From a virus, in IMG/VR virus record IMGVR_UViG_3300034198_011088, positions 1-36,285 of that record: 36,285 nucleotides of DNA. One strand, given 5' to 3'. A program made the position numbers and the translations under genes. A model generated the notes under the pieces. The model worked only from the letters and a program-made list of their open reading frames with translations. It was not told the DNA's origin and ran no database searches. Shown here in pieces: positions 1-36,285 of this stretch. Positions within the stretch are counted from its first letter, which is position 1. Each line of letters begins with the position of its first letter.

Positions 1-5
1 AAAAT

Positions 6-278
6 ATGGCACTATTTCTAGATGAACAGACTTTAAAAGATTTGGGGTTTTCTGTAAAAACTATAGATTATGATATTAATGATAATATTGTCGATTTGAA
101 TGCGACGAAAGCTGCTGGAGTTGCCGATGCTTATTTTTATTATTTGTATGCGAAGTCTCCTGTTAAAGGAAATCCGCCATGGCATCAATTCTCCTTGACT
201 ACCGACGAATCGAGTATAGTTACAGATATTGATAGTTTGGAACGATTCCACAAACTTGATCAAGCATTAAATTTTTAA
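6..278 (+). CDS. Hypothetical protein, 90 aa
   Basis: I do not recognise this protein. It is acidic and soluble-looking, with no membrane segment, signal peptide or cysteine cluster. The ATG lies 6 bases into the window, so a longer upstream start cannot be excluded. It ends 7 bases before the next gene on the same strand, so the two are probably co-transcribed. There is no Shine-Dalgarno sequence in the few bases available. The reading frame is favoured over the antisense frames because it fits the tight + strand run from here to 1143. Confidence 0.6.
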   Translation: MALFLDEQTLKDLGFSVKTIDYDINDNIVDLNATKAAGVADAYFYYLYAKSPVKGNPPWHQFSLTTDESSIVTDIDSLERFHKLDQALNF

Positions 279-285
279 TTTTCTT

Positions 286-624
286 ATGACAACACAACAC
301 AAACCAAAACCCGCCCCGAAACAAAAACTCCCACAAGGATTCAAGAACAAATGGATCAATGCATTGCGTTCTGGATCTTATACCCGTGGAACCAAGATGA
401 TGTTTAATCCACAGAATCAGACTTACGATCCTCTTGGTGTAGCACATCGCATTGCAGGAGTATCACATATTGATATTGCCAACGAAGACGCCCCGACCAA
501 AACCCATCGATTTCTTCCTAATATGTTGGTAAATGACGAAGAATTGGTCAATAAAATCATTTCCTTTAATGATAAAGGAATGTCATTTAAATGGATGGCT
601 TCTTATATTGAGAATAATCTTTAA
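286..624 (+). CDS. Conserved phage hypothetical protein, 112 aa
   Basis: The protein opens with a Lys/Pro-rich tail (about residues 4-20). A segment around residues 22-60 follows, with the pattern KWINALRSGSYTRGT then DPLGVAHRIAG. This resembles a widespread small phage family usually written W-x-x-A-L-R-S-G-x-Y-x-Q-G followed by a C-L-G-V-L motif; here the usual Cys residues are absent. Function is unknown. It lies between two co-directional genes with 7- and 12-base gaps. The family resemblance is from memory and was not searched. Confidence 0.7.
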   Translation: MTTQHKPKPAPKQKLPQGFKNKWINALRSGSYTRGTKMMFNPQNQTYDPLGVAHRIAGVSHIDIANEDAPTKTHRFLPNMLVNDEELVNKIISFNDKGMSFKWMASYIENNL

Positions 625-636
625 ATAAAATCGTGA

Positions 637-1143
637 GTGAAGATTGAAAATATGAATGTAATTAAGTATAGCACTCCTAAGGAAGATTTTGTTCATAGCA
701 TAGGTCCTATCATTTTTCTGGCAGGACCGACAGTTCGAGGAAATCAACCTCATCTAACCTCATGGAGAATTGAAGCAGTTCAAAAGTTTAAAGATAGAGG
801 ATTTGAAGGAACTTTAATTCTTCCCGAGTTTGAAGATAAATACGAATCTGATCAGTATCGTTACGATCTCCCAGAATGGGAATTTGCAGGCTTAGAAATT
901 GCTGATGTAATTATGTTTTGGGTTCCAAGAACTCGCGAATTGATTGGATTAACTACTAATTGGGAGCATGGTTACTGGACTGCCCGAGATCGGTCTAAGG
1001 TCATATATGGTCGTCCAGACGATGCCTATAGAATAAAATACTCGGATATTATGTGGACCGCGACTGATTCTACTCATGCTGTCATCTATAATACTTTAGA
1101 TGACACTATCGAAGCTGCATTACGGCTAGTTAAGGATAATTAA
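637..1143 (+). CDS. Nucleoside 2-deoxyribosyltransferase-like protein
   Basis: 168 aa. The N-terminal strand and loop IIFLAGPTVRG (about residues 24-34) is the signature of nucleoside 2-deoxyribosyltransferase-like proteins, which exchange bases on (deoxy)nucleosides or hydrolyse the N-glycosidic bond in salvage. WEFAGLEIADVIMFWVPR (about 86-103) and ELIGLTTNWEHGYW (about 105-118) match the family's helix with the acidic catalytic region and the conserved E-x-G segment. The frame starts with GTG at 637; ATG at 652 is the alternative. A TTTAAATA late-type box lies upstream. It is the last gene before the terminator at 1177-1214. Fold family is fairly sure; substrate is unknown. Confidence 0.8.
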   Translation: MKIENMNVIKYSTPKEDFVHSIGPIIFLAGPTVRGNQPHLTSWRIEAVQKFKDRGFEGTLILPEFEDKYESDQYRYDLPEWEFAGLEIADVIMFWVPRTRELIGLTTNWEHGYWTARDRSKVIYGRPDDAYRIKYSDIMWTATDSTHAVIYNTLDDTIEAALRLVKDN

Positions 1144-1145
1144 TC

Positions 1146-1153
1146 TATAAATA
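1146..1153 (+). promoter_or_regulatory. Perfect TATAAATA late-type promoter
   Basis: The exact T4 late promoter octamer TATAAATA is followed 6 bases later by an ATG (1160) that opens only a 4-codon frame (M-D-N-S-stop). The strong terminator begins at 1177. If active it would give an RNA of only about 55 nt. Confidence 0.5.
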
Positions 1154-1176
1154 AAAAATATGGATAATTCTTAAAA

Positions 1177-1214
1177 CAAAAAAAGACCGACTATTTCTAG
1201 TCGGTCTTTTTTTG
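1177..1214. terminator. Bidirectional Rho-independent terminator
   Basis: A perfect 17-bp stem (CAAAAAAAGACCGACTA paired with TAGTCGGTCTTTTTTTG) closes on a 4-base loop. It has A and T tracts on the two flanks, so it works in both directions. It sits between the convergent deoxyribosyltransferase-like gene (+) and the tail tube gene (-). Confidence 0.93.
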
Positions 1215-1238
1215 TGGTTGATAGGTCCCGCGAAAATA

Positions 1239-1901
1239 TTATACTTTAATGGTTGGACAAGATGCCAGACCTTGATCTGTGGCACTTGCAAGCGTCTGAT
1301 AGACTCCATCAACTTCATTGTTAAGAGATCTGCCAGATTCGATAAGACCAGTGTCATTGCCACCTTCTGGACGCCAGTATTGATAATGAAAGTCGGCAGT
1401 AAATTTAGTAACTTCTACGGTTTCTTGATTGTATGCAATATCACTAACATTTTGTATATAAAGACCATATAAACGATAAATTTTTAAGATCTCGCATTTA
1501 GGGGATAAAATAGCAATGGCAATATTACTGTTTTTGCAAGGCATATTATATGATCCGCAAGAAGTTTCGTCACTGGCAGTTTCAAATGACCAACGCTCCA
1601 ATGCATTCCTCAACAGATAATCTCCTGGAGTTTTAATTTCCAGTTTCCAAGGATTAGTTGAATATTCTACTTGACCGGGAGCATGGAAGTTAAATCCTTG
1701 ATATGGAATTTTGATATCCGTAATGGTTCGGCCCGGTACACTGGCAGTAGTAATATATACTCGTCCTTCTTGATCAATTAGTTCCTTGCGGACATAACTA
1801 GGAACCCCATCTCCCACATCAAGAATCCGCAATTGGAAACTGCGGGAAAAATCGTGTGTGCGATATACATCATATGCTTTTTTAATACTACCAAGTGCCA
1901 T
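1239..1901 (-). CDS. Tail tube protein (T4 gp19-like)
   Basis: 220 aa. Several segments match the contractile-phage tail tube fold. DIKIPYQGFNFHAPGQVEY is the 'I-x-x-x-G-x-x-x-x-P-G' strand, followed by NPWKLEIKTPGDYLLRNALERW. The C-terminal IYRLYGLYIQNVSDIAYN corresponds to 'E-I-K-G-L-W-P-T-N-V-G-E-I-x-L-D', with EVTKFTADFHYQYW as the final beta strand. Tube proteins stack as hexameric rings inside the sheath. I chose ATG at 1901, not 1916, because a GATAAATA late-type box (1907-1914) ends 5 bases before 1901. It stands alone between two terminators, in keeping with high late expression of one abundant structural protein. No sheath or portal gene is in the window. Confidence 0.85.
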   Translation of the reverse strand: MALGSIKKAYDVYRTHDFSRSFQLRILDVGDGVPSYVRKELIDQEGRVYITTASVPGRTITDIKIPYQGFNFHAPGQVEYSTNPWKLEIKTPGDYLLRNALERWSFETASDETSCGSYNMPCKNSNIAIAILSPKCEILKIYRLYGLYIQNVSDIAYNQETVEVTKFTADFHYQYWRPEGGNDTGLIESGRSLNNEVDGVYQTLASATDQGLASCPTIKV

Positions 1902-1906
1902 ATCAT

Positions 1907-1914
1907 TATTTATC
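1907..1914 (-). promoter_or_regulatory. Late-type promoter box of tail tube gene
   Basis: GATAAATA lies on the minus strand, 5 bases from the ATG at 1901. It is a T4 late-promoter-like octamer before a bona fide structural gene, which anchors the interpretation of the other boxes of this class. Confidence 0.7.
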
Positions 1915-1939
1915 ATTCTTGGAATGTTTTATAAAATAA

Positions 1940-1971
1940 AAAATCCGACAAGAATTAACTTGTCGGATTTT
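1940..1971. terminator. Rho-independent terminator
   Basis: A 13-bp perfect stem (AAAATCCGACAAG with CTTGTCGGATTTT) closes on a 6-base loop, with A/T tracts on both sides. It ends the minus-strand run 4725-1986 and insulates the tail tube promoter just downstream. Confidence 0.88.
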
Positions 1972-1985
1972 AAAAATGATATATT

Positions 1986-2279
1986 CTAAAAAGAATATTT
2001 GGTATTCAAAAATTCATAATCCAGATCCTCGATTTCCCAAGATTCTTCGGTTGTTGAAGATAATGAATATTTGTAAGGCACTCCTCCTGTAGCTTTAATG
2101 CATGTTTTAATGTCTCCTCCTGCATCTTCGATATATTCCAACATCTTTCGATATTCGATATCTTTTTCTAAAACCCGCTTTTTCTTAATTGCACTGGTCT
2201 GATTAATGAATTTTAATCCATTGCATAATGCAAACCAATTCGCCAATTCCACGGTATCCATTTCGCTTGCTGTTTTCAT
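1986..2279 (-). CDS. Hypothetical protein, 97 aa
   Basis: Unrecognised, charged, with an E/D-rich C-terminus. The frame stays open upstream, but the supported start is the ATG at 2279 (MKTASEMDTVELANW). It lies one base past the TAA of the preceding gene (GAG TAA T ATG), a coupling-like junction seen repeatedly here. It is the last gene of the minus-strand run that begins with the exonuclease at 4725 and is followed by the terminator at 1940-1971. Confidence 0.65.
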   Translation of the reverse strand: MKTASEMDTVELANWFALCNGLKFINQTSAIKKKRVLEKDIEYRKMLEYIEDAGGDIKTCIKATGGVPYKYSLSSTTEESWEIEDLDYEFLNTKYSF

Positions 2280-2280
2280 A

Positions 2281-2814
2281 TTACTCAATTGTGATTTTAT
2301 TTTTCCCTTGTTCATAAACCCGAAGAACCACACTTCCCACACACGGAAAATTCCTAATCCGCATTGCCACTGGAATCTGATTTTCAGTGATAAATTCGTA
2401 ATTGGGATCAACAATTTTATTGGCGAGCATAATGGCAGCACTATCAGCTTGTAGTTTCATAGCATCCGATCCTTGTCTCGCAGAGTTCCTATAGGTATCA
2501 TAGGTATTCTTAAGATACTTGCTCATGATCTTAAATTGAGGACCATGAACAGTCCAGAATTCCAAAGGAGTGCGTTTCATCGTAACTTCACATGATTTGC
2601 ACATAAATTCATCTTCTGATCCGTGATTATCCAATAATGATTGATATTGATCAGGATTTAGAATCTTTTCAATTTCACAGTATCCACAAGTCACATTACG
2701 GTTAATCCGGGACACAATTTCTTTTTCTACCAAGATTTTCTTGGGAGGCTTTTCGATTTTTGGTTTTTTTGTTAGATCTGGTAAGATGATACTGTCGATG
2801 TTTTCCATTTTCAT
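2281..2814 (-). CDS. Hypothetical zinc-binding protein, 177 aa
   Basis: The N-terminal 30 residues are Lys/Pro-rich. A probable zinc knuckle follows: CGYC around residue 43 and CKSC around residue 72. The rest is helical and mixed, ending with RIRNFPCVGSVVLRVYEQGKNKITIE. I do not recognise a family. It sits between tight co-directional neighbours (3-base and 1-base gaps), downstream of other CxxC proteins (3608, 3228 genes). Its position near the tail tube gene is compatible with a minor structural or late regulatory role, but that is only positional inference. Confidence 0.65.
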   Translation of the reverse strand: MKMENIDSIILPDLTKKPKIEKPPKKILVEKEIVSRINRNVTCGYCEIEKILNPDQYQSLLDNHGSEDEFMCKSCEVTMKRTPLEFWTVHGPQFKIMSKYLKNTYDTYRNSARQGSDAMKLQADSAAIMLANKIVDPNYEFITENQIPVAMRIRNFPCVGSVVLRVYEQGKNKITIE

Positions 2815-2817
2815 ATT

Positions 2818-3228
2818 TTAATAATTTTCAAATTTTAGTAAACTTTCTGTCATTCCTAGCACTAATGGTAATAGGTAGGCATTCTCTACATTATCTTTCT
2901 TTAGAATTTCTGCAACTTCTTTTTCCAGAATTTCCAGTTTTTCTTTAATACCTGACAAATCTTTTGTGTTATCCAGCAATTTTAAAGACGATAGGAAACA
3001 ATGGTGAAACTTGGATAAAAATGATGCACTATCCAATACATTGATATTAGTAGAGAATGTAAGATTAGTATTGGTTTTAAATCGTTGCATATCAGGTCCA
3101 ATTGTTGCAGAAAATGCAACAATATCTTTTCTCAATGCTTTCATCAGAGGTTTTTGATTCTCTGCAAGAACTTCCAGAGGGGTAGAAACTTCCAATCTTT
3201 TGGAACTGTAGATAAAGTCGGGTTTCAT
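2818..3228 (-). CDS. Hypothetical helical protein, 136 aa
   Basis: Unrecognised. The second half (about residues 78-136) is strongly helical with a heptad-like stretch (IKEKLEILEKEVAEILKK), suggesting a coiled coil. There is no signal peptide or membrane segment. Its start overlaps the stop of the membrane protein gene (shared base 3228), so translation is probably coupled. Confidence 0.65.
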   Translation of the reverse strand: MKPDFIYSSKRLEVSTPLEVLAENQKPLMKALRKDIVAFSATIGPDMQRFKTNTNLTFSTNINVLDSASFLSKFHHCFLSSLKLLDNTKDLSGIKEKLEILEKEVAEILKKDNVENAYLLPLVLGMTESLLKFENY

Positions 3229-3608
3229 TAGTCGATTGGTTCTGTAATGGCAGCAGTCATAAAATTAACATGAATGCCGTTGAATTTTTTACAATTCTCA
3301 CATTTAAATTCAGTATCAGTCAGATCAATTTCAATCTCGTTCTTGGCATTACAGTGCGTGCAGTTTAAAGGGATAGAATACTTCCGGTATGGTTTGGCCT
3401 TATATACCTCAAGTGCCTCCATAAGCTTCCTAGTCTCGTATAAACGACTCCAGAGAATAGGAGCAAGGAATTGAATAACAACGATTAGCCAAAAGACAGG
3501 CCAGAAACTAAATCCAAAAATACTCAATCCATAAGCCAATGCCGCACTGATGGCAGATGTGATAGCAACAGAAGTTGTTACCATTAATATTTTTTTACTA
3601 GGTTTCAT
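3228..3608 (-). CDS. Membrane protein with C-terminal zinc ribbon
   Basis: 126 aa. Two hydrophobic helices (about residues 8-30 and 34-52) form an N-terminal hairpin. A basic stretch and a four-cysteine ribbon follow (CTHC near residue 84 and CENC near 104). An inner-membrane anchor with a cytoplasmic zinc module is the simplest topology. No family recognised. It shares its first base with the stop of the neighbouring small zinc-ribbon gene, so the two are probably translationally coupled and may act together. Confidence 0.7.
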   Translation of the reverse strand: MKPSKKILMVTTSVAITSAISAALAYGLSIFGFSFWPVFWLIVVIQFLAPILWSRLYETRKLMEALEVYKAKPYRKYSIPLNCTHCNAKNEIEIDLTDTEFKCENCKKFNGIHVNFMTAAITEPID

Positions 3609-3790
3609 TACTTTTTAGCAGGTTCAATAATTCGGGTAATTCCAATTTTAACAAATGATCCACAATTTTGACATCTCCAACTACATTCAGAGACTAAAGA
3701 TCCATCAGGTTTTCGGACGGGAGATTCACGACCGGGAACAGTTGTTCGGCAATTTCCGCAAGCTACAGGAGTATTTTGTAATAGGTTCAT
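3608..3790 (-). CDS. Small zinc-ribbon protein, 60 aa
   Basis: Two CxxC pairs (CGNC near residue 12, CQNC near residue 40) form a classic rubredoxin-like zinc ribbon, with little else in the protein. Such ribbons bind nucleic acid or protein partners. A TATAAATA box (3796-3803) lies exactly 5 bases from its ATG and overlaps the stop codon of the upstream exonuclease gene. It can therefore be transcribed independently of that gene, probably late. Function unknown. Confidence 0.7.
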   Translation of the reverse strand: MNLLQNTPVACGNCRTTVPGRESPVRKPDGSLVSECSWRCQNCGSFVKIGITRIIEPAKK

Positions 3791-3795
3791 GATTT

Positions 3796-3803
3796 TATTT
3801 ATA
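3796..3803 (-). promoter_or_regulatory. Late-type promoter TATAAATA
   Basis: A perfect TATAAATA on the minus strand, 5 bases before the ATG at 3790. It is embedded in the 3' end of the exonuclease gene and would give a leaderless transcript for the 3608-1986 genes. Confidence 0.6.
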
Positions 3804-4725
3804 AGCGAATTCGGGAAAGTAAATCAGAATCGTCTTTATTCTTATTGAATAGATGATTCCATTCGTTAAAATTATTTAAAAAAGAATTAAGCTGATATTC
3901 CTGAAACAGATGACGAAGACTATCTGCATCATATTCAACATTCATGTATTCTTTTTGTTGTTGATAAAAATCATATTCATCAGGACATAATACCTCAGTA
4001 TTTTTCAAATCAATTACTTGCAGATTCTTCTTCAAAATATCTTTTTGATCATCTGTTAAATCAGGAATACTCCAATCAATAATCCCATGTTTCATGATCT
4101 TTTCGGTAAGTGCTTTACCACGAACAGGTCCATACTTGGTAAGTCCTTCGATATTATCTGAAATGTCTCCCATGATACTTTTATACACAACGAACATTTC
4201 AGGTGTAGGCACTTGGGCAAAAGTCTCGAAATTTTCGGCATCTACGATTTCTCCTTTATTTGGAAGATATAGGGAAACTTTGTCATTTACTAATTGAATT
4301 AGATCCCGATCAGATGAAATAATCAATGTGGATTTTTCTTCATTTAATGTTAGAAAACGAATAACATCGTCTGCTTCCAGATTTACGGGATAATAGGTGT
4401 GAATTCCTAATACATCCACAAATCGTTGAACATGATTAATGACCTGATGAAGTTCTTCCATTTTATCATTATCTGGACGATTCTCTTTATAAGGAACCAG
4501 ATCTTTACGGAAATTCCGTTTGGTGGAATTCTTTTTCCGATCCCAAGTCAATATTACTTGGGAAGGTTTAAAATTGTCCGTGGATGATTTCAACATGGAC
4601 AAGAATTGATGAATGGGGGTGACATTTAGTCCATTCATATATTTTGGTGCTCGTTTCGCATAAAATGCTCGGAATAGAAAATTATTTCCATCAATGATTA
4701 AGTTGTCGTATTGTTTGAAGCTCAT
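3799..4725 (-). CDS. 5'-3' exonuclease (T4 RNase H / FEN family)
   Basis: 308 aa, close to T4 RNase H and the 5'-nuclease domain of DNA polymerase I. The N-terminal LIIDGNNFLFRAF carries the first metal-binding Asp (D12). LEADDVIRF and IISSDRDLIQLV are the acidic metal-site motifs. GDISDNIEGL followed by GPVRGKAL is the helix-hairpin-helix DNA-binding signature. The enzyme removes RNA primers and 5' flaps during lagging-strand replication. The ATG at 4725 is 5 bases from a TAAGTT -10 element with TTGATC upstream. That is an early-type promoter, back to back with the one serving the gene at 4803. Confidence 0.93.
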   Translation of the reverse strand: MSFKQYDNLIIDGNNFLFRAFYAKRAPKYMNGLNVTPIHQFLSMLKSSTDNFKPSQVILTWDRKKNSTKRNFRKDLVPYKENRPDNDKMEELHQVINHVQRFVDVLGIHTYYPVNLEADDVIRFLTLNEEKSTLIISSDRDLIQLVNDKVSLYLPNKGEIVDAENFETFAQVPTPEMFVVYKSIMGDISDNIEGLTKYGPVRGKALTEKIMKHGIIDWSIPDLTDDQKDILKKNLQVIDLKNTEVLCPDEYDFYQQQKEYMNVEYDADSLRHLFQEYQLNSFLNNFNEWNHLFNKNKDDSDLLSRIRL

Positions 4726-4730
4726 AACTC

Positions 4731-4758
4731 AACTTAAGCTATGTTTTAAAAAGATCAA
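4731..4758 (-). promoter_or_regulatory. Sigma70-like promoter of exonuclease gene
   Basis: On the minus strand, TTGATC (4753-4758), a 16-base spacer, TAAGTT (4731-4736), then 5 bases to the ATG. The architecture is identical to the promoter at 28173-28200, which supports the weak TAAGTT -10. Confidence 0.55.
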
Positions 4759-4766
4759 CTATTATC

Positions 4767-4795
4767 TTGAGTTTTTGGACAAATGGTGGTATATT
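4767..4795 (+). promoter_or_regulatory. Sigma70-like promoter for gene at 4803
   Basis: TTGAGT, a 17-base spacer, TATATT, then 7 bases to ATG 4803. The -35 TTG creates a spurious upstream in-frame start, which is why the shorter protein is preferred. Confidence 0.6.
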
Positions 4796-4802
4796 ATATA
4801 AT

Positions 4803-5054
4803 ATGAATGTTACTCAATTAATTGAAAAATTGTCTAAAATGCCTCCAAATGCTGATGTAGGCCATCTTTGGGATGGAGAGGTTCGAACTATAGTTCAGCA
4901 TGTATGGTTATCTAACGGCGGTTATGTAGTTACTTCAGATCATGGCCAAGTATGTTATAGTCAGAGATCTCGACCGATTGATGCCCCTTCCCAAAAAGAA
5001 AATCCATATTGGTCAACTCCAGAAGTGTCTGAAGAGGAAATGGAATATATTTAA
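4803..5054 (+). CDS. Conserved phage hypothetical protein, 83 aa
   Basis: The protein starts MNVTQLIEKLSKMPPNADVGHLWDG. This is the common phage pattern of a short helix (L-x-x-L-x-x-L-P-P-x-A-x-V) followed by a beta-rich segment (VRTIVQHVWLSNGGYVVTS). Function of that group is unknown. ATG 4803 is chosen because a TTG-initiated extension would begin inside the -35 hexamer of the promoter at 4767-4795. The 3' end overlaps the convergent gene 5051-5308 by 4 bases. Confidence 0.7.
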   Translation: MNVTQLIEKLSKMPPNADVGHLWDGEVRTIVQHVWLSNGGYVVTSDHGQVCYSQRSRPIDAPSQKENPYWSTPEVSEEEMEYI

Positions 5055-5308
5055 ACAGTATTATATATCTTCAGAAAATCCTTCCTCACAAATTTCGGAA
5101 CAATCTCCACAAAATTAATCGTATCAGTTTTTATTAACTTCATAAATTGTTCTGAAGGCATAATAAATCTTTCGGTCTTTCCTAAAGAAGTCTTTACTCC
5201 CGAAATATTGTCTCCAACTTCCATTACTACCAGAGACAATCCGTTGATGTTCAAATCCTTGGTATAGAGATAAAGTCCGTATTGTAAAATTTCGCTTGAT
5301 TGTTTCAT
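5051..5308 (-). CDS. Hypothetical protein, 85 aa
   Basis: Unrecognised small protein predicted to be mostly beta (LSLVVMEVGDNISGVKTSLG), with no motif I can assign. The ATG at 5308 is preceded by GATAAATC with a 6-base gap, a late-type box. It is transcribed divergently from 5358-5537, and both genes carry a late-type box in the 49-base shared intergenic region. The 3' end overlaps the convergent gene by 4 bases. Confidence 0.6.
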   Translation of the reverse strand: MKQSSEILQYGLYLYTKDLNINGLSLVVMEVGDNISGVKTSLGKTERFIMPSEQFMKLIKTDTINFVEIVPKFVRKDFLKIYNTV

Positions 5309-5314
5309 ATAGAT

Positions 5315-5322
5315 GATTTATC
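5315..5322 (-). promoter_or_regulatory. Late-type promoter box GATAAATC
   Basis: The box on the minus strand ends 6 bases before ATG 5308. It pairs back to back with the + strand box at 5343-5350. Confidence 0.5.
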
Positions 5323-5342
5323 TTGTTTTAAGGTAAAAATCC

Positions 5343-5350
5343 ACTAAATA
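5343..5350 (+). promoter_or_regulatory. Late-type promoter box ACTAAATA
   Basis: The box lies 7 bases before the ATG at 5358, divergent from the box at 5315-5322. Confidence 0.45.
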
Positions 5351-5357
5351 TTTTCTT

Positions 5358-5537
5358 ATGTCATCCCTAATTCAATCTAGTCGTATCAATGTCACAGTCG
5401 GTCATCAGATCTTTTCTATTCCTTCTGACAAAGTAAATCAAGTCATCAATCTGCTATCTTCTTTACAGAGTATTCAGATTCAAGAGAATCCCACTCCATA
5501 TCTGCAATATAACGGAAAAACGCTTATCAATGAATAA
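5358..5537 (+). CDS. Small hypothetical protein, 59 aa
   Basis: The reading frame runs ATG 5358 to TAA 5537 and encodes a Ser/Gln/Ile-rich peptide (MSSLIQSSRINVTVGHQIFS...). There are two beta-like stretches separated by a helix (DKVNQVINLLSSLQSIQ). Support comes from the late-type box 7 bases upstream, the good spacing to the next gene at 5559, and the absence of any better frame here. No family recognised. Confidence 0.55.
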   Translation: MSSLIQSSRINVTVGHQIFSIPSDKVNQVINLLSSLQSIQIQENPTPYLQYNGKTLINE

Positions 5538-5544
5538 TATATAA

Positions 5545-5552
5545 AATAAATT
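5545..5552 (+). promoter_or_regulatory. Late-type promoter box AATAAATT
   Basis: The box lies 6 bases before the GTG start at 5559, and has the same sequence as the box at 31647-31654. Confidence 0.4.
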
Positions 5553-5558
5553 AAAATT

Positions 5559-6155
5559 GTGGAGCTTGATACATTCTTTAGACTTATAAATCCTGAACCT
5601 GTAGGAATTGACAAATTGTTGCAGGAAATGTCATATAAAATTCCTCCAATGCAAAACAAATTGAGAAGTGCATTACAGGGAGAAATTTTTCGTATTGCTA
5701 AAAACTTGGGAAAATATATAGATGATTTTCGATGTAGTGATAGCCGAACATATAATGTGTATGAATATATGAGAGATGGATGGAAAAATTTATATTTTTT
5801 ACATAATCACGAATTGGTTGTCGCTATGATCCAATTAGAGATGACTCCTGAAGAATCACGAATTGAAGAAGTTCATGGTATTGGTGGAGTATTTAAAGGC
5901 GTGATTCCTAGAATTTATGTAGAATACCTTTTATCCAAAAGTAAAGTCGTAGTATCTGATATTGCACAGACAGTTGAAGGATTTAACATTTATAGATATA
6001 TTTTAAGAGAACATGAAGCATTTGGGGTTGATGTGTATGTATGGAATGAACAAACTGATGAAAAATTTCTAGTTGATAAAGTAGACGAATTAGAAAAGTA
6101 TTTTGGTGATACTAATAGTTTTGGATTTTATAGATTTATAATTACGAAAAAATGA
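5559..6155 (+). CDS. Hypothetical protein, possible acetyltransferase fold
   Basis: 198 aa, GTG start. The N-terminal 60 residues are helical. The C-terminal half (about residues 95-185) reads MTPEESRIEEVHGIGGVFKG, then a helix, then a VVVSDIAQTVEGFNIYRYI segment and VDVYVWNEQT. That order (strand, loop, helix, 'S-D-x-x-Q-T-x-x-G', strand) is reminiscent of phage GNAT-like N-acetyltransferases that lack a canonical acetyl-CoA loop. The similarity is weak and could be misleading. It is convergent with the HNH endonuclease gene, 16 bases apart. Confidence 0.6.
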   Translation: MELDTFFRLINPEPVGIDKLLQEMSYKIPPMQNKLRSALQGEIFRIAKNLGKYIDDFRCSDSRTYNVYEYMRDGWKNLYFLHNHELVVAMIQLEMTPEESRIEEVHGIGGVFKGVIPRIYVEYLLSKSKVVVSDIAQTVEGFNIYRYILREHEAFGVDVYVWNEQTDEKFLVDKVDELEKYFGDTNSFGFYRFIITKK

Positions 6156-6171
6156 AAATAATATTAACTTT

Positions 6172-7068
6172 TTATATAATGTTTAAATCCGTTTTAATTT
6201 CATTTATAATAGATTCGAAATTGTCTATATTAATTTTACATCCTTTTGAAATATTTTCTTTAGCCCACATGGGTTGTAAATTTTTATAATAAAAGCAAAT
6301 TTTCTGATGTTCTTCTTTAGTGAAATCAAAATAGTTACATGGAATAATATGATCTATATGCCAACCATGTGTTCCGTAATTTTCCCATGACATATTTTCA
6401 GTGAATTTACTCTCTAAATATAATTTTAAAGCTTCGAAAGAAATTCCTGTCATATTTAATGTTGATTCTTTTTTACTACTACCATCCAAAGCAGATCTCA
6501 TTCTATCTCTCATATTTTTAGCTATTCTGTTAGTTGGATTTTCTAGCCATTTCTTCCTTTGGGTTCTAGCTTTTTGCCTATGTTCTTCTGTATTTGTTCT
6601 TTCTCTTGCTCTAATTAAGCATTTTTCTCTGTATATAGGATCATTTAATTTTTTTAATTTGAGATATTCTCGATTTTTTATTTGTTGTTCCTTAGTTTTT
6701 GAAGGTCTTTTTCCTTTCATTCTATCCAAATATGACTTTTTATAAATAGTCTCACACGACAAACATTGTGGACGAGGCCCAAATAAATGATTTTTTATAC
6801 CATATTTTCCGTGTCTAAAATCTCCAACATTCTTTTCTATATTACACTTTGAACAAATTTTTGAGTTAGGTGTTGTTGGGATCAGTTTAACTTTATCCAA
6901 ATTAGATGATTTATAATTTGGGACGGTTCTCAGTTTATACTCTTTATTCCATTTAGAACAACAATCTTTACATTTATTATTAAATCCGTCCCTAGTGGTC
7001 TTGTGAGTATGAAAAGAAGAAGTGGATTTACTAAGGTTACAATATTTACATAGTTTATTTTTGATCAT
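6172..7068 (-). CDS. HNH homing endonuclease with zinc knuckles
   Basis: 298 aa. Two Cys4-type knuckles occupy the N-terminus (CKYC at residues 7-10 with CKDC near 33; CSKC near 72 with a partner CLSC about 30 residues later). A long Lys/Arg-rich linker follows (about 115-190). The C-terminal HNH nuclease has GWHIDHIIPCNYFDF and NLQPMWAKENISKG, with the H/D-H catalytic pair and the distal N and K-G. This architecture is typical of free-standing phage homing endonucleases that spread by cutting alleles lacking them. The gene opposes its neighbours and carries an AGTAAGTA box 5 bases upstream of its ATG, the same variant as the tail fibre gene. Confidence 0.9.
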   Translation of the reverse strand: MIKNKLCKYCNLSKSTSSFHTHKTTRDGFNNKCKDCCSKWNKEYKLRTVPNYKSSNLDKVKLIPTTPNSKICSKCNIEKNVGDFRHGKYGIKNHLFGPRPQCLSCETIYKKSYLDRMKGKRPSKTKEQQIKNREYLKLKKLNDPIYREKCLIRARERTNTEEHRQKARTQRKKWLENPTNRIAKNMRDRMRSALDGSSKKESTLNMTGISFEALKLYLESKFTENMSWENYGTHGWHIDHIIPCNYFDFTKEEHQKICFYYKNLQPMWAKENISKGCKINIDNFESIINEIKTDLNII

Positions 7069-7073
7069 ACTAT

Positions 7074-7081
7074 TACTTACT
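7074..7081 (-). promoter_or_regulatory. Late-type promoter box AGTAAGTA
   Basis: On the minus strand, 5 bases before ATG 7068. The same octamer and spacing occur at 9911-9918 before the tail fibre gene. Confidence 0.5.
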
Positions 7082-7089
7082 ATATCCGG

Positions 7090-7102
7090 TTAAATTATCA
7101 CT
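7090..7102 (+). promoter_or_regulatory. Shared 13-mer upstream element
   Basis: TTAAATTATCACT is followed by exactly 18 bases and an ATG (7121). The identical 13-mer with the identical spacing occurs at 12728-12740 before the gene at 12759. It may be a third promoter or regulatory class; function is unknown. Confidence 0.4.
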
Positions 7103-7120
7103 GGGAAACATAAACAAAAC

Positions 7121-7744
7121 ATGAATTACTTTTTTATAAGACATATTACCTCATTAGGAAACTTAGATCCGTCAATTTATCATACTATAGATGATCATGA
7201 AATCGATATCTCCAGTGATCATTACCACCAAGCAGAAGAAGCTGTAAATAAGATCGTGGATTTATACAATAATATTCCAAACAATAAAGAGTTTAGTATA
7301 TATTACTCTCCTTTTTTGAGAACGATAAAAACTAAAGATATTATAGTTGAAAAGATTTCACTGCATGGTATTTTCCCAAAACAATATTCAAATCCATTAT
7401 TGGTTGAACGTAAATGGGGAACGCTTCGTCATTCTATAAAAATGGAGAAGCATACCAACAAACTTTTTAATTTCTTTTATCAACCCTTGGATGGAGAATC
7501 TTATTTACAATGCTATCAACGAATTGTTACTTTTGATAATATGTTGAAATTAAAACATAAGGAAAATGACAATATTATCATTGTTGCCCATGGAGAATCG
7601 ATCAAATGCTATCTTATGTATTTGTTGGAATGGTCACTGGATCAATTTAATGGCTTTAGAAGTCCTGATAACTGCCAAGTGATTTTAGTCAAAGATGGAA
7701 TTCTTTCCGCTCAAACGCCGTTGAGAATTAGATCTGAACCCTGA
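7121..7744 (+). CDS. Histidine phosphatase superfamily protein
   Basis: 207 aa. The N-terminal FFIRH motif (R7, H8 phosphohistidine) opens the phosphoglycerate-mutase-like fold. YYSPFLRTIKTKDII is the second Arg motif (usually S-P-x-x-R-x-x-x-T), LLVERKWGTLRH supplies the conserved Glu, and IIIVAHGESIK contains the second catalytic His. The usual RHGxS is RHITS here, which may affect substrate binding but keeps the catalytic pair. Substrate is unknown; such enzymes dephosphorylate sugars, nucleotides or proteins. A 13-mer shared with the 12759 gene lies upstream. Confidence 0.85.
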   Translation: MNYFFIRHITSLGNLDPSIYHTIDDHEIDISSDHYHQAEEAVNKIVDLYNNIPNNKEFSIYYSPFLRTIKTKDIIVEKISLHGIFPKQYSNPLLVERKWGTLRHSIKMEKHTNKLFNFFYQPLDGESYLQCYQRIVTFDNMLKLKHKENDNIIIVAHGESIKCYLMYLLEWSLDQFNGFRSPDNCQVILVKDGILSAQTPLRIRSEP

Positions 7745-7776
7745 TGATGCCAGTAATAAATTATCTATTGAATCTC

Positions 7777-7804
7777 TTGACAAGCCTAAAAATTGTGATA
7801 TATT
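7777..7804 (+). promoter_or_regulatory. Sigma70-like promoter for 7811 operon
   Basis: TTGACA (7777-7782), a 16-base spacer, TATATT (7799-7804), then 6 bases to ATG 7811. The expected +1 falls on the start codon. Confidence 0.75.
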
Positions 7805-7810
7805 GGAACT

Positions 7811-8263
7811 ATGGCTATGAAAACTGGATTTGAATTATATCTACAAGAAGATTTATCTGATGATGATAAAATTTACTGTTCTATCTATCTAGATGATTTT
7901 TATAATAAAACCGTAACAGATTCCAGACATAGATATTTTGGAGGAACTGGAGGCGGATATACTAGCGGACTATGGAGAGGAAGGTATGGTCACGAATTAC
8001 CCTACAAAGAATTGAGCAAGCCTGTGGTATTTCGAAGAATATCCAGAAATCAAAGAAAATTTGCATGTGTATATTCCGACACTTTGATGGTAAAAAATGA
8101 TTCATTTTTAGATAAATCGCATCCTAATTATAGAGATATCGAACCTGATGGAAATATTCCTAAAATGTGTGTTTGTCCTAGACATAAGGGATCTTTAAAG
8201 GTAGATTGGAAGAACAAACCAAATTTTGAATTTTATAAGAAATACGGTTATGTTAACGGATAA
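7811..8263 (+). CDS. Hypothetical protein, 150 aa
   Basis: Unrecognised. It has a central Gly/Tyr/Arg-rich stretch (about residues 40-65, FGGTGGGYTSGLWRGRYG) and a C-terminal CVCPRH segment with a nearby cysteine, not enough for a clear zinc site. It is the first gene of a + strand run leading into the clamp loader, directly downstream of a near-consensus promoter. It is therefore probably an early gene with a leaderless mRNA. Two ATGs (7811 and 7817) are possible starts. Confidence 0.65.
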   Translation: MAMKTGFELYLQEDLSDDDKIYCSIYLDDFYNKTVTDSRHRYFGGTGGGYTSGLWRGRYGHELPYKELSKPVVFRRISRNQRKFACVYSDTLMVKNDSFLDKSHPNYRDIEPDGNIPKMCVCPRHKGSLKVDWKNKPNFEFYKKYGYVNG

Positions 8264-8272
8264 TAAAATATT

Positions 8273-8473
8273 ATGTGGATAGCAATGAAAAATTATAATT
8301 GGCAAAATATCCAAGTCAATGGATATTCTTTATCTTTAGCTTCTCCGTCAGATAAAGGTCTGATTGGTTATATGCCAATATTCGATACCTATGAAAATGC
8401 CTTGGAATGGGCTGGAGAAGATTCTGCAAATAGTATTAAAGAAATCGAACTCGTAAATAAAAATGAACATTAA
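8273..8473 (+). CDS. Hypothetical protein, 66 aa
   Basis: Unrecognised small protein (WQNIQVNGYSLSLASPSDKG...). It could start at ATG 8273 or ATG 8285. Its stop overlaps the clamp loader start by 11 bases, and it begins 9 bases after the preceding gene. It is therefore almost certainly co-transcribed and perhaps coupled with the clamp loader gene. Confidence 0.6.
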   Translation: MWIAMKNYNWQNIQVNGYSLSLASPSDKGLIGYMPIFDTYENALEWAGEDSANSIKEIELVNKNEH

Positions 8474-9374
8474 ACAAGTATGGGTAGAGAAATATCGTCC
8501 AAAGACCATTGAAGAAATGATTCTGGACGAAAAGAATCTAAAATATTTTTCGGAACTTACTGAAATACCTAATAATCTATTATTTGTAGGACCTCCAGGA
8601 TGTGGGAAGACTACTCTTGCTAAGATTCTTGCGGATAAGTTCGCCAAATATTCCTACCTATATATCAATGCCAGCGAAGAAGGTAATATTGATACAGTAA
8701 GGAATAAAATTGCTGATTTTATCTCTGTTATGTCCATTGATGGAAGTCAAAAGGTCGTTATTCTCAACGAAGCATGTGGTGTTAGTCTTGTTGCACAACA
8801 AGCATTAAGGAGCATCATGGAGGATTATCTGGATAATGTTAAATTTATCCTGACTGCTAACTATAAGAATAAATTGAGTGAGGCAATTCGTTCCAGATGT
8901 CAGGAATTTACCTTCGAATATACAGATAAACAAGTCCTACAACGGGTTGTGCAAATTCTGAAATTGGAAAAGATCACAGTTGAAGCAGAATCCAAAGATG
9001 ACCTGAGAAGATTGATTAAACAGTATTCTCCCGATATTCGTAAAACTCTGAATGAATTGCAAGCTGCGTGTATTACAGGAACATTTAGATATTCCAATGA
9101 TTCGTTTTCTAATTTTGCCGAAGACATTAAATTGGAATTGAATAGTGGTAAAAATGTATTTATGATTCGTCAAAAAGTCGTAGACAACTCTGATAAATTT
9201 GGCAATGATTATCATGCATTAATGAAAAACCTTTTTGAACTTTATATTAAAGATGAAAATTTACATGCAGTTGTATTGATTTCCGAATATATGTTTAAGC
9301 ACAGTCAGGTTCTTGATCCAGAAGTAAATTTTTCCAGCTTGTTATTTAATTTAAAAAATAAAATGAGTAAATAG
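8463..9374 (+). CDS. Clamp loader ATPase subunit (T4 gp44-like)
   Basis: 303 aa, near T4 gp44 (319 aa). WVEKYRPKTIEEMI is the RFC box II hallmark, GPPGCGKTT (residues 43-51) the Walker A motif and AIRSRCQEF (about 142-149) the SRC/arginine-finger motif. AAA+ ATPases of this group open and load the sliding clamp on primer-template DNA. The Walker B region reads VVILNEAC (98-105) instead of the usual D-E-A-D or D-E-F-D, so the first metal-coordinating Asp is Asn. The partner small subunit (gp62) and the clamp (gp45) are not recognisable in the window. Confidence 0.92.
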   Translation: MNIKQVWVEKYRPKTIEEMILDEKNLKYFSELTEIPNNLLFVGPPGCGKTTLAKILADKFAKYSYLYINASEEGNIDTVRNKIADFISVMSIDGSQKVVILNEACGVSLVAQQALRSIMEDYLDNVKFILTANYKNKLSEAIRSRCQEFTFEYTDKQVLQRVVQILKLEKITVEAESKDDLRRLIKQYSPDIRKTLNELQAACITGTFRYSNDSFSNFAEDIKLELNSGKNVFMIRQKVVDNSDKFGNDYHALMKNLFELYIKDENLHAVVLISEYMFKHSQVLDPEVNFSSLLFNLKNKMSK

Positions 9375-9379
9375 ATTGC

Positions 9380-9520
9380 ATGTTCGCATTATACGCCTTG
9401 AAATTAGAAGAAGACTGCCGGAACACAAAATGTTCCAAAATAGTGTCGAAAAAAGATAAAAAACAAATCACTAAAGAGCCAGAAATAATTCCTACTAATG
9501 ATTTGGTAGCTTGTAAGTAA
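9380..9520 (+). CDS. Small hypothetical protein, 46 aa
   Basis: ATG 9380 to TAA 9520, starting 5 bases after the clamp loader stop. It encodes MFALYALKLEEDCRNTKCSK followed by a Lys-rich middle, with three cysteines. Support is moderate: it fills the gap neatly and has no overlapping rival. Its 3' end overlaps the late-type box of the next gene. It shows no resemblance to T4 gp62, which is much larger. Confidence 0.45.
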   Translation: MFALYALKLEEDCRNTKCSKIVSKKDKKQITKEPEIIPTNDLVACK

Positions 9521-9523
9521 ATA
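9516..9523 (+). promoter_or_regulatory. Late-type promoter box AGTAAATA
   Basis: The box lies 5 bases before ATG 9529, and overlaps the stop codon of the small upstream frame. Confidence 0.55.
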
Positions 9524-9528
9524 GTAAT

Positions 9529-9885
9529 ATGAATTTACAACCAAGTTTAAGCGTTTCTTTCAATGATCGTCGAGCATTGTTTTCTGAAGAATTGAAATTT
9601 GGAGGACATGGACAAAAATATCTAAGTGGTGGAGGAATTTTTTTTCCCAGCACAGGCTGCGTATTCTACAGTATTAATTTCTTATCTAATACCGTAGTAA
9701 CAAATGCAGGATTTCGATCTACAAATTCGACCAATAAAGTTATTTACACTTTTGATCCGATCTCCAATGTGACATTTCCTCAAAATTATACATGGAATGC
9801 TCCTTTAAGCTCTATTAGTTTAAGTGCAGGAGGATCGGCTATCGCCTATCAATATAAATTATTCATTCCAGAAGATTTAAGATAA
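9529..9885 (+). CDS. Probable small structural protein, 118 aa
   Basis: The protein is rich in Ser, Asn, Gly and Phe with alternating hydrophobics and no charged helix, a beta-rich composition typical of tail or decoration proteins. It has its own late-type box and directly precedes the tail fibre gene. A role at the tail or fibre, such as an adaptor or accessory, is inferred from position and composition only. No homologous family recognised. Confidence 0.6.
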   Translation: MNLQPSLSVSFNDRRALFSEELKFGGHGQKYLSGGGIFFPSTGCVFYSINFLSNTVVTNAGFRSTNSTNKVIYTFDPISNVTFPQNYTWNAPLSSISLSAGGSAIAYQYKLFIPEDLR

Positions 9886-9910
9886 TGGTTGTTTTCAAAT
9901 ATAAAGAAAT

Positions 9911-9918
9911 AGTAAGTA
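9911..9918 (+). promoter_or_regulatory. Late-type promoter box of tail fibre gene
   Basis: AGTAAGTA lies 5 bases before ATG 9924. An upstream ATG at 9920 is out of frame and hits a stop after 4 codons. Confidence 0.55.
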
Positions 9919-9923
9919 TATGA

Positions 9924-12731
9924 ATGCCTACTAGATTGACATTATCTGACGACTTATCTAATTTAATAACTGCCCCAACCTATAATGCTGCAAAAGTTCA
10001 ATTAGGTATAGATTCAACTGCCAGTCCTATATTTTCGGGATTATCGTTCGAGGACGAATTTAATCAAATATATTCAACTATAGGTCCGAATTTAATATAT
10101 TTTGAACCATTCGATTCTGGTAATCCACTAGGAAATAGGGCACGTATGAGTATACAAAGTGATGGAGGGGACACCATGAATATACGATTGTATAGTTCCG
10201 CCCTTGAAGGAGGGGATTATACGATTTTAAGTTCTGATACAATAAGCACTCCTTATGTAGCCGCAGGATTTTTTAATGTGCCCGGAGCAATTGGAGGAGG
10301 ACCATTAGGGACACTTAATTCTACGGGCTTATCGTTTTATAATGTCAGTGGAAACCGTCTCAATGAGTATCCGGCAAATCCATCTGACGTAACCCAGTAT
10401 GTGGCAGATTCCAATTTAACGATAAGCAGCGGAACAACTCCCCGCAAAACAAATATTATTTTAAATGCGGCAATTAACGGAACTCGCACATATGTCTTAC
10501 CTCTAGCTTCTTCATATCTTGCAGGAATGGGAATTTCATTTACTGATGTTATCGGAACAATAACTTCCACGAATAATGTCATTTTAAATTCTGCGGGGAG
10601 CGATACAATAAATGGATCTCCTACTCTTGTATTGACCGATCCGTATTCCAATATTCAACTTATTAGTGATGGTGTTAGTAAATGGGCATGTAGAACTCCT
10701 ATAAATTCTCTATCCAATAGCGGCGTTACCGCAGGAACTTATGGATCTTTAAGTTCAATTCCTGTTATTAATATTGATAGCAAGGGAAGAATTCTTAGTG
10801 CTTCCAGTATTCCAGTATCCAGTGCTGCCATTCTAAGAACTGGAAGAACTATTGGTATGACCGGTGATGTTACTTGGACTACTCCTGCATTTGATGGATC
10901 ATCCAATGTTACTGCTGTTGCTACATTGTCGTCTACTGGTGTTACTGCGGGAACATATGGATCTTTAAGTTCTATTCCTATTTTTACAGTGGATAGCAAA
11001 GGAAGATTGTTGCAAGTTTCCAATTCTGGAAGCATTAGTGCAACTGTTGCCGCCACTGCTAATACTGCTAACACTGCTAATACTGCTAATACTGCTAATA
11101 CTCTTACGACTCCAAGAACCATAAACGGAGTTTCGTTTAATGGTAGTTCTAATATCACAGTTTCGGCAATTCCTGTAGTTCAAGTGGTAGGAAATGCCAA
11201 TGCGGTCATATCTGCGGGTATTACTAATATTCGTCTAGCAACTGCTCTTACTTCTCCATGTATCTTCACTGTTCCTAATCCTGCATCATACATTGATGGT
11301 TCCTCTTTAACTTTCACCGATGCTTCATTATCTCTGACTAATACTAATACGGCTATATTATCTGCGGCATCAGGAACTATTAATGGGACGAGTAACATGG
11401 TTATCTCAACGCCTGGAGCATCTCCCGTATTAATATCTGACGGAATTAATAAATGGACTTTGGATATCAAAGGAATTACACGAGGTGGAACCGGTTCAAC
11501 TACTGCATCTGGTGCACGGACCAATTTAGGGCTGGGAACGGGGGATAGTGTGGCATTTGGAGCAGGAACATTTTCAGGTGGGATTACTGCGTTAGGTGTG
11601 GTTACTGCGTCAGGTGGTCTTACTCTGCCTTACGTAACTCCCTCTGCCGGGATTGCCCAACTCCGTTTTGTGCCAAATGCAGGGAATGGAATCAATTTTA
11701 ATATAGAATCAAGCGGGTCTGCAGTCTCAGTCAGAAGTGATAATAGTAACTCTAGCAACTTGTGTCTCCGAACCGGTGGTGTTGATCTTGGATCGAGTGG
11801 AGTCGTGCGTTGGAGCAACTTGGCAGGGAATGCGCTGACCACTATGGATATAGGAATTCGCAGGGCGTCTGCCGGAGTAATGGAGGTTTTTGACGGCAAC
11901 ACTAATGGACTTCTTCAGGATATTAGTGTTCGCAACCTGAGCGCGTCTGGCACTTTGACACTAGGAGCCTCGGGAATTTTAGTCGGAGGGGCAAATGCTA
12001 TTGAACAGCGGAACGGACCCAACGCGCAGACGTTTCGGGTTTATAACTCAACTGATGCAACCCCGGCGACTGCAACCCCGGCGAACTTCGACAGGGGCTT
12101 TTTTGGATTTGCATCCAACGAATTGCGAATCGGAAGCGAGGTTGGGGGATCTTACAGCAGCGGTCCGCGCAACGTCAATTTTATGCGCAACGGAGCAGTG
12201 CAACTCATCCTTGGCAATGGGGGATTGACAGCTAACACCAATTTAACTTTTAATACAGATAACGCATATGACATCGGTGCGAGCGGGGCGACTAGGCCGA
12301 GGACAATTTATATTGGGAGCGTCGGTAACACTTCTGCTGGAGCGTCGTTGGTTGCGGCTGGAACAGCAACATTTGGGGGCACAGTCACTTTCGGAGGAAC
12401 GCTTATTATTGGCAACTCTGCTGGGACAATATCTCTTTCCGGCACGGCTCTCAACATAGGCGCGGCTACGACAACAGCCGTTGTGGTGGCACCTGGGGGC
12501 ACCCCTACGGTTCAATTAGGCGGCACCACCTCGGCATTTCCCGCAATCAAGCGAAATGGGTTTGGGATTGATGTTGTGCTGGCAAATGATTCAGGGTTTG
12601 CTCCGATTAAAGGCAAAATCACCACGGATTCCGCTTACAATGCCACTGTAGTTGCCGATACTGGCTACATCACAATCTACGACTCAACCGGGACACCATA
12701 CCGTGTGCTCTGCGCTCCAAATGCTACTTAA
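9924..12731 (+). CDS. Tail fibre / receptor-binding protein, mosaic
   Basis: 935 aa, almost free of cysteine and dominated by Gly, Ser, Thr, Asn and Ala. It contains two copies of GVTAGTYGSLSSIP-x-x-x-x-DSKGR (around residues 268 and 338), a signature of phage fibre shafts. There is also an A-N-T repeat (about 378-392) and GGTGSTTASGARTNLGLG (about 520-537), a motif common in tail fibres and prophage fibre proteins. Two longer modules ending in LISDG-x-x-KW are duplicated (about 190-255 and 430-515). From roughly 11480 the DNA becomes visibly G+C-richer and codon use changes, so the C-terminal receptor-binding third was probably acquired by recombination. Confidence 0.88.
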   Translation: MPTRLTLSDDLSNLITAPTYNAAKVQLGIDSTASPIFSGLSFEDEFNQIYSTIGPNLIYFEPFDSGNPLGNRARMSIQSDGGDTMNIRLYSSALEGGDYTILSSDTISTPYVAAGFFNVPGAIGGGPLGTLNSTGLSFYNVSGNRLNEYPANPSDVTQYVADSNLTISSGTTPRKTNIILNAAINGTRTYVLPLASSYLAGMGISFTDVIGTITSTNNVILNSAGSDTINGSPTLVLTDPYSNIQLISDGVSKWACRTPINSLSNSGVTAGTYGSLSSIPVINIDSKGRILSASSIPVSSAAILRTGRTIGMTGDVTWTTPAFDGSSNVTAVATLSSTGVTAGTYGSLSSIPIFTVDSKGRLLQVSNSGSISATVAATANTANTANTANTANTLTTPRTINGVSFNGSSNITVSAIPVVQVVGNANAVISAGITNIRLATALTSPCIFTVPNPASYIDGSSLTFTDASLSLTNTNTAILSAASGTINGTSNMVISTPGASPVLISDGINKWTLDIKGITRGGTGSTTASGARTNLGLGTGDSVAFGAGTFSGGITALGVVTASGGLTLPYVTPSAGIAQLRFVPNAGNGINFNIESSGSAVSVRSDNSNSSNLCLRTGGVDLGSSGVVRWSNLAGNALTTMDIGIRRASAGVMEVFDGNTNGLLQDISVRNLSASGTLTLGASGILVGGANAIEQRNGPNAQTFRVYNSTDATPATATPANFDRGFFGFASNELRIGSEVGGSYSSGPRNVNFMRNGAVQLILGNGGLTANTNLTFNTDNAYDIGASGATRPRTIYIGSVGNTSAGASLVAAGTATFGGTVTFGGTLIIGNSAGTISLSGTALNIGAATTTAVVVAPGGTPTVQLGGTTSAFPAIKRNGFGIDVVLANDSGFAPIKGKITTDSAYNATVVADTGYITIYDSTGTPYRVLCAPNAT
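10720..11010 (+). repeat. Duplicated fibre shaft module
   Basis: Two imperfect copies of about 80 bases, beginning near 10720 and 10930 and about 210 bases apart, both encode GVTAGTYGSLSSIP...DSKGR. They share the core atggatctttaagttc. Boundaries are approximate. Confidence 0.7.
11055..11099 (+). repeat. Five tandem 9-mers ACTGCTAAT
   Basis: Five 9-base units in frame, one with a single change (AAC for AAT), encode the T-A-N tripeptide repeat of the fibre. Slippage here would change length by whole tripeptides. Confidence 0.85.
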
Positions 12732-12740
12732 ATTATCACT
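12728..12740 (+). promoter_or_regulatory. Second copy of shared 13-mer element
   Basis: TTAAATTATCACT overlaps the tail fibre stop codon and ends 18 bases before ATG 12759, the same spacing as at 7090-7102. Confidence 0.4.
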
Positions 12741-12758
12741 TAATAACTTAGCAACAGC

Positions 12759-12920
12759 ATGGATAAAACATATAGAATTAATCTTATAACTGCTGGCAAT
12801 GGTGCTCGCGCATTTGTCACTGATGCCGTTACACAAGTGTTTGGAGCGACAATAGCAATAGGCGGCGGATTAATTTCTACTCCAGTTTATAGCGACGGGT
12901 CAGTCTGGAAAATCGGATAG
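12759..12920 (+). CDS. Tail-fibre-associated small protein, 53 aa
   Basis: ATG 12759 to TAG 12920. The sequence ...GNGARAFVTDAVTQVFGATIAIGGGLISTPVYSDGSVWKIG matches a motif often found at the very C-terminus of fibre proteins or in a short gene after them ('R-x-F-V-T-D-A ... V-P-V-Y-S-D-G-x-x-W-x-I-G'). Its base composition resembles the foreign 3' part of the fibre gene, so the two probably arrived together. It may be a fibre tip, chaperone or trimerisation element, or the detached C-terminus of a fibre. Confidence 0.7.
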   Translation: MDKTYRINLITAGNGARAFVTDAVTQVFGATIAIGGGLISTPVYSDGSVWKIG

Positions 12921-12931
12921 ATCATCTATAA

Positions 12932-13243
12932 TTAATATTTTGATATTTTTATAATTATTTCATCCAACAAATATACAAATCTTTCATATAAAAAAGAAAT
13001 CCCAGAACTGGCGAATGCAAACGGAATAAGAATACTCATAGGAATATAAAAAACTCCTATGAGTATTCCTACATATAAACCCGAACACAGCGAACATTTA
13101 ATCAATTTCTTAGTAAAATTAAATCTTTGTAAAAATGGACGAATCTTTAAAATATCCATGATCTCTGCATGAACAATCGTAAACGTCAATCCGCAACATG
13201 CCAGTAATAAAATAATCAATTCAACCATAGAAACATTTTCCAT
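12932..13243 (-). CDS. Integral membrane protein with CxxC motif
   Basis: 103 aa. There are three hydrophobic segments (about residues 5-25, 51-68 and 70-85). Between the first two lies KCSLCSGLYVGILIG, a C-x-x-C-x-G-x-x-x-G pattern that recalls small phage and bacterial membrane proteins of the DUF1360 type. Role unknown. An ATTAAATA box lies 5 bases before its ATG, so late expression with the protease upstream is plausible. A perfect 14-bp inverted repeat is embedded in the coding sequence. Confidence 0.7.
   Translation of the reverse strand: MENVSMVELIILLLACCGLTFTIVHAEIMDILKIRPFLQRFNFTKKLIKCSLCSGLYVGILIGVFYIPMSILIPFAFASSGISFLYERFVYLLDEIIIKISKY
13030..13068. repeat. 14-bp inverted repeat inside membrane protein gene
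   Basis: GAATACTCATAGGA and TCCTATGAGTATTC are separated by 11 bases. The hairpin lies in coding sequence for two membrane segments and has no T tract, so it is not an obvious terminator. Confidence 0.8.
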
Positions 13244-13248
13244 GGGAA

Positions 13249-13256
13249 TATTTAAT
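13249..13256 (-). promoter_or_regulatory. Late-type promoter box ATTAAATA
   Basis: On the minus strand, exactly 5 bases before ATG 13243. It shares its first base with the stop codon of the protease gene. Confidence 0.5.
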
Positions 13257-14251
13257 TATCGTTTAAAGAGTTTTTTAAAGAGTTTTTTAAATTTATCAAA
13301 CACTGTCTCTTTTTTAACTACAACTCTCGGAAGACTTTGGATACTGGCAGAAAATAATTTATCAGGATCGATAATACCCCATCCGTATTGTAAATCCTTT
13401 CCTTTATCTCCTAGATCGATACAATTTTCGTAAAGAAGATTTTTAACTTGATCTACAGTTAAAGTTTCTCCTAGAGATTTATGGTATGATAGTAATAATG
13501 CAATGATACCCGAAATCCCAGGACTCGCCATCGAACTGCCAGATAAGAGGGCATAGGTATCATTTCCGTAAGTGGATAAAATATTTTCTCCAGGAGCTAA
13601 AATATCCAATGAACTTCCCCAAGAAGAAAATTTGGATCTATTACGTAATATGATATCATTATATGATCCAACAGCAATACATTCATCATATTGCGCAGGA
13701 TATAAAATTTTATTTTCGCCATTATTTCCGGCAGCACATACCATTATGATATTTTTATCATTTAATTTTTTTATAACATCGTAAACATCAGGCATAGATA
13801 CTTCACTTCCCAATGACATATTGATAATATCTGGTTTTAATTCCAGACAATACTCCAGACCTTTTCGTATAATATTACTTCCTCCCATTCCATTTTTATC
13901 TAGAACCTTTACACTAACTAGATTAACCTCTGGCGCGATGCCCACCATTCCTACGAAATTGTCAGAAGCACCGACGATCCCACTTACATGAACTCCGTGA
14001 AAAACCGAATTATCATATATGTTTTCACCGGTTACGAAACTTCTGCATTTATCCAAAAGTATATTATCTTTTAGGTCTTTATGTAGCTGGATACCAGTAT
14101 CTAAGATCGCAACAGTTATACCTTTACCCTTAGTATTTTTCCAAATTTTGGGAATGTTCCAATCCCTTACTGCCTGTGGATAAATTTGTGATAAAGTGTC
14201 AATAGATCCTACGTGATGAACGACATAAGGTGGTAAAAAATAATCTGACAT
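13256..14251 (-). CDS. Subtilisin-like serine protease (S8)
   Basis: 331 aa with the complete catalytic triad. Asp51 lies in VAILDTGI, His85 in HGVHVSGIVG and Ser240 in SGSSMASPGISG, with the oxyanion Asn176 in AAGNNG. The usual G-T-S-M is G-S-S-M. There is no signal peptide and only a short N-terminal extension (about 42 residues), so it is probably cytoplasmic or virion-associated. The C-terminus ends in a Lys/Phe-rich amphipathic helix (VFDKFKKLFKKLFKR), encoded by a short direct repeat near 13261-13290. I chose ATG 14251 because a GATAAATA box lies 5 bases upstream. Roles in capsid maturation, host lysis or shut-off are all possible; T4 uses an unrelated prohead protease. Confidence 0.92.
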   Translation of the reverse strand: MSDYFLPPYVVHHVGSIDTLSQIYPQAVRDWNIPKIWKNTKGKGITVAILDTGIQLHKDLKDNILLDKCRSFVTGENIYDNSVFHGVHVSGIVGASDNFVGMVGIAPEVNLVSVKVLDKNGMGGSNIIRKGLEYCLELKPDIINMSLGSEVSMPDVYDVIKKLNDKNIIMVCAAGNNGENKILYPAQYDECIAVGSYNDIILRNRSKFSSWGSSLDILAPGENILSTYGNDTYALLSGSSMASPGISGIIALLLSYHKSLGETLTVDQVKNLLYENCIDLGDKGKDLQYGWGIIDPDKLFSASIQSLPRVVVKKETVFDKFKKLFKKLFKR

Positions 14252-14256
14252 TCTAT

Positions 14257-14264
14257 TATTTATC
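14257..14264 (-). promoter_or_regulatory. Late-type promoter box of protease gene
   Basis: GATAAATA on the minus strand, 5 bases before ATG 14251. Box and spacing are identical to those of the tail tube gene. Confidence 0.65.
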
Positions 14265-14278
14265 AATCGATAAATATG

Positions 14279-14335
14279 TCAGATTATACCGTAATGAATG
14301 GGATTTACAGTAAAATCACATCTATTCCAAGTCAT
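14279..14335 (-). CDS. Possible 18-residue peptide
   Basis: ATG 14335 in the AAAATTATG context typical of genes here, through TGA 14279. It encodes MTWNRCDFTVNPIHYGII. It fits the 76-base gap between two co-directional genes. It is too short to judge by composition, so low confidence. Confidence 0.25.
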   Translation of the reverse strand: MTWNRCDFTVNPIHYGII

Positions 14336-14342
14336 AATTTTA

Positions 14343-14798
14343 TTAATTTTTAATAACAGTATATCCTGATTTTTCTATAAGTTCCAATGCATCATGTAAT
14401 TCCACCCGTTTTGCGTCATCTGCATCATTTTTCCAAGTTACGTAACTTCCATATGACTCATCGTCACAGATGCATTGGACTGTGTAATCGTCGTAGTTTT
14501 TTAATAAATTGTCATTTTTATATTCGCTGATTGTATATTCGATGTATTCTATATATACGTTAATAAGTTCCTTATTGCTATAGTTTAGATAATATTTGGC
14601 ATCAGGCGCATGGCGAATTAAATATGATAATAAACAATTATTGGTGTCAATCGTAACATGAGTCTTGCTCATACAATCGTCATCATAATGCCATGTCAGA
14701 ATATCTCCGTCTTCTGTAGTAACAATTAGGGGATCAAGATTGTTACGAAAAATTCGCCATTCATCCTGAAGTTTGTAATATGTAGTTTCGTTAATCAT
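14343..14798 (-). CDS. Hypothetical acidic protein, 151 aa
   Basis: Strongly acidic and Tyr-rich (EYIEYTISEYKND..., CICDDESYGSY), with no recognisable domain. No signal peptide or membrane segment. GATAAATT lies 7 bases before its ATG, a late-type box, so it may be expressed with the protease gene that follows 91 bases downstream. Acidic phage proteins of this size are often DNA mimics or inhibitors, but nothing specific supports that here. Confidence 0.65.
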   Translation of the reverse strand: MINETTYYKLQDEWRIFRNNLDPLIVTTEDGDILTWHYDDDCMSKTHVTIDTNNCLLSYLIRHAPDAKYYLNYSNKELINVYIEYIEYTISEYKNDNLLKNYDDYTVQCICDDESYGSYVTWKNDADDAKRVELHDALELIEKSGYTVIKN

Positions 14799-14805
14799 AA
14801 TCTAT

Positions 14806-14813
14806 AATTTATC
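14806..14813 (-). promoter_or_regulatory. Late-type promoter box GATAAATT
   Basis: On the minus strand, 7 bases before ATG 14798. Confidence 0.45.
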
Positions 14814-14871
14814 TATTAGTAATATTTCGAATAAATGATTTCAAATCTTTGTCCAATACCCGCATCATAAT

Positions 14872-14961
14872 CTATAGGAATGCATAGATTGCAGCTATAA
14901 TAGATAATCCTCCGAGGAGGACTCCGATCCAAAAGTCAGCATTTGTTAAAAATTCGGGCAT
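14872..14961 (-). CDS. 29-residue single-pass membrane peptide
   Basis: ATG 14961 to TAG 14872 encodes MPEFLTNADFWIGVLLGGLSIIAAIYAFL. A short polar N-terminus is followed by one continuous hydrophobic helix (residues 10-29). A near-consensus sigma70-like promoter lies with its -10 5 bases from the ATG, which is strong support for a real gene despite the size. Candidates are a holin-like, superinfection-exclusion or small regulatory membrane peptide. The peptide has no cationic tail, and its function is unknown. Confidence 0.65.
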   Translation of the reverse strand: MPEFLTNADFWIGVLLGGLSIIAAIYAFL

Positions 14962-14966
14962 ATCAC

Positions 14967-14994
14967 AATATACCTCTATTTTGGAGATTGTCAA
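14967..14994 (-). promoter_or_regulatory. Sigma70-like promoter of the 29-aa peptide
   Basis: On the minus strand, TTGACA (14989-14994), a 16-base spacer, TATATT (14967-14972), then 5 bases to the ATG. The TGA stop of the metallophosphoesterase gene is part of the -35 hexamer. Confidence 0.75.
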
Positions 14995-15647
14995 AGAAAT
15001 TTTAAAGAAAATGTTCCGTCCTCGTAAATTTCCACATAAGAGCACTTTTCTTCACAGAACGAACCACTATTAATGTAAATGCAATTATTCATATATCTCA
15101 CTTCTGCATGATGAGTGTGACCCGCCAAAAGAACATCATATTTCGCTCCATGTCTCTCCACGAACTTTTTACAGACGATATCCTTCGCTTTAACCCAAGA
15201 TTTACTAATTCTTTTAAGCATTCGGGAGGCATTGTGATTTTTATCAATTTTTTGAATCTGATAATATAATCCAGTAAAGAACCAAGTGATGAATGGTTTG
15301 TGTTTTATCCAATGATCATATTTGTCACCATGTTCAAAGAAATATTTTGTCCCATTAATAATCGCAAGATAGTTATCCACAAAATCCATACCGGTAATGG
15401 CTGATAAAAATTCAGCATTGGCATCATGATTTCCATGAACCAAGATAACTTCATGTGATTTACTTAATTTTCGGATTTTGCTGAGAATTGCCCAATCCTT
15501 TTTATCAAATCTTTTAAATGAATAACTATCGAATAGATCCCCATTGATGATTAAGGTCTGAAAATCCAGATTAAGAATTTGTAAGACTTTATCCTTTTGA
15601 CTGACAGGACTTCCTAGATGTATGTCACTAATAGTTAATATTTGCAT
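14991..15647 (-). CDS. Metallophosphoesterase (calcineurin-like)
   Basis: 218 aa. The motifs appear in order: SDIHLG (D8, H10), INGDLFD (D38), VHGNHDAN (about 71-78) and AGHTHHAE near residue 176, which is the full two-metal active site. The arrangement resembles LpxH-type UDP-diacylglucosamine pyrophosphatases and related phage phosphoesterases. The substrate cannot be read from sequence; a nucleotide or nucleic-acid phosphodiester is as likely as a lipid intermediate. It follows nrdA with a 3-base gap and so probably belongs to the nrd transcription unit. Confidence 0.88.
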   Translation of the reverse strand: MQILTISDIHLGSPVSQKDKVLQILNLDFQTLIINGDLFDSYSFKRFDKKDWAILSKIRKLSKSHEVILVHGNHDANAEFLSAITGMDFVDNYLAIINGTKYFFEHGDKYDHWIKHKPFITWFFTGLYYQIQKIDKNHNASRMLKRISKSWVKAKDIVCKKFVERHGAKYDVLLAGHTHHAEVRYMNNCIYINSGSFCEEKCSYVEIYEDGTFSLKFL

Positions 15648-15650
15648 AAA

Positions 15651-17300
15651 TTATGCTTCGCAGGAACTACACTGCATCAAATCGCGCACCAATTTTTGAG
15701 TAGGAGAAGACGACCGTTGATAGTATAAGGTTTTGATTTTTGCTCTCCATGCATAGATCATCAATTCATTAATTTCTTTCAAGGTAGCATCTGGGGATAT
15801 CATTAGATTCAAAGACTGACCTTGATCAACTTCCTCTTGACGAACTGCTGCTTGATCTATGATTGCCTTTTGAGAGATTTCGCCAAAAGTCTTAAAAGCA
15901 TCCTTTTCGTCTTGGGATAGTTCGACAAGATGCTGCACACTTCCCCCGTGAATTAAAATAGATTTCCAAATTTCGGGAGTATTTGTTCCTTTATTTTCGA
16001 ATAAATGCTCTAACCATGGATTTTTGTAGGTAAATTTCCCCTTTGCCAAATCCTTTACATAATAGTTAGAGTTTAGAGGTTCAATAGATGGTGATACTTG
16101 TCCTAAAATGAATGAAGAGCTTGTGGTTGGTGCAATAGCAATAGTAGTAACGTTTCTACGTCCATAACCCTTCAGTAAGTCCGGTTCGCCAAATAAAGTT
16201 GCCAGTTCTTCAGTTGCCTTATCACATCGGGTTCTGATATTTTTCCATATGACCCGATTTAAAGAACTAGCTAAAATAGATTCAAAAGGAATTAATTTAG
16301 ATTGTAGATAAGAATGCCAACCTAATACTCCTAATCCTAATGCTCGTTGATTAATTGCAAATCGTCTAGGTGATACCATCAGAGGCATACCTACTGTTTT
16401 ATCGATAAATTCGGACATGACCGCATCTAAGAAATAGATTAATGTCTCCACTGCATCAGTATCTTTCCATTCATCATAATGTAATAGATTCATAGAGGAC
16501 AGGTTACATACAAAACTTTCATCTTTTGTAGAGGACAATGTAATCTCAGCACACATGTTTGAACTATTAATTTTAAGTCCTTTATCCTTATAAACTTGTG
16601 GAGCATTATTGTTTACATTGTCAGTAAAGAATACATAAGGATAACCAGTTTCTGACCGTTTTTTAATTACTAAACTCCAGATTTTTCGATATTGTTTATC
16701 GCCATCAATCATTTTATTCATCCACTCATCTGATACACAGACTCCGATAGACATATCTTGAATAGTGTGACCTTCCCCGCGAATCTTCAGGAACTCTTCA
16801 ATATCAGGATGATCAATAGGGAGATATGCTGCAAAATGACCTCTACGGCTTGCCCCTTGATTCACTATATTGGTTACATTGTCAAACAGTTCCATAGCCC
16901 TTACAGGACCTTCTGCAATGCCTCCTGTAGAGATTGTAGTGCCTCTGGAACGGATGTCTCCAAAATATCCAGAAGTTCCCCCTCCACACTTTGACATATA
17001 TCCAACTTCGGCTTGTTTAATTAAAAAATCTTCAATGGAATCTGATACATGGGAGTTAAAACAAGAGATAGGAAGACCCCTAGCATTTCCAAAATTAATG
17101 AGAACTGGAGTGCTAAGAGAATACCAACCATTAGACAGATAATCTAAAAACTTATCAGCAAATCCTGCTATTTTTAGATATTTTTCCGCAGTGTCGGCAA
17201 TAACCTGAAACCTTTCTTCAGGTGTTTCAGTTTCAGACAAATACCCACGTTTGAGAAATGTGCGCGAATCTTTATTCAACCAGTAGTAATTTCTTGTCAT
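15651..17300 (-). CDS. nrdA: Ribonucleotide reductase class I alpha subunit
   Basis: 549 aa, markedly shorter than typical NrdA or NrdE (about 700-760). No N-terminal ATP cone is visible; the protein begins almost directly with the catalytic barrel. Active-site residues are all present: C80 (PISCFNS) and C265 (FVCNLSSMN) as the redox pair, N248-C250-E252 (SSNMCAEI) as radical and acid/base residues, Y526-Y527 (KTLYYQ) for radical transfer, and the C-terminal C544/C547 (CSSC) for reduction. It reduces ribonucleotides to deoxyribonucleotides with NrdB. Lack of the cone suggests escape from dATP feedback. It lies 5 bases after nrdB. Confidence 0.95.
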   Translation of the reverse strand: MTRNYYWLNKDSRTFLKRGYLSETETPEERFQVIADTAEKYLKIAGFADKFLDYLSNGWYSLSTPVLINFGNARGLPISCFNSHVSDSIEDFLIKQAEVGYMSKCGGGTSGYFGDIRSRGTTISTGGIAEGPVRAMELFDNVTNIVNQGASRRGHFAAYLPIDHPDIEEFLKIRGEGHTIQDMSIGVCVSDEWMNKMIDGDKQYRKIWSLVIKKRSETGYPYVFFTDNVNNNAPQVYKDKGLKINSSNMCAEITLSSTKDESFVCNLSSMNLLHYDEWKDTDAVETLIYFLDAVMSEFIDKTVGMPLMVSPRRFAINQRALGLGVLGWHSYLQSKLIPFESILASSLNRVIWKNIRTRCDKATEELATLFGEPDLLKGYGRRNVTTIAIAPTTSSSFILGQVSPSIEPLNSNYYVKDLAKGKFTYKNPWLEHLFENKGTNTPEIWKSILIHGGSVQHLVELSQDEKDAFKTFGEISQKAIIDQAAVRQEEVDQGQSLNLMISPDATLKEINELMIYAWRAKIKTLYYQRSSSPTQKLVRDLMQCSSCEA

Positions 17301-17305
17301 AATTT

Positions 17306-18322
17306 TTAAAATAAGTCGTCAGCATCAAAACTTTTGTTCTTCTTGGAATATCCAGTATCTTTATTGTGGAAGAAATCTGACATATTATTGCCTAATAATT
17401 CTTCGGTGAACCACATAGTTTTTGTATAGACATCTTTATCGACTTCAAAGATTGCAGGGATTCCTATTTCGATTAAAGATTCGTTTAGTCTACTTTTAGT
17501 TAATGTTTCAAGAATATCGGAAGAAAGATTTTCTTCATCAATGCCATTAACCATCCAATGAATGATTTTGTTTTCAGCTTTAAATGCTTCTTTAGCTTCT
17601 TGTTGTATCCTTTCGATTAATTCATCGTCAAATAATTCAGGATGATCTTTTTTGATAGTGTTGATAATTTTCATACCAATACTAGCATGTAATGCTTCTT
17701 CGTTTCTGGTGTATTTTACTTGTTGATCAGTGTCCTTTAATACATTTTTGAATCTCGCAAACCAGTTGATAACGTAGAATTGCGAAAACAACGAAACATT
17801 CTCCACAAAAAGAGTAAAAAGAATTAATGCATATAAATATTGTTTTTTAGAATCTTTGTAAAATCTATGAGTATATTTTCGCAAATATTTAACTCGTCCT
17901 TGAATCCAATCCAATTTTAGATTTTCTGCAAATACGTCCTCTAAATCTAATACTTTAAGCAGACGCTCATAAGCATTTGAGTGAATTACCTCGACATTTG
18001 CCATAACATATCCTAAATCTTGTAGAGAAGGATGTGGCAAATTTTCTCCTAACTTTGCCCAAAAAGATTTTACGGCTACCTCGACTTGGCCAATAGCTGA
18101 TAATGTCCGAACAACAATTTCTCGTTCTTGTTCAGTTAATTCGGTTTTAAACTGATGAATATCTGACTTAAAAGTAAACTCAGCATCTGTCCAAAAACCG
18201 TGATGCATCACCTTGATAAAATCATCTGTCCATGGATAGTGATTAGGTTTTCGACTGATCTGTTCTTCAAATATGGATAATTTTGGGACTGTTGGAGGGT
18301 TCAAAATGAGTTCGTGGGACAT
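17306..18322 (-). CDS. nrdB: Ribonucleotide reductase class I beta subunit
   Basis: 338 aa ferritin-like subunit that generates the radical for NrdA. The first metal-ligand set includes E111 and H114 (VEVIHSNAY), with the radical tyrosine at Y118 in the expected H+4 position. The second-half ligands are FVENVSLFSQF and EEALHASIG (E-x-x-H). This fits a tyrosyl-radical class Ia/b enzyme. Upstream on the minus strand lies a TTGAAG/TATAAG promoter whose -35 is inside a 17-bp inverted repeat. An AGTAAATA box lies 10 bases before the ATG. The gene thus looks to be controlled at more than one stage. Confidence 0.95.
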   Translation of the reverse strand: MSHELILNPPTVPKLSIFEEQISRKPNHYPWTDDFIKVMHHGFWTDAEFTFKSDIHQFKTELTEQEREIVVRTLSAIGQVEVAVKSFWAKLGENLPHPSLQDLGYVMANVEVIHSNAYERLLKVLDLEDVFAENLKLDWIQGRVKYLRKYTHRFYKDSKKQYLYALILFTLFVENVSLFSQFYVINWFARFKNVLKDTDQQVKYTRNEEALHASIGMKIINTIKKDHPELFDDELIERIQQEAKEAFKAENKIIHWMVNGIDEENLSSDILETLTKSRLNESLIEIGIPAIFEVDKDVYTKTMWFTEELLGNNMSDFFHNKDTGYSKKNKSFDADDLF

Positions 18323-18350
18323 TGCGTGTAGTTATTTACTTCTTTTCTAT

Positions 18351-18378
18351 CTTATACCATACTACGAAAAATCTTCAA
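18351..18378 (-). promoter_or_regulatory. Sigma70-like promoter of nrdB-nrdA
   Basis: On the minus strand, TTGAAG (18373-18378), a 16-base spacer, TATAAG (18351-18356). The predicted leader is roughly 20-25 nt, unlike the leaderless arrangement elsewhere. The -35 lies within the inverted repeat at 18365-18415. Confidence 0.5.
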
Positions 18379-18415
18379 TTTCATCACAAAAATGCAAAAA
18401 ATTGAAGATTTTTCG
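18365..18415. repeat. 17-bp inverted repeat upstream of nrdB
   Basis: Perfect arms CGAAAAATCTTCAATTT and AAATTGAAGATTTTTCG flank a 17-base spacer. It may terminate the transcript of the small gene at 18427, act as an operator, or do both. The A/T flanks are compatible with a weak terminator. Confidence 0.8.
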
Positions 18416-18426
18416 AGAGTTGGTAA

Positions 18427-18552
18427 TTATTTTTGTTCTTCCTTGGGTGATTCTTTTTCTGGTTCCGGTTTCCTGAAAATAGCATCATAATTTTCCCAAT
18501 ATTTTTTAAGGTTCGCACCTTTACGAATTTGTGATCCTTTTCCGTTTGCCAT
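18427..18552 (-). CDS. Small basic/acidic hypothetical protein, 41 aa
   Basis: ATG 18552 to TAA 18427 encodes MANGKGSQIRKGANLKKYWE followed by an acidic tail (KPEPEKESPKEEQK). It has a strongly basic N-terminal half and acidic C-terminal half. An ACTAAATA box sits exactly 5 bases before the ATG, which is the main support for the gene. Unrecognised; such bipolar peptides often bind nucleic acid. Confidence 0.55.
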   Translation of the reverse strand: MANGKGSQIRKGANLKKYWENYDAIFRKPEPEKESPKEEQK

Positions 18553-18557
18553 AAGTT

Positions 18558-18565
18558 TATTTAGT
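18558..18565 (-). promoter_or_regulatory. Late-type promoter box ACTAAATA
   Basis: On the minus strand, 5 bases before ATG 18552. Confidence 0.5.
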
Positions 18566-18582
18566 GTATCAGATTGTGCGAT

Positions 18583-18840
18583 TCAAATATAACTGACTTC
18601 AATTTTAAATTCGTTATCGTCAGATTCTTTAACAAATTCTTCCAAATCTGATAAATTATTTTTATAATTATTGGCGACCAACCATTGTTTATATGCAGAT
18701 AATGGATCTGGACTTTCTATAATAGTAAAAGTGTCTGAAGTAGTGGTTTGTAAACAATTAAAAGGTTTGTCGTAATCTATAATTTTTCCATTGGGAGTTT
18801 TGATCTTTCCTACGGAATGTGTTGTAATATTCATGCTCAT
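18583..18840 (-). CDS. Hypothetical protein, 85 aa
   Basis: Unrecognised small soluble protein with a Thr-rich middle and acidic C-terminus. It is the last of a cascade of minus-strand genes joined by ATGA start/stop overlaps. Its ATG (18840) overlaps the TGA of the preceding gene within GAATTATGA. An ATG two codons later (18834) is an alternative. Confidence 0.65.
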   Translation of the reverse strand: MSMNITTHSVGKIKTPNGKIIDYDKPFNCLQTTTSDTFTIIESPDPLSAYKQWLVANNYKNNLSDLEEFVKESDDNEFKIEVSYI

Positions 18841-19169
18841 AATTCGATTCGGTTAAATTTTACATCGTCAATATTTTCAAAAGGATCATTCAATTCCGTA
18901 TATAGTTGCGGGATAATATCGTATTTGTCAAATCCCGGAAGAATGTCTGTAGAAGAGAAGTATGGAACCTCGATGCTCCCTGTAGGAGTTTCTTCCAGTG
19001 TAGTAGGAGTCGCAAAGATCACGAAGAATTTATGATCAGTCTTATATCGGAGATAGAAATCTCGAAAAGATTTGAAAACCAATTCAATTTTCTCTGGACC
19101 GATAAAGTCCTCGTAGTGCAAAAATCGGGTAAATTGGTTTTGATAAACACTATAATTTCGACTTTTCAT
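18837..19169 (-). CDS. Hypothetical protein, 110 aa
   Basis: Unrecognised, rich in Phe and Tyr (FLHYEDF, FKSFRDFYLRY), predicted mixed alpha/beta. It overlaps both neighbours by 4 bases through ATGA junctions and ends in Glu-Leu-stop encoded by GAA TTA TGA. It is therefore likely to be translated in fixed ratio with them. No motif points to a function. Confidence 0.65.
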   Translation of the reverse strand: MKSRNYSVYQNQFTRFLHYEDFIGPEKIELVFKSFRDFYLRYKTDHKFFVIFATPTTLEETPTGSIEVPYFSSTDILPGFDKYDIIPQLYTELNDPFENIDDVKFNRIEL

Positions 19170-19543
19170 AATTCATATCCGCATTTAATTCGCTCATGAC
19201 CGCTGTCATATTCTTCAATATAGATTGTTGGAGGATAAATTTCTACAATCTTTAATTTTGAAATATATGGTGGTTTAAATCCGTAGATACTAGTTTCGTC
19301 TTTAATAGCATCCTGCAATCCTTCTACAACTTCTACTAGAATAGGATCTGAGCGAAATTCGAAATCATACGAATTAGTAAGATATATATTACCTTCATAT
19401 GATTTTTTCAAATGTTCTTCAAGAATATTATATTTTGCAAAATCAAACCCTTTAGTCTTCATCAAATCAACCATTTCTCTGGTCAAATGAAATCTACCAT
19501 ATGCATTGTGTAATACAACTTTAATAGGGGGTTTATTCATCAT
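19166..19543 (-). CDS. Conserved phage hypothetical protein, 125 aa
   Basis: The segment RSDPILVEVVEGLQD (about residues 65-79), then KLKIVEIYP and IYIEEYDSGHERI, matches a small protein family frequent in large phages (pattern R-x-D-P-x-L-V-E-V-V-E ... L-K-I-V-E-I ... I-E-E-Y-D-G). Its function is unknown as far as I know. ATG 19543 overlaps the stop of the 27-codon frame upstream; a second ATG follows immediately. The C-terminus is Glu-Leu encoded by the coupling sequence GAATTATGA. Confidence 0.75.
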   Translation of the reverse strand: MMNKPPIKVVLHNAYGRFHLTREMVDLMKTKGFDFAKYNILEEHLKKSYEGNIYLTNSYDFEFRSDPILVEVVEGLQDAIKDETSIYGFKPPYISKLKIVEIYPPTIYIEEYDSGHERIKCGYEL

Positions 19544-19623
19544 CTTTGAATTTTAGTCTCAGGATATTGCATCAATAATTTGGCAACAATAGGAATACTG
19601 ATTTTAGTATGCTCATCTCTCAT
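19540..19623 (-). CDS. 27-residue peptide in coupled gene cascade
   Basis: ATG 19623 to TGA 19540 encodes MRDEHTKISIPIVAKLLMQY followed by PETKIQR. Both ends show ATGA overlaps with neighbouring genes: the start overlaps the TGA of 19620-19820 and the stop overlaps the ATG of 19166-19543. That double coupling is strong evidence for translation despite the small size. Function unknown; it could be a small protein or a device that passes ribosomes on. Confidence 0.6.
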   Translation of the reverse strand: MRDEHTKISIPIVAKLLMQYPETKIQR

Positions 19624-19820
19624 AATTCGAAAAATCCTTCGTCTTTCAAGTATCTTTCAATTTTTGAAAAATTATCTTCTGCAAAATCTTCATTTTCACA
19701 TTTCAAAGAACTCAAGTAATTTAAAGTTAAATTTAGATTTGCTGAACATTTTTTACCTCTATAATTGAATACTACCGTTTTTCGCAAACAGTCATTTAAT
19801 TTTAGTTGAAAAGCATCCAT
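19620..19820 (-). CDS. Hypothetical protein, 66 aa
   Basis: Unrecognised small protein, with helix at the C-terminus (FSKIERYLKDEGFFEL) and two cysteines. It starts 5 bases after the preceding gene. Its last codons GAA TTA TGA overlap the ATG of the 27-residue peptide gene. Part of the tightly packed cascade 20305-18583. Confidence 0.65.
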   Translation of the reverse strand: MDAFQLKLNDCLRKTVVFNYRGKKCSANLNLTLNYLSSLKCENEDFAEDNFSKIERYLKDEGFFEL

Positions 19821-19825
19821 GCTTA

Positions 19826-20305
19826 TTAATTATCAAACCAAATTACAAGGCGAGTTTGTAGTCCCGCAGATTCAAGCGATTCCATAACTCGAAGAATTGT
19901 CACATATTCAGGTTCGTGTTCGTCTGCAAACTCTGAAACAACTTGTTTATATTCCTCTAGGTTCAGCCAAGTATGAGAATGCCAGTCAGGATTTGATACT
20001 GCATTACTGCGAGCATTCCAACGACTATCTCCTGATGCTACCCAACGTTCTGCATCTTCTTGAGTGCACTTATTATCTCCCTCTCCAATGTATGTCCAAT
20101 AATCCTCTCGTGTCCAAAATGCAGCATTCTCTGGATAACCTTTTAGGGGAGTAACTGGTAGAATGTCGTCATAATTACGAACTCCTGCAATTTTGGCAAA
20201 AATTCCATAGTTTCGGCCCGGATTAAAACCTTGTCCAAAATTTTTCCAAAAATCGGAATCAGCACAGGGTTTATATTCGATATAGCAATGAATGTCGCAT
20301 CCCAT
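19826..20305 (-). CDS. MGCDIH-family conserved phage protein, 159 aa
   Basis: Begins MGCDIHCYIEYK and continues with FGIFAKIAGVR-like and WHSHTWLNLEEYK segments (W-x-x-x-S-H-T-W-L). This is a recognisable but functionally undefined family common in large phages, about 150-200 aa. The N-terminal Cys/Asp/His cluster suggests a metal site, which is inference only. It lies between rIIB (18-base gap) and the coupled gene cascade. Confidence 0.8.
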   Translation of the reverse strand: MGCDIHCYIEYKPCADSDFWKNFGQGFNPGRNYGIFAKIAGVRNYDDILPVTPLKGYPENAAFWTREDYWTYIGEGDNKCTQEDAERWVASGDSRWNARSNAVSNPDWHSHTWLNLEEYKQVVSEFADEHEPEYVTILRVMESLESAGLQTRLVIWFDN

Positions 20306-20323
20306 AATTTTATTATTTAAATA

Positions 20324-21358
20324 TTAATATTCAACTTCTTCGACCCCAACCATCGGTCCATTGTCGGAATTATACCAAGAATATCCTAATTCCGTAATGG
20401 CATCAATGATCTGTTCACGGGAGGGATGTTTAGGAGAGAAGCTATTTTGGATCTTCCGAACACTCACATTAAAATTGTCAAACAGTTGTTTAGATACATA
20501 TTTTCCAACTTTTGCAATGAAATCCGCACGATCTTGGGAAGATTGAATAGTTTTCTGGGCATCTTCTGAAAGAATCGGTTCACCCTTATCGTCTGTGATA
20601 GGTGCAACAATTTCTTCCACATAATCAGCAATGACTTCATATTTACATACTCTCATTTTCTGACAATCGCAATCTGTCGGAACGCTTACTACGTCCCTGG
20701 GGTTGATCTTAACCACTACGGTCTGTCCTCGGGACCAATTCTTGGCATAATCAAGAGATCCTGCATGGCAACCGTGTGAGCAGGAATTATAACGATTATC
20801 GTCTACGCACCGACGAAGAACCTCGACAGTCTCTCCGACTTTGTTTAAGATATGTCCAGTTTTATCAACAGTTCCTTGCACAACTACCGTTTCGGTATTT
20901 CCCATATAACTGTAATAATCGTCTTTTAGCCCTTTATAAGCGAGGAAACATCCATCTTCTGTAAGAGGAAGTTCCTTATAGGCGAGGAAATCATATAATT
21001 CGTTGACAGAACTGTTGGACGGATTCAACTGTAGATTCTCCCAGAACTTCTCAAACAAATTAAGAGGAAGTCCTTCGTTATGAAGACTACGGATTTTATT
21101 CGCCAAAGGTGTAGGGAGATCCTGACCTTTGTAAGTCACTCGATCAGGAGTAACGTCAAAACCTTCTTTAGCAAAGGTTGTTCGAACTTCCTTTGCCTTA
21201 AAGACTTCGACTACTGCATCAAATTGATCTTCCATCGGAAGATTAAAGCAATCCAGAATTTGGGCATACTTCTTATCAGTCTTCAGAACCTTCTTAGGAG
21301 TCTCGTTGATAAAAAAGACGACACCATCATTATTAAAAATATATTGTAATTTGTTCAT
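20324..21358 (-). CDS. rIIB-like protein
   Basis: 344 aa. The core matches rIIB-like proteins of diverse phages. YKGQDLPTPLANKIRSLHNEGLPLNLFEKFWENLQLNPS is followed by SVNELYDFLAYKELPLTEDGCFLAYKGLKDDY, the Cys/His cluster NRYNSCSHGCHAGSLDYA and VVVKINPRDVVSVPTDCDCQKMRVCKYEVI. It directly follows the rIIA-like gene (47-base gap), as in T4, where rIIA and rIIB protect against the Rex exclusion system. The molecular activity is still unclear. I chose ATG 21358 (MNKLQYIF) over an upstream TTG; a TACTAT -10-like element sits 6 bases before it. Confidence 0.88.
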   Translation of the reverse strand: MNKLQYIFNNDGVVFFINETPKKVLKTDKKYAQILDCFNLPMEDQFDAVVEVFKAKEVRTTFAKEGFDVTPDRVTYKGQDLPTPLANKIRSLHNEGLPLNLFEKFWENLQLNPSNSSVNELYDFLAYKELPLTEDGCFLAYKGLKDDYYSYMGNTETVVVQGTVDKTGHILNKVGETVEVLRRCVDDNRYNSCSHGCHAGSLDYAKNWSRGQTVVVKINPRDVVSVPTDCDCQKMRVCKYEVIADYVEEIVAPITDDKGEPILSEDAQKTIQSSQDRADFIAKVGKYVSKQLFDNFNVSVRKIQNSFSPKHPSREQIIDAITELGYSWYNSDNGPMVGVEEVEY

Positions 21359-21405
21359 AAGCGTATAGTAGTTTAGTTCAGATTTGGATTTTTGCAAGTG
21401 TTATT

Positions 21406-23319
21406 TTACTTAAGTTGGAGGATTTTACGAAGTTCGTGACGATCAATTCGATTGTAATAGCAATTACTGGTCATTGCCCGGAAGATGGTTCCTCGAAGAG
21501 ATTGTTCTTCTTTAATTTTAGCGATTCTTTCCGAAAGTTGTTGACAACGACGATCATTTTTCTCAACTTTCAATCTAATTTTTTCACGAATATCATCTCT
21601 CAGAAATCGAATTTGGGTATTTTGAACCAAGAGATCTCTGGCGTTCTTTTCTGTTTGTTTTTGGCGCAATACATCCGCAATTGCCGCATATTCCGGGGAA
21701 CCGATCCCATACCATCCGATAGAAAGCATGTTCTCATACATCTGTTCTGCTTTGACAGTGACATATTGAGAATCAGATGGACCTACTTCAATACTGAATT
21801 TGTATAAATCATCGAAGGAATCGATTTCAAGATCCTGCATCTGTTGCAATGCTTCTGCACCAGAGGTTGCCTCGGGAAGATTCATCTCTTTACGAGCTTT
21901 ATTATGAAGTTCCAAGGCAGTCATCGTAATAGATTTGACCTTCCGTCCGTATGCATATCGGTCATAGAATTTGCAAACAAATGCCTTGTCGAAATCTGCC
22001 AAGTCTTTATTATATACTTTCTTAGGCCATTGAAAAATGACGGACTTAAAGGGTTTGAATGAGAAATATTGATCCAATTTAGCACGATCAATAGTAGTAT
22101 AACATAGATAACTTTCCCTCAATGTGTAATAATTTTTATCAATTTCAACACAATGATCGGTGAATTTATCTTTCCAACTTTCATATGTTTTTTTATCAGG
22201 AAGCAATGCCACCAAATATTTCCCATTTACATCTTTTTCCAAGGGTCTGGAAAAATACGATTTACACATAGCGGAAATCACTGGATAAACATCTTTATAA
22301 AGTTTACTCTTTTGCGTTTCAAACCATTCGCCTTTGACAGTCTGAGTTTCAAAAGTATCCATCAAATCAGGAACAGAAACTTTTTGGAATTGACACATGT
22401 CTTCATTTTCCAGATCTTTTAGAATACCATAGATTTCATTCAGGACGCGAGTATTGGCAGGAGTATTTTCGAAAGATTCCCGACTAATCGGAATACTCAT
22501 TTTTCCAATTGGAATATCAACTACAATGTAATGATCTTGCAATATGGTGCATGAACAATTGTGGATTGACAATCTAGTGTCGTAACAGATATTACCCATT
22601 GTAAAACTATATTGACGACCAATAGATGGATTATGAAATAATTTAATTGTGTAATCCTGAATTTTAATCTCTTTAACAGGAATTGGTGGAGCGTATTCAA
22701 TTCCGTCGCATTTGAAGATGATTGTGTTAGGTTTACAGAATCGAATGAATTGTCGGACATTTCGGATGAATTCTTGTCGATCTGATTTTTGAATTTCTAG
22801 AGAAACTTCTAGACCTGATTCATCGGTTGGTTCTTCGGAAATTTTGAAGATTTGACCTACAGGAATACCTTTATCTCCTCCACCTAATGAACAGGCATAA
22901 GTTGTCAGAATTCCTTCAAAATGAGATTTAACGAAAAATGTATCAGTATAGCACATCGCGCATTTTCCGCCAATTCCAAGCCCCCCGGTTTGTTCGTTAT
23001 TTTTAGTCTTGGTAGATTTGAAATACATTCCAAAAACATTCCGAATATCATGTTCGTCAAGACCTTTAGCAAAATCTCTGAATTTTAGGATATTATCGGA
23101 CTCAAGAATGATTTCTGCCGGTTTTTGAATAGAAAACTTGATATGCTCATCGGTCGAATTAATTGCGTATTCTCTTACAACTGCCATTGATTTATCAGAA
23201 TAAATCTTACTGCGAAGGAACATACATGCAATATCCATTCCTGTAGAATCCATGTCCATCTTGGATGATTCCATATCTCCAGAAGTTAAAATAGGTGAAG
23301 TTTTAAAATTTGATTTCAT
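21406..23319 (-). CDS. rIIA-like protein (GHKL ATPase fold)
   Basis: 637 aa. The N-terminal 180 residues carry GHKL/Bergerat ATPase elements as in rIIA. VREYAINSTDEH is the N-box with E and N/D, FRDFAKGLDEHDI corresponds to the D-x-G-x-G box, and TGGLGIGGKCAMCYTDTFFV is the G-rich lid. The C-terminal part is helical (NARDLLVQNTQIRFLRDDIREKIRLKVEKND) and probably coiled coil. In T4 rIIA is an early membrane-associated protein. I chose ATG 23319; the longer frame would start inside the -35 of the promoter at 23331-23358. A GIY-YIG gene lies divergently upstream. Confidence 0.88.
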   Translation of the reverse strand: MKSNFKTSPILTSGDMESSKMDMDSTGMDIACMFLRSKIYSDKSMAVVREYAINSTDEHIKFSIQKPAEIILESDNILKFRDFAKGLDEHDIRNVFGMYFKSTKTKNNEQTGGLGIGGKCAMCYTDTFFVKSHFEGILTTYACSLGGGDKGIPVGQIFKISEEPTDESGLEVSLEIQKSDRQEFIRNVRQFIRFCKPNTIIFKCDGIEYAPPIPVKEIKIQDYTIKLFHNPSIGRQYSFTMGNICYDTRLSIHNCSCTILQDHYIVVDIPIGKMSIPISRESFENTPANTRVLNEIYGILKDLENEDMCQFQKVSVPDLMDTFETQTVKGEWFETQKSKLYKDVYPVISAMCKSYFSRPLEKDVNGKYLVALLPDKKTYESWKDKFTDHCVEIDKNYYTLRESYLCYTTIDRAKLDQYFSFKPFKSVIFQWPKKVYNKDLADFDKAFVCKFYDRYAYGRKVKSITMTALELHNKARKEMNLPEATSGAEALQQMQDLEIDSFDDLYKFSIEVGPSDSQYVTVKAEQMYENMLSIGWYGIGSPEYAAIADVLRQKQTEKNARDLLVQNTQIRFLRDDIREKIRLKVEKNDRRCQQLSERIAKIKEEQSLRGTIFRAMTSNCYYNRIDRHELRKILQLK

Positions 23320-23330
23320 AAGTGTTCTGC

Positions 23331-23358
23331 ACCATACCACTGATCCACGATTTGTCAA
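23331..23358 (-). promoter_or_regulatory. Sigma70-like promoter of rIIA-rIIB
   Basis: On the minus strand, TTGACA (23353-23358), a 16-base spacer, TATGGT with an extended TGG before it (23331-23336), then 11 bases to ATG 23319. Confidence 0.65.
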
Positions 23359-23387
23359 ATTTATTTTTAAAGAATCGGAACGTTTGG

Positions 23388-23395
23388 ACTAAGTA
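23388..23395 (+). promoter_or_regulatory. Late-type promoter box ACTAAGTA
   Basis: The box lies 5 bases before the GTG start (23401) of the GIY-YIG endonuclease. Confidence 0.5.
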
Positions 23396-23400
23396 TATTA

Positions 23401-24402
23401 GTGAACATTAAAATCTACAAAATCGCAAATACCATAAATACCAAAGTTTATATCGGAATTACTAAACAAACTCTAAAAAGTCGTTTTCAGCAACATTGTA
23501 TCGCCAGAAGAACCACTATAGGTAGTGCAATCCAAAAATATGGAAAGGAAAACTTTATTATAGAACAAATAGACGAAGCCTTTTCTTTACAAGAAGCAGG
23601 GGAAAAAGAAACTGCGTATATCAATCAATATAATTCATTAATTGATGGAAATGGTTACAATGTTCTTGAAATATCATTTCCTTTTCACCATAATATTGAA
23701 ACGAAAATACGTTTAATTGAAGGACTTAAAAATGCCAGAAATGATATCAATAATCCGTATGTCGGGATTTATTTTCTCCAAGAGCGTCAGCGATGGTCTT
23801 ATAGTATCGACTTTAATGGAAAAATTATAAAACAAAAGAATTACGAAAATGCCTATGATGCCGCAATAGGAAGAGACTGTGAAATTGTTTTCAATTTTGA
23901 CGAAGTAATTGCCAAGCGATTAATGAATTTTCCCGAAAAATACGATGATATTAAAAATAAAATTATTACTAAACCCGAAAGAATCATGAAGCGTGAACTT
24001 AAAAGATCAAAATATAACGGAGTGCTTTATGAAAAAAGAAATGACCGATGGAGAGCGAGATTTACATCATTGAAGATATCTATGGGATTGTTTTGTTTGG
24101 AATCTGATGCAGCAGAAGCCGCTGATTTTTTAGCAACAATCCATAGTATTGAACATCATAAATTTAATTTTCCTGAAAAAATCGATTTATACAAAGACCC
24201 TAATTATATTCCCCCTGTAACAATTTTAATGGATAAAGTCAAAGTTAAACATCATAATATATCTATAGACCATGGAAAATACAGAGTTTTTGTAAGACAC
24301 AACGGTATCAAATACCGTCCATTCGCAAATTCTTTAGAAGAAGCAATAGAACTAAGAAACAAAAAATTGATTGAACTTGGTAGAAAAATTCCTTTATTTT
24401 GA
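23401..24402 (+). CDS. GIY-YIG homing endonuclease with AP2-like domains
   Basis: 333 aa, GTG start. KIYKIANTINTKVYIGIT (residues 4-21) is the GIY-YIG core (K-I-Y ... Y-I-G), followed by LKSRFQQH with the catalytic Arg near 28 and EKETAYINQYN with the metal-binding Glu. The C-terminal two thirds hold two AP2-like DNA-binding stretches (SKYNGVLYEKRNDRWRARF near 200, and GKYRVFVRHNGIKYRPFAN near 295). This is a free-standing homing endonuclease inserted between rIIA and the accessory block, against the direction of its neighbours. Its last 9 bases overlap the convergent gene at 24394. Confidence 0.9.
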   Translation: MNIKIYKIANTINTKVYIGITKQTLKSRFQQHCIARRTTIGSAIQKYGKENFIIEQIDEAFSLQEAGEKETAYINQYNSLIDGNGYNVLEISFPFHHNIETKIRLIEGLKNARNDINNPYVGIYFLQERQRWSYSIDFNGKIIKQKNYENAYDAAIGRDCEIVFNFDEVIAKRLMNFPEKYDDIKNKIITKPERIMKRELKRSKYNGVLYEKRNDRWRARFTSLKISMGLFCLESDAAEAADFLATIHSIEHHKFNFPEKIDLYKDPNYIPPVTILMDKVKVKHHNISIDHGKYRVFVRHNGIKYRPFANSLEEAIELRNKKLIELGRKIPLF

Positions 24403-24621
24403 ATCTTTCAATGCATTGAAATAATTTCGCAAATGTCGAAGAACTTGGGCAGTCTCGCACGAATCATTTTCAATATCCCAGATTGTCAATAATTCCGAAA
24501 TAGTAGTTTCTCGTGTAACATCTCGAAACCATTTAATTCCGTCAAGATCCCACATTTGCTCAATATCTTGAATAGTAATCGGCAAATCTTCCCAATCTTT
24601 AATATTTTCGTTAATTTTCAT
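24394..24621 (-). CDS. Hypothetical protein, 75 aa
   Basis: Acidic and Trp-rich (4 Trp), unrecognised. It has the TAATTATG start context and follows a 47-codon ATP-grasp-like fragment by 2 bases. Its 3' end overlaps the GIY-YIG gene by 9 bases on the other strand, so insertion of that gene may have trimmed the original end. Confidence 0.6.
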   Translation of the reverse strand: MKINENIKDWEDLPITIQDIEQMWDLDGIKWFRDVTRETTISELLTIWDIENDSCETAQVLRHLRNYFNALKDSK

Positions 24622-24623
24622 AA

Positions 24624-24767
24624 TTATTTTAAGCTTTCTATATATTCTATAATTGGTTCGGGGTTCATGGCATATAATCCACTACTGGAAAAAGAATTAC
24701 ATTCGATAATTTTAAATGTCCCAGATTTTAATTGGGCAACGTCCAAAACCATCAGATCAAGTTTCAT
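24624..24767 (-). pseudogene. C-terminal fragment of an R2K-type ATP-grasp protein
   Basis: The 47 codons encode LDLMVLDVAQLKSGTFKII then ECNSFSSSGLYAMNPEPII. This corresponds to the last strands of an ATP-grasp ligase of the R2K group, which typically ends 'V-L-D-V ... W-x-I-I-E-x-N-S-F-x-S-S-G-x-Y'. The ATP-binding core (normally about 200 residues) is missing. Upstream lies an unrelated zinc-ribbon frame, so this is probably a deletion remnant that kept an ATG. It may still be translated as a small protein, since its start context TAATTATG is standard for this genome. Confidence 0.6.
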
Positions 24768-24769
24768 AA

Positions 24770-24907
24770 TTATCCACAATATGGACAGATCGCTCGACCT
24801 TTAGGTGTATAATTCACGCGACTATTACATTTTGGACAAAATCCGATAAAATGCATGAAATTTTTATAATAATATTTTAGACGATATTTAATTCTTCGGA
24901 TGATCAT
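24770..24907 (-). CDS. Small zinc-ribbon protein, 45 aa
   Basis: ATG 24907 to TAA 24770. A basic N-terminus (MIIRRIKYRLKYYYKNF) is followed by a four-cysteine ribbon, FCPKCNSR and ICPYCG. The pattern is a complete zinc ribbon in 45 residues and probably binds nucleic acid or a protein partner. Start context is AAAATTATG. It lies 2 bases upstream of the ATP-grasp fragment and 4 bases after the next gene upstream. Confidence 0.65.
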   Translation of the reverse strand: MIIRRIKYRLKYYYKNFMHFIGFCPKCNSRVNYTPKGRAICPYCG

Positions 24908-24911
24908 AATT

Positions 24912-25130
24912 TTATTCAATGTTCCATGCTTTACCATTTCTTTTAATCAATGCCTTGATCCAAGATCTTTGAAAATCCGTCAAAGTATTATCCTGCTTAT
25001 CCAGAATAATTTTTAACACTTTTTCATCAGATGGATTTTCTAAAACCAATTTTGCAGCAGATGCCCGCAACTCAACATCACTTAAAAGGTTCGTAAATTC
25101 TGCTTCCTCTTCTTTATTTTTTTCTTTCAT
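24912..25130 (-). CDS. Hypothetical helical protein, 72 aa
   Basis: Starts MKEKNKEEEAEFTNLLSDVEL and is predicted almost entirely helical and strongly charged. DNTLTDFQRSWIKALIKRNGKAW at the C-terminus looks like a small helical hairpin. ATG 25130 is used because the frame further upstream overlaps the preceding gene's stop; the start lies in AAAATTATG. Unrecognised. Confidence 0.6.
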   Translation of the reverse strand: MKEKNKEEEAEFTNLLSDVELRASAAKLVLENPSDEKVLKIILDKQDNTLTDFQRSWIKALIKRNGKAWNIE

Positions 25131-25134
25131 AATT

Positions 25135-25518
25135 TTATACACATACTAATTCGTCTTCTTTCTTTTTAGGAGACTTATTAGGTTTATTAGGAGATTTAGG
25201 GGGAGTAATGGTTTGTTTTTGGACCTCTTTAACTTTGGGAGTTTCAGGAACTTCTGCGAACCGGTCCAGACGAAAACCAAATTCCAATCCTGAAACAGGA
25301 TGAATAGGATTTTTAAGTTCTTCCAGAAGAATTTGTGGAACTACTTTGCCTTTAAAATTAAAGGGATTTTTTCCAGTAGTATCTTTAATGATTTCCTCTC
25401 CGAGAACTCCTGCTTGAATCTCCCTTACATTGTATATAACATTACGTGTTGGGAACTCATTCATAACTGCTTTTGACCATGCAGGCCATTCATCATCTTT
25501 TATACAAACAACTTTCAT
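25135..25518 (-). CDS. Hypothetical protein with Lys/Pro-rich tail, 127 aa
   Basis: MKVVCIKDDEWPAW opens a segment of about 90 residues with strand-like elements (VVCIKDDEW ... NVIYNVREIQAG). A low-complexity Lys/Pro/Ser tail (about residues 100-121, TPPKSPNKPNKSPKKK) follows. The start at 25518 is fixed by a near-perfect promoter with its -10 5 bases away, giving a predicted leaderless mRNA. The N-terminal part recalls small phage proteins with a W-x-x-L SH3-like layout, but I cannot assign it. Confidence 0.7.
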   Translation of the reverse strand: MKVVCIKDDEWPAWSKAVMNEFPTRNVIYNVREIQAGVLGEEIIKDTTGKNPFNFKGKVVPQILLEELKNPIHPVSGLEFGFRLDRFAEVPETPKVKEVQKQTITPPKSPNKPNKSPKKKEDELVCV

Positions 25519-25621
25519 AATAAAATATACCATAGTTTTTTGATTTTGTCAAATGTAAATTTGATGGCAAAATTTCTTTATTATAATCAAACTCAACAAT
25601 TTCTGTAATGGCAAATTTCAT
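25493..25621 (-). CDS. Possible 42-residue protein, ATGA-coupled
   Basis: ATG 25621 overlaps the TGA of the lipoprotein gene (ATGA) and the frame stays open to TGA 25493. It encodes MKFAITEIVEFDYNKEILPS and a further 22 residues. It runs through the promoter and first 26 bases of the 25518 gene, which argues against it. The coupled start and sensible composition argue for it. Uncertain. Confidence 0.35.
   Translation of the reverse strand: MKFAITEIVEFDYNKEILPSNLHLTKSKNYGIFYYESCLYKR
25524..25552 (-). promoter_or_regulatory. Sigma70-like promoter for 25518
   Basis: On the minus strand, TTGACA (25547-25552), a 17-base spacer, TATATT (25524-25529), then 5 bases to ATG. This is the best match to consensus in the window. 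Confidence 0.8.
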
Positions 25622-25881
25622 ACTTTGCGTCGTTTAATTTTAGATTTAATAATTTTAGCAGGAACAGGAGTCGGAACATATTTTTCCAACATATCTTTAG
25701 GAAAAAGACTGACTGGTTCTGATTTTGCGATTATTGGAATATATTTAAATGATTTTTTAACTACAGGAACAGTTTTAGGAATCTCTGGAAGTTTCGGGGA
25801 CTGTGTTCTGATTGGTCGGACTTGTGAAACGCATCCAAGCAATGCCATGAATAAAAGATTAGCTAATAAGAAGTTTTTCAT
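25618..25881 (-). CDS. Small Pro/Lys-rich lipoprotein, 87 aa
   Basis: The N-terminal MKNFLLANLLFMALLGC is a signal peptide with lipobox LLGC, predicting a lipidated Cys17. The mature part is rich in Pro, Lys and Val (PKLPEIPKTVPVVKK) and ends very basic (KIIKSKIKRRKV). An outer-membrane lipoprotein that is short, proline-rich and extended resembles an o-spanin. No inner-membrane spanin partner is obvious next to it, so that is only a possibility. ATG lies 1 base after the stop of the preceding gene. Confidence 0.7.
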   Translation of the reverse strand: MKNFLLANLLFMALLGCVSQVRPIRTQSPKLPEIPKTVPVVKKSFKYIPIIAKSEPVSLFPKDMLEKYVPTPVPAKIIKSKIKRRKV

Positions 25882-25882
25882 G

Positions 25883-26197
25883 TTATTTCTTTCTTTTCTT
25901 CACCCGTGACAAGGCAACCGCCCTTGCCTGGGCTATCACAAATATCCAATTAGGTTCAAAGTTTTTCAGATCATCGATATATTTCTGTAATCTCGAAATC
26001 TTAGCATTTGCATCGTCTATTAAATACTGTCGCAATTCCGAAAAAGCTTTTTTCGGTCCAATTTTTCTATGAAAATGATAAAATCCCATTTTATTTGGTG
26101 TAGGAATATGTTCAACCCGTTCAATATCTGAACGTTCATATTTTACATAGAACTTTCCATTTATATCCCAGCGAATATCTAAAGTGTCTGTTTTCAT
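25883..26197 (-). CDS. Hypothetical protein, 104 aa
   Basis: Unrecognised. Strand-rich start (LDIRWDINGKFYVKYERSD), central helix (AFSELRQYLIDDANAKISRLQKYIDDLKN) and very basic C-terminus (SRVKKRKK). It sits between the 26752 gene (3-base gap) and the lipoprotein gene (1-base gap), so it belongs to the operon started by the promoter at 26758-26785. Confidence 0.65.
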   Translation of the reverse strand: MKTDTLDIRWDINGKFYVKYERSDIERVEHIPTPNKMGFYHFHRKIGPKKAFSELRQYLIDDANAKISRLQKYIDDLKNFEPNWIFVIAQARAVALSRVKKRKK

Positions 26198-26200
26198 ATA

Positions 26201-26752
26201 TTATCGTTTAGAATAGATACCACCAATAAAGGATTTGTCAACAAATTTTTCAGATTGTTCTGTCCACCAAAGAGGAATTTTTTTGATTTCTGGCCATTTG
26301 GCAAAAGTTTTATCCAGAATATAGAATTTACGATAAGCTGATAATGTATCTAGATTTTCTGATTCGATGATTTCTTTGAAGGGACCGAAACATCTGGCAA
26401 AAGGAGTAAAAGTTTTTAGACCAAATTCCAGAAATTTATAATTTTTTTCTGCCCATTCAATAAAATCTTGAGATGCATGACGACGTTTATACCTGATGGT
26501 ATATTCTTCACATTGCGCTAATCCATGAAGAATGGTCCATTCCATATTTTCTAAGGAGTTTCGCACCCATTTACTCATCGGATGCCGGTGATGAGTATGT
26601 TTACGAGAATTGGAAATAGATGTTTCGCCTTCAGGAAATGCAAAGGCCAGCATACCCGCTGTCTCTAGGGGCATCCGATAATTATGAATATTACATAGTT
26701 CTTTGGCAGATTGAATTGGACAATGATTATTTGCAATAGGGAATAAGTTCAT
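26201..26752 (-). CDS. Conserved phage hypothetical protein, 183 aa
   Basis: The layout is recognisable from many large phages: an N-terminal 'N-x-C-P-x-x-x-A-x-x-L-C-N-x-H' helix, YRMPLETAGMLAFAF, then HHRHPMSKWVRNSLENMEWTILHGLAQCEEYTIRY, then a long helical C-terminus. The pattern L-E-T-A-x-M-L ... H-P-x-x-x-W-V-R-x-S-x-x-N-x-x-W ... L-C-E-E-Y is diagnostic, but the function is not established to my knowledge. Start ATG 26752 is fixed by a TTGACA/TATTAT promoter ending 5 bases away; the longer frame begins within the promoter. Confidence 0.8.
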   Translation of the reverse strand: MNLFPIANNHCPIQSAKELCNIHNYRMPLETAGMLAFAFPEGETSISNSRKHTHHRHPMSKWVRNSLENMEWTILHGLAQCEEYTIRYKRRHASQDFIEWAEKNYKFLEFGLKTFTPFARCFGPFKEIIESENLDTLSAYRKFYILDKTFAKWPEIKKIPLWWTEQSEKFVDKSFIGGIYSKR

Positions 26753-26757
26753 GTGGA

Positions 26758-26785
26758 ATAATACATCAGTTTTGAAAAATGTCAA
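26758..26785 (-). promoter_or_regulatory. Sigma70-like promoter for 26752 operon
   Basis: On the minus strand, TTGACA (26780-26785), a 16-base spacer, TATTAT (26758-26763), then 5 bases to ATG. Confidence 0.75.
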
Positions 26786-26806
26786 GAATTTTTTTAAAGC
26801 TTAAGT

Positions 26807-26905
26807 TTATATATTTTTTTCTAATTTGTCTAATAATCTTTTTGTACCAAAGTGTAAGTTCGTTGGAAATTGATTTAAAGAGAACCATTCTGCATTTTCA
26901 TTTTC
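26807..26905 (-). pseudogene. 3' remnant of a Nudix hydrolase gene
   Basis: A frame without a start codon, bounded by TAG just upstream and TAA at 26807, encodes ENENAEWFSLNQFPTNLHFG then TKRLLDKLEKNI. 'E-x-x-W-F-x-L-x-x-x-P-x-N-L-H-x-G-x-x-R-x-L' is the typical C-terminal segment of Nudix hydrolases. The Nudix box itself is absent. The gene 26875-27402 runs out of frame into it, so a deletion probably fused the two. Confidence 0.6.
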
Positions 26906-27402
26906 CTATCCGGTGATCTTTCTTTCAAAATATGTTCAATAATTTTGACATATCGGTCTTGCTTTGACTGTTTATCAGAAGTTACTTTATATGACAGAAT
27001 ATTCTGTAAATGATCTGTATCAGCATTTTTTAGTAGGATATAGGTCAATGGTTGATTGCCGTCCTTCCCTTTGGTCCCCCAAACTGCATTATCGACTTCC
27101 CATTCAAACAAATTAGTATTTGGATATTCATCTTCTGTCAATATGCGTACTTCTTCCAGTTTATGCAGTCCATATTTTCGAGTATCGTTATGTTGGGAAA
27201 ATTTATAATCATTATAAAGATCTGCAAAATCTACATTAGGAAGATCAATCCAAACAGTTTCCCCGCAAAATCTATTATATCCCGCATAATTAAGACATCC
27301 GGGTTGACCTCCATCAACCATCAGATTTTCAAAAGTGTTAAAATCGTAATGACCAACAGAGAATAAACAATGTGTTTTATTTTTTACAGCTAGAAGTTTC
27401 AT
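26875..27402 (-). CDS. Hypothetical protein, 175 aa
   Basis: Unrecognised. N-terminal beta-rich half (FSVGHYDFNTFENLMVDGGQPGCLNYAGYNRFCGETVWI) with Cys and Trp. The middle section resembles phage proteins of unknown role (LFEWEVDNAVWGTKGKDGNQPLTYILLKNADTDHLQNIL). The last roughly 10 residues are read out of frame through the start of a Nudix remnant, so the natural C-terminus was probably near ILKER. Start context is TAATTATGAA, directly after the stop of the 27405 gene. Confidence 0.65.
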   Translation of the reverse strand: MKLLAVKNKTHCLFSVGHYDFNTFENLMVDGGQPGCLNYAGYNRFCGETVWIDLPNVDFADLYNDYKFSQHNDTRKYGLHKLEEVRILTEDEYPNTNLFEWEVDNAVWGTKGKDGNQPLTYILLKNADTDHLQNILSYKVTSDKQSKQDRYVKIIEHILKERSPDRKMKMQNGSL

Positions 27403-27404
27403 AA

Positions 27405-27734
27405 TTATACTGTTTCATCTAAGAAGTGTCCATTAAAAAATTTAGCAAAGCTTTGCGCAACATGATGACCATTTCCTCCGGCTTTACATTCATGTTCCAA
27501 AATAGATTCGAAAATATAGCAGACCGCTTCATATGCGATATTTTCATCTCCTGCAATAATAGCATCCAACTTTGTAAGTTCTTTATTATGATGCGTTGCT
27601 GTCAATAAAGAATATTTGATAAGGGATACCAGAAAATCATCAGAACAATGTTTAACATATCGCTGATTTAGGATATGAGTCACAAATTCTCGAATGACAG
27701 GAACTACTTCGGTTTCAATTGTTTCGTATTTCAT
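27405..27734 (-). CDS. Hypothetical helical protein, 109 aa
   Basis: Unrecognised and predicted helical, with a His-rich centre (TATHHNKEL) and a C-terminal GGNGHHVAQSFAKFFNGHF. No signal peptide or membrane segment. It follows the lipoprotein gene by 7 bases. An ATTAAATA sequence lies 4 bases before its ATG but overlaps that gene's stop and may be chance. Confidence 0.6.
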   Translation of the reverse strand: MKYETIETEVVPVIREFVTHILNQRYVKHCSDDFLVSLIKYSLLTATHHNKELTKLDAIIAGDENIAYEAVCYIFESILEHECKAGGNGHHVAQSFAKFFNGHFLDETV

Positions 27735-27741
27735 GATTTAT

Positions 27742-28167
27742 TTAATCAATTAAATAAACATCGGTCCACATAGGAACATTTTTGGCAAGATAATTCATTT
27801 TCTGAGAATTTTTTACATAGATGTCAAAAACATATCCCTTACCCGCAGATGCCTTCTTTTTAGTAACTGCTGTTCCCCGATCTTGCACCACAAATTTACC
27901 ATCTCCTAATTTATTTTCTAAATCAGGAATATAAATCTTCTTTCCGAATTTAAAATCGGGATGTGCTGCAACTGTAATTCCTTCAGTAGCAGTCTTGACT
28001 GATTGATCACTCACCTTCCTCCAAAAAGGTGCTTCTGGATAATAATAAGTGATTCTTGCATTAATTTTCTTAAGATAGGACGATTCTTGACGAGGAGAAT
28101 TTTGCACAAGTTTCGCAGAATTGCAACTCATCAATGATAATGCCATCAATAATAGGATTGTCTTCAT
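27742..28167 (-). CDS. Lipoprotein with 3D-type double-psi beta-barrel domain
   Basis: 141 aa. A signal peptide with lipobox LMSC (Cys16) is followed by a 3D-like/DPBB domain: ARITYYYPEAPFW, then TEGITVAAHPDFKFGKKIYIP, FVVQDRGTAV and VFDIYVKNSQKMNYLAKN. The conserved Asp residues of MltA-C/RpfB-type 3D domains (Q-D-R-G and F-D-I-Y) are visible. Bacterial relatives act on peptidoglycan as lytic transglycosylase-like enzymes. Here it would be anchored in the envelope, perhaps for lysis, wall remodelling or superinfection exclusion. ATG 28167 is set by a promoter with its -10 5 bases away. Confidence 0.8.
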   Translation of the reverse strand: MKTILLLMALSLMSCNSAKLVQNSPRQESSYLKKINARITYYYPEAPFWRKVSDQSVKTATEGITVAAHPDFKFGKKIYIPDLENKLGDGKFVVQDRGTAVTKKKASAGKGYVFDIYVKNSQKMNYLAKNVPMWTDVYLID

Positions 28168-28172
28168 ATAGT

Positions 28173-28200
28173 AACTTACTCCAGATCTAGGATTTGTCAA
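28173..28200 (-). promoter_or_regulatory. Sigma70-like promoter of lipoprotein gene
   Basis: On the minus strand, TTGACA (28195-28200), a 16-base spacer, TAAGTT (28173-28178), then 5 bases to ATG. The -10 is weak but identical in sequence and spacing to that of the exonuclease gene. Confidence 0.6.
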
Positions 28201-28212
28201 GAAAGAATTTAC

Positions 28213-28416
28213 CTACAGTTCGGTAGATGCTGAAAAAAGCCATGTTTTATTAGCATCGGAAATATTTTCTACGATAAATCCGCCTTGCGTATCTTCGTGA
28301 GAAATGGACAATTCATGTTTTTCACAAACCTTCCAAATATCAATCAGAAACTTTTCAACTTTTGGATCAGTTTCATATTCAAGCGATTTTTTATTCCAAA
28401 ATTTTTTAGTTTTCAT
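28213..28416 (-). CDS. Conserved phage hypothetical protein, 67 aa
   Basis: The segment DIWKVCEKHELSISHEDTQG then GFIVENISDANKTWLFSAS fits a short protein family recurrent in phages (pattern V-C-x-K-H-x-L-S-I-x-H-E-D-x-x-G-x-F-x-V). Its function is unknown. The ATG at 28416 lies in ACATTATGAA; longer starts would run into the RNA ligase gene. It is located 4 bases after the RNA ligase stop, so the two are probably co-transcribed. Confidence 0.75.
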   Translation of the reverse strand: MKTKKFWNKKSLEYETDPKVEKFLIDIWKVCEKHELSISHEDTQGGFIVENISDANKTWLFSASTEL

Positions 28417-28420
28417 AATG

Positions 28421-29737
28421 TCATGATTCCTCAGAACCTTCAGAAGTTTCCATATCAACTACACCAGCATCTAATAGAGTGGTTTCTTCTTTCAAAAATG
28501 CGAAAGACTTCAATTTTAGGGCATGAAGTCCTTTTGTTTCGTTTCTCACACAAATCCCTTCAGCAAAAACTCCATTATTACATACTTTGCATTTCTGTTC
28601 CATATTAAAGGAATTTCGTAATTTCTTTAGAAATTCGGTATGCCAATGTTCAGAAACGTCTAATTCGGAAAATAGGTCTTTCGCCTTCCCATAGTAAAAG
28701 ACAGGAACCATTTCAAGTTTATTATCTTTACAGAATGCTTCTACTTCTTTCATAGAATACTCAGTGACCTTTCCGGTAGGATCGGTATGAGTCACACGAT
28801 AGACCACCGTTTTATGTTCTCCTTGTTTACAGCCATAGTTCCATTTACCTTGAATAGCACTACCACTAGGAGTGTATCCAACAATTTCAGAATAAATAGA
28901 AATGCCATCAGTTAATGCATGTTGCATTTCTTCAAATGCAGTCTTCCAAATGTCTTCTTTGTAATAATGATTGCTTTCGGCAATTAGAGATTTAAGAACA
29001 GTTCTGCTGCCATAAATATTTTTATACTCTGTAAGCTGAACAGGAAAATGAATAAACTTTTTAATCTTCTCCCAAAAGCTCAATCTACGATTCACCAATA
29101 CCCGTCCACAATTTTGACTTGTTCCGTGCCATTTATCAGAAATACAAATAACATCCTCAGGATCAATGAGATGAATATTGTCTGCAAGTTTGGAAGTGGA
29201 ATAGTGTAGATTATATTGACCGGGAATTAGAATACTCGGCTGTTTCTTTTGTTTTCTGATACCTCCGCCAAGACATTGTGTCTGTGGTTGTCGAATATAA
29301 TATTTCTTACATAGTTCTTCTCCGTCAATAGTGTCAAATGGTGTATTAAAACTTATTTTATTCCATTCAGAAATATCGATATTCTTCCAAGTCTTGAAAT
29401 AACTCAGGGAAACAAAATACCCTTCACTCGGAGCTTTTAGAAATTTAACACAACGAACTCTGGCCTTTTCGCTAAAATAAGAAGATTGTGTCTGATCAGC
29501 ATTCAACATCTTATCAGAGAACAAATTATTCTTAGAAAGAAAACTCTTAGATATTTGAGATTCTACAGGAAAGAACACTCCAACATCTCCAATCTTAGTA
29601 TCCTTGGACACGATCACACTATTAGCATTGATGATCGCATGTTGAATATTGTTGGCATTAGGAATCGGCACAAGATCCGTGATTTGCACAAATCTTGCAG
29701 CATAATTATCGTTGTCGTTTTTAATTTCTAATTTCAT
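28421..29737 (-). CDS. RNA ligase (Rnl5 / DRB0094-like)
   Basis: 438 aa. The N-terminal about 110 residues form an OB-like domain (RFVQITDLVPIPNANNIQHA ... GVFFPVESQIS), as in the Deinococcus DRB0094 ligase family. The nucleotidyltransferase core follows. Motif I is ISDKWHGTS with adenylated K202, then GISIYSEIVGYTPSGS (motif III), CNNGVFAEGICVRNE (motif IV) and ALKLKSFAFLKEE (motif V). RNA ligases of this type seal 3'-OH/5'-phosphate RNA nicks. In phage they can repair tRNAs cut by host anticodon nucleases. The acidic C-terminal tail (METSEGSEES) is variable. It starts in AAATTATGAA. Confidence 0.88.
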   Translation of the reverse strand: MKLEIKNDNDNYAARFVQITDLVPIPNANNIQHAIINANSVIVSKDTKIGDVGVFFPVESQISKSFLSKNNLFSDKMLNADQTQSSYFSEKARVRCVKFLKAPSEGYFVSLSYFKTWKNIDISEWNKISFNTPFDTIDGEELCKKYYIRQPQTQCLGGGIRKQKKQPSILIPGQYNLHYSTSKLADNIHLIDPEDVICISDKWHGTSQNCGRVLVNRRLSFWEKIKKFIHFPVQLTEYKNIYGSRTVLKSLIAESNHYYKEDIWKTAFEEMQHALTDGISIYSEIVGYTPSGSAIQGKWNYGCKQGEHKTVVYRVTHTDPTGKVTEYSMKEVEAFCKDNKLEMVPVFYYGKAKDLFSELDVSEHWHTEFLKKLRNSFNMEQKCKVCNNGVFAEGICVRNETKGLHALKLKSFAFLKEETTLLDAGVVDMETSEGSEES

Positions 29738-29765
29738 AATTTTGGTTTAGGGATAATGCACTATT

Positions 29766-29819
29766 TTAACAAGGTGCAATCGATGCATTTAAATATTCAA
29801 ATGGTAGATCATCTTCCAT
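29766..29819 (-). CDS. Possible 17-residue peptide
   Basis: ATG 29819 follows the stop of the 29821 gene by one base and runs to TAA 29766. It encodes MEDDLPFEYLNASIAPC. The close junction mirrors real coupled genes here, but length prevents a firm call. Confidence 0.3.
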   Translation of the reverse strand: MEDDLPFEYLNASIAPC

Positions 29820-29820
29820 A

Positions 29821-30102
29821 TCAATTTTCTTTCCCAGAATGTTCCATAGTTTCATCAGGTAGCAAGAGCGAAGTTGTATTTTCTACTTCTGAAACAGTGA
29901 TAGCTTTTGGAGTATTTTTCCATTGAAAGGAAACCTCTCCATTATTATCTACAATCCATTCTGCTGCATGATGGGTTACAGCATCATTTTGCCATTTTTT
30001 ATTAATTTTATTAGGGGTTGCATCAAATACCACCAGCATAATACTCATCATAATTGCACCACATGCGAATCCTTGGGAATGTTCGAAGAATGTTTTTTTC
30101 AT
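29821..30102 (-). CDS. Single-pass membrane protein, 93 aa
   Basis: A hydrophobic helix at about residues 11-28 (GFACGAIMMSIMLVVFD) acts as an N-terminal anchor. A short extracytoplasmic domain follows with KKWQNDAVTHHAAEWIVDNNGEVSFQWK, a W-x-N-D-A-V-x-H-H-A-A-E-W segment seen in other phage membrane proteins of unknown role. The C-terminus is acidic and unstructured. Start context TAATTATGAAAAAA. No lipobox. Confidence 0.7.
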   Translation of the reverse strand: MKKTFFEHSQGFACGAIMMSIMLVVFDATPNKINKKWQNDAVTHHAAEWIVDNNGEVSFQWKNTPKAITVSEVENTTSLLLPDETMEHSGKEN

Positions 30103-30256
30103 AATTATATAGTTGGTTAATCAGCAAAGAAGAAATGTTTAAGTTTTTGGAAAAATGTTGAAGGTTTAGTGTCTATGGTTTGCTCATGTTCCGTTTTCTT
30201 TCCATTTTTGAATCATTTGGAATTTCATTTAAACAAAAATAACAAATATGCGAACA
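30103..30256. other. Gap with possible decayed coding sequence
   Basis: No complete gene is visible. On the minus strand a frame without a start codon encodes KNGKKTEHEQTIDTKPSTFF and a short Lys/Phe-rich end, which looks protein-like. A 14-codon ATG frame (MKFQMIQKWKENGT) precedes it in another phase. A frameshifted small gene is possible; nothing firmer can be said. Confidence 0.3.
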
Positions 30257-30352
30257 TCACCATTTAGAAATTTCCTGAATAAGTTCTGGAAATTTTTTAA
30301 TCTCCTCTAATTTGGCTTTGGTGATTTCGTCCTCAAAAGGTAAAATATTCAT
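30257..30352 (-). CDS. 31-residue peptide
   Basis: ATG 30352 to TGA 30257 encodes MNILPFEDEITKAKLEEIKK then FPELIQEISKW, a charged amphipathic helix. It lies 9 bases downstream of the 54-residue gene on the same strand and is read from the same promoter (30565-30592). Unrecognised; modest confidence because of size. Confidence 0.45.
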   Translation of the reverse strand: MNILPFEDEITKAKLEEIKKFPELIQEISKW

Positions 30353-30361
30353 TTAATTTTT

Positions 30362-30526
30362 TCAAATAGATTTATAGGCTTCCATATAATATTGACAATC
30401 TGGAAATTCTGGATCTACATGATTCATTGCATCAAAAAGTCCTTCTTTTTGCATTTTCTTGATATATTCATCGGAATATTCAATTTCTTTAATATCTTGA
30501 ATTTTTTTGAATTCTGTATTATTCAT
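30362..30526 (-). CDS. Small hypothetical protein, 54 aa
   Basis: ATG 30526 to TGA 30362 encodes a charged helical protein (MNNTEFKKIQDIKEIEYSDE ... PEFPDCQYYMEAYKSI). Its ATG overlaps the stop of an 11-codon leader frame (ATGA), so translation is probably coupled to it. The sigma70-like promoter at 30565-30592 drives both. Unrecognised. Confidence 0.6.
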   Translation of the reverse strand: MNNTEFKKIQDIKEIEYSDEYIKKMQKEGLFDAMNHVDPEFPDCQYYMEAYKSI

Positions 30527-30558
30527 TTTTTGTTTTGATTTTGGATTGTTTCGACCAT
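30523..30558 (-). CDS. 11-residue leader peptide
   Basis: ATG 30558 lies 6 bases after a TATAGT -10 element and opens MVETIQNQNKK, ending in TGA that overlaps the next ATG. It would be the first codon of a leaderless mRNA and deliver ribosomes to the 54-residue gene. Inference from position only. Confidence 0.4.
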   Translation of the reverse strand: MVETIQNQNKK

Positions 30559-30564
30559 GGTAAT

Positions 30565-30592
30565 ACTATACTCGATTGTCAAGGGTTTGCAA
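30565..30592 (-). promoter_or_regulatory. Sigma70-like promoter for 30558
   Basis: On the minus strand, TTGCAA (30587-30592), a 16-base spacer, TATAGT (30565-30570), then 6 bases to ATG. A TTGACA inside the spacer has no usable -10 at normal distance. Confidence 0.55.
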
Positions 30593-30638
30593 ACTATTTT
30601 TTTGAAAATCTTTTTTTGACTGAAATTGAAAAAATCTC

Positions 30639-30666
30639 TTGACTCCCGAAAAATCTGGATTATTCT
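30639..30666 (+). promoter_or_regulatory. Sigma70-like promoter for 30715 operon
   Basis: TTGACT (30639-30644), a 16-base spacer, TATTCT (30661-30666). It is divergent from 30565-30592. The leader to ATG 30715 would be about 42 nt, A-rich with no Shine-Dalgarno sequence. Confidence 0.55.
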
Positions 30667-30714
30667 GGATTTAATTCCAAAAACGGAAGAATTAAAAATA
30701 AAATACACAAAACT

Positions 30715-31158
30715 ATGGGACGAACACATAATCCAGATAATCGGTATGCATTCACATGCAAAGTAACCGGAGAAACCGTAAAAACAAATCCTCGTCAATT
30801 CGCCAAATTGGCGGAACGATATGATATCACTCCAGAGCAACTGGATACGTCATATATCAGTTGCAAAGGTCGCAGGGTAGTAGCAGACGCCAAGATGACT
30901 CCAGAGGCTGTAGTAAGCACGTATGGAGTTCATATCAATGTTGCACAAAATCTGAAATGCACTGCGAAACCTTCTGTTCCTAAAACCCGGAAACCTCGGA
31001 CTCCCAAATCGAAGATTCCTGTTGCAGTTGCTCCAGTGGAAATTCCTGTTGTTGAAAATATTCAGGAAGATAAAATTGAAGAAAATGTTGACAATGAACC
31101 AGAAGCAGAGTATGCTGCGCCAGAAGTTCAAGATCTTCTTGAACTTGCTCGAAACTAA
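30715..31158 (+). CDS. Hypothetical protein with Lys/Pro linker, 147 aa
   Basis: The N-terminal about 75 residues (FTCKVTGETVKTNPRQFAKLAERYDITPEQLDTSYISCKGRR) look like a compact DNA-binding or zinc-associated module with two cysteines. A basic Pro/Lys linker follows (KPSVPKTRKPRTPKSKIP, about 86-103), then a long acidic C-terminus. The layout is reminiscent of nucleic-acid-binding phage proteins with a regulatory acidic tail. It heads the + strand run containing the tandem ParB-like genes. No family assigned. Confidence 0.7.
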   Translation: MGRTHNPDNRYAFTCKVTGETVKTNPRQFAKLAERYDITPEQLDTSYISCKGRRVVADAKMTPEAVVSTYGVHINVAQNLKCTAKPSVPKTRKPRTPKSKIPVAVAPVEIPVVENIQEDKIEENVDNEPEAEYAAPEVQDLLELARN

Positions 31159-31167
31159 TAAAATAAC

Positions 31168-31197
31168 AAAATAAAATAAAATAAAATAAAATAAAAT
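31168..31197 (+). repeat. (AAAAT)6 pentanucleotide repeat
   Basis: Six perfect AAAAT units, extended on the left by degenerate copies from about 31158, end 2 bases before ATG 31200. The tract occupies the region where a promoter or initiation signal is expected, so copy-number changes could alter expression. Confidence 0.9.
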
Positions 31198-31199
31198 AT

Positions 31200-31616
31200 A
31201 TGCAAACCACTGTAGAAAAATCGTTTTATGAAGCTCTTCTTGAGGGTCCTGTTGCTGTATGGACCCCCAAAAGGGTAATGTCTATTATCCATGAACAGGT
31301 CCGTCTGTCTCCAGAGCAAGCAAGGCACATTCTTAGGAAATACTGCTATAATGAGCGTAATCCGGCATCGAGTGTTGTTATTAGATATGCTTCTGATATG
31401 ATAGCAAATCGTTGGGAAGCTACTGGATCTACTACTATCTGCTTCTCAAAAGAAGGAAAGCTTCTGGATGGTAAACATCGACTTCTAGCACTTATCAAGA
31501 GCGGAACTGATCAGGATTTCTTGATTACTTACGGCGTTGATAAAATTTCGTTTTTCCGTTTTCAAAATGGGGAAATCCCCGCAACCGCTGATGTTCTAGG
31601 AAGTAAAGAAAACTGA
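31200..31616 (+). CDS. Truncated ParB-like paralogue, 138 aa
   Basis: It aligns along its whole length with the N-terminal half of the next gene's product: FYEALLEGPVAVWTPK, SPEQARHILRKY, RYASDMIANRW, then CFSKEGKLLDGKHRLLALIKS and ITYGVD. L-D-G-K-H-R-L is the sulfiredoxin/ParB-like box. It stops just after the point matching T-S-D-V-L-G in the longer copy. The M-D-x-G-K-x-R motif is degraded (RFQNGEIPAT), and the C-terminal half is absent. It may be a decayed duplicate or a shortened regulatory form. An AAAAT repeat lies directly upstream. Confidence 0.75.
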   Translation: MQTTVEKSFYEALLEGPVAVWTPKRVMSIIHEQVRLSPEQARHILRKYCYNERNPASSVVIRYASDMIANRWEATGSTTICFSKEGKLLDGKHRLLALIKSGTDQDFLITYGVDKISFFRFQNGEIPATADVLGSKEN

Positions 31617-31646
31617 AATTGAACTTTCTCACTAAACTAAACTGAA

Positions 31647-31654
31647 AATAAATT
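31647..31654 (+). promoter_or_regulatory. Late-type box AATAAATT
   Basis: Five bases before ATG 31660, with the same octamer as at 5545-5552. The match to TATAAATA is imperfect. Confidence 0.4.
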
Positions 31655-31659
31655 AATAT

Positions 31660-32547
31660 ATGCAAAAAACTACTATCGAAAAGCCGTTTTATGATCAACT
31701 ACTAGACGGTCCAATCGTTTCTTGGACTCCCAAGAAATCAAAGGTTATTGTGGCAGAAACTTCGGACATTTCTCCAAATCAAGCCCGATATATTCTTAAG
31801 AAGTATAACAATATCAATCGGAAACTTTCGTCGGTTAATGTCACGAAATATGCATCTGACATGACTGCTGGACGTTGGAAAAATGACGGAGAAACTATCA
31901 TTTTCTCTAAAGAAGGAGATCTTCTGAATGGTCAACATAGGTTGCTTGGAGTCATTAAAAGTAACACCTCACAGAATTTTCTCATTAGTTACGGGGTTGA
32001 TAAATCTACCTTCGATGTTATGGATAACGGAAAGAGCAGGACTACTTCTGATGTGTTGGGAATGATGAAATATGAAAATTCTGCTATTTTGGCGGCACTT
32101 GCCCGAACAATTCTGGCATATGAGAGAAATGGTGGATTTAATGCGAAGAATTTTAAAGGTGCTAATCAAATCAGTAAATCTGAAACAATCGCATATATTG
32201 AAGCCAATCCAGAAATTGGAAATTACATTGAGCGGTATAAGAAATGTAGTTTGGTGCCAAGTTCAGTGACATCCTTCTTGTATTGGTTGTTCAGTAATAT
32301 CAATAAAGCCCATGCAGAACAATATCTGAATATGGTATTGATGGGATACGGAATTTCTCCTGACACATTGGAAAGTTATCTTTTCAATAAACTTCAACGT
32401 AATCGTAATGCGATTCAGAATAAGATGACTAAAAATGCGGTCATTTCTAACATTATTATCGGATGGAATCGATTCCGGGGACATAGTAAGAGTAGTGCGA
32501 TTCAGATTATCTGGAAGCCAGAAAATGGACTTCCGAAACCCCGATGA
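31660..32547 (+). CDS. ParB/Srx-like domain protein, 295 aa
   Basis: The N-terminal half has the ParB/sulfiredoxin-like box FSKEGDLLNGQHRLLGVIKS (about residues 87-106), preceded by KYASDMTAGRWKNDGETI and followed by SYGVDKSTFDVMDNGKSRTTSDVLG. This order is seen in a widespread phage family annotated as ParB-like. The C-terminal half is helical (ETIAYIEANPEIGNYIERY ... YLFNKLQRNRNAIQNKMTKNA) and could bind DNA. ParB-fold proteins can be nucleases, CTPases or DNA binders; which applies here is unknown. A strong terminator follows. Confidence 0.8.
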   Translation: MQKTTIEKPFYDQLLDGPIVSWTPKKSKVIVAETSDISPNQARYILKKYNNINRKLSSVNVTKYASDMTAGRWKNDGETIIFSKEGDLLNGQHRLLGVIKSNTSQNFLISYGVDKSTFDVMDNGKSRTTSDVLGMMKYENSAILAALARTILAYERNGGFNAKNFKGANQISKSETIAYIEANPEIGNYIERYKKCSLVPSSVTSFLYWLFSNINKAHAEQYLNMVLMGYGISPDTLESYLFNKLQRNRNAIQNKMTKNAVISNIIIGWNRFRGHSKSSAIQIIWKPENGLPKPR

Positions 32548-32554
32548 TGTTCGA

Positions 32555-32599
32555 GAAAAAGGGAGAAATGTTTGAGAATATCACATTTCTCCCTTTTTC
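32555..32599. terminator. Strong Rho-independent terminator
   Basis: A perfect 17-bp stem (GAAAAAGGGAGAAATGT with ACATTTCTCCCTTTTTC) has an 11-base loop and T tract. It ends the 30715-32547 operon. Confidence 0.93.
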
Positions 32600-32627
32600 A
32601 AATTTTTAGTAAATATTGGAAATTATT

Positions 32628-32885
32628 ATGGACGACGATGCCCTTCTCTCACACTTGGAAAATCTGGCGGATGATGCCAATCTTGAATTGACATCTAGGC
32701 AATTTAAGAAATTTTTTAATTTGGCCAAGGAATTGGTGGTAGAACAGGATATTACATTGGAAGAAATTCAAGAAGAATTTACAAGTATTGCGCCTGATGA
32801 CGAAGATGAATGGACTGAATTTATAGAAGCAATTTCTGAATTTATTTTTGAATTAGTGGAAAAGAATTATAAACCTGAAGAATAG
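32628..32885 (+). CDS. Small acidic protein, 85 aa
   Basis: MDDDALLSHLENLADDANLE is followed by helical acidic sequence with many Asp and Glu (IAPDDEDEWTEFIEAISEF). Very low isoelectric point, no motif, no signal. Such proteins in phages include DNA mimics and inhibitors of host enzymes, but there is no specific evidence. ATG 32628 is preferred to the in-frame TTG 32616; an AGTAAATA box lies at 32608-32615, abutting the TTG and 12 bases before the ATG. Confidence 0.6.
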   Translation: MDDDALLSHLENLADDANLELTSRQFKKFFNLAKELVVEQDITLEEIQEEFTSIAPDDEDEWTEFIEAISEFIFELVEKNYKPEE

Positions 32886-32895
32886 GGTAACAATT

Positions 32896-33022
32896 TGTGA
32901 TGTAGTGTAATAGTAACAACAGAAATATTGCACGCCTTTTTAGTAGCTACCAGTCAATGGGAGTCTCTCGTAGAACAGAGGGAAAGGAAGAGCGGGTGGA
33001 AATTGGGATTCCTGTCATCACA
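32896..33022 (+). ncRNA. Candidate structured RNA, 127 nt
   Basis: No open frame spans this stretch, and its centre is purine- and G-rich, unlike the AT-rich flanks. The ends pair perfectly (TGTGATG with CATCACA, 7 bp). Inside are an 8-base palindrome (GTAGCTAC) and short stems (CCTTT/AAAGG and CTCT/AGAG). The 5' end reads like a tRNA (7-bp acceptor, T-A, then GTGTAATAGTAAC as in many D-arms), but there is no convincing anticodon or T arm and the length is about 50 too great. It may be a degenerate or interrupted tRNA, or an unrelated RNA. Orientation is assumed from the flanking genes. Confidence 0.4.
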
Positions 33023-33041
33023 TAAATTTTTAAAAATATGA

Positions 33042-33134
33042 AATACAATTTTGAATTGCGATTCTGTTATAAAATGTTGTAAAGGGATAAAGGATCATTA
33101 TAGAGGATTTAAATGGAAATATTATGAATTATAA
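33042..33134 (+). pseudogene. C-terminal remnant of a homing endonuclease
   Basis: A frame without a start codon, preceded by TGA, encodes NCDSVIKCCKGIKDHYRGFK then WKYYEL before TAA. 'S-x-I-x-K-C-C-K-G ... G-F-x-W-K-Y' is the typical NUMOD/HTH DNA-binding tail of HNH and GIY-YIG homing endonucleases. The nuclease domain is gone. The end overlaps the first codons of thyX in another frame. Confidence 0.6.
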
Positions 33135-33771
33135 AAATAAAGTAGAACTATTAAATTGTTTTGGAAATGACTTGATGGTCGTAAATGCGGCAAGGGTTAG
33201 TTATGGGAAAATCAAAGACTTTTTAGACGATAAAGATATTAAACTCTTGAAGTATCTAAAAGAACATAAGCATACTGCACCATTTCGGCACCCTCAATTA
33301 CAGTTCAGGATTGCTTGTCCGGTGTTTGTTGAGCGGCAAATGTTCAAGCATCAGGTCGGAATGTCTGCTAATTCTATTAGTGGACGATATGTCGATTTTA
33401 GTGATAATTATTATGAGTTTTCAGAATTACGGAAACAATCAATATCCTCCAAACAAGGCAGTGATGGAGTATTAGACAGACCTGATTTGTTAGATGCTAT
33501 TAAATCCCATACAGAATCTTGTAAGAAGTTATATAAAGAATTATGTGATGCAGGGGTCGCGAAAGAACAAGCACGAGCGATTTTACCTTTATCTCTAGAA
33601 ACGCAGTTCATTTGGACCGGATCACTTCTTGCATTTATCCATTTCTGGGGATTACGATTAAAGCGTGACACTCAACAAGAAACTAGAGAAATTGCAAAAG
33701 AGATGTTAGATGCTGTTAAGAATTTCGATGGTAATCCATTTCAATACACTTTAGAGGCATTCAATCTATGA
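33124..33771 (+). CDS. thyX: FAD-dependent thymidylate synthase
   Basis: 215 aa, normal for ThyX, which makes dTMP from dUMP with methylene-tetrahydrofolate and FAD. Typical stretches are VVNAARVSYGK near the start, HTAPFRHPQLQFRIACPVFVERQMFKHQVGMSANSISGRYVDF (the ThyX signature region), and QARAILPLSLETQFIWTGSLLAFIHFWGLRL near the C-terminus. The canonical R-H-R-x7-S core is K-H-Q-x-x-x-S here, a variation I believe occurs in other phage ThyX proteins. It works with NrdAB to supply dNTPs. Its stop overlaps the next start by 4 bases. Confidence 0.92.
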   Translation: MNYKNKVELLNCFGNDLMVVNAARVSYGKIKDFLDDKDIKLLKYLKEHKHTAPFRHPQLQFRIACPVFVERQMFKHQVGMSANSISGRYVDFSDNYYEFSELRKQSISSKQGSDGVLDRPDLLDAIKSHTESCKKLYKELCDAGVAKEQARAILPLSLETQFIWTGSLLAFIHFWGLRLKRDTQQETREIAKEMLDAVKNFDGNPFQYTLEAFNL

Positions 33772-34115
33772 AAAATCCCAATTCCCAAATTTTTGAATAT
33801 CAGGCAAATCTAATATGTGAAAGATTTCCTGAAGAACTTCATGATTATATTCGATTAAAAATGAAGCATCTGGAAATCCGACATCAGAATTTGTTGGATG
33901 AATTTGATTTTGTTTCTGAACAATCCCAGATTAGATTTGAGAAATTGAAAAATAGTCTTGGACTTTGCCTGCAAGATGTGACAAGTTCCGTAGATGATGT
34001 TCTTAGGTTTATTGAAGATGATTGGGCAAATATGGTAAATGATTATGTGACATATCAAACAGGATATTTGCAGAGGTTAGAAGAAGAACTGGAACAAAGA
34101 GTGAAAGGCTATTGA
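33768..34115 (+). CDS. Hypothetical coiled-coil protein, 115 aa
   Basis: Predicted almost wholly helical with heptad-like stretches (YIRLKMKHLEIRHQNLLDEFDFVSEQ and YLQRLEEELEQRVKGY), so probably a coiled-coil oligomer. No family recognised. It is translationally coupled to thyX by an ATGA overlap. It is followed by TGA ATT ATG at the junction with the next gene. Confidence 0.65.
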   Translation: MKNPNSQIFEYQANLICERFPEELHDYIRLKMKHLEIRHQNLLDEFDFVSEQSQIRFEKLKNSLGLCLQDVTSSVDDVLRFIEDDWANMVNDYVTYQTGYLQRLEEELEQRVKGY

Positions 34116-34118
34116 ATT

Positions 34119-34619
34119 ATGAGTATCCACGATGAAACTTGGGATAAATGTCGATTTTGTAAACAAACCATTAAATCTTTTCACGGATATTATCATGACA
34201 ATGGGAATTGTTTAAAATATAAAAGTTGGCACGATTATAATAAAAAGTTTCACCTAGAATATATACCTATCGCAGTTAAACCTGATGCATTGAATGATCG
34301 TGAAGTTTTAGATTTTTTCAAACACATCTATAAAGTAGATATCTCGGATTTAATTTATTATTCAGAAGAACATGGATTTTCAGTAAATTGTAATGATATG
34401 TTTGGTGGTGGATCAGATGCAGAAAATATTAAAAATGTAAAAGATATTGAACTTTTGAAAGAATGTGGCAAAAAATGTGAAGCGGTAGGACAAGGATGGG
34501 GAGCAATTTATGGTCCACTATTATATTGTTGTTATAAAAGGAATCTAAGATTATGGGAGCGTAAATTGCAAAATATTGATCCTGAAATTCGACCATTGTT
34601 TGAGAAATTTGAAAAATGA
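34119..34619 (+). CDS. Conserved phage hypothetical protein, 166 aa
   Basis: The N-terminus carries a likely zinc site (CRFC near residue 11, plus HGYYHDNGNC). The central segment VLDFFKHIYKVDISDLIYYSEEHGFSVNCNDMFGGGSDAENI, then DIELLKECGKKCEAVGQGWGAIYGPLLYCCYKRNLR, recalls phage proteins of unknown function that share a Y-Y-S-x-x-x-G-F-x-x-N-C-N-D motif. The final codons overlap the next start by 4 bases. Confidence 0.7.
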   Translation: MSIHDETWDKCRFCKQTIKSFHGYYHDNGNCLKYKSWHDYNKKFHLEYIPIAVKPDALNDREVLDFFKHIYKVDISDLIYYSEEHGFSVNCNDMFGGGSDAENIKNVKDIELLKECGKKCEAVGQGWGAIYGPLLYCCYKRNLRLWERKLQNIDPEIRPLFEKFEK

Positions 34620-34909
34620 AATTAAAAATCTTAGAAGAACTGGAACCAAAATTTGCCGAAAAGATCAAGAGAGATTTTGATCTTCATGAAATTCGGGGAG
34701 AATCATTTGAAATTATTGAAAAATGGTTGGAAAAAGCCTTAATGATTGAAGCAACCTTATTCATGCTTCGGGCAGATGTTCTGCAAATCATTGGAATAAA
34801 AGAAGTCTCTCCGTCATTCTATGAACCAAATTTTAAATTTGTTTTTAAAAAATCGAAAGATTCTCTCGACAACCCCGAAAATGATGATATTGTATTTGAG
34901 GAAGAATAA
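34616..34909 (+). CDS. Hypothetical protein, 97 aa
   Basis: Unrecognised, helical and strongly charged (LKILEELEPKFAEKIKRDF...), with an acidic end. It is coupled to the preceding gene by an ATGA overlap and separated by 3 bases from the macrodomain gene. No clear motif. Confidence 0.65.
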   Translation: MKLKILEELEPKFAEKIKRDFDLHEIRGESFEIIEKWLEKALMIEATLFMLRADVLQIIGIKEVSPSFYEPNFKFVFKKSKDSLDNPENDDIVFEEE

Positions 34910-34912
34910 ATT

Positions 34913-35359
34913 ATGATTAAAACAATTAATAAAGATATCCTTACAGTTGAGAATGGAGTAATTCTTCAATGTGTCAATTGCTTGGGTGCCAGAGGAGGTC
35001 TGAATGGTCAGATCTGTAAGAAGTGGTCAAAGGTCAATGATGAATATGTAAAACTCATCGAAGATACTAAATCTGCATGGAAGTTGATGGGAACCAATCA
35101 GGAAATTAAAGTGGATGATGATTTGGTTGTGGTTAATATGTTCACCCAATACGATATTGGAATGTCTGCCAGAAAGACGGAATATGCCGCATTGAAATCT
35201 TGTTTGAATGCAATTGCAACCCGTTGGAATCCCAAAAAACCGTTGTATATACCATATAAAATCGCTTGCGGAATGGGGTTAGGAAGCTGGGAAATTGTAG
35301 AAGAAATGTTGGAATATTATTTTCAATGGCATGATAACGTTTTTATTTGTAAATTATGA
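34913..35359 (+). CDS. Macrodomain protein (ADP-ribose-binding fold)
   Basis: 148 aa, essentially one macrodomain. IINK-like start TINKDILTVENGVILQCVNCLGARGGLNGQI corresponds to 'G-D-I ... x-x-V-N-x-x-G-x-x-G-G-x-A'. The second phosphate-binding loop is YIPYKIACGMGLGSWEIVEEML ('P-x-I-G-x-G-x-G-G-x-x-W'). This is closest in style to OARD1/Poa1-type macrodomains that hydrolyse ADP-ribosyl esters or ADP-ribose-1''-phosphate. In a phage it could reverse host ADP-ribosylation or process RNA-repair by-products. Its stop overlaps the next ATG by 4 bases. Confidence 0.85.
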   Translation: MIKTINKDILTVENGVILQCVNCLGARGGLNGQICKKWSKVNDEYVKLIEDTKSAWKLMGTNQEIKVDDDLVVVNMFTQYDIGMSARKTEYAALKSCLNAIATRWNPKKPLYIPYKIACGMGLGSWEIVEEMLEYYFQWHDNVFICKL

Positions 35360-35634
35360 ACCTACAAGCAATGATAGATGGAATGTCTGCTGGTTGGCAG
35401 AAAGAACGTGCAGAATCCCAAATGACTCTGGGAAAACTAATTGATAAACTGGACTCACTGCCCCCAGAAACTAAATTGGAAGGATTTGGCGAACCTCATA
35501 GTTATCGCGGATATTATTCGGATTTGGCTTTTGAAAAAACTGATGAATGGTTGGCATTTTATAGATCAACTGGTATGAAAATTATGGATATCCTTAATGA
35601 TGGCACACTTGAAATTGCAGAAGACGAATTTTAA
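35356..35634 (+). CDS. Conserved phage hypothetical protein, 92 aa
   Basis: The sequence SQMTLGKLIDKLDSLPPETK then GFGEPHSYRGYYSDLAFEKT is a recognisable small family found across many unrelated phages (pattern G-x-x-x-P-x-S-Y-R-G-Y-Y-x-x-L-A-F). Its function is unknown. It starts with an ATGA overlap in the macrodomain gene (context AAATTATGAA), so it is likely co-expressed. Confidence 0.78.
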   Translation: MNLQAMIDGMSAGWQKERAESQMTLGKLIDKLDSLPPETKLEGFGEPHSYRGYYSDLAFEKTDEWLAFYRSTGMKIMDILNDGTLEIAEDEF

Positions 35635-35645
35635 AATAATGCTCC

Positions 35646-35673
35646 TTGATTTATTTGAAATCTGTGGAATAGT
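35646..35673 (+). promoter_or_regulatory. Possible sigma70-like promoter for 35680
   Basis: TTGATT (35646-35651), a 16-base spacer, AATAGT (35668-35673), then 6 bases to ATG. The -10 is poor; it is listed because spacing matches the other start-proximal promoters. Confidence 0.35.
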
Positions 35674-35679
35674 CTTCTC

Positions 35680-36087
35680 ATGAAGATTTTTGATAAATCT
35701 ATAGAATTGGCCAGAGCACTAATGACCAAAGATTGGAATGGCCGTAGATGCTTCCATTTGTCTTTTGTGTATCGAAAAAATCAACTTGTGGTAGTTGCAG
35801 AAAATTCCATCAAAACCAGTTCCCGCAATCGATTTAATTCTAAATGGGATCTTTTGAAGAAGGGACAGTGCTCTGAACTTCGGGCATTTATTTCGATCAA
35901 AAATAAATTCAATAATTTTGATTGGAAAAAATCCATCATGATTAATATTCGATTGGGAAGGAACGGCGAACTCCTGAACTCCCGTCCTTGTGTATCTTGT
36001 TCCAATCTTATAAAATATATGGAAGTTGGAAGTCTTTGGTATTCTACGGATGAAGGCGATTTCCGAAATTATTACTTGAAGAATTGA
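35680..36087 (+). CDS. Hypothetical protein, 135 aa
   Basis: Unrecognised basic protein rich in Lys, Arg, Asn and Phe (LSFVYRKNQLVVVAENSIKTSSRNRFNSKWDLL), with a CVSC pair near residue 107. The pattern 'V-A-x-N-S-x-K-T-x-x-x-x' followed by a later C-x-x-C faintly resembles deaminase-like phage proteins. The H/C-A-E signature is absent, so I do not claim it. No signal peptide. Confidence 0.65.
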   Translation: MKIFDKSIELARALMTKDWNGRRCFHLSFVYRKNQLVVVAENSIKTSSRNRFNSKWDLLKKGQCSELRAFISIKNKFNNFDWKKSIMINIRLGRNGELLNSRPCVSCSNLIKYMEVGSLWYSTDEGDFRNYYLKN

Positions 36088-36103
36088 AAATCTATGGTAT
36101 AAT
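36076..36103 (+). promoter_or_regulatory. Possible sigma70-like promoter
   Basis: TTGAAG (36076-36081), a 16-base spacer, TATAAT (36098-36103, perfect -10). There is no ATG at the leaderless position, so a leader of about 55 nt would precede ATG 36165. Confidence 0.45.
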
Positions 36104-36151
36104 TCTTTATCAACAATTATCCTTCTTCAAAAGACGATATTAGATATTAAA

Positions 36152-36159
36152 AATAAATA
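36152..36159 (+). promoter_or_regulatory. Late-type promoter box AATAAATA
   Basis: Five bases before ATG 36165. Confidence 0.5.
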
Positions 36160-36164
36160 ACTTT

Positions 36165-36285
36165 ATGACAAGAAACTTTGACCAATTTTGTAATTATTTT
36201 CTAGAAAATAATATATCATTACTGAAATTGGCTGAAAAAGATCAAGCGGGTAGAAATAAACTAGCACAATATTATAATAATCCAA
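36165..36285 (+). CDS. Partial gene, runs off window end
   Basis: The first 40 codons only (MTRNFDQFCNYFLENNISLL followed by KLAEKDQAG...), predicted helical. A late-type box lies exactly 5 bases upstream and a TATAAT-containing promoter further up. The visible part is too short to assign. Confidence 0.6.
   Translation, partial: MTRNFDQFCNYFLENNISLLKLAEKDQAGRNKLAQYYNNP

Follow-up and report, generated by a model that had tools for sequence, protein, structure and literature searches.

Background

Late transcription in phage T4 is a textbook system, and T4 late mRNAs are assumed to begin with leaders that contain ribosome-binding sites. The T4 late promoter (TATAAATA) is read by RNA polymerase carrying gp55, together with gp33 and the gp45 clamp. 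In the published description (PMC2988020) it is an 8-bp box that lies approximately one helical turn ahead of the start site, and substitutions in it are numbered at -13. Variation at -13/-12 is also known within the T4-type family, in Aeh1 (PMC2988020). Among phage late promoters, those of the phiKZ type (TATG) have been described as coinciding with the transcription start (PMC5312081); that motif is unrelated to the box reported here and is read by a phage-encoded multisubunit RNA polymerase. We found no prior description of late promoters adjoining start codons in the open-access literature that we searched (subscription papers were outside its scope).

The window, by which we mean the whole stretch of DNA analysed, comprises 36,285 nt (positions 1-36,285 of IMG/VR virus record IMGVR_UViG_3300034198_011088) and is a 36-kb fragment of a divergent T4-like phage of bacteria. 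Its gp44-like clamp loader, gp19, rIIA and rIIB place the contig among T4-like phages; two of these genes are as follows.

8463..9374, plus strand: gp44-like clamp loader (phrog_168, E 7e-72)
1239..1901, minus strand: tail tube (gp19-like), a virion (late) gene (phrog_45, E 8e-22)

The clamp loader found no relative when used as a query against viral contigs. Relatives were gathered through the ribonucleotide reductase small subunit, a search that also drew in unrelated phages, which were used as controls lacking gp55. The closest long relative of the window is contig G001. Going by the ribonucleotide reductase matches, the hosts may be Bacteroidota.

Results

Boxes five bases before start codons

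A sequence-only reading of the window had claimed that an octamer precedes ten start codons with a fixed 5-base gap. This claim held for all ten: each box is present on the strand claimed, with exactly 5 bases between its last A and the start codon, and the exact spacing is real. The first two bases of the octamer vary among these boxes. The ten boxes, followed by four further TAAATA hexamers at other distances, are listed here.

1907..1912, minus strand: TAAATA, 5 before the ATG of the tail tube (gp19-like) gene 1239-1901; the G001 ortholog shares the protein N-terminus and has its box at 6
3796..3801, minus strand: TAAATA, 5 before the ATG of the 60-aa zinc-ribbon-like gene 3608-3790; the G001 ortholog has a box at 5, and the N-termini align from residue 1
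7074..7079, minus strand: TAAGTA, 5 before the ATG of the HNH (endonuclease VII-like) gene 6172-7068
9518..9523, plus strand: TAAATA, 5 before the ATG of gene 9529-9885; the TAA of the box doubles as the stop codon of gene 9380-9520
9913..9918, plus strand: TAAGTA, 5 before the ATG of the 935-aa tail-fibre-like gene 9924-12731
13249..13254, minus strand: TAAATA, 5 before the ATG of the membrane protein gene 12932-13243; the G001 ortholog has TAAGTA at 5
14257..14262, minus strand: TAAATA, 5 before the ATG of the subtilisin-like protease gene 13256-14251; orthologs have boxes at 5 (G002) and 7 (G001), with N-termini conserved from the same ATG
18558..18563, minus strand: TAAATA, 5 before the ATG of the 41-aa gene 18427-18552
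23390..23395, plus strand: TAAGTA, 5 before the GTG start of the GIY-YIG gene 23401-24402
36154..36159, plus strand: TAAATA, 5 before the ATG of the gene starting at 36165, which runs off the contig
5345..5350, plus strand: TAAATA, 7 before the ATG of gene 5358-5537, within the 5-9 range of the relatives
9368..9373, plus strand: TAAATA, 6 before the ATG of gene 9380-9520
20314..20319, minus strand: TAAATA, 8 before the ATG of gene 19826-20305
18333..18338, minus strand: TAAATA, 10 before the ATG of the ribonucleotide reductase small subunit gene 17306-18322; a box at 10-11 is also found in G001, G002 and G009

Near variants had also been claimed at 5315, 5343, 5545 and 14806, and this held only in part. 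The one at 5343 contains an exact TAAATA (5345-5350, distance 7); the other three are looser A/T-rich matches that count for little.

Across the 60 curated starts of the window, boxes at distances 0 to 10 number 1, 0, 0, 1, 1, 10, 1, 1, 1, 3 and 1. The count at distance 5 compares with a mean of 0.23 expected from dinucleotide shuffles of the upstream 40-mers of these starts, and no more than 3 were seen in any of 2000 rounds. As a word, TAAATA occurs less often in the window than chance would give (43 found, 67 expected). It is therefore the position that is special and not the word, and a general excess of the hexamer is ruled out.

The enrichment of the 5-base spacing extends beyond the window. 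Of all hexamer-position pairs upstream of genes in related IMG/VR contigs, none is as enriched as TAAATA at distance 5, with 96 genes observed and 5.4 expected. Distances 0-4 are nearly empty, which gives the peak a sharp lower edge, while counts decay over 6-9 and drop after 9. The pooled P value for the relatives is inflated by the common descent of the contigs; the shuffle test confined to the window is independent of it. Misannotated start codons were ruled out, because the proteins are conserved from the box-proximal ATG or GTG onward.

At the two positions preceding the core, base frequencies are A 0.51/T 0.30 and A 0.50/T 0.22, and the T and A found at -13/-12 of the T4 late promoter are not conserved in these boxes. 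This leading TA is a weak criterion for a T4-type promoter, because Aeh1 varies there too. Upstream of the boxes we detected no -35 motif, only weak shifts in composition.

Boxed genes and their context

The boxes mark virion genes: 29 of 52 such genes are boxed, versus one of 72 replication and nucleotide genes (Fisher P 5e-13). An exception that we cannot explain is the major capsid gene, gp23: all six contigs in which this gene was identified lack a box at 5-9 before it. Likewise, gp17 and gp18 have no box at 5-9 within the contigs that show the distance-5 peak.

Back-to-back boxes occur between 17 divergent gene pairs, and for 13 of these pairs the gap is only 12-54 bp. Gaps this short that hold two boxes leave no room for leaders, unless the promoters lie inside the neighbouring gene. 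In two short divergent gaps of T4 the boxes are instead crossed, leaving leaders.

In most peak contigs the frequency of Shine-Dalgarno sites is approximately that of the background (0-8%); it is higher in G008 (15% versus 4%).

A gp55-like sigma factor in the lineage

The sequence-only reading had suggested that a gp55-like late sigma factor is encoded elsewhere in the genome. This is supported for the lineage, where phrog_234 matches occur in nine contigs, including G001, but there is none in the window fragment. Most long contigs with the peak encode such a factor, and homolog and peak occur together in G001, G005, G009, G011, G022 and G023. Contigs G012-G015 have neither a gp55 match nor a peak. 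G007, G018 and G019 encode gp55, yet show at most a weak 5-9 signal centred on 6-8. No gp55 match was found in the peak contigs G002, G008 and G010 or in the window, all of which are fragments of 24-53 kb, and it is possible that the absence reflects only their fragmentary state. Matches to the T4 clamp (phrog_223) were confined to G011 and, at weak strength, G022. The C-terminal clamp-binding end of T4 gp55 is kept in G011 and in Pelagibacter phage HTVC008M, and most gp55 relatives lack it.

Comparison with T4, cyanophages and HTVC008M

The boxes share with T4 late promoters the core hexamer, virion-gene targets, the lack of an obvious -35 element and a gp55-family sigma factor in the lineage. 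However, T4 boxes lie mostly 21-29 bases before the start and are followed by a leader with a Shine-Dalgarno site, whereas those described here lie mostly at 5-9 and lack such a site. In addition, T4 has the leading TA and a clamp-binding tail on gp55, of which the former is not conserved here and the latter is missing in most gp55 relatives. The same hexamer occurs upstream of late genes in the cyanophages Syn9 and S-PM2, where the orthologs gp13, gp20, gp21 and gp25 can be compared, but its distance is mostly 20-28 in Syn9 and broad, about 19-40, in S-PM2, as opposed to mostly 5-9 here. The claim that the arrangement differs from that usual in T4 thus held, as in T4, Syn9 and S-PM2 most copies of the hexamer are 20-40 bases upstream.

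HTVC008M, which is cultured, has TAAATA at 5 before homologs of genes 2, 4 and 25 and others, with 14 pattern matches genome-wide for the 5-base arrangement. It differs in that its unboxed genes use Shine-Dalgarno sites (98 of 171, versus 2 of 18 boxed genes; P 2.5e-4), its box is often followed by GTA, and its gp55 keeps a KLEYF-type tail. Two other phages were rejected as cultured models: C48C1, the closest isolate to G011 by terminase, has Shine-Dalgarno sites at 40% and no distance-5 peak, and Melnitz has them at 49% and no clear peak. We saw no pattern excess worth pursuing in Caulobacter Cr30, Sinorhizobium phiM12, Xanthomonas X1, Vibrio VS1, P-TIM40, Acj61 or pf16.

Discussion

The boxes are likely T4-type late promoters in a leaderless configuration, although no transcript start has been mapped. 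Host RNA polymerase with a gp55-like phage sigma factor would recognise them. Since the T4 box occupies -13 to -6 by the published numbering, a spacing of 5 would put +1 on the first base of the start codon; a spacing of 6-9 would start transcription one to four bases before it. Many virion genes would then have late mRNAs with no leader or almost none, and their translation would proceed without a Shine-Dalgarno site. The sequence-only reading had predicted leaderless late mRNAs with +1 on the start codon, and the sequences support it; the placement of +1 at the A of ATG, the reading by gp55 and leaderless translation remain inferences.

The best-surviving alternative, which we consider unlikely, is that the box is not a promoter but a translation signal, an A/U-rich start context that is Kozak-like or bound by ribosomal protein S1, in a host that makes little use of Shine-Dalgarno sites. 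The near-background frequency of these sites in the peak contigs agrees with this. Moreover, initiation in Flavobacterium johnsoniae is promoted by adenines at -3 and -6 (PMC6847099), the final A of a box at 5 falls on -6, and the hosts may be Bacteroidota. However, a specific hexamer shifts as a unit from 5 to 9, which is not a base preference, and it is almost absent from the replication and nucleotide genes of the same genomes. The signal is also missing from four contigs without gp55 that likewise lack a strong Shine-Dalgarno signal. In T4 and the cyanophages the hexamer lies too far upstream to be a direct start-codon context, and the boxed genes of HTVC008M go without the Shine-Dalgarno sites used by its other genes.

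A second alternative accepts late promoters but holds that few-base leaders, or operon read-through from upstream, dominate, such that leaderless mRNA is not the functional state. In its favour, boxes at 6-9 are frequent too, the gp55-bearing G007, G018 and G019 have only the weak signal noted above, and gp23 has no near box. Against it stand a mode of exactly 5 with a sharp lower edge and the short divergent gaps, which could fit longer leaders only if promoters lay inside the neighbouring gene, and we regard it as very unlikely. Chance, or an artefact of upstream TAA stop codons followed by ATA in an A/T-rich genome, is all but excluded by the counts: 35 of the 248 boxed genes have a box whose TAA ends the gene upstream, whereas in the other 213 it does not, divergent genes are boxed as well, and the window shuffles come nowhere near the ten boxes observed.

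If the boxes are late promoters, as we favour, their kind is known, and what is likely new is the leaderless placement 5 bases from the start codon; no 5' ends have been mapped. A bolder reading is that several T4-like lineages, HTVC008M included, made the late promoter a fused transcription-translation start. The late sigma factor would set both +1 and the first codon, and late in infection virion genes would go over to leaderless translation, which might give phage mRNA an advantage on ribosomes that are altered or poor in initiation factors. We offer this tentatively, judging it more apt to be wrong than right.

If the leaderless configuration is true, the same promoter sits on the start codon in a whole T4-like group, for which the leader would be dispensable. 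Late genes and their true start codons could then be called directly from sequence. Leaderless translation would be testable in bacteria with and without Shine-Dalgarno use, with HTVC008M as a cultured example.

Divergent T4-like phage and its relatives

The window derives from a divergent T4-like phage: identity between its clamp loader and those of known phages does not exceed about 39%. The rest of the genome is absent from the record (an IMG/VR virus contig of 36,285 bases only), which carries the following T4-like and other phage genes:
T4-like tail tube (phrog_45)
gp44-like clamp loader
rIIA and rIIB relatives
phage ribonucleotide reductase
RNA ligase

The reductase large subunit finds its best matches among cellular genes (54–59%), of which many are from Bacteroidota (Flavobacterium, Chitinophagaceae) and some from archaea and others. 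A Bacteroidota host is thus possible, a lead rather than proof. Using the reductase small subunit, we retrieved 80 contigs; 17, including the window, were reassembled from 20-kb pieces (G012–G015 only in part), and a simple caller based on codon usage predicted their genes.

Boxes five bases before start codons

The sequence-only reading had listed ten boxes exactly five bases before start codons, and all ten were confirmed. The box is scored here as the hexamer TAAATA or TAAGTA, and distance as the bases between its end and the start codon. Over 60 curated starts in the window, distances form a lone spike, with 10 at distance 5 (shuffle mean 0.23), and the TAAATA word count is below chance expectation. 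Four further near variants held only in part, one being an exact TAAATA (5345–5350, distance 7) and the other three loose. TAAGTA forms three of the ten boxes, two of which precede homing-endonuclease-like genes:
6172–7068, homing-endonuclease-like gene, TAAGTA at distance 5
23401–24402, homing-endonuclease-like gene, TAAGTA at distance 5
tail fibre gene, TAAGTA at distance 5

The five-base enrichment extends to related contigs. Upstream of 1054 genes in nine contigs, no hexamer-position pair is as enriched as TAAATA at distance 5 (96 versus 5.4 expected); overlapping words and TAAATA at distance 6 (54) come next. The hexamer is nearly missing at distances 0–4 and declines beyond 9. This sharp lower edge is what would be expected if the transcription start may coincide with the start codon and not lie inside the gene. 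Pooled P values are inflated by common ancestry of the contigs; the window-only test is unaffected.

Two other features of the window were observed. TAAATA lies steadily 10–11 bases before the reductase small subunit in four contigs (window 18333–18338; G001, G002, G009), a hint that this gene is transcribed late and has only a very short leader. A run of TAAAA-type tandem repeats (31170–31630) lies directly 5' of a gene (31200–31616) resembling a shortened paralog of its neighbour (31660–32547).

Association with gp55 and virion genes

A gp55-like sigma factor had been predicted elsewhere in the genome. The lineage does encode one: phrog_234, the family tied to T4 gp55 itself, is present in nine relatives (G001, G005, G007, G009, G011, G018, G019, G022, G023), and gp55 was not found in the peak-bearing fragments G000 (window), G002, G008 and G010. 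Six of the nine have the distance-5 peak; G007, G018 and G019 show at best a weak signal around 6–8. Both gp55 and the peak are present in G001, which is the window's nearest long contig as judged from four proteins (tail tube, protease, clamp loader and zinc-ribbon protein). The partly reassembled G012–G015 gave neither a gp55 match nor a distance-5 peak; their start context differs, in that ATG immediately follows AATAAT or ATTAAT and A is preferred at -3 and -6.

Boxes at distance 5–9 precede 29 of 52 T4 homologs classed as virion genes, versus 1 of 72 replication and nucleotide genes.

Box distances of virion gene homologs across contigs
gp13: 5, 5, 5, 7, 6, 5
gp20: 6, 7, 8, 6, 6, 6
gp21: 6, 5, 5, none, 5, 5

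The box-proximal start codons are genuine: homologous proteins align from residue 1 there within a lineage (gp13, gp15, zinc-ribbon protein), as do most within-lineage pairs of gp20 and gp21.

Probable absence of leaders and scarcity of Shine-Dalgarno sites

In contrast to the peak contigs, T4 has its peak of the same hexamer 21–29 bases upstream, Syn9 mainly at 20–28 and S-PM2 spread broadly over about 19–40. In T4, Syn9 and S-PM2, respectively 50%, 30% and 28% of starts have a Shine-Dalgarno-like site (control stretch 8–10%), whereas peak contigs are at background (0–8% in most; G008 higher, 15%). The most useful comparison is HTVC008M, which unlike most peak contigs uses such sites: they occur at 2 of 18 boxed versus 98 of 171 unboxed genes (Fisher P 2.5e-4). 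C48C1, the isolate nearest to G011 by terminase, lacks the distance-5 peak and retains Shine-Dalgarno sites (40%); related phages therefore do not all share the change.

Back-to-back boxes serve both sides of 17 of 76 divergent gene pairs, 13 of them with start-codon gaps of 12–54 bp (for example CATATATCTATTTATAAAGATAAATAAAAATATG in G002). Judged from sequence alone, such short gaps probably leave no space for leaders, whereas in T4 divergent gaps of 47 and 49 bp the boxes are crossed, so each gene keeps its leader.

Exceptions

The major capsid gene, gp23, has no box at 5–9 in any of six contigs. Five share a leader hairpin (TGAGGTC...GACCTGA, roughly 30–50 bases before ATG), with both arms altered together in G009 (AGGTT/AACCT):
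G005 L109:1065-1132, gp23 hairpin region
G022 L116:7312-7379, gp23 hairpin region
G009 L122:9297-9364 (-), gp23 hairpin region
G010 and G023, gp23 hairpin also present

Near boxes are also absent from gp17 and gp18 within peak contigs, and the T4 TA at -13/-12 is not conserved. A T4-type clamp was detected only in G011 and, weakly, G022, and the clamp-binding tail of T4 gp55 is missing from most of its relatives; late-promoter activation may therefore differ from that in T4.

Promoter or translation signal

In published work the T4 late promoter is a box of 8 bp that precedes the transcription start by about one helical turn, its T at -13 replaced in some cases (PMC2988020). A box at -13 to -6 plus five bases would place +1 on the A of ATG. 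Given this geometry and the five-base spacing, the most likely reading is that the boxes are T4-type late promoters whose transcripts are leaderless or nearly so. The leaderless late mRNAs of the sequence-only reading are thus favoured, with the exact +1, gp55 recognition and leaderless translation still inferred.

The main rival, that the box is a translation signal, arises because a distance-5 box sets A at -6, where F. johnsoniae favours this base. The rival is unlikely, as it does not account for why one specific hexamer is used, why that hexamer is restricted to virion genes and linked to gp55, why T4 and cyanophages have it together with leaders, or for the Shine-Dalgarno contrast in HTVC008M.

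None of the open-access literature searched was found to describe T4-type late promoters that are leaderless; within that literature the arrangement is apparently undescribed, the T4-type late promoter itself being known. In flavobacteria only a minority of mRNAs is leaderless: the share is 5.5% in F. psychrophilum (PMC9723704), and in F. johnsoniae leaders are present on most transcripts (PMC6847099). Should the hosts be Bacteroidota, the leaderless late promoters would therefore be an arrangement that is tolerated there, yet not the host norm.
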